Source: an uncultured Chitinophagales bacterium
Lineage (GTDB): Bacteria > Bacteroidota > Bacteroidia > Chitinophagales > JAHDHT01
Assembly: GCA_938023075.1 (NCBI GenBank)
Contig: CALHDG010000005.1
Coordinates: 1 to 47,732 of the forward strand
Length of the DNA stretch: 47,732 nucleotides
Reading direction: 5' to 3'
Part shown: positions 1 through 47,732 of the stretch, piece by piece
How positions within the stretch are numbered: position 1 is the stretch's first letter
Layout: the number at the start of each line of letters is the position of its first letter
The notes under the pieces: generated by a model
Databases searched by the model: none
The model's input: the letters and a program-made list of their open reading frames with translations, nothing else
What the model was told of the DNA's origin: nothing
Translations under genes and position numbers: made by a program

Positions 1-4
1 TTTT

Positions 5-12
5 TATTTTTG
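5..12 (+). promoter_or_regulatory. Bacteroidota-type -7 promoter box (TATTTTTG)
   Basis: TATTTTTG matches the Bacteroidota sigma-A -7 consensus TAnnTTTG and lies about 75 nt before the TPR gene. The -33 element would fall outside the window, so only half the promoter can be seen. Confidence 0.45.
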
Positions 13-86
13 CGCCTTGGAAAAGTAACCTTACTAACACCCAAATAGCCAACAAACATTTTCAGCCTTTTGATCTGGAATATATT

Positions 87-443
87 ATGGACTCAAAAGA
101 TAATCAAACTGTATATGACCAGGCTAAAAAAGCATACTACCAAAAAAATTATCAAGAGGCGCTTACTTTGTTCAACCAATATGTAGAAACCAATCAAAAT
201 TCACCCAAAGCATTACTGGCAAAAGGTTCAACTGAGTTTGAGTTAAACAAGTTAGAGGAAGCCACCAACAGTTTTAATCTGGCTGCCGGTCATACTGCTT
301 TCCGAGCCATTGCTCATTGGTATTTAGCCTTAACCTATCTTAAAAAAGAAGATCATGAAGCTACTAAAAAAGCCTTGTTGCAAATTAAAAAAGGTGAAGA
401 AAAATATGAGAACGCTCAAAAATTGTTGAAGCAAATTGACTGA
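87..443 (+). CDS. Small TPR-repeat protein
   Basis: This 118-residue protein has no signal peptide or membrane segment. It is made of about two and a half TPR-like helical hairpins: residues 8-38 (AYYQKNYQEALTLFNQYV, with the A/Y/A/F spacing of TPR helices A and B), 41-70, and 75-112. TPRs are protein-protein scaffolds, so the role is probably as a cytoplasmic adaptor, but no partner can be read from the sequence. The ATG at 87 follows an AT-rich leader without a Shine-Dalgarno, normal for this phylum. The gene is too short for the larger TPR families but is not obviously truncated: it has its own start and stop and a promoter box upstream. The following 435 bases hold only gene remnants. Confidence 0.8.
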   Translation: MDSKDNQTVYDQAKKAYYQKNYQEALTLFNQYVETNQNSPKALLAKGSTEFELNKLEEATNSFNLAAGHTAFRAIAHWYLALTYLKKEDHEATKKALLQIKKGEEKYENAQKLLKQID

Positions 444-493
444 TGTAAAATTGGTATGATTTAAGATGCGTATAAAATCAAAAACGTTAAAAC

Positions 494-729
494 TTAAAAT
501 TCCAGGTTGGTGATGGCAGCACCGGAAATAGCAAAACCTGAATCAACTTGGCTTCTACACTTTCCTCAACCGCATCTCCATCAATAGCTACACAAACTCG
601 AAGCTCCGAATTCAATCTGATTTTTCATTTTTTGTAATAGGCTTCAACAGAAAATTCATAGTTGTTGTCCGCAAAGTTTTTAAAATAACCGCCTGATACC
701 AGTAAACCTTTTTGTAGTTTTACCAAGTT
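494..729 (-). pseudogene. Decayed C-terminal fragment of a TonB-dependent receptor
   Basis: The reverse strand from 729 reads a stretch ending GGYFKNFADNNYEFSVEAYY, which is the late beta-barrel signature of Bacteroidota TonB-dependent outer-membrane receptors. It is followed by an in-frame TGA (625-627) exactly where family members usually continue with a K-[MN]-NQI-[ED]-[FY] segment; KNQIEF is still readable after the stop. Further along, coding-like sequence (AIDGDAVEESVEAKLIQ) is found only in another frame, so at least one frameshift is also present. There is no start codon or upstream plug domain. I read it as a relic of a deleted receptor gene. The receptor assignment rests on this short segment. 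Confidence 0.6.
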
Positions 730-730
730 G

Positions 731-883
731 ATTTACGAATCTTGTTTAGTAGGTGAAGGTTTTAGCCAAAGCTATGGCCGAACCGACAGTATGAGCTTGA
801 CTGATTACTTAGACTATACTAAAAAGAAAAACTTAGCAATTGAGTTGCATAAGTTCTTTTCAACAATTTCTAAAAATTTCTAA
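731..883 (+). pseudogene. Orphan 3' gene fragment, family not recognised
   Basis: An open frame on the plus strand runs through GEGFSQSYGRTDSMSLTDYL to a TAA at 881-883, with coding-like composition and a plausible lysine-rich C-terminal helix. An ATG at 791 would give only 30 residues, and the coherent sequence starts before it, so this looks like the 3' end of a lost gene. Its stop overlaps the stop of the convergent beta-helix gene (880-882). A piece of the same sequence (about 782-812) recurs at about 5,747-5,776 inside an inserted block, which supports local rearrangement. Confidence 0.4.
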
Positions 884-3800
884 TCAGTTAAATTACAATT
901 CTTTATCTGTGCCTTGAAGTCGGTATTCGATTTAACTTCAAAGCCGTCTTCCATCAAAATATATTCCCCGCCAGTATAGCAGACAGAAGTACCAGAAGAT
1001 ATAATCAAGTTACTTTCTAAACCAATGTATGCAGCATGTGATTGTGTCGAATGCAAATTTTGGTCTTCAATAATGTACTCTACACAATCGTTGCAGGCAT
1101 TTGGTACACCATCATTACAAATACTGCACGGTAAACAAGGCGAAATGGAGCAATTGCGATTTAGAGAAACAGCCGAATTTTGTTGACCTATCCAAATATC
1201 ACCTGTATTTGATATAGTAAAATTAGCTCCATTATATCCGCCAACTAACTCGTAATTTCCGCCACCTATATAAGTGTAAATGCTACCATTGTCCGATAAT
1301 ACAAATCCGCTATTGGCTTTGTTTGTTGTACTTACATCTTTAATCTTAAAATCTCCTTTTGGAAAGACTCCGGTACCTTGATCCCAATAAGATATGCCGG
1401 CTGTACTCACCACCCTGGCGTACCCATTTGCAGTCATATCAATTCTGCTCATATCAGGGTAGTTAAAGTTTAATAAATCCCAATTTGTACCGTTCCATTT
1501 ATAAATTTTATTATCGGTTCCAATTACACCAATTTTATTATCGTTTACACCTATATCAATTCCTAAGCCAGGTAGTTTTGCAAAGCCATTACCGGTCCAT
1601 TGATGAATAGTATTGTCGGTGGCGATAATCCACGGATGCCCATTCCCATCCACATCAATTCTTTCAACCAATGGAGCAGATGAAAATAAATTCCAGACAT
1701 TATTACAATTGTTGTATTGGTAAATTTTTCTATCGCTACCAACTATAAACGTTTTTGCACCTCCAGTACCAATATCTCTTGCCTGATGGTTGGTAACAAT
1801 TTCAAATCGCTTTTGTACCTTGCAATTTTCAGATAATTTGATATTTAAAGATGCCTGAGTTAACCAAAAGTCATCATCGCTTGATATTGTAAAATTAATT
1901 CCACCACCATTTTCTAGTACTAAAGCATAATTACCACCGCCCACATAGGTGTAAATGTTACCATTGTTAGATAAAACATATGATGATGTTGCCCCTTCTT
2001 TAATACCAACGTCTTCACAAGTAAAATTTCCTTTTGGGAAAACACCGCCACTTTGTTCCCAATAGAGTATATTATCTTCTCCAACTGAGCGGGCAAACCC
2101 GGTTGAGGTCATAGCTATTTTTCTCATATTTGGGTAGGAGAAATCTAACATATTCCAATTGCTGCCATCCCATTTGTAGATTTTTTTATTGGTGCCTATA
2201 ATGCCCACCTGTGTCAGATTGATTCCAATGTCTATTCCTTCTCCAGGAAGCTTGACAAATGAAGTCGCATCCCATTTGTAGATGGTATTATTAGTAGCAA
2301 TAATCCATGGATTACCTAAACCATCTACATCAATTCTTTTTGCGAGTGGTGAAGAAGAAAATAAATCCCAATTTTGATTGCATGGATTGTATTGATAAAT
2401 TTGGTTGTTATTTCCAACTATAAATATTTTTCCACCACCATAGCCAATGTCTCTTGCCAATCCGCTAACAGGCTGAACGCCATTTAATATACCTATACAC
2501 TCACACGTTGTTGTATATACATCATCAATAGTACATGGATTATCATCATTACAACTAGTGCCAATAAGCGATTGCTCTAGTACAGGGCAGGAATCATTGG
2601 TATTGCATATACCGTCATTATCACTGTCTATAATTTCTCCTTCACAGTTAATGTCGCATTCAGCAAGTGCATTTGTTTTGGTAAGTACCACCCTGTTGAT
2701 AAGCCAATTAGGCTCAATTCCTCCCAAATCAGAAAATTCTAAACTTAACCTGCCATCGGTAACATCAATAACTTTTGAGGCTTCAAAACCTGCAGACGGT
2801 GTAATATTAATATCAGTAAAGATAATTTTTCCTTCTGCTTTCACTTGTATATTATCAAAAGAGGTTTGAGTATCAGAAATGTTTATCATTACAAGCCAAT
2901 TACCATTACTTACTTTTGCTTCAAAAATATTGGGTTCACTTGAAAATACAAAATCTCGATTTATCTCATTTGCTCCAGAGTTACCGCCTCTATCTGTTGC
3001 ATTTACATTATTGTTTGTCACCCATCCATAATTTAGTTTGTTGGTTGTTGGCGTAATTTGTGTGTAGGTACCCGCAGCTACACCGGGGTTACCTACTGGT
3101 GAGCTTGCTGTACCAAAATCGAAATGGTATGAATTTGGTACTGAATCAACAACAATAACATCACTACAAGGAATTGTACTATAAACAGCTAAACCAGAAT
3201 TATAATAGGTTAGGGCATTTCTGGTGTTGTAATTTAAAGGCTCATTGTGTACCTTTCTGTTGGCAAAATAATCATTAACAGCTTTCCTGTAAATAGCTTT
3301 TTGGGGGATGGCGCACCGGTATTGATCCGTGTACAAGCCAATTAAATCGAATGGAATATTGGGTGCATCGGATGGTTGCGTACCATTATAGTTAAAGTTG
3401 AGGGTGGCTGGGTCTTTAAAAATACTTAAATTAGTTTGGTTGTTATTCTGCTGGTCTACAACTGAAGACATCCAAAAATCGTTGCTTTCGTTGTCGAAAT
3501 AAAAATTATTTTTAAACTCATATTGGTAGGGTAACATTTCTTTCCCGTTAAAATAAGCGGTCATCATAGGACCATATGCTGGATAACGATTTAGCCAAAA
3601 TGGAGAAAATCTATTAATCCAATTGGTTGAATTGACTCCAACTTCCCAGCCATCTACTCCGGTAACCTGCAAGGCTCTGCCAATATAGTTTTCTTTTTTT
3701 GAACTCAATGGGTCGTTTTGTAATTCTGCCATATTATCTGCATAATTACTTATCAAAAGAGGGTCGCCAGCTTCTCTGATAAAGGCTCTAAATCCTAGCC

Positions 3801-5430
3801 AATTTTTAATAGCAATATTACCTATAGTACGATGAGCACCTCCATGACCGTGAACTCCTCTTCCTGCACGATAAAACATATTTTCAATAACATCTACACC
3901 ACAAGTATTATCATCTAAATGAACTGCCGCTCTTGGCACTACATTACCGATTAAACTCATAATATGATGAAAAAAATTATTTTTTATGATACTGCCATTA
4001 TTCCACATTTGATTGCCTGTATAAAATGCTCCTCCGTCGCCTTCTTCTACTCCGGTATTAAAAAATTCATTTTTTTCTAAGGTATGATCAATACCTCGAA
4101 AGGTCAATGGCTGTCCATTGGTATTATGGCAAAGATTGTTTTTAAATATTTGTCCTGCTCCGGCTATCCCACAAAATTTCCCATATTCGTCTTTGGCATA
4201 AATTTTTGTATAATGACAGTTTTCTATATAATTATTACCGTGTGTTACGTGATTGTTACTGAAACTACCTCCATACAAACGTGAGCCTCCGGCATCAATT
4301 AAGTCGCAACTTTTCGCCCCGCTATTCGTCACATCACTCCAAAAATTAAATGAAGCGATATCTATATTTTTAAAGGTAATTCCGGCTATATGAACATTGT
4401 CACTACATCGCACATCAATAGCACCAAGACCATTTACGCCGTTGCCAAAAATATTTTGTATAGTCAAATTTTCAACGGTAATATTGGCGGTGTTTTTGAT
4501 GTTTATCAACTCTGGTCCTGCGTATAAGCTAATTAAGCTTTCATCGGTAAATGTGCCCAGTGGATATAGGTAAAGAATGTTGTCTATTTCATCGAAAAAC
4601 CATTCCCCGGGACTGTCTAACTCATAAAGAATATTGGTAAAATAAGTAAATCCTCTTCCTTTTATATTATCAATACCATAAGCGCTTCCATTAACCATTC
4701 GGATGTGGTTGTTATTATATTGAACAGATGCTAAAAGATTATACTCTTTGAGCCACGGTGATGAATGATACCCGGTTATTTCCGCTTTTTGGTGTCTTTG
4801 TATTTCAGCTTCCCACGCTGCATTATTAATTTGAAATGCACTAACCATTTCAAATGCGCCTCCTACTGGATTGGCGTGTGTACCATCGGTTCGTACAGAT
4901 TCAATAGAACTAATTAAATCATCTTCAGTGAAAACAACTGTTCCTTCATTCGGATAACGAGCAATATTGATAGCTTTATCGTTAAAAGAGAGCTTAGCTT
5001 TGCTCTGAGCCAGAATAGCCACAAGTTGAACATCGGATATTTGGGCAGCATATATATTATTGACCACAGAGTTTTTAATTCTCCCTCCCAAGTTGGTGGT
5101 TACCGGCGAAAAAAGATTTGCCTCTATATTTAGTCCTCCATCAAATATTACCTGGTCATCTTCGTAAGCGCTTATACTTAGCCCGGCGTCTTGTGCATCC
5201 AAATTAACGGTTTCATTAAAGTGGTATCTTCCTTTATAAATTAAAATAGATTTGATACCTGTTGACCTTGAAAGAACAACAGCTTGCTGCAAGGTTGCAA
5301 CCGGTGCATCGCAATTTCCAGAATTTGCATTATTACCATAAGGCGCAACATATATAGAGGTTTGAGCCGATAGATTAAAGTTGATTAAGAGAAGTGTTGA
5401 AACTAAAATAGTGACCAATTTTGTTGACAT
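880..5430 (-). CDS. Secreted right-handed beta-helix / galactose-binding-like / tectonin-repeat protein
   Basis: Very large exported protein (1516 residues from the chosen start). A signal peptide (MSTKLVTILVSTLLLI, cleaved after LSAQ) leads into about 700 residues rich in parallel beta-helix turns (N-[TN]-[IV]-x-[IV]-x-[NG]) like pectate-lyase-fold polysaccharide-binding or -cleaving proteins. Residues about 764-913 form a galactose-binding-like domain (FDFG ... DRGG ... NEINRDFVF ... DGRL.L.F). Next come a thrombospondin-3-like DSDNDGICNTNDSCP segment and a Cys-rich DDNPCTIDDVYTTTCEC unit. Two tandem tectonin-like propeller blocks follow (about 990-1196 and 1215-1422, repeated DIG.GG.IFIVG and HPWIIATDNTI). 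The C-terminus (GTSVCYTGGEYILMEDGFEV) resembles the stacked-strand tail used by some T9SS cargo. A start at 5475 is also open, but a TAnnTTTG box overlaps it and the ATG at 5430 begins a clean signal peptide. The substrate is probably a glycan (inference). Confidence 0.8.
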   Translation of the reverse strand: MSTKLVTILVSTLLLINFNLSAQTSIYVAPYGNNANSGNCDAPVATLQQAVVLSRSTGIKSILIYKGRYHFNETVNLDAQDAGLSISAYEDDQVIFDGGLNIEANLFSPVTTNLGGRIKNSVVNNIYAAQISDVQLVAILAQSKAKLSFNDKAINIARYPNEGTVVFTEDDLISSIESVRTDGTHANPVGGAFEMVSAFQINNAAWEAEIQRHQKAEITGYHSSPWLKEYNLLASVQYNNNHIRMVNGSAYGIDNIKGRGFTYFTNILYELDSPGEWFFDEIDNILYLYPLGTFTDESLISLYAGPELINIKNTANITVENLTIQNIFGNGVNGLGAIDVRCSDNVHIAGITFKNIDIASFNFWSDVTNSGAKSCDLIDAGGSRLYGGSFSNNHVTHGNNYIENCHYTKIYAKDEYGKFCGIAGAGQIFKNNLCHNTNGQPLTFRGIDHTLEKNEFFNTGVEEGDGGAFYTGNQMWNNGSIIKNNFFHHIMSLIGNVVPRAAVHLDDNTCGVDVIENMFYRAGRGVHGHGGAHRTIGNIAIKNWLGFRAFIREAGDPLLISNYADNMAELQNDPLSSKKENYIGRALQVTGVDGWEVGVNSTNWINRFSPFWLNRYPAYGPMMTAYFNGKEMLPYQYEFKNNFYFDNESNDFWMSSVVDQQNNNQTNLSIFKDPATLNFNYNGTQPSDAPNIPFDLIGLYTDQYRCAIPQKAIYRKAVNDYFANRKVHNEPLNYNTRNALTYYNSGLAVYSTIPCSDVIVVDSVPNSYHFDFGTASSPVGNPGVAAGTYTQITPTTNKLNYGWVTNNNVNATDRGGNSGANEINRDFVFSSEPNIFEAKVSNGNWLVMINISDTQTSFDNIQVKAEGKIIFTDINITPSAGFEASKVIDVTDGRLSLEFSDLGGIEPNWLINRVVLTKTNALAECDINCEGEIIDSDNDGICNTNDSCPVLEQSLIGTSCNDDNPCTIDDVYTTTCECIGILNGVQPVSGLARDIGYGGGKIFIVGNNNQIYQYNPCNQNWDLFSSSPLAKRIDVDGLGNPWIIATNNTIYKWDATSFVKLPGEGIDIGINLTQVGIIGTNKKIYKWDGSNWNMLDFSYPNMRKIAMTSTGFARSVGEDNILYWEQSGGVFPKGNFTCEDVGIKEGATSSYVLSNNGNIYTYVGGGNYALVLENGGGINFTISSDDDFWLTQASLNIKLSENCKVQKRFEIVTNHQARDIGTGGAKTFIVGSDRKIYQYNNCNNVWNLFSSAPLVERIDVDGNGHPWIIATDNTIHQWTGNGFAKLPGLGIDIGVNDNKIGVIGTDNKIYKWNGTNWDLLNFNYPDMSRIDMTANGYARVVSTAGISYWDQGTGVFPKGDFKIKDVSTTNKANSGFVLSDNGSIYTYIGGGNYELVGGYNGANFTISNTGDIWIGQQNSAVSLNRNCSISPCLPCSICNDGVPNACNDCVEYIIEDQNLHSTQSHAAYIGLESNLIISSGTSVCYTGGEYILMEDGFEVKSNTDFKAQIKNCNLTD

Positions 5431-5472
5431 TGCCGAATACATTAAACATTTTAAATATACAATATACAGCAA

Positions 5473-5480
5473 CAAAAATA
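5473..5480 (-). promoter_or_regulatory. -7 promoter box for the beta-helix gene (TATTTTTG)
   Basis: Read on the minus strand this is TATTTTTG, a match to TAnnTTTG, 43 nt before the ATG at 5430. It overlaps the alternative upstream start at 5475, which argues for the 5430 start. No clear -33 box. Confidence 0.5.
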
Positions 5481-5507
5481 GTGCCGAGGTTTAGTTGGGT
5501 ATATTAT

Positions 5508-5988
5508 TATACTTGATCAGGATAAATTTTAAACTTTTTGACTAAGGCTTTTGCACTTATACTTCTTCAAAAAAATAGCTCCATAGCACCACTATGAAGC
5601 GATTTTTTGAATCGTCTAAATACTTATTCAAGTTGATAGTGTCGAATAAATTTAAGTAAAATTCGGACGAGTATGAGGCGGAGGTTACGAGGCATAGCCT
5701 TAGCTCTGTTCTCCAACGAAGTAATCATTTAAATTTTGCCAAATTAACCGACAGTATCAGCTTGACTGACTACTAAGGGATGGTGACAAAATAAATTACT
5801 CAAATTGGAGTAGATTATTTTTTTTCCTGACGAGGCGAAAAACGCAGTCTTAGTAGCACTAAGACGAGGCTTTTCAACGAAGACAGGGAGAAAAAGAACT
5901 AATCTAAATGGGTAAGTTATTTATTCACAATCCCTAAGCACAAAATCCAGAAGTAAAAAAAGCCCAAAGCTCAACCTAAAAAAGTATA
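5508..5988 (+). repeat. MITE-like element family 3, copy 1, interrupted by a 318-bp block
   Basis: The ends (TATACTTGATCAGGATAAAT on the left; the complement of TATACTTTTTTAGGTTGAG on the right) and the interior match the uninterrupted copy at 13,322-13,474 in opposite orientation. Homology breaks after GAATCG at 5614 and resumes with CCTAAGCAC at about 5933, so 318 bp is additional here. The element occupies most of the gap between two divergent genes. Confidence 0.6.
5771..5938. repeat. Fold-back (palindromic) element, family 4
   Basis: An imperfect palindrome of about 168 bp. The two halves align as inverted arms (CTAAGGGATGGTGA on the left; CTTAGGGATTGTGA on the reverse of the right). 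The centre is CTTAGT-AGC-ACTAAG with flanks of the form GAGGC and GCCTC. Related elements lie at 14,597-14,757 and 19,701-19,861. It sits inside the block that splits the family-3 element and would fold as one long hairpin if transcribed. Confidence 0.55.
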
Positions 5989-6070
5989 TTTTGCAACAGG
6001 TTTTGTTGAATTTTTTCATTTCATTTCACTTTTTTTATATTTAAAAATATACAAATAAAATTATTGTATC

Positions 6071-6078
6071 TATATTTG
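6071..6078 (+). promoter_or_regulatory. -7 promoter box (TATATTTG)
   Basis: TATATTTG matches TAnnTTTG, 84 nt before the chosen start of the DUF4347 protein. No convincing -33 element, and the region is generally AT-rich, so a chance match is possible. Confidence 0.35.
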
Positions 6079-6161
6079 AACAAGTTATTTTATAGTACGT
6101 ATATATAATAAGCTGAATTAAATATGAAATTCAATTGTATATCTATTTAAAAAAATATTGT

Positions 6162-8831
6162 ATGTTAAATTTAAAAAAATTTTGTTGTAAAAATTATATA
6201 CTATTTATTTTAATTTGTTTTTTAACCTTTCAAGCGAATTACAGTTTCGCTTATGATTTTGATAATAAAGAAAGTTTAAAAACAAGCCTTAGTCCGTCTT
6301 ATTTTGTTGATAAGGATGTTAAAGATTTCGAATACTTGGTAAAAGAACAATTAAACCAAGCTGGCGAGGTATTCCACCTGTTTTCACACGGTAAACCGGG
6401 TCAATTGTTAATTAATGGTACTTGGATGAATAGCCAACAAATTGGTGATTGGTGGATAAAAAATTATGGTGATGCTAAATATGCTTATCTTAATATTTAT
6501 GGATGTAATTTTGCTAAAGGCGAACAAGGCAGAGATGCATTAACTTATTTGGAAAACCAATTGGGCATTTCAATAGCGGCGTCCGATGATTTAACAGGAA
6601 CAAATGGTGATTGGGAACTTGAAGTAGGAACCCCAATTGCAAGTATCGAATTGACTGAATATCCTTACAATCTTCAATGCTGTAGTCCATCATTAACTAA
6701 TTTTGCTCTTTCAGGAACGGCTTCAAGTTTAACACAAGATCTGGGGTTTTCCCCAAGTTTTGCAAATGATAATAATACAAATACCTTTTACGCTAGTAAT
6801 GGTGCTGGTCTTCCTCAATGGTGGCAGGTTAATTTAGGGCAACCTGTAAGCATCAGTAATATTATTGTAAACTCCAGAACCGATTGTTGCCAAGATAGAA
6901 TACAAGGAGCTATTGTAGAAATATTGGATTTTGGCGGAAATGTAGTATTTACTTACACTATACCTGACGCTGCAGCACAAGAATGTATAGAGGTGGGCTT
7001 AGTAGAAGGGCAAACAGTTAGAATTTCGGCAGGTCCTACTGGTTCTACCGACAGGTTAGATTTAGCAGAAGTGGAAGTTTATGGAATAGCTACTGAGCCT
7101 GCTGTTTATGCCATTCCCCCAACTTGTACTAACAATGTGGCAAGTAATGATGGTTATTTAAGCCTTGTTAATGCTAATGGGGCAAGTACAGTAAATTTTT
7201 CAGTAGGCAGTACTTACACAGGACCAACTGACATTAATGATGCAAGCAATATTACTGTTGGGGCAATACCCCAACAAATTGCAACGGGGTTGAGTGGTGG
7301 ACCACAAGACTACACCGTTCGATTATGGTTTGGTGCAAACTGCTTTATTGATGTGCCCGTTTTAATGGCTGCACAAGATTGTCAGTTCGCTTGCGAGTGT
7401 ATAGATATGGTTTATGTTAATGTTCCAAAAAGTAATCTGGTTGAAAAGTTTAGCGTAAATCCAGATGGTTCATTAACAGCAGTTGCTATTCCTTGGGTTA
7501 CGGGTGTTAATGAGGCACACGGGCTATCTTCTGATATTAATGGAAATATATATGTAGGCTCATTAGTTGCTGGCAATGATGCTGCTTCTCAAATTTATAA
7601 ATTTGATTGTGATGGTAACTTTATTGATTTTACACCTTTCAATGTTCAAACTCAAAATCATGTTATTGTAGATGGAGTTTTCTATACCAATTTATATTCG
7701 GGCGGCAATAACACAGGCGGCTGGAAAGCATTTGATGTTTGTACCGGAGATTTTATTGGTCAACTGGATACGGACGGACCAGCACAAACCTGGGCAACTT
7801 CTTTAGGGGAAGATGGATTAGTGTACGGTGTAGGACAACAAACAGGAAATGTCTACCAATTTCCAGCAGATCCATCTCTGTTTACAGATCCGCCTACTAA
7901 CTCTTTAACTCCCATCTTTAATGCACCAGAAGTACCAGCAGCCGTAGGAATTGATCAGGATGAATTTGGTAATATTTATATCGCCTCTATTACTAACGAT
8001 AATGTTTATAAGTATGATTCTTCAGGTAATTTGTTGGGTTTTGGTAGTGATACCATAAATGCAATTAGTGGTTTGATTTACATTGATGGCTTCTTGTACG
8101 TTTCTTCTCAAGATGAAAATGCGGTATGTATTGGGGTTTATGAAGCTGCTACCATGACTTATAGACCTGATTTGAGTATAGATGATGGCTTTTCAAAAGC
8201 CATTTCAAGTTCTATTGAATGTTGTCCAACCAATAGAAATGTGGCAATAGATACTACTTTATGCCTTAGCGATATAAGTTCACAAATCTTTTTACGTAAT
8301 TTTTACCCATGTGAAGGACCATTGTGTGGTGGTAGTTGGCAAGAAGAAGTTACTAACGCAGCAGGATTTACGTTTGATGATTGCAGTAGCTCTATTTCAG
8401 TTACTGCAGAAGGCTGTGGTACTTTTTCGTTAAATTCAGATGGAACCGGCAATAGCGTCTGCGGTCCGTTTAATTTATCAGTAAATATTTGTGTGGAAGA
8501 TTGTACTGCTTGTGCTGCCCCTAATCCTGAAATAGCCGTTACAGATAATGACTGTGCGGCAGATATAGATGGTACCTTTACTATTGTGCAAGCTTGTGGA
8601 GTTGGTTATACCCTTGAATGGAGTACAGATGGCGGAGCCAATTGGAGTGCAACTACACCTGCCTATAATGCTGAAATGAGTATGATGGTGATGAGCCGCT
8701 GTATAGAAGATGCAGACCCTACCTGTTTAGCTGTAGGGAATACAGTTACTTCTAACCCAGAAGAATGCTGCCCACCTGTAAACTGTATTAATCAATTTGG
8801 AGAGTTTACCATTACTAAAAGAAGACCTTAG
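6162..8831 (+). CDS. Secreted DUF4347 - discoidin (F5/8 type C-like) - beta-propeller protein
   Basis: Exported protein of 889 residues. After a signal peptide (core ILFILICFLTF, ending SFAY) comes a DUF4347-like domain at about 40-165 with HLFSHGKPGQLLING and LNIYGCNFAKGEQG, the His and Cys landmarks of that family, usually found at the N-terminus of giant surface proteins. A discoidin/F5-8C-like lectin domain follows (about 172-310; FYASNG.GLPQWWQVNLG ... RLDLAEVEVYG). An NHL/SMP-30-like propeller covers about 411-685 (HGLSSDINGNIYVG, VGIDQDEFGNIYIA), then a Cys-rich tail. A TTG at 6135 is in frame, but the ATG at 6162 gives a normal signal peptide. It stops at NQFGEFTITKRRP with no T9SS sorting domain, so the 3' end may be truncated or exported in another way. 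A terminator follows. Confidence 0.8.
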   Translation: MLNLKKFCCKNYILFILICFLTFQANYSFAYDFDNKESLKTSLSPSYFVDKDVKDFEYLVKEQLNQAGEVFHLFSHGKPGQLLINGTWMNSQQIGDWWIKNYGDAKYAYLNIYGCNFAKGEQGRDALTYLENQLGISIAASDDLTGTNGDWELEVGTPIASIELTEYPYNLQCCSPSLTNFALSGTASSLTQDLGFSPSFANDNNTNTFYASNGAGLPQWWQVNLGQPVSISNIIVNSRTDCCQDRIQGAIVEILDFGGNVVFTYTIPDAAAQECIEVGLVEGQTVRISAGPTGSTDRLDLAEVEVYGIATEPAVYAIPPTCTNNVASNDGYLSLVNANGASTVNFSVGSTYTGPTDINDASNITVGAIPQQIATGLSGGPQDYTVRLWFGANCFIDVPVLMAAQDCQFACECIDMVYVNVPKSNLVEKFSVNPDGSLTAVAIPWVTGVNEAHGLSSDINGNIYVGSLVAGNDAASQIYKFDCDGNFIDFTPFNVQTQNHVIVDGVFYTNLYSGGNNTGGWKAFDVCTGDFIGQLDTDGPAQTWATSLGEDGLVYGVGQQTGNVYQFPADPSLFTDPPTNSLTPIFNAPEVPAAVGIDQDEFGNIYIASITNDNVYKYDSSGNLLGFGSDTINAISGLIYIDGFLYVSSQDENAVCIGVYEAATMTYRPDLSIDDGFSKAISSSIECCPTNRNVAIDTTLCLSDISSQIFLRNFYPCEGPLCGGSWQEEVTNAAGFTFDDCSSSISVTAEGCGTFSLNSDGTGNSVCGPFNLSVNICVEDCTACAAPNPEIAVTDNDCAADIDGTFTIVQACGVGYTLEWSTDGGANWSATTPAYNAEMSMMVMSRCIEDADPTCLAVGNTVTSNPEECCPPVNCINQFGEFTITKRRP

Positions 8832-8855
8832 AGAATATTTAAAAGTATATATAAA

Positions 8856-8885
8856 AGTCCACTTAATTTAAGTGGGCTTTTTTTG
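8856..8885 (+). terminator. Intrinsic terminator after the DUF4347 gene
   Basis: AGTCCACTTAA (8856-8866) pairs with TTAAGTGGGCT (68-78) to form a 9-11 bp stem with a small loop, followed at once by seven T residues. It lies 25 nt after the stop codon. Confidence 0.75.
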
Positions 8886-8965
8886 CCTAGCTTTTCAACT
8901 TCGCATTAATATAATCTGCACTTGTTTAAAGTTTGAATTAACTCAATATTACACAAGTTTCGCCC

Positions 8966-9030
8966 AAATCTCGCCCTTGTTTGCAACGAGGATGCTTGAG
9001 AAGTGCGTTTCCAACGCACAAAAAAAAACC
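8966..9030. repeat. Double-hairpin intergenic repeat, copy 1 (GTTTGCAACGAGGATG type)
   Basis: Two adjacent short hairpins: one around TTGTTTGCAACGAGG, and a second, GTGCGTTTCCAACGCAC. The same arrangement is found at 9,281-9,335 with small changes. A short open frame through this region is only a by-product of the repeats. Confidence 0.45.
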
Positions 9031-9058
9031 TTGCAACAAAACACCGAAGCCTCCAAAT

Positions 9059-9171
9059 TAGCCCCGATAGTAGTGGTTATGCTGCCCGAAGCGTTGGCAA
9101 CTGAAGCCTAGCCGCAGCATTTGAACGGATAGCGGGGAGCCCCTTTCCAAGTCGTTTTATCGTTTCGCTTC
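9059..9171 (+). repeat. Structured repeat family 2, copy A
   Basis: The element starts TAGCCCCGAT and contains the inner stem ATGCTGC/GCAGCAT, an outer stem CCCCG/CGGGG, the internal-loop strands AGTAGTGGTT and TTGAACGGATAGC, and the tail CGTTTCGCTTC. Four more copies are in the window at 9,813, 13,002, 15,301 and 39,125. See the finding on covariation. Confidence 0.65.
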
Positions 9172-9280
9172 TAATCTTACTCTTTGTATTGATACAAAAA
9201 TAAATCTACATGTGTATTTGCTATTTTTCGATATACACATTGAAATGAAAACCATTTGATTTCATAGCTTTAAAACCCCT

Positions 9281-9335
9281 ATCTCATCCTCGTTTGCAAC
9301 GAGAATGCTCAAGAAGTGCCTTTGTAATGCACAAA
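9281..9335. repeat. Double-hairpin intergenic repeat, copy 2
   Basis: CCTCGTTTGCAACGAGAATG followed by GTGCCTTTGTAATGCAC repeats the layout at 8,966-9,030. Both hairpins are weaker here. Confidence 0.4.
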
Positions 9336-9371
9336 AAATAGCCGGCTAACGAAGGAGCGAATTAACCAATC

Positions 9372-9812
9372 TAGCCCCGATTTCTAAACCAAGAGCATTA
9401 AAGTGCATTGGGTAGTTTAACAGCTAAGTGTTGTATTTCGAATGGAAAAATTCGCCATTCAAAATTGGGTGTTCGATATTCGATATTTTTTGGTTGAGCA
9501 TTTAATGAATAACGAATATCGATTAACGAGTAATGAATGTTGAATTATTTTCAATGTATAAATAAATGACATTCAATATGCCGAAAGACACTTAGGCTAC
9601 CCGTCTAACACCGGACAAAAACCGTCAATCTGAGAAGATGCTGAACAAAGTGAAGTAGCTTGCTCAGAATCTGTAAGATTGAAACAGCGTATCGGTTATG
9701 CTAACTATGGTCGAAGTGGTTGGGGGATACTGAGCATTTATTCCACTTCGCTCCATAAATCTCAGTATGACGCGGGTGTCCGGGCTTAGACGGGTTGCCG
9801 ACACTTAGATAG
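9372..9812 (+). repeat. 229-bp direct repeat, copy 1, split by a MITE
   Basis: Apart from the insertion at 9,595-9,799, this segment matches 15,072-15,300 along its length with scattered differences, including TGTTCGATATTCGATATTTT and AATGACATTCAATATG. Both copies begin TAGCCCCGAT and run straight into a family-2 structured repeat (copies B and D). The interior is very AT-rich with no reading frame. Confidence 0.7.
9595..9799 (+). mobile_element. MITE family 1 (205 bp) with 8-bp target-site duplication
   Basis: The terminal inverted repeats are GGCTACCCGTCTAA on the left and GGCAACCCGTCTAA on the reverse of the right end; they extend to 23 bp with three mismatches. The element is flanked on both sides by GACACTTA (9587-9594 and 9800-9807). 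The homologous site at 15,287-15,294 is unoccupied. The interior is partly palindromic (GTCAATCTGAGA ... complement of GTCATACTGAGA) and has no coding capacity. GG-starting ends with an 8-bp duplication would fit mobilisation by an ISL3-type transposase, but no transposase gene is in the window. Confidence 0.8.
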
Positions 9813-9930
9813 AATTGTAGCGGTTATGCTGCTTGAAGTGCACCATTTTGAAGCGTTGGGGTGTATGGCAGCATTTGAGCGGAAAGCGGAACGGGTGATA
9901 TTATAATGCTAAATCGTTTCGCTTCAAAAA
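9813..9930 (+). repeat. Structured repeat family 2, copy B
   Basis: It has the same core as copy A: AGCGGTTATGCTGC ... GGCAGCATTTGAGCGGAAAG, ending CGTTTCGCTTC followed by A-runs. The apical loop is longer than in copy A. It directly follows the MITE-split direct repeat. Confidence 0.6.
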
Positions 9931-9934
9931 ACAT

Positions 9935-10344
9935 CAAAAAAAAATGTACCGTACTTTATTGTTTAGGAATGCTACAAAAATAAATCTACATTTCTGTCTT
10001 TGCCATTTTTTCCCGAAGCTTCGGGATTGAAAAGCCTCGTCTTAGCCCCACTATGATTATGTTTTTCTCCTCGTCAGTCAAAAAATGACTTTGACATAAA
10101 AAGTAGATTTATTTTCTCCTCATATCCTTAGATATACTTGTCCAAAATTTTGGTTTATTATTGGTCTCCAAGCGTTGTGTTTGAAACTCACCAAAATAAT
10201 TCTCAAATTGTTAGGTCACCTTTAATAATCAAATTGGCATAGTACTTTTTAGTTCGATTGAATATGAATTTGTAATAACATATATTTTATATACAGCTAA
10301 ACTATCTGATACCAAAGATTTTTAGTAAGGTTATAAAAGTACGG
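9935..10344. other. Gene-free gap with partial repeat copies
   Basis: About 410 bases without a gene. The part at 9,965-10,070 (GCTACAAAAATAAATCTACA ... AAGCCTCGTCTTAGC) is a partial copy of the half-element at 19,618-19,703 and of the centre of the fold-back family 4. The short palindrome CCCGAAGCTTCGGG is at about 10,014-10,027. I see no reading frame in the remaining AT-rich sequence. Confidence 0.4.
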
Positions 10345-12684
10345 CTACTTTATAATCAATTTATAATTATATATTTGGTTATGCATATTTACGGTATAAA
10401 AATACATACCTGCTAGCAAATTAAAACTACGGGTATTTAACTGAATTTCTGTAGTTTCATTTTGCTGTACTGTTCCTTCAAATATTAAGCCTAAATTTTG
10501 CCCTTTCAAGCTCCATAAATTAATGGTTGCTTTGCCAGATTGTTTAGCCGATAGATACAAGGTAGTAATACCATCTGCGGGCACCGGATTGGGATAATTA
10601 TATATATTGGGTGTATTAATTATATAATTTAATTCGCTTATCACTTCTTTTTCAAAACTTTTTAATTGTTCTTCTATCTCAAAATTTGTATTATTACTAT
10701 TAAGTCTGTAACCATTAAATGGCATAAAGTCTAAACCCCATGCGGTATTGTTTATGGTGTTATTTTTTGAGCCTTCAATAAAATCTAAAGCTACGGCAGG
10801 GTCGTGTTCGTCCTCAACAAAATCTAAATCAAAATTATTTTCATCGCCAAATTTACCTCCAGGTGGTATGCCAGCGTTTCTAAATAAATTGCTACCGGTA
10901 TCCATTAATGAGGGAACATCATTTATTGAAGTATGATAGTTACCTAAAAAATGTCCTATTTCATGCGAAGCGATATTTCCAACAATGGTGGCTACTAAAT
11001 TTTCTTTGCTTTCTCCTTCGGCAATAGGTACTGAGTTTATAGAATCATTGGCATCTTGTAAGGAATCAAGCGGTTCACTCAAACCGTCTAATAGCACAAA
11101 TGCTAAGTCATCTAAACTATAATTACCTACATCAACAATGGTTGCCCTGCCTATCGTGTTTATGCCAGCTTCTTCTTTTGAACCTCCAACAATTAGCCTG
11201 CTGTATGGTATTTGGCAAGATTCTAAAAATTTAGGAATGGTGTTGCCTAAAAAGGTACTGCCAAAATCACTTATTATAATAATATTAGAATTTGGATTGA
11301 CGTTTGAAACTAAGATGTCTTTAAAATTTTCTTTAACTACCTGTGTTATTTTATAGGCTAAATGCGTTCTGTTTCTTTTGGTGTTTTCGAAACCCCAATT
11401 TTCCATATAGGCACTTAAAGGCGACAGGTTACGTATTTTTAATTCTTCTTCTGTAAAATTATCGAAGCCCTCTAAAAATTGCGACTCGGTATACTCTGCC
11501 CCGGTAAAATCTAAATATACTATTTGTTTTTGTCCTTTATTTATTTCTGACCCTGGCCTCGATACCACCACTTCGGCATTATATGCCCCCACTATAGCAG
11601 AGGTGTAACTAAAAGTATATTTACCTGTTTCTGTTGCAATGTAAGATAAATACATATCTACGCCTCTTCTTTTTGGTAATGGCGAATCAGCAGCAAATGC
11701 GATAGTAGCAAAACCATCGTGTCCTATTAAAAATTCATTGGCAGGTCCAAAAAGTTTCACTTCCTCTATAGGTCCTTCAATTCCCATCGCAATTACATCA
11801 CCTTTTTTTACATCTATTGAATAATGATCAATATCATTAAGCGGTTCATTGCTAATAAAAGTAATATTAAATGAATAAGGTCCTTCGTTTAGGGAAGGCT
11901 CTCTAAGTTCCGGATTTTCTGGATTTAAAAAAAAAGATAAGGTTGAATTTGGAACCGGCGAAAAAGGAGTAGAAGGCAACTCAACACTATAAGCACCAAT
12001 TGTTAAGTAATATATTCCATCTTCGGGTGCCACAAATTTTAACGATGCAATGTTTGCATTGCCAACAGTTTCAGCAACTACAAACGAACTAAAAGCGCTT
12101 AATGGTACTCCTAAAAATAAAGGGTCGTTTGGATGGATGATAAAAATATTTGGATTTATTAAGTTTTCTTCATCATCTGCTATTACCTCAATATCTAACA
12201 TTTGTCCTTCTTTTAAAGATATGGCATAATAGTCGTGGTCTCCAAAACCGGTCTGCGCAAACGAATTAGCTCCATCTCCAATAAAACCTGTTCCGGTTAT
12301 TATTTCGGAAGTTTCTGGTAAATTTAAGTCGGTTGCTGTAGAAATTGTTCCGTTATCAAAATTTGGTGCTTCCTCTAACATACCTAAATCTCTAATTGGT
12401 GTTTCTGGCACAGCTGCAATATTAAAACTACCATTAATGGTAGCTTTACCGGTTATATTGTTACTGTTTAAATTTTCAATAAATATTGCTGTTTGTGGTG
12501 TATCGTTAGTTTTTTCAAAATCCGTTTCTCCTTCTTCAATAGTAATTTCTTCATTTAAAGAAACGGTAGTAGTTTGAGCACTAACTTTTACAAAAAACAA
12601 CAGGCAGCAAGCAATAGCTATATTTTTTATTTGAATAAGAGCGAAATTATTATTATCCATCTTATATAAATTAATAATTTTCAT
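10345..12684 (-). CDS. Secreted metzincin-type zinc protease with PPC domains and T9SS sorting signal
   Basis: Exported 779-residue protease. A signal peptide (core IAIACCLLFFV, ending VSAQ) is followed by two pre-peptidase C-terminal (PPC)-like beta domains at about 130-226 (GDHDYYAISLKEGQ ... DGIYYLTIGAY) and 275-365 (DIDHYSIDVKKGD ... TGKYTFSYTSA). The catalytic domain spans about 385-660 and carries HEIGHFLGNYH: H574, H578 and H584 bind zinc and E575 is the catalytic base. SLMDTGS about 20 residues later supplies the Met-turn, placing it among the metzincins (M10/M12/M43 relatives); the exact family is not clear. Residues about 693-779 are a type A sorting domain (YNYPNPVPADG ... GMYFYTV), so it should cross the outer membrane by T9SS and be anchored or released. 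An alternative start at residue 9 (12,660) is equally plausible. A full consensus promoter lies upstream. Confidence 0.87.
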   Translation of the reverse strand: MKIINLYKMDNNNFALIQIKNIAIACCLLFFVKVSAQTTTVSLNEEITIEEGETDFEKTNDTPQTAIFIENLNSNNITGKATINGSFNIAAVPETPIRDLGMLEEAPNFDNGTISTATDLNLPETSEIITGTGFIGDGANSFAQTGFGDHDYYAISLKEGQMLDIEVIADDEENLINPNIFIIHPNDPLFLGVPLSAFSSFVVAETVGNANIASLKFVAPEDGIYYLTIGAYSVELPSTPFSPVPNSTLSFFLNPENPELREPSLNEGPYSFNITFISNEPLNDIDHYSIDVKKGDVIAMGIEGPIEEVKLFGPANEFLIGHDGFATIAFAADSPLPKRRGVDMYLSYIATETGKYTFSYTSAIVGAYNAEVVVSRPGSEINKGQKQIVYLDFTGAEYTESQFLEGFDNFTEEELKIRNLSPLSAYMENWGFENTKRNRTHLAYKITQVVKENFKDILVSNVNPNSNIIIISDFGSTFLGNTIPKFLESCQIPYSRLIVGGSKEEAGINTIGRATIVDVGNYSLDDLAFVLLDGLSEPLDSLQDANDSINSVPIAEGESKENLVATIVGNIASHEIGHFLGNYHTSINDVPSLMDTGSNLFRNAGIPPGGKFGDENNFDLDFVEDEHDPAVALDFIEGSKNNTINNTAWGLDFMPFNGYRLNSNNTNFEIEEQLKSFEKEVISELNYIINTPNIYNYPNPVPADGITTLYLSAKQSGKATINLWSLKGQNLGLIFEGTVQQNETTEIQLNTRSFNLLAGMYFYTVNMHNQIYNYKLIIK

Positions 12685-12745
12685 GTAAAATATTTTATAT
12701 TAAGTTGATGAAGAAAAAATCTAAATTGAGTTGAGCTTAGTAATA

Positions 12746-12774
12746 CAAAAGTAAATTTGCATTACTATACCAAA
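12746..12774 (-). promoter_or_regulatory. Consensus Bacteroidota promoter for the PPC-protease gene
   Basis: On the minus strand TTTG (12,774-12,771) is followed after 17 nt by TACTTTTG (12,753-12,746), matching the -33 and -7 boxes. The transcript would have a leader of about 55 nt before the ATG at 12,684. Confidence 0.6.
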
Positions 12775-12946
12775 TTTGATTACAAATATAACACAAAATT
12801 GGTTTTTGTGGGTAGCTACTAAATCAAGTTGAGGGCACATGTTTTTCTTTAAAAATACTCGTTGTACCGAAGTTGGAGGATGCGTGGGGCTTTTACTTCA
12901 ATCACCTCAAAATAAATTCAAAATATTAGTGTCAGTTTTTATACGC

Positions 12947-13208
12947 AAATTGGAACAAGTTTATCTAAACTATACAATAGTTGACACATTTTTGATATTT
13001 TTTGAAGCGAACCTATTATGCTTTATAGTAACACCCGTCCCGCTTTCCGCTCAAATGCCATTTGCCAACGCTGCAAAAGCCACTCAAAATGGCATAACCG
13101 CTGCAATCGGGGCTAGTTTATAAACTTTGGTTCTTCGTAGCAAGAAAAAAACAGAGACAATCAAAAACAAAAAGTAACAACCACTTTGATAAACTTGTCC
13201 AAATTGGT
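12947..13208. repeat. Inverted-repeat-bounded element, family 7, copy 1
   Basis: The left end AATTGGAACAAGTTTATC and the reverse of the right end CCAATTTGGACAAGTTTATC form terminal inverted repeats. TAGTTGACACATTTTTG follows the left end. The same ends bound 34,665-34,872. The interior carries an inverted copy of structured repeat family 2 (13,002-13,116) instead of a gene. No target-site duplication is clear. Confidence 0.45.
13002..13116 (-). repeat. Structured repeat family 2, copy C (inverted)
   Basis: On the minus strand: GCCCCGATTGCAGCGG, then ATGCCATTT pairing with AAATGGCAT, then TTGAGCGGAAAGCGGGA, ending GTTCGCTTCA. The inner stem differs from the other copies on both strands but still pairs perfectly over nine base pairs. 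Confidence 0.65.
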
Positions 13209-13321
13209 ATTACTATTTAGTTTGTAGGTTTTTTCAGTACGGCTATATGTAAAATAGCGATGCATGCTACCTATATTTTGTAAGCACGCATCACTATTAT
13301 TTTATTAATTACTTATAATTC

Positions 13322-13474
13322 TATACTTGTTTAGGTTGAGTTTTGGGCTTTTTTCCTTCTGGATTTTGTGCTTAGGCGATTCAAAAAATCTCTTCATAGT
13401 GGAGCTATTTTTTGAAGAAGTATAAGTGCAAAAGCCTTAGTCAAAAAGTTTAAAATTCAGCCTAATCAAGTATA
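13322..13474 (-). repeat. MITE-like element family 3, copy 2 (uninterrupted, 153 bp)
   Basis: The ends are TATACTTGTTTAGGTTGAG on the plus strand and TATACTTGATTAGGCTGAA on the reverse of the other end, giving terminal inverted repeats of about 24 bp with few mismatches. It ends 14 nt from the stop of the galactose-binding-like gene and would be part of its 3' region. It gives the uninterrupted form of the element at 5,508-5,988. Confidence 0.6.
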
Positions 13475-13487
13475 TCTCAAACAAAAA

Positions 13488-14300
13488 TTATTTGTCTGTT
13501 TTGTTGAAACGTTTTGTAAATACTGTGCCATCTTCCAATACTACATTTACCATATACACACCCGCATTTAAATGATCTACTTGAACTTGAACCGTATTAT
13601 CTAACTCGGCTATATTTTGTGGTTCGCTAACTATTCTGCCAGCTAAATCGTGAATTTGAAGAGTACCTGTACTTGTGGCAGGGCTTTCAAACGCAACAGT
13701 AAGCATTTCGTTTGCCGGATTTGGATAAACTGTCATCTCTTGAATATCATTTACGTTACCAAGTTTGCCTCTTCCAATTGGGACAAGTTGCTCAAAAATA
13801 ACACGAGTTACTGCCCAATTAGCATCACTTCCTCCATCATCATAAAAGCGCAGAGTTAATCGTCCATCTCTAACCTGCACATTAAATCTTACAGTTTTAA
13901 ATTGCTTAGCATTAGTAGTTATATTACCTCGAGTAACCGCATTTGCACCGGTTTCTGCTCTCACACGCATTCTGTCGTGACGAAAATTTCTGTCTCCAAA
14001 TGTTACCCGAACATTATAGGTTCCATTTTTCACCCTTGCTTCGAAGGTGCGTGGTTTACTGCTTTGAATTAAGTCTCTGTTTGCTTCGTTAACTCCAGAA
14101 GTACGTCCTCGGTCTCTGCTACTAAGCGAGGTTCGGTTAGTCCATCTAAAATTATTGTTACTAGTCCTCTCAGTTATTTTAGTATGACCTCGAGTCAACT
14201 GTGAATTTGAGGTTCCAAAATCAAGAAAACCAGAAGTTGGTTGACCATAAGCTAATAAGCCAACGAACATAGCTGATAATAATAGTGTAAAAATTCTCAT
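13488..14300 (-). CDS. Secreted galactose-binding-like domain protein with T9SS sorting signal
   Basis: Exported 270-residue protein from the ATG at 14,300, which begins a good signal peptide (MRIFTLLLSAMFVGLLAYGQ). The frame is open 27 codons further up, but those residues are not signal-like. Residues about 25-180 are one beta-sandwich domain with FLDFG, SSRDRGRTSGVNEANRDLI, F.ARV.NG.YNVRVTFGD, DGRLTLRFYDDGG and NWAVTRV. This is the layout of the N-terminal domain of rhamnogalacturonan-esterase-type SGNH hydrolases and CBM35/malectin-like modules, but no catalytic domain follows. The last 75 residues are a type A T9SS sorting domain (MTVYPNPANE ... GVYMVNV). The domain is homologous to residues 764-913 of the beta-helix protein at 880-5,430. 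It is probably a free surface lectin; the ligand is unknown. Confidence 0.8.
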   Translation of the reverse strand: MRIFTLLLSAMFVGLLAYGQPTSGFLDFGTSNSQLTRGHTKITERTSNNNFRWTNRTSLSSRDRGRTSGVNEANRDLIQSSKPRTFEARVKNGTYNVRVTFGDRNFRHDRMRVRAETGANAVTRGNITTNAKQFKTVRFNVQVRDGRLTLRFYDDGGSDANWAVTRVIFEQLVPIGRGKLGNVNDIQEMTVYPNPANEMLTVAFESPATSTGTLQIHDLAGRIVSEPQNIAELDNTVQVQVDHLNAGVYMVNVVLEDGTVFTKRFNKTDK

Positions 14301-14596
14301 TTTAAAATTTTTTAAGTTAAATAAATTAAAAATATATAGGTATATTTGTCCTATTTGTTGTTTGAAATTAGTTTTAAACATTGCTGTACCAATTATTAAG
14401 AGTACTGAACAAGTTTATTCAATTGGGCATTATAGTACGAGGTAAACATATAATTTGACTAATTGAGTGTGGCATAATCTATTTTTAGTGAGTATTAATC
14501 TATCAAATTAATTACTCAAATTTAGGTGTTAATAGAATAAGAAACTGACAGTTGAACGACAAATACACGATTACTGTAATTTAGCCTCTTGCTTAA
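14301..14596. other. Gene-free upstream region
   Basis: Contains the leader of the galactose-binding-like gene, including an in-frame open stretch back to 14,381 that I do not count as coding. I see no clean TAnnTTTG box, only the near match TAAACTTG on the minus strand at about 14,408. Confidence 0.3.
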
Positions 14597-14757
14597 GGAA
14601 TGATGAAAAAATAAATGTTCGAATTTTAGCAAAGAGATTTTTTGATGTACAAGTTTAAAAAACGCAGGCTTAGTGGTACTAAGACGAGTATTTTAATGAC
14701 GTAGACCGGAAAATCTCAAAGGTAAAAATGGACAGTTATTTTTGAATTATTCATATT
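14597..14757. repeat. Fold-back (palindromic) element, family 4
   Basis: The imperfect arms run from GGAATGATGAAAAAATAAAT to the complement of GAATAATTCAAAAATAACTG around the centre GGCTTAGTGGTACTAAGACG. It matches 19,701-19,861 almost throughout, in opposite orientation. Its right end supplies the stop codon of the gene fragment at 14,747-14,911. Confidence 0.6.
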
Positions 14758-14911
14758 GAGAATTTTTGTTTTTTTTACCAGACTCTCTAATTTTAATTTT
14801 GTCAATATTTGTATAATCTACATCTAAGTTGAATTCATATTTTGATTCTTCATTATCCTCAATCCAAATTTTATATATTTTGACAGAATCTTTTCTTTCT
14901 TTTTTTGAAAA
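14747..14911 (-). pseudogene. Truncated C-terminal gene fragment next to a fold-back element
   Basis: The minus strand is open from 14,911 to a TAA at 14,747 and reads coding-like sequence (DSVKIYKIWIEDNEESKYEF and onwards to IDKIKIRES). A TGA closes the frame immediately upstream and there is no start codon, so the 5' part is missing. The last residues and the stop lie at the end of the family-4 element, so insertion may also have replaced the native C-terminus. I do not recognise the family. Confidence 0.4.
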
Positions 14912-15071
14912 TCACAGTACAAAAGTTCCAATTCAAGAGTTGGAAAATTTATTTAGTCTACATTATATTCTTAATATGGCAATCTGACAAAAATTATAAC
15001 TACAATTCCAAAGTAGAGGAATAAATAGTCAAATACGATTTGTCTACTACAACGCAGCGAACCTGGCAATT

Positions 15072-15300
15072 TAGCCCCGATTGCCAAGCCAACAGCTTTA
15101 AAGTGCATTGGGTTGTTTAGCAGCTAAGAGTAGTTTCTCGAATCGAAAAATTCGTCATTCAAAATTCGGTGTTCGATATTCGATATTTTTTGGTTGACCA
15201 TTTAATGAATAACGAATATCGATTAACGAATAATGAATGTTGAATTATTTTTAATGTATAAACAAATGACATTCAATATGGCGAAAGGCACTTAGATAGA
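15072..15300 (+). repeat. 229-bp direct repeat, copy 2 (empty site)
   Basis: It matches 9,372-9,594 plus 9,800-9,812 and lacks the 205-bp MITE. At 15,287-15,294 it has GGCACTTA where the other copy has GACACTTA on each side of the MITE, so it records the pre-insertion state. Confidence 0.7.
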
Positions 15301-15403
15301 ATTGCAGCGGTTATGTTGCTTGCAGCAAAGCCTTGTAGCCAAGCGCAACATTTGAGCGGAAAGCAGGACTACCCTTAGTGATGAACCCAACTAGTTTCGC
15401 TTC
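15301..15403 (+). repeat. Structured repeat family 2, copy D
   Basis: GCAGCGGTTATGTTGC pairs with GCAACAT (ATGTTGC/GCAACAT), a C-G to T-A change on both arms relative to copy A, followed by TTGAGCGGAAAGCAGGA and AGTTTCGCTTCAAAAAA. Its A-run ends about 20 nt from the stop of the phospholipase-D-like gene, which is transcribed towards it. Confidence 0.65.
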
Positions 15404-15428
15404 AAAAAAAAATTTAACTGGTTATATT

Positions 15429-17642
15429 CTATTCGGCAATAACCAAAGGCATAATGGCATCTAACTGTTGGTTAAAGTGCAATTGTACAAAGTACATGCC
15501 CTTGGTCAGGTTTTTTGTTGTTAATGGAATTTGATTGGCTCCCGCAGTGGCTTTGCCGTACAGTTGCTCTATGATTTTGCCATTTACATCTACAATGTCA
15601 ATTTGATAGGCTTGTGCTTGGCCTAATTGAAATTGCAAAGTGGTTAGGGCATTACCCGGATTAGGATAAATACCAACCTCTTTGGAAACCAAATTTAGTG
15701 AGGCAATATTGGTGATCATTCCTTCATTTTCAAATAAACGGGCAACAAACTCTTGATAATATTGATTGGCAACATTGGCATCATGAATGATTAAAATATT
15801 TTCGTCGTTGCGGGTTTGTGCACTCGTGCTCCAATTGTGCGAACCGGTTAAAATGGTTGGATCGGAATCGGGATGATTAGGATCTACTATTAGATATTTA
15901 TGATGAAAGATGTTGTTTTGCTGATTTAACACAACGGCTTCTTCTGGTGATGCTTCATCTAAAATGCTGTAAGCAAAACCGCCCGCACTAGAAGTGTCGT
16001 TAATAATACCATAGGCATTTATTTGGTTTTCTTCAATCAAACCTCGAATGTCGTATGAAATGCCGAAGCGTGTATAAGATAGTAAGGCAACATATAAATT
16101 AAAATCGGTTGTAGCAATGGTTTGTTTAATTACATTTTCTACATCATCGCTTGGGCTAAAATGTACCGATACATTTTTACCACCCACTTTTAACGCCGTT
16201 GGGGTATTTGCCTTTTTTTCTGAACCGAATAATTCATCAATAAACATTTCTTCAAATTCTTTGGTATATACTTTTGCCAGGCTTTGATCTTGTACAATGA
16301 TAATATTGTTTGGATCGACATTCAGTTGATTATCCGTCCAATTAGTTGAACCGGTTAATAGGTAAGATTTGTTGGGGTCTTCGTGATGGGCATCTACTAC
16401 AATAAATTTGTTGTGCATAATGCCATCTTCTTGGCTTTGCGAAGGCGGGCTAATTTTCAAGTTGCCGTCTCCAACATCAATGCTGGCTGCTCTAAAATCT
16501 TGTACCCCACTATCAATTAACATTCTAACGGTTATTCCTTTAGCGTGTGCATCATTAATTGCTGAAATAATATTATTTTTATCATCCAAATTATATATAG
16601 CAATATCTAAAGTAGACTCTGCTTTGTTGATTAGATCAATAACTATTTGGGGGAAGTTATCGCTGTAGTTGGCTTCTTGTTCGGTTGCTTTGGTAACATC
16701 AACTGGATTATTGAAATATACTTCGATAGCACCGGAAGAGGCTGACTCGGTGACCATATAGTAAGCCGTAGAGGATGAAACTTCTCCTTCGCTACCTGCA
16801 GATTCAGCTGTAACTTCATAAATTTCTGCCGGTTTTAAGCCATCTAAAGTAAGGCAGTGATCTGTTTTCAATTCCTCATCACTTACTTCTACGGTTGCTC
16901 CATCTTCATCGGTACATTTAATTACGGTAGTACCAGGGTTTTGTGTGGTAAAGCAAACTTCAAAACCGGTTTGGCTAATATTTTTTTGCGTTAAGGCCGA
17001 AGCAATAACTGGTTTGCCGGTGGCAAAAACAATATCCATTACAGAGCGGGGTTGCAATTGATAAGTATCTTGATATTGCCCCATAACGCCTATTAAGGTG
17101 ATGGGGTCGGCTGGTATCGGCGTACCTCCAATATTGGTGTTGCCCCAAATACGCACTTCTTTTTCAGTTTGTCCATCAGAAATTACATAATTAGCACTGC
17201 CGCCTGCATCAAAAGTACCATTGTCATTAAAGGTAATGTTCTCAAATTTTAACAATTGTCCTTCATTCGTTTCACTAAAGCCAGCTGATAAACTTTCGAC
17301 CACTTTAGGTGCTGGTATTTCGGCATCTTCTCTGATAATCTCTAACGAACTTAAATCGACCAACTCTAACAAATTATTAAATTGCGTAAGCGTACCTTTT
17401 ACTTTAATTTCATAACCCGGTTCGGCTATGGCAATATCATCACTAAAAATAGCTAAGCCGCCGGTTTCATCTTGAATGTATCGCAAACGGTCATTAAATT
17501 CAGCTGAACAGGTAACTACCCCTTGTACGGTTACAATTGATCCTTCGCCCTCTGCACGAGCATCTTTAATAGATGTTTGAGCCAGACAATATTGCGCTAC
17601 TAACAAACAGCATACTATGTATAATGTGTATTGAGTTCTCAT
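15429..17642 (-). CDS. Secreted OB-fold / phospholipase D-family nuclease-like protein with T9SS sorting signal
   Basis: Exported 737-residue protein. After the signal peptide (MRTQYTLYIVCCLLVAQYC, ending LAQ) come a lamin-tail/YhcR-type OB-fold region at about 22-205 (VTVQGVVTCSAEF ... YIQDETGGLAIF) and a fibronectin III-like domain (about 208-300). Two phospholipase D half-domains follow. The first has H410-x-K412-x4-D417 and then LLTGSTNWTDN; the second has H580-x-K582-x4-D587 and then ILTGSHNWSTS. Two HKD motifs form one active site that attacks phosphodiester bonds through a phosphohistidine, and with an OB-fold domain nucleic acid is a likelier substrate than lipid (inference). The C-terminus is a type A sorting domain (VGIYPNPGNALTT ... 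GMYFVQL), so it should act outside the cell, for instance in scavenging DNA. Confidence 0.85.
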   Translation of the reverse strand: MRTQYTLYIVCCLLVAQYCLAQTSIKDARAEGEGSIVTVQGVVTCSAEFNDRLRYIQDETGGLAIFSDDIAIAEPGYEIKVKGTLTQFNNLLELVDLSSLEIIREDAEIPAPKVVESLSAGFSETNEGQLLKFENITFNDNGTFDAGGSANYVISDGQTEKEVRIWGNTNIGGTPIPADPITLIGVMGQYQDTYQLQPRSVMDIVFATGKPVIASALTQKNISQTGFEVCFTTQNPGTTVIKCTDEDGATVEVSDEELKTDHCLTLDGLKPAEIYEVTAESAGSEGEVSSSTAYYMVTESASSGAIEVYFNNPVDVTKATEQEANYSDNFPQIVIDLINKAESTLDIAIYNLDDKNNIISAINDAHAKGITVRMLIDSGVQDFRAASIDVGDGNLKISPPSQSQEDGIMHNKFIVVDAHHEDPNKSYLLTGSTNWTDNQLNVDPNNIIIVQDQSLAKVYTKEFEEMFIDELFGSEKKANTPTALKVGGKNVSVHFSPSDDVENVIKQTIATTDFNLYVALLSYTRFGISYDIRGLIEENQINAYGIINDTSSAGGFAYSILDEASPEEAVVLNQQNNIFHHKYLIVDPNHPDSDPTILTGSHNWSTSAQTRNDENILIIHDANVANQYYQEFVARLFENEGMITNIASLNLVSKEVGIYPNPGNALTTLQFQLGQAQAYQIDIVDVNGKIIEQLYGKATAGANQIPLTTKNLTKGMYFVQLHFNQQLDAIMPLVIAE

Positions 17643-17683
17643 ACTTTAATTTTTTTTGGCTTGGGGCTGGTTTTTAACGACGC

Positions 17684-17691
17684 CAAAGATA
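17684..17691 (-). promoter_or_regulatory. -7 promoter box (TATCTTTG)
   Basis: On the minus strand TATCTTTG matches TAnnTTTG, about 42 nt before the ATG of the phospholipase-D-like gene. No clear -33 TTG. Confidence 0.5.
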
Positions 17692-17781
17692 TGGATTACT
17701 TGGCGTTCTTGTTGTTTTATTTACTTTAATTTTACGTTAAAAACTGCCTTTTAAGATGTTAATATAAATGAAAAAGCCATT

Positions 17782-19335
17782 TTACCACTGTACAAATTTG
17801 GTCGCTGCTATAGCATCTTTATTATTAATACTTAAAAAATAAAAGCCTTTTTGTAAGTCGGGCACTTCTATTACTTTGAAATTTTTTCCTGAAACTGCTG
17901 TGAGTTCCCCTGTTAGATTCAATTGATTATTGAGGTTTACAATATGGTAAGTAAGCGGTTGATCTTTATAACTAATAAATTCAATATGTAATTGATTGCT
18001 GGACCAGATTGGATTGTCTATTTTTAAATTAATTAATCCATTTTGTTGCTTACTGCAGTCAACCTCTTCAAAAATGCATAAGTTTTTAATATTGTCTAAA
18101 CTCATACAGTTATTCGCATTGTTTTCTACTATTACAATTTCTGATTCATCAAACACACCATTATCAAGCCAGCAATTGATCAAGCAACAATCGCTAAGCT
18201 GAATGTTGTTACTCACTCGAAGCTCATTGATGTTGCTTACATTTGAAAAATTTTCAATGCTCTTTAATTGTATGTTATTATATATAGATAATATATCTAC
18301 TGCCTTAAGATTATTAAAGGCATCTAATTTTCGTAAATTACGGTTTTGTATAGACAAGGAAGAAGTATAAGTTAATTGATTAAAGCCTTCAATGCTTATT
18401 AAGTTATTATTGCCAAAAATATTGATGCTCCTCTCAACAACTTCAAGATTTTGGAACCCCACAATTTTTTGCAAATTGGTGTTTCCGGTAAAGTATATAT
18501 CATTTGCCCTTTTAATACCATTAAATGCGGCTATCTTCTTTAATATATTACAGTTATAAATAGAAAGCTGTTCTACTTCGTTTAATTTTACAAAGCTCGA
18601 AATATCTTCCAAGGCGTCATTATCATTTATTCTTATGTAATTAGCCTCTAATAAATTTTCAAAACCAGTGATACTTTTTAAAGCCTTATTTCTACGAATA
18701 TCAAACCCATCAACCTTGTTGACGTTATCAAAACCTGTAAGTTTTTGTAAAGAAGGGTTATTATAAATAATAATAAATTCTATGTTTGTTAATGCCTGAA
18801 AATCAGCTACTTCGTTTAACAACTGATTGCTCTTTATCAATATCTGATCTAAATTGATTAATTCAGTAAAACCATTGATGCTTTTCAACTTTTTATTATT
18901 ATCAACTGCTAAATCGTGACAAAAAGGCAATGCGTTAAAGCCATCAATTTTTTCTATGGCATCATTATGGTCAATTCGAATGCTCACTACACTTTTCAAC
19001 ATGTTAAAGCTAGGCATGCTAACTAATGCTGGATTATTGGTGATATACAAACTTTGTCCTATATTTTTTAGGTTGGATAAACCCTCGCAACTAACTAAAT
19101 TGGTGTTGTTTACTATTTGAACAAAGTCGGTTACTTCTTCCAGCAAGCTTAAACTATCTAAATGAACCGCCTCACCACTAATATCTAAGCTTCCTTTAAT
19201 AGTTGTACAAGCACAACGTTGTTTAAACGCATCAGCATCCGCTTGGTTTTCTATAAAGTAATTGCCTTGCCAAACCTGCGCCATACTTGTATTGATGTAT
19301 ACAATTAATAAGATAAGAAGTAGATTTGTTTTCAT
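17782..19335 (-). CDS. Secreted leucine-rich-repeat (receptor L-domain-like) protein with T9SS-like C-terminus
   Basis: Exported 517-residue protein with a signal peptide (MKTNLLLILLIVYINTSMAQ). Residues about 40-385 are a run of roughly 22-25-residue repeats of the receptor-L-domain type (I.GFNAL..... L.I.NN..L..I.GF.NL), as in many surface proteins of marine Bacteroidota, probably a solenoid for protein or glycan binding. Two Cys clusters flank the solenoid (CACTTIKG at the start; CCLINCWLDN and ANNCMSLDNIKNLC at the end). The last 80 residues end GFYFLSINNKDAIAATKFVQ, which has the final strands of a type A sorting domain but no clear PNP motif, so the sorting signal is probable, not certain. 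The start is the only good one. MITE family 2 lies 33 bp upstream of the ATG. Confidence 0.8.
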   Translation of the reverse strand: MKTNLLLILLIVYINTSMAQVWQGNYFIENQADADAFKQRCACTTIKGSLDISGEAVHLDSLSLLEEVTDFVQIVNNTNLVSCEGLSNLKNIGQSLYITNNPALVSMPSFNMLKSVVSIRIDHNDAIEKIDGFNALPFCHDLAVDNNKKLKSINGFTELINLDQILIKSNQLLNEVADFQALTNIEFIIIYNNPSLQKLTGFDNVNKVDGFDIRRNKALKSITGFENLLEANYIRINDNDALEDISSFVKLNEVEQLSIYNCNILKKIAAFNGIKRANDIYFTGNTNLQKIVGFQNLEVVERSINIFGNNNLISIEGFNQLTYTSSLSIQNRNLRKLDAFNNLKAVDILSIYNNIQLKSIENFSNVSNINELRVSNNIQLSDCCLINCWLDNGVFDESEIVIVENNANNCMSLDNIKNLCIFEEVDCSKQQNGLINLKIDNPIWSSNQLHIEFISYKDQPLTYHIVNLNNQLNLTGELTAVSGKNFKVIEVPDLQKGFYFLSINNKDAIAATKFVQW

Positions 19336-19368
19336 ATTGTATGCCTTTGTTTTGTTGTAAAATTAATA

Positions 19369-19591
19369 ACTTAAGTTTCGGCAGTAGTATTTATTTCATA
19401 ATAACTTGAATATAAATTATTTATGGAAATTGAAGTACTCTATAAGGTTAAGTAAACTTAATTCAACATATAAAGCATAAAATCATCCAAGTGAACCTAT
19501 TAACTTGTTGTTGTAAAGTGGTTAAGCATTTGTTGACACATTGGAACAAGTTCCATTGGAATAGCAATTACTTTACTACCGAAACTTAAGT
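19369..19591 (+). mobile_element. MITE family 2, copy 1 (223 bp, 5-bp target-site duplication)
   Basis: Perfect terminal inverted repeat ACTTAAGTTTCGG at both ends, extending imperfectly to about 18 bp, flanked by TAATA at 19,364-19,368 and 19,592-19,596. The copy at 47,127-47,346 matches along its whole length. The interior has a palindrome GGAACAAGTTCC and no coding capacity. It lies 33 bp upstream of the LRR gene's ATG. Confidence 0.85.
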
Positions 19592-19617
19592 TAATACGCT
19601 CCATCAACTTTCTTTTA

Positions 19618-19703
19618 GTAATGCTACAAAAATAAATCTACATTTCTGTCTTTGCCATTTTTCGATATACTTTGTTGAAATGCCTCGTCTTAGCACCACT
19701 AAG
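19618..19703. repeat. Half-copy repeat related to fold-back family 4
   Basis: AATGCTACAAAAATAAATCTACATTTCTGTCTTTGCCAT and onward to GCCTCGTCTTAGCACCACTAAGG, shared with 9,968-10,070 and partly with 9,190-9,240. It abuts a full fold-back element. Confidence 0.4.
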
Positions 19704-19940
19704 GAATAATTCAAAAATAACTGTCCGTTTTTACCTTTGAGGTTTTCCGATCTACTTCATTAAAAATACTCGGCTTAGCACCGCTAAGCCGGCGTTTTTT
19801 AACTTGTCCATCAAAAAATCTCTTTGCTAAAATTTGGACATTTATTTTTTCTTCATTCCTAATCCTTCGTTTTTCGCCTTGTCTATCAAAAAATTGCTTT
19901 ATCATAGCTGGTAAATTTATTTTCTCATCATTCCTTAAAA
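19701..19940. repeat. Fold-back family 4: one full copy plus a half copy
   Basis: 19,701-19,861 is an inverted near-copy of 14,597-14,757 with centre GGCTTAGCACCGCTAAGCC. 19,862-19,940 repeats the outer arm once more (CGCCTTGTCTATCAAAAAAT ... CTCATCATTCCTT). An open frame of 78 codons through here on the minus strand is the translation of the repeats and has an internally repeated sequence, so I do not call it a gene. Confidence 0.55.
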
Positions 19941-20005
19941 TTGCCAAATTACTTCAATTCAAATATTTTCACCAAATTTGCATATAATCTTTACAAAATA
20001 AATAA

Positions 20006-21310
20006 ATGATGATGAAGATATTTCAACTACTGGCATTATGGTGTTGTATAGCACCTTATACTATAGCTCAAATTACTCCAGCTGAAAAACAAAGTAAGCC
20101 TATTTTATTACTAAATGGGGTAGCGCACATTGGTAATGGAACCGTTATTGAAAACAGCGTAATTGTATTTGACAATGGTAAAATTACCATGGTTGGCGAT
20201 GCGACCACCACCAAAGTTGAAAAAGAAGGCTACCAAGTATATGAGTTAAATGGTGCTCACGTATATCCGGGCTTAATTGCCCCCAATACCAACTTGGGTT
20301 TAATTGAAGTAGAAGCCGTTAGGGCTACCAACGATACACGGGAAGTAGGCTCTTTTAATCCCAACGTACGGTCAATTATTGCTTACAATGCCGATTCGCA
20401 AGTAACCCCAACCGTTAGAAGCAATGGCGTTTTAATTGCTCAAGTGGTTCCTTCTGGAGGGCGTATTATGGGTACTTCTTCGGTAGTGCAGTTAGATGCC
20501 TGGAACTATGAAGATGCTATTGTTAAAGAAGATGACGGCGTTTGGATGAACTGGCCCTCGCGCTGGCGATACAAAGGTTTTTGGGAAGGCGGTGGCGTTG
20601 ACGAAAATAAAAAATATGAGGAAAGCATAACGGCACTGGAACAATTTATGACCGAAGCACAAGCCTATTGTAAAGGTGGCACGCCTAAAATAACCAACTT
20701 AAAATTTAAAGCCATGTGTGCTTGCTTTGATAAAACCGTGAACACCTATATTAATGCCAATCAGGTAAAAGATGTGATTCGAATTATCGATTTTGCAGAA
20801 CAATTTAACTTACAATTGGTATTAGTTGGTGGCAGAGATGCTCACATGATTAGTGATGTGTTAGCGGATAAAAACATTCCGGTTATTTTAAGACCCGTTC
20901 ATAATTTACCGGCTAAAGCAGACGACCCGATTGATTTGCCGTTTACCACGCCGGCAGTTTTTCAAAAAGCAGGTGTTGTATTCGCTTTCTCTACGCCTAA
21001 TTTCTCTGGCGATACGCGAAACCTTCCTTTCCATGCCGGCACTGCCGTTGCGAATGGCTTAGATGCCGAAGCTGCCATACAAGCCATGACTTTAAACCCA
21101 GCTAAAATTTTAGGCATTGACAACAAAGTAGGTTCTATAGAAAAAGGCAAAGCCGCCACTTTATTTGTTTCGAAAGGTGATATTTTAGAAATCACCAGCC
21201 ACCAAGTTGACTATGCTTTTATTGATGGCAGAGCGATTGACTTAAGTAACAAACAGGTGGAGTTGTATGAGAAGTTTATGAAGAAGTATGAGTTGAGTAG
21301 CGAGAAATAG
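20006..21310 (+). CDS. Exported amidohydrolase-like protein lacking the HxH metal motif
   Basis: 434-residue exported protein (signal peptide KIFQLLALWCCIAPYTIAQ) with the imidazolonepropionase/dihydroorotase-like amidohydrolase layout: N-terminal beta-sandwich (LLNGVAHIGNGTVIENSVIV) then a TIM barrel, and the C-terminal MTLNPAKILGIDNKVGSIEKGKAATLFV segment (split here at residues about 362-393). The usual first-strand HxH reads PNTNL instead (H85-VYPGLIAP-N94-T-N96), so two metal ligands are Asn. The segment AVRATNDTREVGSFNPNVRS is, from memory, conserved in many Bacteroidota relatives, so this may be a distinct non-classical subfamily and not a degenerate copy. Substrate unknown; location periplasmic. 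Three ATG codons in a row mark the start; the first is used here. It ends 13 nt before the next gene and may be co-transcribed with it. Confidence 0.8.
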   Translation: MMMKIFQLLALWCCIAPYTIAQITPAEKQSKPILLLNGVAHIGNGTVIENSVIVFDNGKITMVGDATTTKVEKEGYQVYELNGAHVYPGLIAPNTNLGLIEVEAVRATNDTREVGSFNPNVRSIIAYNADSQVTPTVRSNGVLIAQVVPSGGRIMGTSSVVQLDAWNYEDAIVKEDDGVWMNWPSRWRYKGFWEGGGVDENKKYEESITALEQFMTEAQAYCKGGTPKITNLKFKAMCACFDKTVNTYINANQVKDVIRIIDFAEQFNLQLVLVGGRDAHMISDVLADKNIPVILRPVHNLPAKADDPIDLPFTTPAVFQKAGVVFAFSTPNFSGDTRNLPFHAGTAVANGLDAEAAIQAMTLNPAKILGIDNKVGSIEKGKAATLFVSKGDILEITSHQVDYAFIDGRAIDLSNKQVELYEKFMKKYELSSEK

Positions 21311-21323
21311 TTGTTCCATAAAT

Positions 21324-21872
21324 ATGACATTAGATTTAGACACACTAAGCAAAGGAATAATGGGATTAACAGAAGAGTTTGGCAGCTTTTTGCTTCAAGC
21401 CTGCACAATTTGCTTAGACAGTCAAAATCATCAAAGCGGAGTGCAAATGAACTTATTAACAATTCAAGGCAATAAAGTATTATCTTTGAATTGGAGTTCT
21501 GTTGTAAATAATCAAATTAAGAGGAATTGGAGTGATATGCAAGAGGCTACGGAATATGCTGCAACCGGAGTTGCGATAAAATTAGCCGAAATTGAATCAA
21601 TAAATAATTGTGTTGAACGATCGAGCAAAGGAACAGGATTTGATTATTGGTTAGGAGAAGAAAACGATGTTGGAATATTTCAACGAAAAGAACGATTAGA
21701 AATATCGGGAATTTTAAATGAAAGCAAAACAAATACTGTAGCTAACCGAGTTAACGCAAAAATTAGACAAACTAATGTCTCGAAAGAAACTGGTTTAAAT
21801 GTTCATATTTGTGTTGTTGAGTTTGGAAACACAGGCTTCCTAAATCAGAGGAAAGTTGACCTAACTGTTTAA
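21324..21872 (+). CDS. Conserved protein of unknown function, first gene of a two-gene module; altered C-terminus
   Basis: 182-residue soluble protein with no signal peptide, starting 13 nt after the amidohydrolase-like gene. I recognise the pattern RSSKGTGFDYWLG (residues about 98-110), followed by ERLEISGILN and V.ICVVEFG, from uncharacterised bacterial proteins, but not a function. It is alpha/beta, with conserved GTGFDYW and a helical N-terminal half (ATEYAATGVAIKLAEIESIN). The native 3' end appears to be displaced. A 38-nt sequence at 21,793-21,830 recurs at 21,867-21,904, 74 nt on and so out of frame. Removing 74 nt restores ...HICVVEFGNPKAEYQII with a TGA overlapping the ATG of the next gene. 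The present protein ends TGFLNQRKVDLTV instead. Whether it is still functional cannot be told. Confidence 0.7.
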   Translation: MTLDLDTLSKGIMGLTEEFGSFLLQACTICLDSQNHQSGVQMNLLTIQGNKVLSLNWSSVVNNQIKRNWSDMQEATEYAATGVAIKLAEIESINNCVERSSKGTGFDYWLGEENDVGIFQRKERLEISGILNESKTNTVANRVNAKIRQTNVSKETGLNVHICVVEFGNTGFLNQRKVDLTV

Positions 21873-21904
21873 ATGTTCATATTTGTGTTGTTGAGTTTGG
21901 AAAC
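21793..21904 (+). repeat. 38-nt direct duplication inside the 3' end of the first module gene
   Basis: Copies at 21,793-21,830 and 21,867-21,904 are identical over 38 nt and separated by 36 nt of unrelated sequence. The 74-nt offset causes the frameshift and premature TAA at 21,870-21,872. Confidence 0.9.
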
Positions 21905-21927
21905 CCTAAGGCAGAATACCAAATTAT

Positions 21928-23031
21928 ATGACCGTAAAGGAATTACATAGAAAGGCAATGAAGTTTAACGATTTGGCAATTATTGCCAAACGAGATGATC
22001 CTTCTATGGTTTCTGAATACTTCAGAAAAGCCTTTGAATTTGAGAAAAAAGCCTTTGTGCAGTTCAATTCAGAATCTAATGTTGAGCCTACTCGAACTGT
22101 TCTATTGAGAAGCTCTGCCAACTTAGCTATGTTAGCTGGGTATACACGCGAAGCCGAAAAATTAATAGCGATTGGTTTAGCGGGTGACCCACCAGATGAA
22201 TTAGCTAATGAATTGCGAGATGTATTGCAACAAGTTAGTTTTTTTAAACGAGTAGAAACTAATGGAAGTGAATTAGATTCTAATGAGATTCAGTTAAGTC
22301 TCTCTGGAAATGAAGTGGGTCGAGGTATAGTTAGAAGTGATGAATTTTTAAACCGCGTAGAAGTTATTGAGAAATTAGCCTTTAGAACAGCTAATAGACT
22401 CAAATATATTCCATTTAAAGAAAAAAGAAGAAAAAAGAAGTCTAATGTAATTGAATTCGAACCTTTCTTATCGGTTTCAAAAAAAGCCAGTTTTGCAGTA
22501 ATCATTCGATTTGGACAATTCAGCAAGCCGTCAAATGGAGAAACTGAAAGCCCGCAATATTTAATTGACGATTTACTCAAGAATATAAAAATTCTTAATG
22601 AAGGAAACATAAATAAACTAAGTAAAACTATTAAGGAGGAGGATTATCGTCGTAATTTTATTGCACTAACAAGGCAGTTGGCTCCAGATGGTGATAGAGT
22701 TAAACTTGTAGGGTTTAGTGTAAAAAGGAACAACCAAATTAATACTGTTCCCCTTACTAAAATAAAAAGTGACTTCAACATTAATGAAGTAATAAATGCA
22801 GAAGATAATAACTCAACAGAATATATAGAACTAATTGGTGTTCTTTCTTATGCAAATTCGAAGAATAACATAATAAGGTTAACTGACAAAGAAAAAAAAG
22901 ACCATACAATCATAGTTCCAAAAGGGTTGTTATCTGATGTTGTTAAACCTTATTTTGAAGAGGAAGTAGTTTTGAGAGGAAAAAAGATTGGTAAAAATAT
23001 TGTGTTAGATGATTTGGAGCTTTATGAATAA
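21928..23031 (+). CDS. Conserved protein of unknown function, second gene of a two-gene module (helical N-terminus, beta-barrel-like C-terminus)
   Basis: 367-residue soluble protein. Residues 3-110 are helical and TPR/MIT-like (MKFNDLAI ... YFRKAFEFEKKAF ... EPTRTVLLRSSANLAM ... YTREAEKLIAIGLAGDPPDELANELRDVL), a signature I associate with uncharacterised proteins of many phyla. The middle has LQLSLSGNEVGRGIVRSDEF (about 117-136), a basic linker (KEKRRKKK) and a domain with FIALTRQLAPDGDRVKLVGF. Residues about 298-365 look like a small OB-like barrel (YIELIGVLSYANSKNNIIRL ... IIVPKGLLSDVVKPYFEEEV), possibly a nucleic-acid or ligand binder (inference). The ATG at 21,928 overlaps the original TGA of the preceding gene (ATGA), the usual sign of translational coupling. 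The two therefore probably act together. Function unknown. Confidence 0.72.
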   Translation: MTVKELHRKAMKFNDLAIIAKRDDPSMVSEYFRKAFEFEKKAFVQFNSESNVEPTRTVLLRSSANLAMLAGYTREAEKLIAIGLAGDPPDELANELRDVLQQVSFFKRVETNGSELDSNEIQLSLSGNEVGRGIVRSDEFLNRVEVIEKLAFRTANRLKYIPFKEKRRKKKSNVIEFEPFLSVSKKASFAVIIRFGQFSKPSNGETESPQYLIDDLLKNIKILNEGNINKLSKTIKEEDYRRNFIALTRQLAPDGDRVKLVGFSVKRNNQINTVPLTKIKSDFNINEVINAEDNNSTEYIELIGVLSYANSKNNIIRLTDKEKKDHTIIVPKGLLSDVVKPYFEEEVVLRGKKIGKNIVLDDLELYE

Positions 23032-23099
23032 CTTCTCTTCTTTATTCAACTGTCTTTTGCCAATTTGTTTACAATAACCAACTTATTCCAACTGCTTAA

Positions 23100-23945
23100 A
23101 TGAAACTAAGCGATTCTTTCAAATTCAACACCGTACAAGGCTTCAAGTTTGGCTCTTCGCCTTTTGGTAAGCCACTTATGTTTGTTCATATGTTTTTTGT
23201 AGATGGTTTATTGATTGATACCGGGCATTACAATATGCGGAAAGAAATATTAAACACCCTTCAACAGTTAAACGTACAGCAACTATTTTTAACCCACCAT
23301 CATGAAGACCATACAGCGAATGCCGGTTTGTTAAGCCAGCATTTTAACTGTACGGTGTATGCCTCAAAAAAATGTGCGGAGTTGATGAAACATCCTCCTA
23401 AAATTAGTTTTGTTCAACAATTAATTTGGGGGAAGGCACAAGCTTTTATTTCCGTTATTACCAAAGATGATTATATTGAAACACCCAACCACCGTTTCGA
23501 CATTATTGCGGCACCCGGGCACGCTATTGATATGGTTTGTTTGTTAGAAAAAAACAAGGGTTGGTTGTTTTCGGCAGATTTGTGGGTAGCTAATCGAATA
23601 AAACTATTGATGTCGGCGGAAAGTATGGCACAACAAATTGAATCGATCAAACATATTTTACATTACGATTTTGAAGTGTTGTTTTGTTCGCACAATCCGC
23701 AGTTTAGCAATGGAAAAACTTGTTTACAGCAAAAGCTGCAATTTTTGCAAGATTTTTATGGGCAGGCTGCGTACTTATACCAACAAGGCAACTCAGCAAA
23801 AGCCATCTTTAAAAAAATGAACTTGAAAGAAAACAAATGGGTTAAGTTTTTATCTGGAGGAGAGTTGTGCCGGCTAAACATGGTGCTTTCAGTTATACGC
23901 GATGAGGAGCAGAAGCGAAGTAAAAAAAGATCATTAAAGAATTGA
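23100..23945 (+). CDS. MBL-fold metallo-hydrolase
   Basis: 281-residue cytoplasmic protein of the metallo-beta-lactamase fold. The metal motif HxHxDH is present as H66-H-H68-E-D70-H71 in LTHHHEDHTANAGLL. The second His cluster is APGHAIDMVCL (about residues 140-150), the Asp ligand is in LFSADLWVA, and a late His is in VLFCSHNPQF. Members include glyoxalase II-like thioesterases and many hydrolases of unknown substrate; the spacing fits the general single-domain group better than any specific enzyme. The C-terminal about 80 residues (KTCLQQKLQFLQDFYGQAA ... NKWVKFLSGGELCRLNMVLS) form a helical cap seen in some Bacteroidota members. It starts 69 nt after the module gene on the same strand and may share its transcript. 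Confidence 0.82.
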   Translation: MKLSDSFKFNTVQGFKFGSSPFGKPLMFVHMFFVDGLLIDTGHYNMRKEILNTLQQLNVQQLFLTHHHEDHTANAGLLSQHFNCTVYASKKCAELMKHPPKISFVQQLIWGKAQAFISVITKDDYIETPNHRFDIIAAPGHAIDMVCLLEKNKGWLFSADLWVANRIKLLMSAESMAQQIESIKHILHYDFEVLFCSHNPQFSNGKTCLQQKLQFLQDFYGQAAYLYQQGNSAKAIFKKMNLKENKWVKFLSGGELCRLNMVLSVIRDEEQKRSKKRSLKN

Positions 23946-24017
23946 CTGTTGTTTTTAGCTACAATACAATAGTTGCTTTTGTATAAAGAACATGTTTATT
24001 ATTTGATTCTATAAATG

Positions 24018-24197
24018 ATACCAATTTGATTGTAAAAAGTGATACAAAAATTTTAGCAATAATTTGGTGAGCTCCAAAAGCAGAGATAGCCAGCAACTAT
24101 AGCGAGTATTTTTAACGAAGAGCTTGCGCTGAACTTGATTCGATAACATCCGATATTAAACCGAAAGTTGTGTTTCAATTTATGGTCAATTTGGTAT
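24018..24197. repeat. Fold-back element family 5, copy 1
   Basis: About 180-bp imperfect palindrome. The left arm starts ATACCAATTTGATTGTAA and the reverse of the right arm ATACCAAATTGACCATAA. The centre is near GATAGCCAGCAACTATAGCG. The 333-bp gap between the MBL gene and the WbqC-like gene holds little else. Confidence 0.55.
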
Positions 24198-24278
24198 AAG
24201 CATCTTAAAAAAAACCAAAATTTTTTCATCGTCTAAGCTTAAAAGTTTTAAAGAGTACATAAATCAAGAAATATTTTG

Positions 24279-24911
24279 CTAAAGTTTGGTACTTAGAAGC
24301 TTTAAAAATTGCAATGCCTCTGGTCCGGTAGACATCAACAAATCTAACACTGATAAATTATATTGAAAGCCATTTTTTTCTTGAAACAACTGATAATATT
24401 GTAGGTGTTTCAATTGCTTGGTATAAGTAATATTGGGTAAGATGGTATGGCGCATATCACAAACATGTTCAGGTAAATTGTTGTTGCTTAAATATTGATC
24501 CGTAAAAGAAATTACTGGTTGCCAATTGAGTTGTGTACATAACCATTCCAACCAAATCATATTCCATGTGAATAAGGAGGTTGGAGGCTTTGCGAAAATA
24601 GCCTTCATCTCGCTTTCATAATATTCAAAATACGCTGCTTTGGCATAAGCCGATTGAATGGCAAACCAATGTTCTTTCAACCAATGTTCAGTAAAATCCA
24701 TTTCAATATCTTTAAGCATACATTTTTGCCGGCTACCACCTTTTAACGGAATAGACAAACGTTGTTGACCATTAGCGCCTGCAATATAGGCACGGTTGGC
24801 ATAACTGGAGCGTTGAAAATTGGCGTACTGTTCTATGCAAAGTTGATCGAATGCGAGGGCGTAGCCAAAAAAAGTGATGGATGGAAGGTAGTGCAGTTCA
24901 ATTAAAAGCAT
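24279..24911 (-). CDS. WbqC-like family protein
   Basis: 210-residue soluble protein resembling the WbqC family (PF08889-like), found in polysaccharide and nucleotide-sugar loci and widespread in Bacteroidota as a single-copy gene of unclear biochemical role. Recognisable features are the opening LLIELHYLPSITFFGYAL, the Gln/Asn-rich NFQRSSYANRAYIAGANGQQ, the strand-turn SIPLKGG, and HWFAIQSAYAKAAYFEYY. The chosen start is the ATG at 24,911; the frame is open to 24,944, but those 11 extra residues precede the typical N-terminus. It is transcribed against its neighbours and bracketed by two family-5 fold-back elements. The 24,912-25,152 gap contains the second of these and the start of the next gene's leader. 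Confidence 0.72.
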   Translation of the reverse strand: MLLIELHYLPSITFFGYALAFDQLCIEQYANFQRSSYANRAYIAGANGQQRLSIPLKGGSRQKCMLKDIEMDFTEHWLKEHWFAIQSAYAKAAYFEYYESEMKAIFAKPPTSLFTWNMIWLEWLCTQLNWQPVISFTDQYLSNNNLPEHVCDMRHTILPNITYTKQLKHLQYYQLFQEKNGFQYNLSVLDLLMSTGPEALQFLKLLSTKL

Positions 24912-24970
24912 TACTTTTACGCTATTGTGATTTTTGTATGACAATATAGTATGATAAATTAATTATTATT

Positions 24971-25131
24971 ATACCAATTTGATTATAAGATGTTACACTA
25001 AAATATAGAGTTTAATTTGGCAAGATTCAAACGCAGGCATAGCCTGAGCTATAGCGAGTGTTTTTAATCCCGAAGCTTCGGAACCAACATTGAAACTAAA
25101 TTTGTGAGACATTTTATGGTCAATTTGATAT
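24971..25131. repeat. Fold-back element family 5, copy 2
   Basis: About 161-bp imperfect palindrome: left arm ATACCAATTTGATTATAAGA, reverse of the right arm ATATCAAATTGACCATAAAA, centre CATAGCCTGAGCTATAGCG. Together with copy 1 it brackets the WbqC-like gene. It ends 22 nt before the GWxTD gene's ATG. Confidence 0.6.
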
Positions 25132-25152
25132 TACACGGCTAAATTAAAGACT

Positions 25153-26646
25153 ATGCGTTATTTATTCAGTTTAATACTTGCTTTTATAATTACCCTCCCG
25201 GTTTATGCCATCAATGCTTTTGTTGAGCTTAAACAATTTAATACAGCAGATCATCAAACTTTTGTTGAGTTACAATTGATGTTACCGGGCAAATCACTCC
25301 AATTTGTGGAGAAAGATTCTGCGCAATTTCAAGCCTCAGTAGAAGTGCTCATCTTAATAAAACAAGAAGAAGAAATTGCCGCTTATGATAAATATGTACT
25401 GAATAGTGATATACTGGAAGCCAATCAATACGTTGATTTATTAGATGTAAAACGGTTTGCCTTAGAGCAAGGTGCGTACAAGGTAGAAGTCAGTTTTACC
25501 GATGTTAATAATCCTGCACAAAAAAAAGAGATTCAACAAATTTTTGAAGTTGATTTCCCAAAAGATGAAATTAGCCTTTCTGACATTACTCTCGCAGAAA
25601 AAATAGAAAAACAAACAGAGGAAAATATATATTCCAGAAGTGGTTATGAAGTCATTCCTAATGTGATTAACTTTTTTTCTGGCAAACATAAGGAGTTGGG
25701 CTTTTACCTTGAGGTGTATGGAACAGATAAAATAATTGAAGAGGATGCCTATATGATAAGCTATGCCATTATGGATGAGGGAGTTGGTAAGGTAATGAAT
25801 GGCTTACGCAAGTTTAAAAAAGCAAGCCCCGCCCCGGTTGAAGTAGTGATGGCAGTTTTTAATATTGAAGATTTACCAAGTGGCAATTATAGTTTTTCTG
25901 TAGAGATACGAAACAAACAAAATGAATTATTAACCTATAAAACTACCTCTTTTCAGCGGAGCAAACCCGTAAATGTTGATGAAGCCATTGCCAATATTAC
26001 CAATGAAGTAGATGTGAAAGATACTTTTGTAGAAAACTATACTAATGTAGATAGTTTAGATTTTTATATGAGTAGTTTGTTGCCCGTATTAGATCATGGT
26101 CATCACGTTGTAGTGAATAACGCCATTGACAGTAAAAATATCGATATTATGCAGCAGGTGTTTTATAACTATTTGAAAGCTTTATTTCCCCTCAATACAG
26201 AGGCTGAATTTAACACCTATAAAAAAGTGGTCTTAACTGTTCATGATAAATATCAAACGCTTATACAATATGGTCACGAAACAGACCGGGGTCGATTCTT
26301 TTTACAATATGGCAAACCAAGTGAAATAATTGTAGGTAATGAAGCAGGCTCTTTACCTTACGAAATTTGGACCTACGACAAAGTAAATGAAACGAGACAA
26401 AATAATGTAAAAACCATTTTTTTTAATCCAGATATCGCCAGTAATTCTTATCCGGTTTTACATTCTCAAATACAGGGAGAGTTATACAATGAACAATGGA
26501 AAATTGAATTATATAGTCATAGTGCAAGGAGCAGCAGACCCGATTTGGACTTAACTGACAAAAGGAGAACTGTTGGAGAAAGAGCAATTGAAATTTTTGA
26601 AGGCACTAATTTGCCTAGAAATTTAGATAGTAAACCAGGAGAATAA
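25153..26646 (+). CDS. Exported GWxTD-domain protein
   Basis: 497-residue exported protein (signal peptide MRYLFSLILAFIITLPVYA). The N-terminal 250 residues are beta-rich (FVELKQFNTADHQTFVELQL). A GWxTD-type domain follows at about 365-470: YGHETDRGRFFLQYGKPSEI and LPYEIWTYDKV match the TDRGR-(V/F)-(Y/F)-(I/L)-x-YG-x-P core, with GW replaced by GH. The domain is conserved in Bacteroidota and Acidobacteriota exported proteins, but its function is not established; the envelope is the likely site. It is the first gene of a tight same-strand cluster: the acyltransferase start lies 3 nt after its stop and the glycosyltransferase follows. That context suggests an envelope or lipopolysaccharide-related role (inference). 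Confidence 0.8.
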   Translation: MRYLFSLILAFIITLPVYAINAFVELKQFNTADHQTFVELQLMLPGKSLQFVEKDSAQFQASVEVLILIKQEEEIAAYDKYVLNSDILEANQYVDLLDVKRFALEQGAYKVEVSFTDVNNPAQKKEIQQIFEVDFPKDEISLSDITLAEKIEKQTEENIYSRSGYEVIPNVINFFSGKHKELGFYLEVYGTDKIIEEDAYMISYAIMDEGVGKVMNGLRKFKKASPAPVEVVMAVFNIEDLPSGNYSFSVEIRNKQNELLTYKTTSFQRSKPVNVDEAIANITNEVDVKDTFVENYTNVDSLDFYMSSLLPVLDHGHHVVVNNAIDSKNIDIMQQVFYNYLKALFPLNTEAEFNTYKKVVLTVHDKYQTLIQYGHETDRGRFFLQYGKPSEIIVGNEAGSLPYEIWTYDKVNETRQNNVKTIFFNPDIASNSYPVLHSQIQGELYNEQWKIELYSHSARSSRPDLDLTDKRRTVGERAIEIFEGTNLPRNLDSKPGE

Positions 26647-26649
26647 TCT

Positions 26650-27525
26650 TTGCGATATCTTTCTTATTTTCTGTTTAAGTTATTCATTTACCCCATAGCC
26701 GCTTTACCATTTTCTATTATATATAAAATAAGTGATGGCTTATACTTTTTGTTGTACTATGTTTTACAATATAGAAAAGCGGTAGTATATGATAATTTGC
26801 AGCAAGCCTTTCCTGAAAAAAGTACTTTGGAGATTGAATCTATTGCTAAACAAACATTTCAAAATTTAGCCGATACCTTAATAGAAAGCATAAAACTATT
26901 TGGCATTAGCAAAAAAGATTTTATGCAGCGCATGCAATTAACCGATGATGCCTTAACCAAGCGTTATTTTGCTGATGGTAAACCAGTAATTGCCATATCC
27001 GGTCATTTTGGTAATTGGGAGTATGGTGCGATTATGAACGAATTTATTCAACATCAATTAATCATCTTATACAAACCTTTAAAAAACAAATGGTTGAATG
27101 AAGAGATTGTACAATCGCGTAGTCGCTTTGGTTTAAAAATTTGGTCGAACCGCAATACACAAGCTTTATTTGAAGCCTCTTTTGCAAAGCCTCCGATGTA
27201 CGTTTTTATTGGAGATCAAAACCCGTCGAATCCTAACAAGGCTTATTGGAGTACATTTCTGGGAAGAGATACTTGCTTTTATACTGCAACCGCCAAATAT
27301 GCTTTGCAATATAATTTACCTATTCTATCTTTTTATATTAGAAGAATAAAACGTGGGTTTTATACGATGGATACCTTTGAACTAATAACCAACCCAAAAC
27401 AGTTTACTCAAGATGAAATTTGCGAAAAAATAGTCCGCGAATATGAACGGCAAGTTTTGTTAGAACCCAGTAATTGGCTTTGGACACACAAGCGTTGGAA
27501 ACACCAAAAAATTATTGATTATTAA
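26650..27525 (+). CDS. Lipid A biosynthesis-type (LpxL/HtrB-like) acyltransferase, TTG start
   Basis: 291-residue inner-membrane-associated acyltransferase. An N-terminal hydrophobic segment (about 5-40, FLFKLFIYPIAALPFSIIYK) anchors it. The H-x4-[DE] motif is H119-FGNW-E124 in AISGHFGNWEYG, followed by YKPLKNKWLNEEI, a basic SRSRFGLK region and FIGDQNPSNP (about 197-206), as in LpxL/LpxM late acyltransferases that add a secondary acyl chain to lipid A. The start appears to be the TTG at 26,650: no in-frame ATG precedes the catalytic motif early enough, the family N-terminus begins right there, and an AGGAG lies 10 nt upstream, overlapping the end of the GWxTD gene. Expression therefore depends on the upstream gene's transcript. 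The C-terminus (NWLWTHKRWK) is typical of the family. Confidence 0.87.
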   Translation: MRYLSYFLFKLFIYPIAALPFSIIYKISDGLYFLLYYVLQYRKAVVYDNLQQAFPEKSTLEIESIAKQTFQNLADTLIESIKLFGISKKDFMQRMQLTDDALTKRYFADGKPVIAISGHFGNWEYGAIMNEFIQHQLIILYKPLKNKWLNEEIVQSRSRFGLKIWSNRNTQALFEASFAKPPMYVFIGDQNPSNPNKAYWSTFLGRDTCFYTATAKYALQYNLPILSFYIRRIKRGFYTMDTFELITNPKQFTQDEICEKIVREYERQVLLEPSNWLWTHKRWKHQKIIDY

Positions 27526-27548
27526 TTATAATTTATTCAACTCGCCAC

Positions 27549-27556
27549 TATCTTTG
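27549..27556 (+). promoter_or_regulatory. -7 promoter box (TATCTTTG) for the glycosyltransferase
   Basis: TATCTTTG followed by TATTG is a strong TAnnTTTG match, 19 nt before the ATG at 27,575. It would give the glycosyltransferase a very short leader and some independence from the acyltransferase transcript. Confidence 0.5.
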
Positions 27557-27574
27557 TATTGATGGAGTTAAACA

Positions 27575-28627
27575 ATGAACGAAAATAACTTACCTCATGT
27601 AGCGGTCGTAATTTTGGTATACAACGGCTTAAGCTATACCCAACAATTTATGCCTTCGGTAATGCTTAGCACCTACCCTAACCTATCTGTTCATGTAATT
27701 GACAATGCTTCAACGGATAACACCAATATCTTTCTGAGAAAAAACTATCCTAAAGTAAACCTGATTGAACTGCAAAACAATGAAGGTTTCGCCGGTGGTT
27801 ATAACACGGGTTTAAGCAAAGTTAAGGCAGACTTTTATGTGTTGTTGAATCAAGATGTAGAAGTAAAACCCAATTGGATTGAACCCATTATTGAAGCGAT
27901 GGAAAAAGACACTTTCATTGCAGCAGCTCAACCAAAAATATTGGCTCAACAAAACCCGGCACATTTTGAATATGCTGGTGCAGCAGGTGGTTTTATAGAT
28001 AAGTTCGGCTATCCTTTTTGCAGAGGCAGAATATTAACCGAAGTTGAAAAAGACGAAGGTCAATACAACAAGGCGGTTGATTGTTTTTGGGCAAGCGGTG
28101 CCGCTATGTTTGTTCGATCAACCCTATTTCATCAGTTTAAAGGTTTTGATGCAGACTTTTTTGCTCATATGGAAGAGATTGATTTATGCTGGAGACTGCA
28201 ACGTGCCGGTTATCGTATTCGAGTGTTTCCAGCAAGTGAAGTTTATCATGTAGGTGGCTCGGTCATCGGCTATCAATCGCCTCGCAAAACCTATTTAAAT
28301 TTTAGAAATGGCTTAGTGTTGCTGCATAAAAATTTACCCCTCTCCTCTTTAATTTGGAAATTGCCATTTCGTATTTTGTTAGATGTGGTGGCAGCTTACC
28401 GCGAACTTTTTTCCGGTAGGCCACAACATTTTAAAGCCATTGCCAAAGCTCATATACATTATTTCAGCCAATGGTTTTTCTGGCAGCGAAAAAGAAAAGC
28501 GAGTCAACAAATTATTCAACAAAACCAAGTTGTCAAAAATAATACCCAAGCCATTTATCAAAAAAGTATTATTTGGCAATTTTTTATTAAAGGGAAAAAG
28601 CGTTTTAGGGAGTTGGTATTTGATTGA
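27575..28627 (+). CDS. Family 2 glycosyltransferase
   Basis: 350-residue GT2 (GT-A fold) glycosyltransferase. The N-terminal domain (about 8-230) has VAVVILVYNGLSYTQQFMPS, the nucleotide-binding VIDNASTDNT, NNEGFAGGYNTGL, and the metal-binding motif in VLLNQDVEV (an NQD variant of DxD). The acceptor-side segment has FWASGAAMFVR, GFDADFFAHMEEIDLCWR (ED-type catalytic region) and YHVGGSVIG. This is the layout of rhamnosyltransferase-like enzymes that extend surface polysaccharides. The C-terminal about 80 residues are amphipathic and basic (FWQRKRKASQQI), consistent with membrane association. It is clustered with the GWxTD gene and the acyltransferase, so an envelope glycan or glycolipid is the likely product. 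Donor and acceptor cannot be read from the sequence. Confidence 0.87.
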   Translation: MNENNLPHVAVVILVYNGLSYTQQFMPSVMLSTYPNLSVHVIDNASTDNTNIFLRKNYPKVNLIELQNNEGFAGGYNTGLSKVKADFYVLLNQDVEVKPNWIEPIIEAMEKDTFIAAAQPKILAQQNPAHFEYAGAAGGFIDKFGYPFCRGRILTEVEKDEGQYNKAVDCFWASGAAMFVRSTLFHQFKGFDADFFAHMEEIDLCWRLQRAGYRIRVFPASEVYHVGGSVIGYQSPRKTYLNFRNGLVLLHKNLPLSSLIWKLPFRILLDVVAAYRELFSGRPQHFKAIAKAHIHYFSQWFFWQRKRKASQQIIQQNQVVKNNTQAIYQKSIIWQFFIKGKKRFRELVFD

Positions 28628-28849
28628 AATTTAATGTTTTAAAAATGAAACACCTCTGCGCTATAATTCAATTTGCTATTACACATCTCTTTTAATAAAA
28701 AATTAAACTACCAACCTTTCGACTAACAAATTAATGTATGCTTAAGTCAATTAAATTTTTTCGTGAATTGAGATTTATTTAGCTTACTTTCTTTTCTATG
28801 TTATAATTAAGAGCGTTTTAAACAATTTTTATTATATAAACTATTATAG
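28628..28849. other. AT-rich intergenic sequence, no feature seen
   Basis: I see no reading frame, terminator or repeat of the families above here. The promoter block of the next gene starts at 28,850. Confidence 0.4.
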
Positions 28850-28899
28850 AAATGAAAATTTTTTTCCAGAAATTGATTGACTAAATAGACTTACTTTTG
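28850..28899 (+). promoter_or_regulatory. Promoter block shared with the 30.6-kb promoter (CAGAAATTGATT ... TACTTTTG)
   Basis: AAATGA, a T-run, CAGAAATTGATT and, 16 nt after its TTG, the -7 box TACTTTTG (28,892-28,899). It aligns without gaps to 30,650-30,699 with 35 of 50 identical positions. The TTG of AATTGATT would be the -33 element. The leader to the ATG at 29,138 would be about 230 nt, unusually long. Confidence 0.55.
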
Positions 28900-29137
28900 A
28901 TTTATCGTAAAGCAGCAAGCAAAACAGATAACCGGTATCTAATTAACAGCTTTGAAACATTCTAGTTTGTGTTGTCAAAGTAACTTCTGCTATCTCGAAG
29001 TAAATCAATTGATTAGCAATATTATACGTCAATTAACAAGAAGTTTGTATTGTTTAATTTATCGAAAATTCTGTAAAAATGAATAATAATATAAATATGA
29101 TGATATAGATTTTATTTTTCAATCAAAAAATAATAAT

Positions 29138-30469
29138 ATGAAATTGTTTAAAAAAGAAATTTCACCTGAAAGAAACGGTATAATCAAATTTAGTTTGATT
29201 GCTGTTTTATGCTTACAAGCACTGTTTTCCATCTCGCAAGTTACATTTGATGTAACTGTTGATAATGGTAAATATCAGATTAGAGCTTTAAATTTATCTG
29301 GAGAAGTTATAGCATCCAGAGAATCACATAATGGTTTTTGGCCAATTTATCAATACAATAATACATTAGATCTTTTTTGGATTAAATGGAATAATGGGTC
29401 TCACATTAGAGTAGCCGTTTTTAGCGGAGTAAATGGAGGTCTATTAGCTTCAAGAGGTGGGGGTAACGACTTTATACCATCTGTAACGTTCAATGATGAG
29501 CTTGGGCTTTTTTCAATTGTGTTTGATAACAATTACCGATACAGGGCTGCTGTTTTTAGAGCAAGTAACGGAGCCAGAATAGTAACAGTAGGCAATGGTA
29601 CTCTTTTTGTACCAGTTGTACAATTCAATGAAGAGCTTGGGCTTTTTTCAATCAAATATGCTTGGGATGAAAACTTTAAGATTGCTGTTTTTAGAGTTAG
29701 TGACGGTACTAGATTAGCAACCAAAGGTTTAGGTAGATTTTTGATACCCGGTATACAGTTTATTGAAGAGCTTGGGCTTTTTTCGCTGCATTATGATAAT
29801 GGAGATAGCTATAAGGCAGCCGTTTTTAGAGCAAGTGACGGTGATCTATTATCCACCAGAGGTATTGGCCGAAATTTTGTACCAGTTATTAGGTTCAATG
29901 ATGGGCTTCAACTTTATTCAATTAGTTTTGATAATGGTAGTGGTTACAGAGCAGCGGTGTTCAGAGCAAGTGATGGTTACAGATTGGCCTCTAGAGGTGG
30001 AGGAGTGGATATTATACCAAATGTTTGTTTCTTTGGACAATCGTTTGAAATTTTTTGGCATGTTAGTTTTGATTTTACTAAAAGACGAAGTGCAATTTTC
30101 AACGCAAACAATGGGAATTTGCTATTACAGGAAACTTGCGGAACAAGTTGTGCATGTGGCTTTCCTGGCACTGCTATAATGACATCTGGAAAAAACATTT
30201 TAATGGATAGTAAAGGTTTAAAAATTCATCCAAATCCAGGGGTTAAAATGGTAAACATCAGTTATGAGTTAACAAAAGAAAAGCAAGTAACGATTACTCT
30301 TTTCGACTCGACAGGTAAACTCATTAACATCTTAGTCGAAAATCAACCTCAATTGTCTGGACAACATCAAATAGAGTTAGATGCAACAGATTTACCAAAT
30401 GGAATCTATTACCTAAATCTTCAAAGTGATGAAGATAATATTATTGAAAAATTGATGATTGCTAAGTGA
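29138..30469 (+). CDS. Secreted beta-propeller-like repeat protein with T9SS sorting signal
   Basis: Exported 443-residue protein: signal peptide (IIKFSLIAVLCLQALFSISQ after a basic N-region) and six full repeats plus a partial seventh of about 45 residues between residues 45 and 345. Each reads approximately Y-[RK]-AAVFRASDG-x5-RG-x4-FIP-x3-FN-[DE]-x-LGLFSI-x-[FY]-DNG. The four-strand unit and repeat number suggest a six- or seven-bladed propeller, perhaps a surface binding module. Three adjacent repeats keep the same DNA (GAGCTTGGGCTTTTTTC), so part of the array expanded recently or is being homogenised. Residues about 365-443 are a type A sorting domain (LKIHPNPGVKMVNISYEL ... GIYYLNLQ). 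I do not recognise a named family. A terminator follows, and the promoter block resembles that of the next gene. Confidence 0.78.
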   Translation: MKLFKKEISPERNGIIKFSLIAVLCLQALFSISQVTFDVTVDNGKYQIRALNLSGEVIASRESHNGFWPIYQYNNTLDLFWIKWNNGSHIRVAVFSGVNGGLLASRGGGNDFIPSVTFNDELGLFSIVFDNNYRYRAAVFRASNGARIVTVGNGTLFVPVVQFNEELGLFSIKYAWDENFKIAVFRVSDGTRLATKGLGRFLIPGIQFIEELGLFSLHYDNGDSYKAAVFRASDGDLLSTRGIGRNFVPVIRFNDGLQLYSISFDNGSGYRAAVFRASDGYRLASRGGGVDIIPNVCFFGQSFEIFWHVSFDFTKRRSAIFNANNGNLLLQETCGTSCACGFPGTAIMTSGKNILMDSKGLKIHPNPGVKMVNISYELTKEKQVTITLFDSTGKLINILVENQPQLSGQHQIELDATDLPNGIYYLNLQSDEDNIIEKLMIAK

Positions 30470-30502
30470 TTTTTATGATGCTAAACTTAATTTAATTAAG
30501 CG

Positions 30503-30539
30503 ATATCCTCATCGGTCAATTCTGGTGAGGATATTTTTG
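30503..30539 (+). terminator. Intrinsic terminator after the propeller-like gene
   Basis: ATATCCTCA (30,503-30,511) pairs with TGAGGATAT (30,526-30,534), loop of 14 nt, followed by a short T-run. It lies 34 nt after the stop. Confidence 0.7.
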
Positions 30540-30649
30540 TATTACTTTCATAATAGTCTCAAAAAAATTGAGACTTAAGTTTCTTCATTTTACCTCAAAT
30601 GAAACGAATTTAATGCATTGTGGATTAAAAAATATTATAACTGTTTGAG

Positions 30650-30699
30650 AAATGAGTTTTTTTTCACAGAAATTGATTTTCACCAATGATATACATTTG
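30650..30699 (+). promoter_or_regulatory. Promoter block shared with the 28.8-kb promoter (CAGAAATTGATT ... TACATTTG)
   Basis: -7 box TACATTTG at 30,692-30,699 and -33 TTG in AATTGATT at the same spacing as in 28,850-28,899. The leader to the ATG at 30,822 would be about 115 nt. Confidence 0.55.
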
Positions 30700-30821
30700 T
30701 AAGGTATCTGATAAAAGAGGCATCTTTATATTAGACTTTACCGCGCATATTTTAAATATGATTTTTGACTTTTAAGGTCAAATTTTTATATTAATTTTAT
30801 TTAATCAACTAATATTTAAAC

Positions 30822-33800
30822 ATGAATAGGATAATTTTTACGCTATCTCTATTAACCAGTCTTTTGTTATATAACCAATTAAGCAATGCCCAATGCCACC
30901 TTGCTGATTGGACGGCACTCAAAGCCCTTTATGAAAGTACCGATGGTGATAATTGGGTAAATAATGAAGGTTGGGTGACTATGATTGCCAATCAAACCAG
31001 CCCTCCAGCCAATTGTGATTTAAGTTCTCCATATGGGATTAGTTTAAATAATGCAGGAAGGGTTAACGCTTTGATTCTATTGGCAAATAATTTACAAGGA
31101 AATATGCCAACAGAAATTAGATTGTTAAGTGAATTAGAAGACTTATTACTGAATTTAAATGCCTTAACAGGTTCTATACCAACAGAAATTGGGCAACTCG
31201 ATAAGTTAGCCATTTTAGTGTTAGAGTATAATCAGCTAACTGGTAATATTCCTACAGAAATTGGCAATCTTACTAACCTCGTACAATTACATTTAAGCGA
31301 AAATAACCTAAGTGGAGAAATTCCAGATGAAATTGGTAACTTAATAAATTTAGAGAATCTGACCTTGTATAAAAACCAATTAACCGGATCCATTCCTGCA
31401 GAATTGGCTAACCTCAATAATTTAACACAGTTAATTTTGGCATACAATCAATTAAGTGGCTGTTATGCGAGTGAGTTAACGCCACTTTGCAATCAAGTTT
31501 CTCCAGATTTTCTTGTTGTTCCACCCTACCCGGTTGATGCGATAAGTGAGGCTAACAATTTTGATACAAGTTGGGCAGATTTTTGTGCTACAGCAAATGG
31601 TATTTGTGCACCAACAAACAATTGCCGCCAAACCGACTCTATCGCTTTATTATCAATTTACCAATCTTTAAAACCCAATAGTGGTTGGGATTTTTCAACA
31701 ACAATTGATCTATGGCCTGGCGTAAGTATTAATGAAAGCGGTTGTGTTGATACACTTGATTTATCAGAAAAAGACTTAACTGGCATGATTCCTATACAAA
31801 TTGGTGATTTTAAAGAAATCACTTATTTAGATTTGAATGAAAATAGCATTACAGGTCTCATACCCCATGAAATTGGAAATTTAACAAATCTACGCTACTT
31901 GAGTTTAGCTGGCAACTCCATAACAGGTCTTTTACCTGAATCTTTACCGAGGTTAAACAATCTAAATAGATTATACCTGTCAAATAATAACATAAGTGGA
32001 TGTTATCCAAATCAATATATAAATTTTTACTATCAGCTTTATTCTAAATCAAATACTAATGCAGCAATTAGTGATGGCAACAATTTTGATGCGCCTTGGA
32101 GAGACTTTTGTATAACTGGAATTGGTAGTTGTCCTATTCCACCATCAATATGTCGTGAAACCGATTCCCTTGCCTTGACAAACATTTACCAATCCTTAAA
32201 ACCCACTCATACATGGAATCTAAGCTATCCTGTAAGTCACTGGCCTGGCGTAAGAATTATTAATGAAAATGGTTGTGTAGATAAATTAGATTTGTCGGAA
32301 CATGGCTTATGGGGTGTTATTCCACCAGAAATTGGAGATTTGAGTGAGATTACTTTTTTACGAATGGTGGAAAACAGTATTAAAGGACCTTTGCCTGATG
32401 AAATTGGGAATTTAAACACCCTTAAAGTATTAAGTTTAAGCGATAATAATATGACTGGCCCGGTTCCTAAGTCATTAAGAAATCTAATCAATATGGAGGG
32501 TTTATATTTATCTGATAATCAATTTACAGAAGTCCCGTCCGACATTGGCAATTTTTCTAATCTGGTTAATTTATATTTATCTCAAAATGAATTGAATGGT
32601 TGTTACCCTGCTGAATTTGCTAAACTCTGCAATCAACTAGAATCAAATACTAATTTTGCAATTAGTAGTAACAATAATTTCGATGCCTCGTGGGAAGACT
32701 TTTGCCAAACCAATGCGGGGGCATGTTTACAGTCGCCCTCTACCGTTTCAACAACCTATTCTGGCAATCAAAACCCAACTGTAATCATCAATGAAAATGG
32801 TGAATACGTTTTGAAAAATAATGATGTTCAAGTGTTCAATTTTAGTACTTGTAGTTTAACTGATATTGAAAATTGTGAACCCATAAAAGGATTTAATGAT
32901 TGGGCAGCTAACGAAGTATTGTGGGCTATCGAAAAAGGGGTGCAGTACATTACAGATAATTTTGGAATGAGTTTGCCACGAGTTAACTGTTTAGTTAATA
33001 GTAATCATAACAGTAAACCCAATTCATCATTTTATAATATAGATACTAAAGCATTAATTTTTGGAATGGGCGACGGTATTGAAAGAAACACCATGACCGC
33101 ACCAGATATTGTTGGGCACGAATTGATGCATTTTGTCATCGCCAATTTAAATGATGATTTTTGCATATATGGAGAATGTGGAGCTTTAAACGAATCGTTT
33201 GCCGATATTTTTGGTGAAGTGCTGGAATATATTAGCAGAGGATCAAATGATTGGGTTTTTGGTAGCGAAGTATTAGTAGCCAACAATTCAGGCATACGAA
33301 GTTTGAGCAATCCTAATGATGTAACTATGCAAGATACGCTGCCTGATACTTACTTGGGTAATTATTGGATAAATCAAGATAACAGTGCTTTAGCTGGCAT
33401 ACATACCAACAATGGCGTACAAAACTATTGGTTTTATTTATTAGCCAATGGTGGTACTGGCACTAACGACCATGGTTTAAATTATAATGTTCAAGGTATC
33501 GGTATTGAAAAAGCCGCTGAAATTACTTTCGCTAACCTTTTTAATAATCTTACTCCCGCTGCCACTTATAGGGATGCTATGTATGGTTCAGTTAATGTAG
33601 CTAAAGAATTGCATGGAGAAAACTCAAACGAAGTTCAACAAACAATTAATGCTTGGGAAGCAGTTGGTTTAACAGCGCTTCAAACAAACCCGATTAGTTG
33701 GAGGGTTGTGAACTATGAAGAAGGTACGCCTATAGGCAGAGAACTTCCGATACAATTTGATTTAGAGATCGATTCTCTTGGGCAAGATATTAGTGCAGAT

Positions 33801-34601
33801 GGTTTAAGTTTTACTTTAAACTTGCCACCTACTTATCAAAATTTCAAAATAAATAATATTTACCCTCCATTAACTGAAGAAGAAGTTTTTATACATAATA
33901 AAAGTGGAGTAATTTATGTAAGTATCAACCGACAAAGTGGTGGAGCTCAAAAGACCAGGATTCTTGCTCAGCGTATAAAAAGCGGAGCACCAATTTTAAG
34001 AACGGGAGGTTGTTTGGAATTAGCTGATGCTAGCTCTGACTGTTTTGATATTCCGGTTATCAATATTTCTGGTGGTACAGAAACCATTACTGATAATTTT
34101 GCAAATTTCGAATCTTCATCACTACTATTCGGATCTGAATGTGATGAGGGTGGTACTTTTAAAAGGTCTAAAGAAAATTTAAATGATGAAATACTTAATG
34201 TTGCCTTACAACTTAAAAATCAAACTTGTTTAAACTTAGGTGCCTTAGAGGTTGAAATACTTGATGATTTAGAAACGGGCACTATTCCATATCAATATTA
34301 TTTATATAATCAAAATGGGGAGGAAATTAGAAGTGAATTGCAATCATTTAGTCCCAAATATGAATTTTACAATTTAGAAGAAGGTTTATATAAACTTAGG
34401 GTAGAAGATAGTGCAAATAGACATTTCATTAAAAATTTTGAAGTGAAATTTACTACAGGAATGAATGGAAGTACGTGTTGTCCTGAAAAATTAATTATTC
34501 CTCCTGGCGAGCATACAGGTGATTATAATGCGATGAGCCGAATAAGTTTAAAAAGTGGAACTCGAATAAATAGCGGCAGGATAGGTATATGTGATAATTA
34601 G
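30822..34601 (+). CDS. Secreted leucine-rich-repeat / thermolysin-like (M4) metalloprotease fusion
   Basis: Exported 1259-residue protein (signal peptide RIIFTLSLLTSLLLYNQLSN, ending AQ). Residues about 25-650 hold three plant-type LRR modules (L..L.L..N.L.G.IP.EIG), each capped by a Cys-rich piece such as CRQTDSIALLSIYQSL and NNFD.SW.DFC. The protease spans about 690-955 with the thermolysin set: H766-E767-LM-H770 (VGHELMHFVI), third ligand E791 in GALNESFADIFGE, and the downstream H861 in AGIHTNNGVQNYWFYLL. The usual secreted M4 propeptide (FTP/PepSY) is missing; LRRs stand in its place, so activation and targeting must differ. The C-terminal 300 residues are beta-rich and end SRISLKSGTRINSGR-IGICDN, with no PNP motif, so the sorting signal is not type A. 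Its LRR modules closely match those of the gene at 36,563. Confidence 0.85.
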   Translation: MNRIIFTLSLLTSLLLYNQLSNAQCHLADWTALKALYESTDGDNWVNNEGWVTMIANQTSPPANCDLSSPYGISLNNAGRVNALILLANNLQGNMPTEIRLLSELEDLLLNLNALTGSIPTEIGQLDKLAILVLEYNQLTGNIPTEIGNLTNLVQLHLSENNLSGEIPDEIGNLINLENLTLYKNQLTGSIPAELANLNNLTQLILAYNQLSGCYASELTPLCNQVSPDFLVVPPYPVDAISEANNFDTSWADFCATANGICAPTNNCRQTDSIALLSIYQSLKPNSGWDFSTTIDLWPGVSINESGCVDTLDLSEKDLTGMIPIQIGDFKEITYLDLNENSITGLIPHEIGNLTNLRYLSLAGNSITGLLPESLPRLNNLNRLYLSNNNISGCYPNQYINFYYQLYSKSNTNAAISDGNNFDAPWRDFCITGIGSCPIPPSICRETDSLALTNIYQSLKPTHTWNLSYPVSHWPGVRIINENGCVDKLDLSEHGLWGVIPPEIGDLSEITFLRMVENSIKGPLPDEIGNLNTLKVLSLSDNNMTGPVPKSLRNLINMEGLYLSDNQFTEVPSDIGNFSNLVNLYLSQNELNGCYPAEFAKLCNQLESNTNFAISSNNNFDASWEDFCQTNAGACLQSPSTVSTTYSGNQNPTVIINENGEYVLKNNDVQVFNFSTCSLTDIENCEPIKGFNDWAANEVLWAIEKGVQYITDNFGMSLPRVNCLVNSNHNSKPNSSFYNIDTKALIFGMGDGIERNTMTAPDIVGHELMHFVIANLNDDFCIYGECGALNESFADIFGEVLEYISRGSNDWVFGSEVLVANNSGIRSLSNPNDVTMQDTLPDTYLGNYWINQDNSALAGIHTNNGVQNYWFYLLANGGTGTNDHGLNYNVQGIGIEKAAEITFANLFNNLTPAATYRDAMYGSVNVAKELHGENSNEVQQTINAWEAVGLTALQTNPISWRVVNYEEGTPIGRELPIQFDLEIDSLGQDISADGLSFTLNLPPTYQNFKINNIYPPLTEEEVFIHNKSGVIYVSINRQSGGAQKTRILAQRIKSGAPILRTGGCLELADASSDCFDIPVINISGGTETITDNFANFESSSLLFGSECDEGGTFKRSKENLNDEILNVALQLKNQTCLNLGALEVEILDDLETGTIPYQYYLYNQNGEEIRSELQSFSPKYEFYNLEEGLYKLRVEDSANRHFIKNFEVKFTTGMNGSTCCPEKLIIPPGEHTGDYNAMSRISLKSGTRINSGRIGICDN

Positions 34602-34617
34602 TTATGTGTTTATATTT

Positions 34618-34668
34618 CAGAATTTATAACATGATTATGATCATGTTATAAATTCTGAACGTTTTTGG
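34618..34668 (+). terminator. Hairpin with an 18-bp perfect stem after the LRR-protease gene
   Basis: CAGAATTTATAACATGAT (34,618-34,635) and its exact complement (34,640-34,657) enclose the loop TATG. A short T-run (GTTTTTGG) starts 4 nt later. It lies 17 nt after the stop; it may be a terminator or an mRNA 3'-end stabiliser. Confidence 0.6.
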
Positions 34669-34872
34669 CAAGTTTATCAAAATAGTTGACATTTGCACAC
34701 TTAGCTACTTGCATCATTAAAAGAGTACAAAACAAAAGGTAGACAGGACTAATTCCCCTTCACGAGTGAAGGGGTGGGCTTTGCAAAGCAAAGGTCGGGG
34801 TAGTTATTATTTCAGCACCTTCAAAAAAACTAAAAGTGTCAACTACTTTTGCTATCAGATAAACTTGTCAAG
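34665..34872. repeat. Inverted-repeat-bounded element, family 7, copy 2
   Basis: Left end TTGGCAAGTTTATC then TAGTTGACATTT; reverse of the right end TTGACAAGTTTATC then TAGTTGACACTTT. The same ends bound 12,947-13,208. This copy carries the double hairpin of 34,749-34,806 in its interior. Confidence 0.45.
34749..34806 (+). repeat. Double-hairpin repeat family 6, copy 1
   Basis: CCCCTTCACGAGTGAAGGGG followed by TGGG, CTTTGCAAAGCAAAG and GTCGGGGTAGTT. The second copy at 46,728-46,788 changes stem bases on both arms (CAC/GTG to CAA/TTG) and keeps the flanks. Confidence 0.6.
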
Positions 34873-34887
34873 TTTTTTCAAAAAAAA

Positions 34888-36411
34888 TTAACACTCGTGT
34901 AAGGCTTTCATTTTGTTGATCAACCACTGCTTTTGTTTAACAGTTTCACTTTTAAGTATAATCTTTTTAATATCAGTAAAAGCCTTTTTCATTTTTTGAT
35001 CTTTGCGATTTTTTATCGACAAATCGTGCTTAAACCTATACAGTTTTTTAAAAGCCAAGATAAAGTTTAAGTGAGCAGTCTTTTCTGCTTGAGTCAATCT
35101 ATTATTATTACAAAAATACACTTTTATATTATCAATTATTTTTTGAGTTGTAATTTCGTAATACTGGTCAATTTCATAAAAACACTTTAACCTTGAAATT
35201 CTAATCCCAATATCGTGTGTGTTATCTATTTTTAATACTTTGTTGAAGTGTATTAAAGCTTCGGAATAATTTTGCTGGTTAAATTCTATAATACCTAAGT
35301 TATATTGTAATACAGAATTCCTGACATCTTTTGAAACATATTCTATATAATAGGATAAAATATCTTTTGCCCATTTAAATGCTCTAACTCTACAAGCTAT
35401 GGTTATGATATTCTTTAAAGATCTAACCGCCAATACATTTCTGCTTAGCAAAATATTAAGTTGGTGCATTTTCTGGTAGATACTAAATAGTGGTGTATAA
35501 AAATTTAAATTTCCTTTTGCAGTTTGGTCAATACAATAATTTGTGAGATTGGTATAAAAGGTTTTCAAAATTCTATTTGGAATTATATCTTGTAATTGAT
35601 TGATTTTATCAAATAAAAGTTGAAAGGTATCCTCATCACTTTTTTCAATCAAATTGATATTTAACAGATACAATTGTATAAGCGGATTGCGTTTATACTG
35701 GTCTAACTCAATTAAACTTTGTGTCGCTTTATACGGATCAAAATCAAACTGTCTATTCGTAATTCTTTTTAATAAGGTGACTTTTGTTAAATGAAATTTT
35801 AGCTTTTCAATTATGTATTTGGTATCTAAATAGTATTGTAACCTATCATAATTGTCTTCTTTAGTCATCATATTACTCAAGTACAATACTTCTGCTTTAA
35901 ACAACTGTAAATTATATTGAGCAGCATGATATTCGATGCCTCTTTTTGGATTAGCTTCTAATTCCTTTTGCTTGGTTTTGTATCTTCGATTATACAATAC
36001 CATTTGCCTACGATTAATCAGTTGAGGAAATAATAACTCGTATTGTACAGATTCCTTTTGCTTCAACTGTTCCACCATCAAAAAACTTTCTGCTAAATTC
36101 AGCAAATGATTCATCGCTTTGTTCAACTCTTTTTTTTGAACGGTATTTATGGATTGTTGACTTTTAGCTTTCCCAAACACATCCTGATAAATTTTAAATT
36201 GAATGGTATCTGAAAAACTGTCAGCATTTAAAGCATATTGTTTGAGCTTCTTAAATAACAAACACAACTTCTTGTTGGTATTGTGATAATTGCAATTGAT
36301 ATAATCATTAAAATTATTCAATTCTTGCTCCGTAAATGTTTTAAGCAATTCTAACGAAACAATTAATCTCGTTTTTTGAGATTTATGTTGAGAGGTTCCA
36401 ACTTTTTCCAC
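34888..36411 (-). CDS. Cytoplasmic TPR-like helical protein of unknown function, GTG start
   Basis: 507-residue all-helical protein without a signal peptide or membrane segment, basic and rich in Lys, Asn, Gln and Leu. It opens with FTEQELNNFNDYINC after a short basic leader and has TPR-like hairpins, the clearest at about 373-405 (VLQYNLGIIEFNQQNYSEALIHFNKVLKID). I recall similar helical proteins with this N-terminal pattern occurring in several copies in Saprospiraceae-type genomes, without known function. The start is set by the sequence: a TAA precedes the GTG at 36,411 directly and the first in-frame ATG is about 90 codons later. It is divergent from the SdiA-regulated-like/LRR gene with a shared 150-bp upstream region. 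Confidence 0.72.
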   Translation of the reverse strand: MEKVGTSQHKSQKTRLIVSLELLKTFTEQELNNFNDYINCNYHNTNKKLCLLFKKLKQYALNADSFSDTIQFKIYQDVFGKAKSQQSINTVQKKELNKAMNHLLNLAESFLMVEQLKQKESVQYELLFPQLINRRQMVLYNRRYKTKQKELEANPKRGIEYHAAQYNLQLFKAEVLYLSNMMTKEDNYDRLQYYLDTKYIIEKLKFHLTKVTLLKRITNRQFDFDPYKATQSLIELDQYKRNPLIQLYLLNINLIEKSDEDTFQLLFDKINQLQDIIPNRILKTFYTNLTNYCIDQTAKGNLNFYTPLFSIYQKMHQLNILLSRNVLAVRSLKNIITIACRVRAFKWAKDILSYYIEYVSKDVRNSVLQYNLGIIEFNQQNYSEALIHFNKVLKIDNTHDIGIRISRLKCFYEIDQYYEITTQKIIDNIKVYFCNNNRLTQAEKTAHLNFILAFKKLYRFKHDLSIKNRKDQKMKKAFTDIKKIILKSETVKQKQWLINKMKALHEC

Positions 36412-36499
36412 TTATATCCAACGTATTATACAAATTTTATTGTAGCATTTAATAACGAAATAGCGCAAATTTTAAAGCGTTTCATTTTTAAAGTAGACC

Positions 36500-36507
36500 T
36501 ACTTTTG
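36500..36507 (+). promoter_or_regulatory. -7 promoter box (TACTTTTG)
   Basis: TACTTTTG matches TAnnTTTG, 56 nt before the chosen ATG at 36,563. It lies close before the alternative ATG at 36,515, which would then be almost leaderless and is the less likely start. Confidence 0.45.
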
Positions 36508-36562
36508 GAACGAAATGAAGCCCAAGGCTTCGTATTATTTAATCAATCAAAAATTTATACAG

Positions 36563-38986
36563 ATGAAAAATTTAAATCTGAAAGCAAAAGGATTAAAACT
36601 TAGTTTGATCTTATGTTCACTATTTTTTTTAAAAACAACAAATAGTCAAAGTATTCCTATTAACCAATATAAACAGAAAGGTGAAAAAATCACCTATCCA
36701 TTTATTAATGACGACTTGTCAGGAATTACTTATAGCAACAAAACTAAAACCTTGTTTATGGTTCAAAACGACCCTCCCAACATTTATGAAGTTGATCTGG
36801 CAGGTAACTTCATTAGAAAAATTAAGCTTACTGGTTTTGATGATACAGAAGGCATTAGCCATATTGCTGAAACACAATTTGCCATAGCAGAAGAAAAAAA
36901 AGGAAGAATCGTGTTTTTTGATATTTTATCAAACACAAGCGAAATCAATTTACAAGAGAATTATGCGATTCAACTACCCAATCCAGAAAATGATTCTTGG
37001 GGTTTGAACGACGGTTTAGAAGGTGTAAGTTATAACCCAAGTGATCAGAAAATATACACGGTAAAAGAAAAAGATAATAAGGGCTTTTTTGCATTTGATT
37101 TACCAGACCGGTTTCCATCAAATTTAACCAATGCAGACATTATAATACCTTGCGATGTAAATAGTGCTGGCTTTCCTTTTCTTAAAGATTTAGCGGGTGT
37201 TTATCATCAGGGCAATTCTATTTTAATGTTAAGTGAGGATAACAAAGTACTTGTTCAAATAGATGAAAATTGCAATGAAATTAGCAGGTTGTCATTGGCA
37301 GCAATGGAACAACCAGAAGGTATAACAATTAGTGATGAAGGATTTTTATATGTAGCCGGCGAAAAAAATGAGTTATTTATATTTGAACCGCCTTCTTGCC
37401 GATACACCGATTCTTTGGCTTTAACCAACATCTATCAATCTTTAAATGGCAATTTTTGGAATTTGTCAAACCCTATCACAACTTGGGAAGGTGTGTCCCT
37501 TAATGAAAATGGCTGTGTAGATATGTTGCGATTATCTGATAAAGGTTTATCAGGAAGGCTTCCATCTTCAATTGGAGATTTGCGTGAAGTGGTTTTTATA
37601 GAAATGGCAAATAATGCTATTACCGGATCTATACCTAAAGAAATAGGTCAACTTAACAAACTTAGTTATTTAGCATTTACTGGAAATGATATAGATGCTT
37701 TGCCAACAGCCATAGGAGATTTATCGAACTTAACAGTTCTTGAAATATCCAATAATCGAATAACGGAATTACCCGCATCATTAGGCAAGTTATCTAAACT
37801 GATCTCTTTTGTGGCTAGTAATAATCAAATTAAAAACATTCCAGAATCTATTGGCGACCTCAATAATCTTAAGGGATTAGTGTTGCAAAACAACCAATTA
37901 GATGAACTACCTACTTCTTTGAGCAATTTAAGTAATTTAATTCTTTTAAAAATTCAGTCTAATCAATTCAATGGTTGTTATAATGACTACTTTAGTCAGT
38001 TGTGTTTTCAGTTGCCACGATATACCAGCTTTAATCAGTTTATAAGTGAGGGCAACAATTTTGATGCAACTTGGGAAGACTTTTGTGCTTATGGATTTGG
38101 CGGTTGTGATTTGATTGAACAACCTTGTCGACAAACAGATTCAATTGCTTTAGCCACCATTTTTCAATCTTTAAATTATAGATATGTACACAATCTGGAA
38201 AAGCCAGTAAACCAATGGCCCGGTGTAAGGTTAAATGAAAATGGATGTGTAGACAGACTTGATTTATCGGAAAAAAGCTTAACCGGAGAAATTCCAGCCG
38301 CTATTGGAGACTTAGCTGAAGTTACCTTTATCAAAATGGTAGAAAATAGTATCACCGGTCAAATTCCTGAGGCGATTGGCAATTTAGAAAATCTTAAAAT
38401 ATTGAGTCTTGGAGATAATGAAATGAGCGGACCCATCCCTGAATCAATAGGTAGACTAACCAATTTAGATGGGTTATATTTATCCTCAAACAGGTTTACA
38501 GAACTACCGGCTGGTATAGGAAACTTAGAACAGTTAACTAACCTTTACTTAGGTGGCAATCAACTTAGTGGCTGTTATCCTGATGAATTTAACCAACTTT
38601 GTAACCGGCTTTCAAGCAATTCTAATAGAAACTTTGCCATTAGTTCAGGTAATAATTTTGACATTAGCTGGGAGGAGTTTTGTGCTGGTGCAACTTGTAC
38701 TTTAAACAAACAACCTCAACAGCAAGATTTTGAAAGCAACAACTACCCTAATCCATTTTCCACGCAAACTACTATAATTTATAATTTGTTAGAAGAAGAT
38801 GAAATTACGCTATCCATTTATGATGCTAAAGGAAAGCAGGTAGCGCAGTTGTTAAATAATGAAAAGCAGCAAGCAGGAAAACACACCAGCATTTTTGAAA
38901 GCACCAACTTACCATCTGGCGTATATTATTATCATATACAAAGTAGTACAAAAAATGAAGTAAATAAAATAATGTTGATTAAGTAG
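36563..38986 (+). CDS. Secreted SdiA-regulated-like propeller / LRR protein with T9SS sorting signal
   Basis: Exported 807-residue protein from the ATG at 36,563, which starts a good signal peptide (LKLSLILCSLFFLKTTNSQ); the frame is open to 36,515 but the extra 16 residues are not signal-like. Residues about 28-275 form a propeller like the SdiA-regulated / esterase-like phytase group (DLSGITYSNKTKTLFMVQND, DDTEGISH, GLEGVSYN, EQPEGITISDEG). Two LRR modules follow (about 278-520 and 525-730) with caps CRYTDSLALTNIYQSL and CRQTDSIALATIFQSL and terminal NNFD.(T/S)WE(D/E)FC. The final about 70 residues are a type A sorting domain (NNYPNPFSTQT ... GVYYYHIQ). The LRR modules are close relatives of modules 2 and 3 of the LRR-protease, implying duplication and domain shuffling between neighbours. 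Ligand unknown. Confidence 0.83.
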   Translation: MKNLNLKAKGLKLSLILCSLFFLKTTNSQSIPINQYKQKGEKITYPFINDDLSGITYSNKTKTLFMVQNDPPNIYEVDLAGNFIRKIKLTGFDDTEGISHIAETQFAIAEEKKGRIVFFDILSNTSEINLQENYAIQLPNPENDSWGLNDGLEGVSYNPSDQKIYTVKEKDNKGFFAFDLPDRFPSNLTNADIIIPCDVNSAGFPFLKDLAGVYHQGNSILMLSEDNKVLVQIDENCNEISRLSLAAMEQPEGITISDEGFLYVAGEKNELFIFEPPSCRYTDSLALTNIYQSLNGNFWNLSNPITTWEGVSLNENGCVDMLRLSDKGLSGRLPSSIGDLREVVFIEMANNAITGSIPKEIGQLNKLSYLAFTGNDIDALPTAIGDLSNLTVLEISNNRITELPASLGKLSKLISFVASNNQIKNIPESIGDLNNLKGLVLQNNQLDELPTSLSNLSNLILLKIQSNQFNGCYNDYFSQLCFQLPRYTSFNQFISEGNNFDATWEDFCAYGFGGCDLIEQPCRQTDSIALATIFQSLNYRYVHNLEKPVNQWPGVRLNENGCVDRLDLSEKSLTGEIPAAIGDLAEVTFIKMVENSITGQIPEAIGNLENLKILSLGDNEMSGPIPESIGRLTNLDGLYLSSNRFTELPAGIGNLEQLTNLYLGGNQLSGCYPDEFNQLCNRLSSNSNRNFAISSGNNFDISWEEFCAGATCTLNKQPQQQDFESNNYPNPFSTQTTIIYNLLEEDEITLSIYDAKGKQVAQLLNNEKQQAGKHTSIFESTNLPSGVYYYHIQSSTKNEVNKIMLIK

Positions 38987-39007
38987 ATTGTTGAAAAGCA
39001 GACTTTG

Positions 39008-39041
39008 AATACCAAATGCCTTAAAGGTGTTTGGTATTTTT
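39008..39041 (+). terminator. Intrinsic terminator after the SdiA-regulated-like/LRR gene
   Basis: AATACCAAA (39,008-39,016) pairs with TTTGGTATT (39,030-39,038), with an inner CCTTAAAGG pairing, then a T-run. Confidence 0.75.
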
Positions 39042-39124
39042 ACATTTCGTGATTAATTGGGTTTAATTCTAACTTCCCAAATGAACCATCAATACCGAAA
39101 TGTCGGCAGCAGAAACGTCCCTAA

Positions 39125-39234
39125 CCCGATTGCAGCGGTTATACTATTTTGCCGCTTAACAAATGAAGCCAAGCAATAGCATTTGAGCGGAAAGCAGGAG
39201 GGGTGTTTTTATAAAAAAAAAGTTTCGCTTCAAA
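39125..39234 (+). repeat. Structured repeat family 2, copy E
   Basis: CCCGATTGCAGCGGTT, then ATACTATT pairing with AATAGCAT (one A/C mismatch, CTATT/AATAG intact), then TTGAGCGGAAAGCAGGAGGG and AGTTTCGCTTCAAAAAA. As with copy D, the A-run ends close (about 25 nt) to the stop codon of a gene transcribed towards it. Confidence 0.65.
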
Positions 39235-39260
39235 AAAAATAATGCAAATTGTTAATTATT

Positions 39261-42065
39261 TTATTCCTTAGATAAACTCGTCTTAATCTGTTTTTGAAAA
39301 ATGGCTAAGGCACCAAAAATCATTAATAGTAAAGCCATTAACAGTAAACCCCATTGAGAAAGTGTTGGAATTAAAGGAAAAGGGGCAAAAGTAACAAAGC
39401 TTATGCCTTGCCCATCTAAATTAACTAAGGTTGGTCCGGTGCTGGCACCTGCTTCGGTAAAGCAAGGGGGCGTATTTGCCAATTGCACATAATATACTCC
39501 ACAAAAATAGGTGCCAAAACTTCCTGAACTTCCGCCGGCATTAATGGCTTGCGTATCTAAAACGGCACCAGCTTCATCTATCAATTGAATTTCTACTCCG
39601 GTTAAATCACAATCGCCGGCTTCAACATTGTAATCAATAATTTCAAAACAATCATCACTGCAATTGCAGGAAACTACTTGTGGTAATCCCCAAAAACAAT
39701 TTGTCGCAATATTGCTATCAGTTGCAATGTTGGGTGCGCCTTGTGTAGTCCAAAAATCTTGTGCATCTTGTCCAGCATAAATAATATTTAAGGTAGCGAG
39801 ATAATCAATACCTGTAAAATTTCCACTGGCATTTATCGCATTTAAACAAATAGCATTTGAAAATGGATCGTAATTAGGCAATTCATTTAGAATCATCGCT
39901 TCGGTAAACACAAATGTACCGGCATTACAATTGATGATGGTTCCACCAGAAGGTTGCTGACTTAAACAAGCAGCACCGGGCTTTATTTCAAAAATAAAAT
40001 CTTCAAAAGCTACATCACAACCTCCAATTTCTATAACAATTTCAAAAGTATAGTCGGTTCTGCCTTGTGCATCACAATCCATTACTGGAAAAAACGGACC
40101 AGCCGAAGCCCCTTCACCTCCATTCCAATCAATCGGGTCGCCGCTTATACTTGTCGAACAAATAACATCTCCTTCATTGTAGGCTACAAAAGGGCTAACA
40201 TAATAAGTTCCATTGCCACCGTTAGCGGCGAGTGCATCACAATTGATGGAAAAACCATCAATATTGGTTGCTGCGTTGTTTGGTTGAAAAATTTCACCAA
40301 AATTTGGATTAGCAGGATTTCCCGTTGTCGCTCCGTTTATAGCGATATTAATATCGCTAGGGTTCGTCAACGTATTGGTAGGGTTATCTGCACTAAAATA
40401 CCATCCTATAATATTATTATCACTTAATTGAGTTTGATTGCTAAGGTTTATTAATTGATCTTGCTCACAATCACTAATAGTTATTAAAGGGTTTGCCGAT
40501 CCGGCATCATCGGTTACAATAATGGTTACTTGTTTCCGTATATCATTTTGGCAAGTAATTAAAGAGTAGTTATTTAAATCATCATCAAAAAAATACGTGT
40601 AGGTGCCGGGTATGTTGGTGTCAATGGCGCTGTTGCCGGTAGTTGGTGGAGTAAAAGTCAATCCGTTGCCTAAGTCATTAAAATCTAAGGTGTTGTTATC
40701 AGATGCATACCAACCAATACAGTTTTCATTTAAGCCAATATTATTGGCATCGCCTGCCGGATTGTCGATTATAAAAGTTGGAACAGGATCGCCCGGACAT
40801 AAGTAAAAAGTGTTTTCCGTTACATAGGGTGCAGCAGTAGACGAATCCACTAAATCTGGATCGCAACACGACAAATTATTTCTTGCGCAAAACAAGGCAT
40901 CTACCATTTTGGCAATTTGGCATTGGGTTAAAAAATTATCGCAAGTACCATAACTCATTATATTATTATTAGTATAGTTTGATGGATAGGGTACGCCGCA
41001 GGTAGAAAAACAATTGCTTAAATCGTAATCACATCCACTATTATTAACACAGTTAGAAATTGGGTCACCATTAGAATTTTCAACATTACTGGTTCTGGTA
41101 TTGGGGTCTGGTGGTGTATCACAAATGTAATCGCCCAAAGTACAACATTCGCTGCCATCAGGGCATTCAACCCAATTATTGCCATTAGGATCATTTGCAT
41201 TTACTTGTGCATTATTTACGGCTCCATGGGTATGCAACAAGCCAAAAAAGTGACCAAATTCGTGAATAGAAACCGTAGTGCCAGCAGTGCCGGTGCAATC
41301 TTGAGAAATATTTTGAATGCCATTTACGCCAAAAGCGGTTCCATATGAAAAATCTCCAGATGGAAGAAAAGCTACTCCTCCTTCAGAAAAACCAAATGGA
41401 GTAAAGCCATTATAATTTATTGGAATATAAATATTCATTACATTAGGAATGTTTAAATCTATCGCTTCACTAAAATCGGAAATGCCATCGCCGAAAGGGT
41501 CGGGTTGTAAATTGCAATTAGACATACAATTGGGGTCTCCCTCACAGCAGCAAGGGTCTGGACTATCGGCACAGCTACTTGTATAAAAAACACTTAAATC
41601 ATTATTACAATATAAACGGGTTGAACCATCTGGTAAAAGATTATCGTTAGCCGAAGCCCAATTGGTGCACTTAAACAATTCAAAGGGTACGCCTAAGCAA
41701 TCATAAAATGCATTAGCGCGATTAATAAACGCATTTAATTGACCAACATTTAATAATTGTCCACCGCAATTTACATCTACCAACAGGGTAAAAACTACCG
41801 GAATCTGATATTTTTCACAAGGCATTTCCAAACAACAATCAAAGCCGCTGTTTCCACATGTATCAGGACAACCACCGTAAGCAGTAGCAGTGCTCCATCC
41901 TGCTTCTCGTTGTTGTTCGTTGTCGAGTAGTTTAGGGTGAACTTCATGCCGGTAGTTGAGGTCTTCTAAATTAATAATCTCACAACCGGGCTCTGGCAGG
42001 TTTTGACCCTGAGCAACAATTGAAAAAAGAAAAAAAGCGAAAAGAAAACTGTGTATATTTTTCAC
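39261..42065 (-). CDS. Secreted pappalysin-like (M43-type) metalloprotease with IPTL-CTERM-like tail
   Basis: Exported 934-residue protein (signal peptide IHSFLFAFFLFSIVAQ, ending GQ). The metzincin motif is H268-E269-FG-H272-FFGLL-H278 in SIHEFGHFFGLLHTH; the Met-turn is NNIMSYG about 100 residues later. The intervening CDTPPDP and the many Cys pairs are typical of M43 pappalysin-like proteases. Residues about 410-890 are beta-rich and carry Cys-rich surface modules. The C-terminus is not a T9SS type A domain: IPTLSQWGLLLMALLLMIFG (about 898-917) followed by Phe, Lys and acidic residues matches the IPTL-CTERM layout (motif, transmembrane helix, short tail), a signal processed by exosortase-type systems in other bacteria. 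Here it may simply anchor the protease in a membrane. It is divergent from the adhesin at 42,258 with 192 bp between. Confidence 0.85.
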   Translation of the reverse strand: MKNIHSFLFAFFLFSIVAQGQNLPEPGCEIINLEDLNYRHEVHPKLLDNEQQREAGWSTATAYGGCPDTCGNSGFDCCLEMPCEKYQIPVVFTLLVDVNCGGQLLNVGQLNAFINRANAFYDCLGVPFELFKCTNWASANDNLLPDGSTRLYCNNDLSVFYTSSCADSPDPCCCEGDPNCMSNCNLQPDPFGDGISDFSEAIDLNIPNVMNIYIPINYNGFTPFGFSEGGVAFLPSGDFSYGTAFGVNGIQNISQDCTGTAGTTVSIHEFGHFFGLLHTHGAVNNAQVNANDPNGNNWVECPDGSECCTLGDYICDTPPDPNTRTSNVENSNGDPISNCVNNSGCDYDLSNCFSTCGVPYPSNYTNNNIMSYGTCDNFLTQCQIAKMVDALFCARNNLSCCDPDLVDSSTAAPYVTENTFYLCPGDPVPTFIIDNPAGDANNIGLNENCIGWYASDNNTLDFNDLGNGLTFTPPTTGNSAIDTNIPGTYTYFFDDDLNNYSLITCQNDIRKQVTIIVTDDAGSANPLITISDCEQDQLINLSNQTQLSDNNIIGWYFSADNPTNTLTNPSDINIAINGATTGNPANPNFGEIFQPNNAATNIDGFSINCDALAANGGNGTYYVSPFVAYNEGDVICSTSISGDPIDWNGGEGASAGPFFPVMDCDAQGRTDYTFEIVIEIGGCDVAFEDFIFEIKPGAACLSQQPSGGTIINCNAGTFVFTEAMILNELPNYDPFSNAICLNAINASGNFTGIDYLATLNIIYAGQDAQDFWTTQGAPNIATDSNIATNCFWGLPQVVSCNCSDDCFEIIDYNVEAGDCDLTGVEIQLIDEAGAVLDTQAINAGGSSGSFGTYFCGVYYVQLANTPPCFTEAGASTGPTLVNLDGQGISFVTFAPFPLIPTLSQWGLLLMALLLMIFGALAIFQKQIKTSLSKE

Positions 42066-42257
42066 GGGTTAATATTTTGAATTGGTAAATATACGTTTTT
42101 TGTTGAGCAAGGAAAACAATCGAATTCCCTATTTGTCAAACTCTTGTAAATTTTACAAGTATTAGTCCATAAAAAGTAAATATCTTATATATTAGTGTGG
42201 TGTAAATCTTTATAACGAATTATATAGATTGCTATTTTTAAAAATTAAAACCTGTTG

Positions 42258-45200
42258 ATGATGTCTGTACCTCGTTTGTTACTAATGCTTCTTTCTTTTT
42301 GTTTATCGTTCACCGTATTTTCAAATGATGCCTGTGAGGATGCTCAATTCGTCAACTGTGGGGAGATTATAATGGATAGCACTGCAGATGCCACTATGGA
42401 TACTGCACCATATTGTGGCACACTGATTAGTGCACCGGGCAAATGGTATCAATTTGAAGGTACGGGCGATGAGGTTCAGGTGAAAACTTGCTTGAGTATG
42501 TACGATACGCGACTTAGCATATATGAAGGCAATTGCGAATATCTAATTTGCGTAGATGGAAATGATGATGATTGTGGTTTACAATCGCGTTTAAATTTTA
42601 ACAGCGAAGCTGGCACTACTTATTATATTATCGTAAACGGAAGCAATGGAGCATCTGGTGATTTTCGCTTAGAAATAATTTGTGTAGAAAAAGGTTGTAC
42701 CGATGAAATGGCATGTAACTACAATCCGGCAGCTACGGTTGATGATGATACTTGCCATGAGCGAGATTGTGCAGGTAATTGCAATGGAGAAGAAACCGGA
42801 CCTACGCTTGCCGGAGCTCCCTGCGATGACGGCAATCCTTTAACCGCAAACTCCAGATACAACGAAAATTGCCTTTGCCAACCGGAAGGGATTACTTGTG
42901 ATTATCCTTTGGTGATTAACAGCTTGCCATTTACAATTAGCGGTAACACTAAAAATTACGAGAATGATTATGAAGAAAATATCTGTGAATCATCTTACCT
43001 AAAAGGCAATGATTTTGTGATGGAATTTACACCTGAAATTACCGGCTTCTACAACTTAACCGCTGCGGACGTAAGCAGTAATGCCGGTTTATTGGTGTTT
43101 GAAGGTTGCCCAAATGAAACAGAAGCAATTTGTGTAGATCGGTCTACTTCGGTAGCAGAAACGGAAAGCCTTTATGGTTTAATGTTAACTGAAAACACAA
43201 CTTATTATATTGTAATTGCCACAAACACCAATGTAGTTAATAGTAATTTTAATTTTAGTTTAGAAAGAAGAATCATTTCAGGTTGTACCGATGCCATTGC
43301 ATGTAACTATGATGAATTGGCTGAAATAGATAATGGCAGTTGTTTTAATTGTGCCGACAATGCTTGCCCTGGTGATATTTGTGATGACGGCGACCCCAAC
43401 ACCGGCAAATCAGTGTATGATAGTAATTGCAATTGTATTGTTCCAAAGCCGGGTACCAACTGTGCGTTTCCTGTATATATTGATTCTATTCCTTTTAGTT
43501 TTAGTGGCAACACAAGCGATTATAAAAATGAATTTTTCGACAATCCCTGCGGCTATTATTTTTTAGTTGAAGATGAGTTTGTGATGGAATTTACGCCCTC
43601 CATTTCTGGCGATTATAATTTGGTTTCAATGGATGGGATCGGTTATACCTGGTTGCTCGTCTTTCAAGGTTGCCCTAATCAAGCGGATGCGCTGTGTATA
43701 GAAAACTCTTCTAACAATTTAAATTTATTGAGCTTAACAGCCGACCTAACTTATTATATCGTAATTGCTGCTTTTGAAGGTTTTAGTTCTTCTGACTTTA
43801 ATTTTTATATTGAAAGAAATATTATACACGGTTGCACAGACGAAACATCATGTAATTACAATCCACTTGCTGAGGTTGATGATGAATCGTGTTTTAGTTG
43901 CAATGATTATTGTCCCGGCGATCCTTGCGATGATGGCAAGCCCGATACCGAATTGAGTTTATACAATGAACATTGTGAATGCGTAATGCCACCCTTGGGT
44001 ATTAGTTGCAATCGTCCATTTGTTATAGATGCCTTGCCCTTTAATGCTACACAAAGTGCTGCTAATGGATTTGTAGATTACAATGTAAACCCTTGTGGTG
44101 ACAAGTACCTGGAGGGTAGTGAGTTTGTTTTTGAATTTAAACCCGAAGTAACAGATGAATACATCATAAATTCAATTGATTTTACTGGAAGTTTATGGTT
44201 TTCAATATACGATGCTTGCCCCGACGAAGAAAATGCCCATTGTGTTGCCCGACCATCTGAAGTAAACAATTTATTTGAGCTAAGTTCTGATACCACTTAT
44301 TACCTCGTTTTTTCCTCCTCAGCCAAGTCTACTTCAACCCTTTTTAATTTAAGTATTGAACGCAACGTGTTTTTTGGATGCCAAGATCCTACGGCATGTA
44401 ATTATGATGAAGATGCAGAAGAAGACAACGGAAGTTGCCTTAACTGTGGCGATTTTTGTCCTGGCGATCCTTGCGATGATGGTGACCCAACTACTCAAAA
44501 TACTGAATACGATTTAAATTGCGCATGCGTTCCTGTAGTAAGATTGATTGATCATAGAGGAAATGATTTTTGGTTGATGTTTAACTCAAATTTTGGTTTA
44601 GAATATGAACACAATAAATTTTACGTTTTTATAACCGGTAGTCAGCGAAGTACCGGCACGGTTGAAATACCTGGTTTTAATTTTAGTGAACCGTTTTCGG
44701 TTCGCCCAGGTAGTGTAACTAAAATTCAGTTGCCCGATTCTATAGAAATGAAACCAGCAACCGGAAAAGCAAACAAAGGCGTACACATAACCGCTACTAA
44801 AGAAATTGTGGTGTATGGTTTAAATCAACAAACGGCTACTACCGATGCCTTTACCAATATACCGACTGATGCTTTGGGAACAACCTACATGATCAGTTCT
44901 TATAATGACGGTTTACTCGGTGTAGTTGCAACAGAAAACAACACCAATGTTTCGGTTACTTTACCAGGCAATCAACCGAGTTCAATACAATTAAACAAAG
45001 GTGAAGTGTATCAATATTATGGAGATAAGGATATTACCGGCACCTTGATAGAAGCCAACAAACCGGTAGGTGCTTTTGGAGGAAATGATTGTACTTATAT
45101 ACCCATAGGTGTACAAGCTTGCGACCACATTATTGAACAGTTTGCTCCTATAGATGCTTGGGGAAAACAGTTTTATGCCATTTCTTTGGCTACCCGTAAA

Positions 45201-46646
45201 AAGGGGGATCTGTTCAGAATGCTGGCAGCTTATAACAATACAACTGTTCATATCAACGATGTTGAAGTAGCTACCTTACAACAAGGAGAATTTTTTGAAG
45301 AAATTTTGCCTTCCGATTCTTATTATGATATACGAGCAGATCAACCCATACAATTGACACAATATTCGCTTGGTTCTGATTATGATGGAGTTCAATCCGA
45401 TCCGTTTATGATGATGATTCCACCCTATGAACAATACAGCGGTAGCACAACTTTTACTACACCGGCAACCAACATTCCAGTTAATTATGTAAACATTGTA
45501 AGTCCGCATGGCGGTGTAGGTAAAATTGAAATTGACGGTATTACTATACCCGCTGCATTATATGAACAAATAGGCAACTCCAACTTTTACGGACTGCGTA
45601 TGCGCATTTCGGTTGGTGCCCACAATATTAATGGCGATAACATTCCTTTCGGTGCCTTCATTTATGGTTTTGGTAATTACGATTCGTATGGCTACCCGGC
45701 AGGTGCCATTTTTTCCCCAGTATTGTCGGTTACCTCCATACAGTTAAATCCACCCTCTGCTACTTTAAGTGCTAATAAAGAACATTGCGTACAAGCAGCT
45801 TTGTTCAATCAATTTGGTGAGCCGGTTAACAGTGTTAGAGTTGATTTTGAAATAAGCAATACCCATAATGAAAGTGGGTTTTCTTTTAGTGATGAAAATG
45901 GATTAGCTACTTTTTGTTATACCGGCAGCCTTGCCGGGGAAGATCAAATCAACGCAACAGTGTCTGATGTAAATGCTATGGCAAGTGTAAATTGGACTGC
46001 GCCAATAGTATTCGGTTGTACCGAAATATTGGCTTGTAACTATAATCCAATTGCTACTGACGATGATGGAAGCTGTATACAATCAGGTTGCGTTTTGCCG
46101 GTTACTTTACTAGCGTTTGCCGGAGAGGCTTTGCCAGAAGGAAATTTATTAAAATGGACTACCGTTTCAGAGCTTGATAATGATTATTTCACAATACTGT
46201 CTTCAACTGATGGTATTCAGTTTTCAGCTATAGCTAATTTAAACGGAAGTGGTACTACTTCCGAACCACATACTTATCAATTTGCAGACCGAACAGCAAG
46301 TGAAGGACTAAGCTATTACCAACTCCAGCAAACCGATTTTAACGGAACTCAACACTTTTCAGAAATTATTATGGTTGAGCGAGGAGAAGTTCAATTCAAT
46401 TTACTTGAAGTATATCCTATACCCACTGCTGATTTTTTACAGTTTACTTTTGGAGCTCCACTTCATCAATTGATGACTATTGAGTTGCTTGACGCTACTG
46501 GAAAAACAACCTATCAAGAGCAAAGGCAAGGAAGTGGCATTATTGAAACCTTACAACTCGATCTAAGCGCTTTTTCTGCCGGTATTTATTTTGTGCAACT
46601 CCAATGTGGTGAAATGAATGCACTAAAGAAGATCATTGTTCAGTAG
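42258..46646 (+). CDS. Giant secreted adhesin: PPC/Cys-rich repeats, IgGFc-binding-like domain, Big_1-like domain, T9SS sorting signal
   Basis: Exported 1462-residue protein. The signal peptide (PRLLLMLLSFCLSFTVFS) starts at ATG 42,258; an in-frame TTG three bases upstream is less likely. Four tandem units (about 25-760) each combine a PPC/CUB-like sandwich (F.MEFTPE.TG.Y.L....... L..NTTYYIVI) with a calcium-binding-like GCTD..ACNY...A..D.GSC motif and a GD.CDDGDP.T..S.YD.NC.C motif. An IgGFc-binding-like N-terminal domain follows at about 768-1160 (GNDFWLMFNSNFG ... ITATKEIVVYGLNQ ... PVGAFGGNDCTYIP). Then come a Big_1-like Ig domain (PPSATLSANKEHCVQAALF ... DENGLATFCYTG), one more GCT..LACNYNP motif, an immunoglobulin-like WTTVSELDNDYFTI module and a type A sorting domain (LEVYPIPTADF ... 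GIYFVQLQ; PIP replaces PNP). The host or cell ligand is unknown. Confidence 0.85.
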   Translation: MMSVPRLLLMLLSFCLSFTVFSNDACEDAQFVNCGEIIMDSTADATMDTAPYCGTLISAPGKWYQFEGTGDEVQVKTCLSMYDTRLSIYEGNCEYLICVDGNDDDCGLQSRLNFNSEAGTTYYIIVNGSNGASGDFRLEIICVEKGCTDEMACNYNPAATVDDDTCHERDCAGNCNGEETGPTLAGAPCDDGNPLTANSRYNENCLCQPEGITCDYPLVINSLPFTISGNTKNYENDYEENICESSYLKGNDFVMEFTPEITGFYNLTAADVSSNAGLLVFEGCPNETEAICVDRSTSVAETESLYGLMLTENTTYYIVIATNTNVVNSNFNFSLERRIISGCTDAIACNYDELAEIDNGSCFNCADNACPGDICDDGDPNTGKSVYDSNCNCIVPKPGTNCAFPVYIDSIPFSFSGNTSDYKNEFFDNPCGYYFLVEDEFVMEFTPSISGDYNLVSMDGIGYTWLLVFQGCPNQADALCIENSSNNLNLLSLTADLTYYIVIAAFEGFSSSDFNFYIERNIIHGCTDETSCNYNPLAEVDDESCFSCNDYCPGDPCDDGKPDTELSLYNEHCECVMPPLGISCNRPFVIDALPFNATQSAANGFVDYNVNPCGDKYLEGSEFVFEFKPEVTDEYIINSIDFTGSLWFSIYDACPDEENAHCVARPSEVNNLFELSSDTTYYLVFSSSAKSTSTLFNLSIERNVFFGCQDPTACNYDEDAEEDNGSCLNCGDFCPGDPCDDGDPTTQNTEYDLNCACVPVVRLIDHRGNDFWLMFNSNFGLEYEHNKFYVFITGSQRSTGTVEIPGFNFSEPFSVRPGSVTKIQLPDSIEMKPATGKANKGVHITATKEIVVYGLNQQTATTDAFTNIPTDALGTTYMISSYNDGLLGVVATENNTNVSVTLPGNQPSSIQLNKGEVYQYYGDKDITGTLIEANKPVGAFGGNDCTYIPIGVQACDHIIEQFAPIDAWGKQFYAISLATRKKGDLFRMLAAYNNTTVHINDVEVATLQQGEFFEEILPSDSYYDIRADQPIQLTQYSLGSDYDGVQSDPFMMMIPPYEQYSGSTTFTTPATNIPVNYVNIVSPHGGVGKIEIDGITIPAALYEQIGNSNFYGLRMRISVGAHNINGDNIPFGAFIYGFGNYDSYGYPAGAIFSPVLSVTSIQLNPPSATLSANKEHCVQAALFNQFGEPVNSVRVDFEISNTHNESGFSFSDENGLATFCYTGSLAGEDQINATVSDVNAMASVNWTAPIVFGCTEILACNYNPIATDDDGSCIQSGCVLPVTLLAFAGEALPEGNLLKWTTVSELDNDYFTILSSTDGIQFSAIANLNGSGTTSEPHTYQFADRTASEGLSYYQLQQTDFNGTQHFSEIIMVERGEVQFNLLEVYPIPTADFLQFTFGAPLHQLMTIELLDATGKTTYQEQRQGSGIIETLQLDLSAFSAGIYFVQLQCGEMNALKKIIVQ

Positions 46647-46727
46647 AATTGTCATTTTAATTTATTGGTTCAACTTTCATTTTTAATGAGAACAGTAGTT
46701 ATTTGAATATACAAGGAAAGCCGAACT

Positions 46728-46788
46728 AATTCCCCTTCAAATGTTGAAGGGGTGGGCTTTTACGTAAGAAAAAGGTCGGGGTAGTTTA
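46728..46788 (+). repeat. Double-hairpin repeat family 6, copy 2
   Basis: CCCCTTCAAATGTTGAAGGG followed by TGGGCTTTTACGTAAGAAAAAG and GTCGGGGTAGTT; the same design as 34,749-34,806 with compensating stem changes. Confidence 0.6.
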
Positions 46789-46793
46789 AAAAC

Positions 46794-46958
46794 TTATAAA
46801 AGCCTTTTCAATTTACATATAGTACTAAAAGTGATTTTGCGAAATTCGTTCATTTCGGTTTCTAAGTTTTCTGATGATACTACGAATACGGTTTTTGCAG
46901 CTTCCATGAGAAACGGGAAAGGCTGTGCAACCGGGGCTTCATTGTTAGTCGTTCCGGA
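46794..46958 (-). pseudogene. Possible C-terminal gene remnant
   Basis: The minus strand is open from 46,958 to a TAA at 46,794 and reads EAPVAQPFPFLMEAAKTVFV and then NEFRKITFSTICKLKRLL. An internal ATG (46,907) would give only 37 residues. A stop at 46,959-46,961 inside the small hairpin GTTAGTC/GACTAAC cuts the frame upstream. The sequence looks protein-like, but I cannot name the family and the evidence is thin. Confidence 0.3.
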
Positions 46959-46961
46959 CTA

Positions 46962-47126
46962 ACGAAGACTTAGTTGTTACGTGTCTATATTTTTACTTTT
47001 AATCCCGAGTGAAATTCGCTCTTCGAAAATTTGAATATCAAATATTTGCCAATCCTTATTCTTTATCCTTTAACCATTCGAATCGGTCTTCTCATCAATT
47101 TCATCGAGCAGGGAGAATACTTGATT
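46962..47126. other. Non-coding residue with a displaced 3' coding tail
   Basis: 47,080-47,126 on the minus strand encodes VFSLLDEIDEKTDSNG and a TAA, the lost C-terminus of the small gene at 47,331-47,507 (see findings). I see no feature in the rest, to 47,040. Confidence 0.45.
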
Positions 47127-47346
47127 ACTTAAGTTTCGGTAGTAGTATTTATTTCATAGTAACTTGAATATAAATTATTTACGGAAATTGAAGTACACAA
47201 TAAGGTTAAGGAATAATTCAACATATAAAGCATAAAGTCATCCAAGTGAACCTGTTCACTTGTTGTAGTAAAGTTGCTATGCTTTTGTTAACACCATGGA
47301 ACAGGTTCCATTGGAACAGCAATTATTTTACTACCGAAACTTAAGT
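47127..47346 (+). mobile_element. MITE family 2, copy 2 (220 bp, 5-bp target-site duplication)
   Basis: Terminal inverted repeat ACTTAAGTTTCGG at both ends, flanked by TGATT at 47,122-47,126 and 47,347-47,351. It matches the copy at 19,369-19,591 over its whole length. It is inserted in the 3' part of a small minus-strand gene. No transposase. Confidence 0.85.
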
Positions 47347-47507
47347 TGATTATTTACAAGGTCTGCAAATTCTTTGAACAGCCTTTCCTGCTCAAGACTA
47401 AATGCTTTTTTTTGAATTTTCCCTGATAACAATCCAATCTTGATTGATTGAACCTCTATTACGGCTATTTCATTTCCATCTTTGTCTTGAAGAATTATGT
47501 TATCCAT
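47331..47507 (-). CDS. Small protein of unknown function, C-terminus replaced by MITE sequence
   Basis: The minus strand from ATG 47,507 encodes 58 residues: MDNIILQDKDGNEIAVIEV, a short basic stretch (SIKIGLLSGKIQKKAF), and a helix (SLEQERLFKEFADLVNNQ). It then ends in LKFR and a TAG supplied by the inverted terminal repeat of the MITE. Deleting the MITE and one TGATT duplicate restores a longer frame that continues VFSLLDEIDEKTDSNG to a TAA (70 residues). The protein is soluble, with a beta-hairpin start and a helical end. I do not recognise the family. No Shine-Dalgarno or clear promoter is visible. Confidence 0.55.
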   Translation of the reverse strand: MDNIILQDKDGNEIAVIEVQSIKIGLLSGKIQKKAFSLEQERLFKEFADLVNNQLKFR

Positions 47508-47534
47508 TTATAGTATTATATGACTCGAAACGAT

Positions 47535-47715
47535 TTGGCTAAACACCGTGCGGATTATCGAAGCCCAAAACCCGGCAAACCGACCGCCTTGAACCAAAAT
47601 TTTATTTTGCAATTTAATTTAGTTCCCACAAATTGTCGAAATAAAATTTTGGTGGTTGTGATGCTGGTCGCCCGAAATCCCGACCGAGACCGCATGTTGT
47701 TTGAGCCCCTGTTAT
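47535..47715. repeat. Long imperfect inverted repeat with a perfect 15-bp core stem
   Basis: ACCAAAATTTTATTT (about 47,595-47,609) is exactly complementary to AAATAAAATTTTGGT (about 47,639-47,653). Further out, GGCTAAACACCGTGCGG on the left corresponds to GGCTCAAACAACATGCGG on the reverse of the right. The structure may be a fold-back element or a recombination-site-like palindrome; the right flank (AGCCCATAACAGGGG on the minus strand) runs to the window edge. Confidence 0.5.
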
Positions 47716-47732
47716 GGGCTGGCTACTTTCTA

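Follow-up and report, generated by a model that had tools for sequence, protein, structure and literature searches.

Flavo-1 elements in a Chitinophagales genome: a covarying fold carried inside a MITE

The window analyzed here is a 47,732-nucleotide stretch of DNA from an uncultured Chitinophagales bacterium. Judged by sequence, the five repeats in it are Flavo-1 elements (Rfam RF01705). The Flavo-1 fold forms the middle of a 246–250 bp MITE in this genome, which has long imperfect inverted ends starting GACAAGTTTATC and contains no gene. Conservation of the fold does not depend on the MITE ends, and Watson–Crick pairing within it, including that of a base helix, has been kept through many double changes. 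The explanation that we consider best, and probably correct, is that a Flavo-1 fold resides inside a MITE, is conserved in its own right, and is recognized as a single strand.

Flavo-1 was given as a probable RNA by Weinberg et al. 2010 (PMC2864571) and entered Rfam in 2010, where it is filed as a presumed small RNA (Gene; sRNA) without a function. The present results define its ends, add a base helix and a longer form whose tip is conserved, give evidence that it is mobile in one lineage, and identify orthologous copies in Flavobacterium. The MITE setting in the window's genome, the 3-bp base helix, and the ~150 nt long form are new beyond Rfam.

Flavo-1 copies in the window

The RF01705 covariance model matches the window at 38.6 bits (E 8e-5) and at 31.2 bits, both below the gathering score of 42. 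In the same genome, 72 sibling copies lie above this score, and the matches to the Rfam model number at least 146. Searching 2.43 Mb of the genome (~40% of the total) with a profile of the repeat yields 288 places; shuffled DNA yields none. The original prediction had described a five-copy repeat, and the profile places all five where it had put them, at 9027–9179, 9814–9942, 12989–13156 (minus strand), 15301–15418, and 39125–39247. It had overlooked that the family was already known and that a transposable element encloses the repeat. The parts are as follows.

9027..9179, plus strand: copy 1, with left arm, Flavo-1 core, and tail; outer ends unrecognizable (profile)
9056–9143, plus strand: RF01705 match of copy 1, 31.2 bits (Rfam match)
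9349..9384, plus strand: copy 2, left half, arm and head ...TAGCCCCGATT, ahead of the inserted D2 repeat (sequence reading)
9814..9942, plus strand: copy 2, right half, with stem, tail GTTTCGCTTC, and A-run (profile)
12946..12953: target site duplication CAAATTGG, first copy, flanking the copy 3 MITE (sequence)
12954..13199, minus strand: copy 3, complete MITE with Flavo-1 core, 246 bp, ends GACAAGTTTATC / GATAAACTTGT (both ends and duplication found)
12955–12968 and 13185–13198: end motifs of the copy 3 MITE (end-motif search)
13032..13118, minus strand: RF01705 match inside the copy 3 MITE, 38.6 bits (Rfam match)
13200..13207: target site duplication CAAATTGG, second copy, flanking the copy 3 MITE (sequence)
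15036..15084, plus strand: copy 4, left half, ahead of D2 (profile)
15085..15300, plus strand: D2 insert (~216 bp), separating the copy 4 head from its stem (sequence comparison)
15301..15418, plus strand: copy 4, right half, with stem and tail (profile)
39125..39247, plus strand: copy 5, with Flavo-1 core, base triple AAC, tail GTTTCGCTTC, and A-run (profile)
39261..39282, plus strand: right inverted end of copy 5, ending GATAAACTCGTC (sequence, end search)

The paired arms quoted in the original prediction (ATGCTGC/GCAGCAT, ATGTTGC/GCAACAT, ATGCCATTT/AAATGGCAT, and CTATT/AATAG) are all present, with a single A·C mismatch adjoining the last pair in copy 5, and so are the common tail with its A-run and the distance of 20–25 nt to the stop codons at 15429 and 39261. 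The common head holds for part of the set: TAGCCCCGAT is joined directly to the stem in copies 1 and 3, but not in copies 2, 4, and 5. In the copies at 9,813 and 15,301 the head lies upstream (~9374 and ~15073), severed by the ~216 bp D2 insert that interrupts both, and in copy 5 it reads CTAACCCGAT instead. The right inverted end of copy 5 also encodes the last residues, TSLSKE, and the stop codon of a minus-strand gene (39261–42065).

The MITE and its conserved interior

Several hundred copies of the MITE are present in the genome, many of them decayed. Its end motifs occur 306 times genome-wide, compared with 53 in a reversed control. Among the 46 two-ended copies, a target duplication flanks 21 (1/46 in controls), while the remaining 25 show none by the criteria used; the duplication is ~8–9 bp long, mostly 7–9 bp in this set. 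Element-free copies of the surrounding repeats were also found, which support both the MITE ends and insertion. A DDE-type transposase acting in trans would have moved the MITE through its inverted ends. Sibling elements with the same ends are present, and no autonomous element carrying them was found in 2.43 Mb (40% of the genome). A 3.2 kb candidate for the autonomous partner proved to be ordinary sequence plus a sibling MITE (contig C90).

The interior behaves differently from the ends. When copies are selected solely by their ends, conservation is 0.996 and 0.972 in the core, 0.93 and 0.88 in the terminal repeats, and 0.84 and 0.78 in the arms. Since conservation is much higher in the core than in the MITE ends, the core has been selected or re-copied after insertion, and since it stays almost constant as the remainder of the element decays, the fold is probably still used by something. 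The original prediction had named decaying transposon ends as the explanation that would count against a structured element. A transposon is indeed present, but its terminal repeats are distinct from the covarying stem and have decayed much more.

The proposed conserved fold, in which the paired bases vary and the internal loops stay fixed, is borne out within the genome, between orthologous Flavo-1 copies in Flavobacterium, and within the long form, all of which covary. In an alignment of 206 copies from the window's genome, nearly every helix cell holds a standard pair, and the covariation of five helix pairs is greater than in any of 60 tree-based null simulations. The two ends of the fold are joined by the 3-bp base helix, which occurs as AGC/GCT, AAC/GTT, AAA/TTT, ACC/GGT, ACG/CGT, and CGC/GCG. 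Single-sequence folding is unexceptional (RNA z-scores from +1.2 to −2.3); the evidence is therefore covariation, not stability. Hairpin-templated repair is an unlikely source of this covariation, as the covarying helices are 2–4 bp long and lie between conserved, non-complementary loops.

A longer form of ~150 nt is found in Flavobacterium and in one relative from the window's own family. It carries an additional conserved tip, GCGACC-N3-GGAAGC. Orthologous copies, such as the one downstream of miaA, occur in named Flavobacterium species, and presence or absence of copies differs clearly between species. No inverted ends like those of the window MITE were found on the Flavobacterium copies, and mobility in that genus therefore rests on interspecies presence and absence only. 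Clean empty sites were not found between Flavobacterium species, whose flanks are too diverged for the exact insertion ends to be read. It is conceivable, though we would not expect it, that the catalogued Flavo-1 is the worn-down core of this ~150 nt element, shared by different Bacteroidota orders and folded into two domains, with its ends coupled by the base helix, its internal loops conserved, and the tip described above. The element would then be a distinct non-autonomous mobile class, mobilized by some enzyme under the direction of its own fold in the form of either single-stranded DNA or RNA, and the MITE would have captured it later in the window's lineage.

Recognition of the fold and alternative explanations

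We propose that some protein recognizes the fold as a single strand and that the Rfam-annotated strand may be the one that folds. On that strand G·T pairs outnumber A·C pairs, 33 to 13 in the window's genome and ~30 to 6 for the long form. This imbalance bears on the folding strand and also speaks for a fold that works as RNA, either as a structured transcript element or as a small RNA, which the MITE merely spread in this lineage. We regard this reading as a real possibility, somewhat short of an even chance. The complex conserved internal loops and apical motif, the common G·U pairs in the upper stem of the long form, and the listing by Weinberg et al. also favor it. Against RNA, and in favor of DNA, the basal helices are nearly without wobble pairs (G·T in 0 of 360 cells in Flavobacterium, compared with 10.8% in tRNAs), and copies in tandem contexts are mostly antisense to the neighboring gene (68 compared with 30 sense). 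In the F. psychrophilum transcriptome, Flavo-1 matches appear indistinctly sense or antisense, and many are untranscribed (PMC9723704). We therefore lean, without strong commitment and at close to even odds, toward the fold acting as single-stranded DNA rather than RNA.

The fold could instead be a passenger that is no longer used, if the MITE was amplified from several founders whose stems already carried compensated differences. Subfamilies with differing stems are visible, and copies carrying D2 seem to have multiplied as whole units. This account is nevertheless unlikely, because the core loops are nearly unchanged in the same copies whose arms and ends decay, five helix pairs surpass the tree-based null, and orthologous single-site copies in Flavobacterium also covary. 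A REP-like or IS200/IS605-end-like element moved by a Y1 (HUH) transposase, with the base triple and its downstream complement as guide and cleavage site, appears more doubtful still. RAYT and IS200 genes are present in the window's genome, and atypical structures flank Bacteroidetes RAYT subclass 2.6 (PMC6006769). RAYT genes, however, occur in 23 of 45 Flavo-1 genomes and in 204 of 395 genomes overall, hence no association; 4 of 30 nearly complete Flavo-1-rich genomes have no Y1 match; and the two intact RAYT genes of the window's genome (L033, L037) have no Flavo-1 above noise within 1.5 kb. Present-day dependence on REP/RAYT or IS200/IS605 is thus rejected by co-occurrence, despite the inviting guide-like pairing. 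Least probable of all are transcription terminators or 3′-end stabilizers of adjoining genes. Of 183 intergenic copies, 127 have a stop codon facing their tail side, and copies with both arms are enriched in convergent gaps. Conversely, the stems are not unusually stable, and the consensus on either strand runs T-run, hairpin, A-run, the reverse of an intrinsic terminator, which led us to reject that function. Stop codons supplied by the MITE end explain the orientation of copy 5, but just 5 of 39 stop-facing right ends, and a replication-strand marker was discarded because orientations are mixed within short stretches.

Comparison with known elements

The window copies share with the Rfam family the head GAT.G.AGCGG, the tail AGCGGA.AGCGGG, and the variable inner stem. 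Absent from Rfam are the base helix, the MITE, and the ~150 nt long form together with the apical motif; the kind found in the window has a ~30 nt linker ahead of the closing triple. Like other MITEs, which are non-autonomous relatives of DDE transposons, the element has inverted ends, an 8–9 bp duplication, a length of ~250 bp, no gene, and hundreds of copies. It differs from them in its interior, a covarying fold that is more strongly conserved than the ends and that occurs elsewhere without the MITE. REP sequences with RAYT and the ends of IS200/IS605 share its order of parts, namely a guide-like triple, hairpin, linker, and complementary site. In contrast, Flavo-1 is independent of a resident Y1 transposase and here lies inside DDE-type inverted ends.

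ERIC, BOX, and bcr1 are mobile, multi-copy intergenic repeats of ~100–150 bp with a conserved fold, presumably moved in trans, and ERIC has TA as its target duplication. The Flavo-1 element, with its larger form of ~150 nt in relatives, would act like such mobile structured repeats. By general description, the likeness lies in mobility, intergenic location, copy number, and a conserved fold; the differences are that the organisms are unrelated and that the TA duplication of ERIC is unlike the 8–9 bp found here.

Flavo-1 copies in the window and pairing in their stem

The five intergenic repeat copies of the original prediction are real: a profile of sibling copies and direct reading of the sequence place them, as predicted, at about 9,059, 9,813, 13,002 (inverted), 15,301 and 39,125 (copies 1–5), and the stem variants quoted for them proved correct on re-reading. 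The placement of the head sequence TAGCCCCGAT beside the stem has to be qualified. It does not hold for the copies at 9,813 and 15,301, where D2, an inserted repeat of about 216 bp, separates head from stem, and the head of copy 5 reads CTAACCCGAT instead, which is informative for the base helix discussed below. The repeats match Flavo-1 (Rfam RF01705; gathering score, 42), a folded motif whose core consists of a head, a variable stem and a tail.

9056-9143, Flavo-1 (RF01705) match, 31.2 bits
13032-13118, minus strand, Flavo-1 (RF01705) match, 38.6 bits, E 8e-5

With 150 of 1826 candidates scored, the Rfam model gives at least 146 matches in the window's genome, 72 of them above the gathering score. 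They fall into two length classes, a classic one of ~78 nt and one of 86–89 nt, to which the window copies belong. The sibling-copy profile finds 288 places at E <= 1e-3 in the 2.43 Mb read of this 6.12 Mb genome, and no matches in shuffled DNA. Extrapolated, the whole-genome copy number would be roughly 500–700, an estimate that leans high, as the stretches read were partly picked around known matches. Weinberg et al. (PMC2864571) described Flavo-1 as a probable RNA that is not cis-regulatory. In the Flavobacterium psychrophilum transcriptome, its matches lie indistinctly sense or antisense, and many are untranscribed (PMC9723704). No function is given in the literature we found.

Across 206 aligned copies, Watson–Crick pairs occupy ~97 of 100 helix cells (~99 without the badly aligned innermost pair), and the most strongly coupled columns in the entire alignment are helix pairs. 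These copies are not independent of one another. A simplified R-scape-like test (FastTree tree, per-column parsimony counts, 60 simulated alignments) bore out the predicted covariation, with helix pairs 68–96, 67–97, 69–95, 53–111 and 49–115 lying above the maximum of every simulation. In the same simulations, neither the long-range pair 45–149 (E ~0.1) nor pair 58–106 (E ~0.18) is significant alone. Most unpaired core columns changed 0–2 times, whereas arm columns mostly changed 20–70 times.

A 3-bp base helix that is absent from the Rfam model joins the triple preceding the hairpin foot to a second triple on the downstream side of the hairpin. In the window's genome, the triples are AGC/GCT (193), AAC/GTT (15) and AAA/TTT (9), with few exceptions. 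The linker from hairpin to second triple measures ~30 nt there and a few nucleotides in Flavobacterium, where GCT occurs near the AGC head in 54/60. Three further combinations, ACC/GGT, ACG/CGT and CGC/GCG, come from orthologous copies that lie downstream of miaA in Flavobacterium.

The mobile element enclosing the core

The ends of the MITE, a small non-autonomous DNA transposon enclosing the core, were located by setting copies nested in other repeats against examples of those repeats that lack the element. They lie ~80 nt ahead of the core and ~50 nt past the tail, giving a 250-nt consensus that begins with GACAAGTTTATCAAAGTGGTTGATACTTTC and finishes with AAAGTGTCAACTACTTTATTGTTTAGATAAACTTGTC. 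Both ends are recognisable in 46 of 227 well-scoring copies, mostly 240–259 bp long (about 450–490 bp with D2). A flanking duplication, mostly of 7–9 bp, accompanies 21 of these 46, compared with 1 of 46 mismatched controls. Copy 3 shows this clearly.

12954-13199, copy 3 MITE, flanked on both sides by CAAATTGG

Genome-wide, the end motif occurs 306 times with at most one mismatch, against 53 for a reversed control, and other small elements combine the same ends with different contents. Siblings of ~180–295 bp with inverted ends GACAAGTTTATC and without Flavo-1 occur at L079:3428-3720, L106:6694-6988 and L087:9964-10145. Judging from the ends and the duplication size, the MITE and its siblings were probably moved by a DDE-type transposase; no autonomous partner was found in 2.43 Mb of the window's genome. 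At 39261-39282, the last six codons and stop of a 934-aa minus-strand gene come from the right MITE end.

For 34 copies picked by their ends and total length, the consensus frequency averages 0.996 in the core head and 0.972 in the core tail, above the terminal repeats (0.93 and 0.88), the arms (0.84 and 0.78) and the apical part (0.75). Therefore, the core is selected or re-copied once inserted. Separate profiles found 244 cores, 107 left parts (95 of them adjoining a core) and 125 right parts, counts that exaggerate the core excess owing to the lower sensitivity of the two flanking profiles; the consensus frequencies are unaffected.

D2 (~216–222 bp) interrupts Flavo-1 at the identical point, TAGCCCCGATT / D2 / ATTGCAGCGG, from copy to copy. 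It is present in roughly 40–50 copies, sometimes in tandem (in the window at 9385-9595 and 15085-15300; also at L138, L135 and L107). Elements carrying D2 seem to have been mobilised whole, with the insert in place. Within the D2 of copy 2, a 204–205 bp element (9595-9799) has inverted ends GGCTACCCGTCTAA / TTAGACGGGTTGCC and a flanking 8–9 bp duplication, GACACTTA(G); it recurs at the corresponding position in a different D2 (L087:6468). On contig C89 of this genome (L031:60-1905), Flavo-1 breaks off after its left half, again at GATT, and a candidate IS110/IS1111 transposase gene, recognised by eye, comes next, then an IS200 tnpA. The Flavo-1 head looks like an insertion hot spot.

The window also holds a second intergenic inverted-repeat family (AAAAACGCAGTCTTAGTAGCACTAAGACGAGGCTTTT and relatives; 5819-5877, 10027-10085, 14593-14755, 19617-19938) and a ~230 bp intergenic repeat (19363-19595 and 47121-47350, about 90% identity, 27.8 kb apart).

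A long form of Flavo-1

The Flavobacterium sequences come mainly from one scan of genome contigs. Both flanks of a site downstream of miaA were found in 59 species, 25 of which carry a Flavo-1-like structure there, all in one common orientation, with the long form present in about 10 of the 25. Nineteen long forms from several sites, 137–157 nt in length (most 151–155), share the apical motif GCGACC-N3-GGAAGC, and 21 of its 24 occurrences in ~1.5 Mb lie within a Flavo-1 frame. Their common fold, built on 18 sequences, comprises 30 pairs, and double changes occur at 22 of them. It pairs 90.6% of cells, against 68.3% in shuffles and 36–51% when slid, and its covariation score is 0.585 versus 0.189. 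Several long forms are matched by the Rfam model, from which the apical domain is missing. Other repeat-like sequences, e.g., CCCTTCGACTGCGCTCAGGGTGACA, lie within Flavobacterium apical loops (L212, L215, L224, L244), as if the loop tolerated insertions.

G001, from a different genus within the window's family, has GCGACC..GGAAGC mid-element in 5/5 Flavo-1 matches of ~148–150 nt among the matches listed, and the pattern occurs there 56 times versus 11 for a reversed control. The window's genome has only scattered apical motifs (15 versus 3) and therefore carries the short form.

Nature of the fold and relation to Y1 transposases

That the fold acts as RNA is plausible, if somewhat short of probable. 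On the strand annotated by Rfam, G·T exceeds A·C (33 versus 13 in the 206-copy alignment; about 30 versus 6 in the long form), G·U pairs are present in the long-form upper stem, and the conserved loops are complex. However, basal-helix wobble is almost nil (0 G·T and 1 A·C in 360 Flavobacterium cells), while 14 tRNAs taken from that DNA have 10.8% G·T. The orientation of copies in the window's genome also speaks against RNA, with 68 tandem copies antisense and 30 sense, and the tail directed towards a stop codon in 127 cases versus 56 (genes called by ORF length only). The wobble, orientation and loop data fit a strand-specific single-stranded fold, RNA or DNA alike.

Dependence on the Y1 (HUH) transposase RAYT was rejected, RAYT being present in 23 of 45 Flavo-1 genomes and 204 of 395 overall, as was dependence on Y1 transposases generally, with no Y1 match in 4 of 30 Flavo-1-rich genomes. 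So, as far as tested, Flavo-1 is not an IS200/IS605 member. By analogy, it may nevertheless work like an IS200/IS605 end, since its succession of triple, hairpin, linker and triple is similar to the logic of guide and cleavage site in those ends (PMC6006769).

Follow-up and report, generated by a model that had tools for sequence, protein, structure and literature searches.

A nearly obligate, mobile two-gene cassette with interchangeable C-terminal parts and a possible role in bacterial conflict

In this study, we describe two adjacent genes, A and B, which form a real, nearly obligate, mobile and modular pair. They lie in a 47,732-nucleotide stretch of DNA (referred to as the window), and their two-gene family is absent from all four family libraries searched (Pfam, NCBIfam, PHROGs and PADLOC). 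Tentatively, and with slightly less than even confidence, we interpret the pair as a compact, horizontally moving cassette of the conflict type, either anti-phage or toxin-antitoxin-like, in which A is predicted to be nuclease-like and the C-terminus of B would steer its action.

Results

The A-B locus in the window

A check of open reading frames found both genes of the original prediction on the + strand. According to inspection of the translations, they are flanked by an amidohydrolase-like gene ending at 21310 and a metallo-beta-lactamase-fold-like gene starting at 23100. The KGTGFDYWLG core expected in A is present, as are the motifs EPTR.VL.RS..NLA, REAEKLI, SGN.VG.G and IVPKGLLSDVVKPYF expected in B. 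The ATGA junction was likewise located: when the insertion described below is skipped, the original frame of A ends ...VVEFGNPKAEYQII* in a TGA that overlaps the start of B. The features of the locus are as follows.

21324..21872, + strand: gene A in its present reading, 182 aa, with an intact core and its last residues changed by the insertion
21552..21554, + strand: E77 of A, in the TE.GA helix, nearly invariant in 63 sequences; candidate PD-(D/E)XK motif I
21627..21656, + strand: KGTGFDYWLG core of A (residues 102-111) with D107, invariant in 63 sequences; candidate motif II
21699..21710, + strand: E126-I-S128-G129 of A, with E, S and G invariant; candidate motif III with serine for the usual lysine
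21747..21770, + strand: R142...K146..Q149 helix of A, conserved; candidate motif IV with a migrated basic residue (precedent in PMC1913061)
21793..21830, + strand: first copy of a 38-nt repeat, the original coding sequence LNVHICVVEFGN
21831..21904, no strand assigned: 74-nt insertion, consisting of 36 nt of unrelated single-copy sequence (21831-21866) and the second 38-nt copy (21867-21904)
21928..21931, + strand: ATGA, in which the B start codon overlaps the TGA that originally ended the A frame
21928..23031, + strand: gene B, 367 aa
21928..22248, + strand: N-terminal TPR-like helical domain of B, about residues 1-107, common to all B proteins
22249..22779, + strand: middle region of B, about residues 108-284, with the SGN.VG.G and ...ASFAV motifs
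22780..23028, + strand: C-terminal barrel of B, about residues 285-367, predicted to be OB-like

Window A carries all invariant positions by which the cassette is defined (G.G.DYWLG ... LE[IV]SG ... R...K..Q), and window B, with its TPR-like N-domain, lies directly downstream on the same strand. In Pfam and NCBIfam, neither protein gave a match past the curated cut-offs; in PADLOC and PHROGs, neither reached a meaningful E-value, and none of these four libraries yielded a toxin or antitoxin family for either of them. Matches to DruD (0.024), CUB (0.014) and mazG (0.84) were at chance level and were discarded, and 63 members of the A family gave only scattered chance-level matches in Pfam. A match to a characterized housekeeping family, named beforehand as evidence against the prediction, was not found for either protein in the family libraries. 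The helical domain proposed for B as TPR-like gave weak matches in single-protein Pfam searches and was better recognized when the B family profile was compared with solved structures, where it matched a designed TPR protein with an E-value of 7.7e-6; we therefore refer to the N-domain as TPR-like.

The same genome contains a second A-B pair (G000:C34:84101-84960; L002 and L094) with a short B of 135 aa and a 4-nt overlap, flanked by a miaB-like gene on one side and a sigma-54-type AAA regulator gene on the other. Elsewhere in the window, an open reading frame on the - strand (24279-24944) presumably encodes a WbqC-like protein.

Pairing of A and B across genomes

When genome contigs were scanned with a trimmed A alignment, 146 relatives were obtained, from which 80 loci were kept; four more were added from viral contigs. 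Together with plasmid and same-phylum loci, these yielded 94 A frames, two of which are halves of one broken A gene (L028). B was found downstream within 400 nt in 92 of these 94 frames, representing about a dozen phyla, and in the two frames lacking B, 145 and 159 nt of contig remain after the end of A. The side-by-side occurrence in distant phyla that had been proposed is thus real, and rare adjacency, the other observation that could have spoken against the module, was not seen. The exact 4-nt overlap of A and B occurs in 67 of the 92 pairs, being common in the cassette without being strict.

As the scan used A as the query, the pairing was checked by separate searches with A and with the B N-domain in genomes of the phylum to which the window was assigned (Bacteroidota, judged by gene content and the closest relatives). 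A was present in only 5 of the 296 genomes sampled, showing that the cassette is sparse; the B profile recovered a partner in four of them, and the remaining one (G105) has a very divergent B after its A. The single B-only match among the 296 (G059) is an ordinary TPR protein and was rejected. In plasmid searches, B adjoined A at all four A loci, and one further plasmid B without A lies beside a Tn3 transposase and a recombinase gene. No relative was found in phage records with the queries used. Pairwise distances of A and of B are correlated (r = 0.845, with 0.237 as the highest of 500 permutations, and 0.531 for distant pairs only).

The insertion in gene A

The 74-nt segment had been described as a duplication. 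This holds for 38 nt, which occur twice (21793-21830 and 21867-21904), but not for the intervening 36 nt, which show no likeness to nearby sequence and are single-copy in the genome. A CRISPR-like reading of this repeat-36 nt-repeat arrangement was rejected, as the repeat codes for protein, can be aligned with another A-B locus (L010) and is found nowhere else in the genome. Because the insertion replaces only the last residues of A, the conserved core of A remains open and B is intact. The residues changed include the proline that follows the EF motif and hardly varies in the A family. The ATGA-type overlap is now absent in the window, the original one still being legible. The insertion has broken the ancestral coupling between A and B, a coupling that we infer from this overlap.

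Architecture of B

The unit shared by all B proteins is the N-domain of about 107 aa, which also occurs nearly alone (105-140 aa). To this domain are joined the OB-like region only (L012, L021 and L041; E-values of 1e-11 to 5e-14), the middle plus OB-like region, which is the window form (from an alignment of 21 representatives), or a VapB/DUF2281 tail (above the Pfam cut-off in L042, with an E-value of 5.6e-7, and weaker in L039). In three loci (L051, L057 and L076), B is fused to the Z1 ATPase MzaC, and two of them, scanned with PADLOC, gave E-values of 1e-159 and 7e-138; against the NCBIfam MzaC model the fusion scores 1e-182 and yet stays below the equivalog cut-off. A fusion of the N-domain to a sugar transferase on a Hymenobacter plasmid (L008:4989-5894; PF02397, 2.8e-52) may be an accident.

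Long and short forms of B are interleaved in the A tree. The short B proteins of cyanobacteria typically have a C-terminal tail (for example ARRG..FDE.KLQ.L) that is similar to the beginning of the middle region. In L058, a middle region 60% identical to that of L037 is still legible just after the short B. These observations indicate that some short B proteins are truncated long ones. Two other two-gene modules (L170:1492-2857 and L171:1474-3145) have different first genes, nucleotidyltransferase-like in L170, and their second proteins may carry a region like the middle region of B (PDC-M63B); the match between the middle plus OB-like region and these proteins was too weak for a link to be claimed.

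Genomic surroundings and mobility

The cassettes lie between unrelated genes, most of them housekeeping genes, with carA/carB, miaB, htpG and dnaK among the neighbors named by inspection (the Methylovulum pair is situated between carA and carB), and they also occur on plasmids. The A tree mixes phyla, and some chromosomes have up to five matches, including decayed ones. Some near-identical pairs from different phyla that share their neighborhoods (L017/L027) may be binning artifacts and were therefore left out of the transfers. Apart from MORC in three loci, no recurring neighbor or third partner of note was found across distant loci, others being confined to close relatives. Immediately 3' of a short B, L011 (6938-7714) and L059 (6923-7672) have a third gene of 249-258 aa, 59% identical between the two loci; its 258-aa product has no family match in Pfam. 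In another locus (L098:926-2351), a divergent A and B are abutted upstream by a gene that matches Cas2 (PF09827, above the cut-off) and is VapD-like by inspection.

The prevalence of housekeeping neighbors and the wide range of phyla would be consistent with an accessory of stress response, nucleotide signaling or repair without any conflict role, with A as the binder of a ligand or nucleic acid, B as a scaffold and co-regulation as the reason for the location; the sugar transferase fusion would also fit. However, the neighbors are not kept between distant relatives, the distribution is sparse and includes plasmids, and B has been fused to MzaC and to VapB-type parts. We regard this explanation as unlikely.

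Equally unlikely, in our estimation, is a plain toxin-antitoxin pair, with A as the toxin, B as the antitoxin, the C-terminal additions of B as replaceable regulatory parts, and persistence mainly by addiction. It would account for two overlapping genes that are self-contained, sparse, mobile and present in several copies, some of them decayed, as well as for the VapB/DUF2281 tail and the VapD-like neighbor. However, the short B is a TPR-like domain with no recognizable DNA-binding part, the toxin-first gene order is less usual, and both the long B with its middle plus OB-like region and the ATPase fusions exceed an antitoxin. Moreover, in the window the core of A is intact and its coupling to B has been lost in a lineage that is alive, although the second intact pair could supply B.

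Occurrence in defense operons

The fusions to MzaC are situated in operons with MORC and methyltransferase genes. The gene order in L057 is Vsr, cytosine methyltransferase, MzaB (MORC), A, B::MzaC and MzaE (AIPR). L051 and L076 have methyltransferase and MORC genes first, followed by one for a protein with an Mrr-like GGRDI..FQCK segment at its end, and then A and B::MzaC. MORC operons with methyltransferases and Vsr have been described as restriction-like (PMC2292703), and mzaABCDE has been called a validated system (PMC9523054). These fusions are the strongest link to phage defense, a link that is only suggestive as most other cassettes have no defense neighbors. Inspection of the larger open reading frames of the window revealed no MzaB (MORC), MzaC (Z1), MzaD or MzaE. 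In L024 (7682-11794), a 1370-aa protein encoded directly 3' of A-B has a phosphoribosyltransferase-like start and a C-terminal match to a nucleoside-phosphorylase-type effector (9e-22).

The prediction of a paired, mobile module for conflict, stress or signaling has held with respect to pairing and mobility, and its conflict part has gained independent support from the MzaC and VapB-tail fusions. As to location, three relatives lie in Mza-type operons, but most cassettes lie among housekeeping genes outside recognizable defense islands.

Possible nature of A

Five positions (D107, E126, S128, G129 and F167) never vary among the 63 A sequences, and four others (E77, R142, K146 and Q149) hardly do. 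Their order fits motifs I-IV of PD-(D/E)XK proteins, except that motif III lacks its lysine and the helix that follows carries a basic residue. Families in which motif III has a serine and motif IV a basic residue have been described before (DUF506, DUF790 and DUF1626; PMC1913061). In profile comparisons, the motifs of A were in register with those of NOV_C, and 3 of 80 column shuffles reached the score, which is not significant with three families tried; the corresponding values for DUF4420 and Mrr were 15 and 25 of 80. This comparison has little power, as known PD-(D/E)XK families do not recognize each other well by it either. Crude secondary-structure propensities were ambiguous for strand 3, which is not clearly a strand. 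Given the profile result and this strand, A is called a predicted nuclease here.

Cleavage need not be the task of A, given that Vsr or Mrr-like nucleases are also encoded in the Mza-type operons. That A stands in for MzaD as sole nuclease became less likely in view of the Mrr-like segment in L051 and L076 and the Vsr gene in L057. Alternatively, A might be a non-enzymatic specificity or adaptor subunit, such as a reader of DNA or modified bases, that B links to effectors, for example the Z1 ATPase and nuclease partners. Both the nucleases already present in these operons and the serine in place of the catalytic lysine of motif III would agree with such a role. Nevertheless, the near-perfect conservation of D107, E126, R142 and K146 between phyla is more in keeping with an active site, and we consider the adaptor role the least probable of the explanations weighed here.

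Discussion

A role in conflict is the best-supported reading of the A-B cassette, although our confidence in it falls somewhat below an even chance. In the model that we favor, A and B would be made from one coupled mRNA, as suggested by their pairing and overlap, and the TPR-like N-domain of B may bind A. To judge from its motifs, A would be the subunit that is active or faces nucleic acid, and it would most likely be a diverged nuclease of the PD-(D/E)XK type, with a putative active site made up of D107, E126 and the basic residue moved to the next helix. The interchangeable C-terminal part of B, the modularity of which was observed directly, might set where or when A acts, being an ATPase engine in Mza-type operons, an antitoxin-type tail elsewhere, and the middle plus OB-like region in the window.

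A more specific form of this model, which is possible but less probable, is that A-B represents an undescribed plug-in defense module of about a dozen phyla, in which a nuclease-like subunit and its dedicated TPR-like adaptor act alone or are grafted onto the Z1 ATPase/MORC, antitoxin tails, or the middle plus OB-like region. The near-constant pairing and the grafting onto a defense ATPase recommend A-B as a candidate when new anti-phage or toxin-antitoxin systems are sought. The hypothesis is directly testable, since B proteins with five or more different C-terminal forms share one A partner.

With respect to known systems, A-B resembles type II toxin-antitoxin systems (VapBC, VapD) in being compact, overlapping and mobile and in having the VapB/DUF2281 tail on B at two loci, one above the Pfam cut-off; however, A and B as wholes match no toxin or antitoxin family, and B is TPR-like and often long. 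The C-terminal region of one B variant (L013) matches PDC-M63B, a PADLOC candidate defense protein (1.6e-5), whereas window B has no direct match, and the link is transitive and weak. Although A has no significant sequence or profile match to the PD-(D/E)XK families with a migrated basic residue (DUF506, DUF790 and DUF1626; PMC1913061), it shares with them the order E / D / E-x-S / R..K..Q. As for the MzaABCDE and MORC-Z1 systems (PMC9523054, PMC2292703), most A-B pairs stand by themselves, no gene of these systems is close to the pair in the window, and MzaD, the PD-(D/E)XK/DUF4420-type core protein of those systems, was not seen in the loci with A-B fusions. Nevertheless, three A-B relatives reside inside such operons, beside MzaB and a cytosine methyltransferase and, depending on the locus, Vsr and MzaE, and A-B could show how MORC/Z1 restriction-like systems gain new subunits.

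Follow-up and report, generated by a model that had tools for sequence, protein, structure and literature searches.

A small gene with two lesions in an integron-type cassette of a Chitinophagales genome: a probable pseudogene split by a MITE

On the minus strand of a 47,732-nucleotide stretch of DNA from an uncultured Chitinophagales bacterium (the whole stretch analyzed is referred to below as the window), the frame starting at ATG 47507 encodes 54 residues down to NNQ and then acquires LKFR and a stop codon within a MITE. The locus raises the question of which gene stood here before the interruption, how far it extended and how it could have reached this place. The first-pass annotation read it as a small minus-strand gene cut by a recent MITE insertion, the removal of which would restore a protein of 70 residues. 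The split itself is confirmed, as are the MITE, the TGATT pair and the joined frame. The length and the age of the lesion are read differently here. The feature is likely a pseudogene, derived from an ancestor of about 101 codons that was carried in an integron-type cassette of a Chitinophagales (Bacteroidota) genome and bearing two lesions, the MITE and an in-frame TAA (Table 1).

Table 1. Coordinates of the broken gene, the inserted element and the cassette borders in the window
Feature	Position	Strand	Remark
MITE, 220 bp, 18-bp perfect inverted repeats, inner palindromes	47127..47346		Repeat family in the genome
Target-site duplication TGATT, left copy	47122..47126		Read in the sequence
Target-site duplication TGATT, right copy	47347..47351		Read in the sequence
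5' part of the broken gene	47347..47507	-	ATG 47507 to NNQ, one TGATT copy included
3' part of the broken gene	46977..47126	-	16 codons, in-frame TAA, 30 further codons, TAA 46979-46977; colinear with both homologues
In-frame TAA, the putative second lesion and the gene end of the first-pass annotation	47070..47072	-	Within the ancestral frame
attC-like site preceding the cassette, 191 bp	47529..47719	-	R'' GCCCATAAC (47719-47711), R' GTT 47531-47529
R''-like box GACACGTAAC of the cassette's own site	46976..46985	-	Overlaps the ancestral stop; position fixed by likeness to contig C192
attC-like 5' half	46923..46999	-	61/78 columns identical to the array end on contig C192; 3' half not recognised

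As a lesion, the insertion is ordinary and routine. No ORF within the element reaches 60 aa, and its family is represented in the genome by at least 40 near-full-length matches (all 40 of the candidates scored, out of 187). Terminal-repeat copies with at most two mismatches number 88 and 93, against 1 and 0 in a control with the repeat reversed. Among the 20 copies read, exact target duplications of 5 bases or more flank 18; one further copy has 3 bases only, and one has none. An autonomous partner carrying the MITE ends was sought by eye among the repeat positions listed, and no clear pair at insertion-sequence spacing was seen there. A second copy of the same family lies within the window (19369-19591). 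The palindromes AAGTGAACCTGTTCACTT and TGGAACAGGTTCCA (47241-47315) have a common core and are among the best conserved stretches of the MITE. The description of the insertion as recent is unsupported: the nearest sister elements among the copies read are 97% identical, most of the other copies have likewise retained theirs as target duplications, and a further stop lies in the gene.

Joining the flanks with one TGATT copy (a scripted join) gives VFSLLDEIDEKTDSNG followed by TAA, 70 codons in total. The MITE and one target copy together make 225 bases, a number divisible by 3. The restored frame had been taken as strong evidence that the gene was real; with a local G+C content of 35%, 16 open codons after the join are expected by chance with a probability of about 0.31. 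Since the open stretch is thus weak evidence when taken alone, the reality of the gene has to be judged from uninterrupted homologues, the presence of which in other genomes had been proposed as the check.

Two such homologues were found. A search of 59 genomes of relatives with the 54-residue piece gave matches at E <= 0.1 in three genomes, the window's own among them. The first homologue (h1, genome G010, L022:835-1140(-); 38% identity, E 1.8e-4) is an intact frame of 101 aa in Chitinophagales bacterium isolate PL23a_bin.6, which belongs to the same order as the window. A match in another genome of this search (G056, E 0.06) lies inside a 497-aa frame and was dropped. A profile of two rows (A1) was then run over 395 genomes of the class and matched in 17 of them. 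The second homologue (h2, genome G111, L076:1477-1773(-)) was obtained with E 6.5e-12 and is an intact frame of 98 aa; the window's own match was kept as well, and 15 of the 17 genomes, with E-values of 0.0023 to 0.05, were set aside as probable noise. Neither of these two well-supported homologues ends at NNQ, an outcome that had been named as refuting the gene. With the diagonal fixed and no gaps allowed, the 16 post-join residues reach a score of 24 against h1, equalled by 1 of 20000 shuffles, and of 34 against h2, equalled by none of 20000. When the same 16 residues are aligned alone and freely, 6 of 2000 shuffles are as good for h2, and 260 of 2000 for h1, which is not clear.

The protein family itself carries no name. 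Nothing exceeded the cut-offs of Pfam, NCBIfam or PADLOC for the gene or its homologues, and no Rfam match was obtained in the window. Scanning of genome_contigs gave no match with the 54-residue piece and only G010 again with profile A1, and scans of viral_contigs and plasmids for the gene family gave none. Judged by sequence similarity, the gene is a member of an unnamed small-protein family.

Both homologues continue for about 30 residues beyond the position of the TAA in the window. On the fixed diagonal, the similarity of this stretch is equalled by 47 (h1) and 83 (h2) of 20000 shuffles, and by 25 of 20000 jointly. Aligned alone and freely, it does not rise above chance (822 and 962 of 2000 shuffles are as good). 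Because the free alignment is not significant, homology past the TAA is taken from the fixed-diagonal test and from a blind profile match. The latter was obtained with a second profile (A2), which combined h1 and h2 with the window's 5' piece and left out its 3' piece. Run over the same 395 genomes, it matched the window at 47013-47141(-), with one TAA inside (E 9.4e-4). Profile A2 gave matches in 7 of the 395 genomes, of which the two pieces in the window and a frame in genome G680 were kept. This frame of 108 aa (E 4.5e-4), to which one hhalign comparison assigned a probability of 91, is probably a third homologue, and it is called only probable because its E-value is close to those of the dropped matches. 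The latter came from 5 of the 7 genomes, with E-values of 0.0012 to 0.0044 and frames of 171 to 749 aa.

The homologues and the window's own frame both continue past the TAA, and therefore the ancestor would have had about 101 residues and suffered two lesions. The ancestral frame counts 102 codons with the stop (101 without it), and the homologues measure 101 and 98 aa. The 70-codon frame proposed earlier thus stands as a joined frame, and its stop is real, but as the length of the ancestral protein it falls short. The gene had been placed at 47080-47507; the start agrees, and the TAA at 47072-47070 lies just beyond the other limit. The alternative that a protein of 70 residues truly ended at this TAA and was cut once by a recent MITE agrees with the stop of the joined frame and with the fit of the 16 post-join residues to the homologues. 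It is nevertheless quite unlikely, given that the homologues run on and that the window frame can be aligned up to a stop at the cassette border. It also leaves about 84 bases unexplained between the end of the 70 codons and the R''-like box. The TAA itself could be an assembly error.

Under another alternative, a truncated form of 58 residues, the 54 followed by LKFR encoded in the MITE, is still produced and functional. Its 58-codon frame is intact and keeps the start and the upstream cassette border. Such a product would be without helix two and the C-terminal portion of the structure model, itself of low confidence (pLDDT 63.6, two sequences), and the homologues conserve the residues that it would lose. 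A second gene copy, which might have accounted for relaxed constraint, was not found in the window genome. A working truncated protein is thus very unlikely, and two lesions in a gene of about 101 codons remain the preferred reading.

This length also agrees with the setting of the gene. Integron attC sites carry the boxes R'' (NNNYAAC) and R' (GTTRNNN) at their borders, the first bases of each cassette are complementary to the R'' box of that same cassette, and cassette genes are usually tightly packed between recombination sites. Between the ATG and the R' end of the attC-like site that precedes it lie 21 bases. This site belongs to a repeat of about 190 bases with at least 11 copies in the genome (at least 82% identity over at least 178 bases). 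In the orientation of the gene, conservation runs from TAAC(A) to GTT and the outer bases vary (10 aligned sites); we take these borders to be the border pattern of integron attC sites. The site folds as an imperfect palindrome (z -3.30; none of 200 shuffles folds as well). The fold of the remnant of the distal site in the window is not outstanding (z -0.71). Since the ancestral gene spans the cassette from 21 bases past R' to the R'' box, the cassette fits 101 codons and not 70.

Complementarity between cassette ends was checked at the sites where the contig continues and a box was found. In the window, the cassette start GTTTCGAGTC is complementary to the R''-like box GACACGTAAC at 8 of 10 positions (read by eye). 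The start of the cassette and the R'' at its far end match at 10 of 10 positions on contig C274 (by eye) and at 10 of 10 on C251. The cassette running from contig C189 into the window gives 9 of 10; an exact overlap of 141 bases suggests that C189 joins the window, and the box match supports the junction. For the attC-like site at C274 6481-6658, no matching cassette start was found within 5 kb. Two further observations concern the repeats of this genome. Positions 46681-46812 of the window belong to a repeat family for which the genome gives more than 40 matches, in places closely successive (C64, C207). One and the same cassette end, GATGCCTAAC, stands before different cassettes on four contigs (L046:1-58, L049:4171-4218, L052:6552-6603 and L050:1-26), which suggests that one cassette recurs in several arrays.

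No protein exceeded the curated TIGR02249 cut-off for integron integrases in the window genome (G000, 97% complete), and a complete integron, which would need IntI with attI, is accordingly not recognised. The window site together with C189:801-987 makes at least two attC-like sites with no neighbouring integrase and would count as a CALIN. Among 298 genomes sampled from the order, an integron integrase passed the cut-off only in G017, where it lies at L101:1501-2440 (TIGR02249, 422 bits; confirmed with NCBIfam). Four other tyrosine recombinases are present in the window genome. Cassettes by attC-like sites (L046, L047, L054, L060) carry HigB-type pairs, an Mrr-type endonuclease, a TIR protein, a TmtA-like fragment and a PD-DExK protein; the HigB-type pair is also matched by PD-Lambda-2 models. 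Repeated cassettes (L048, L049, L058) encode a secreted M12-type protease and LRR proteins and have the common start bases GTTACTTGC.

The 190-bp repeats could also be something other than attC, either the intergenic repeats that recombinase-linked immunity clusters carry or a palindromic MITE. The missing integron integrase in the assembly, the unusual length (typical attC sites are shorter than about 190 bp) and the four other tyrosine recombinases are in line with this possibility. It is nonetheless unlikely, since the TAAC/GTT borders are abrupt with variable outer bases, the genes are co-oriented, the ends of three cassettes are complementary over 9-10 nt, and the cargo (toxin-antitoxin pairs, TIR, restriction enzyme) is typical of cassettes. 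An integron-type cassette therefore remains the preferred setting.

The role of the intact protein could be approached through the neighbours of its homologues. In G010, a gene with the TIGR03696 Rhs core (L022:1152-2552) stops a few bases before the start of h1. In G680, an Rhs core (TIGR03696, L094:165-983) is separated from the probable homologue by one gene. Because h1 lies directly behind an Rhs-core gene and the probable third homologue lies in another Rhs locus, immunity against the toxin tip of an Rhs-type polymorphic toxin appears to be the likeliest role, with about even chances of being correct. The neighbourhood of h2 in G111 has no Rhs gene in the 11 kb read; it consists of small genes, separated (L093:4095-5565) by 35-nt repeats with a hairpin. 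These repeats, which are presumably of the REP type, were not counted as attC sites. No toxin gene was found beside the window gene, in the window or on C189. A search of PDB with the structure model gave no match at E <= 0.001, and with so weak a model and no match, no firm reading is drawn from the fold.

A competing reading, with chances somewhat short of even, is that the family is a small protein of another function that travels by chance with Rhs loci and cassettes. It is favoured by the lack of a family over the cut-offs and of a fold match, as well as by the absence of an Rhs gene from the 11 kb read around h2. The position of h1 immediately behind the Rhs-core gene and the second Rhs locus with the probable homologue argue against chance and for the immunity role.

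The history of the locus could be reconstructed as follows. An intact gene of about 101 codons would have begun just after R' of the preceding site and stopped at its own R'' box, having been acquired as a cassette, possibly as an orphan immunity gene, by site-specific recombination. The mobilisation could have been performed by an integron integrase supplied earlier or in trans. The high-copy MITE would have entered after codon 54, making the 5-bp target duplication, and the in-frame TAA would have arisen 16 codons beyond the MITE join, in either order. The two lesions would have ended the gene and presumably its function. Of this history, the sequence itself shows the MITE and the join, the homology running through the join and beyond the TAA, and the cassette-type borders; the immunity function, the mobilisation and the loss of function are inferred. 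A wider generalisation is offered tentatively and is rather doubtful: Chitinophagales might keep dispersed integron-type arrays with attC sites of about 190 bp that store anti-phage genes (TIR, restriction, toxin-antitoxin) together with genes against rival cells (orphan Rhs immunity), the unused cassettes decaying by MITEs and stops.

The cassette context is what makes a routine lesion moderately interesting, and this kind of array is rarely reported in the group. The Rhs neighbours give an unnamed small-protein family a role that can be tested, and an immunity-like gene is met as a cassette. According to the available part of the IntegronFinder 2.0 paper (PMC9024848), very few integrons have been reported in the phylum: Bacteroidetes earlier had In0 elements only, and one complete integron is reported, in Salinibacter ruber. 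attC-type arrays in a Chitinophagales genome are of interest against this background. Two related themes are already known, namely integrons that store defence genes and, in Bacteroidales, orphan immunity genes. Judged by title or the start of the abstract, none of the papers listed for integrons with Rhs and immunity proteins, with Chitinophagales, or with Saprospiraceae or Bacteroidota (PMC8352920 and PMC10963911 among them) describes the present case.

Compared with known systems, the inserted element resembles other MITEs in its shortness, high copy number, perfect terminal inverted repeats, 5-bp target duplication and lack of coding capacity; it differs in its two conserved inner palindromes, and no autonomous parent was identified among the positions listed. 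The gene resembles the orphan immunity genes of polymorphic toxins, among them those of acquired interbacterial defence clusters in gut Bacteroidales (PMC12247911, PMC5361080), in being small, having Rhs-linked relatives and standing apart from a toxin. In contrast to them, it lies in an attC-type cassette and is broken, and its immunity role is putative. The arrays share with the sedentary chromosomal integrons and CALINs described in the excerpted text of PMC9024848 the cassette-type borders, the co-oriented small genes, the toxin-antitoxin and defence cargo and the absence of an integrase nearby, whereas they differ in their sites of about 190 bp and in their host order, Chitinophagales.
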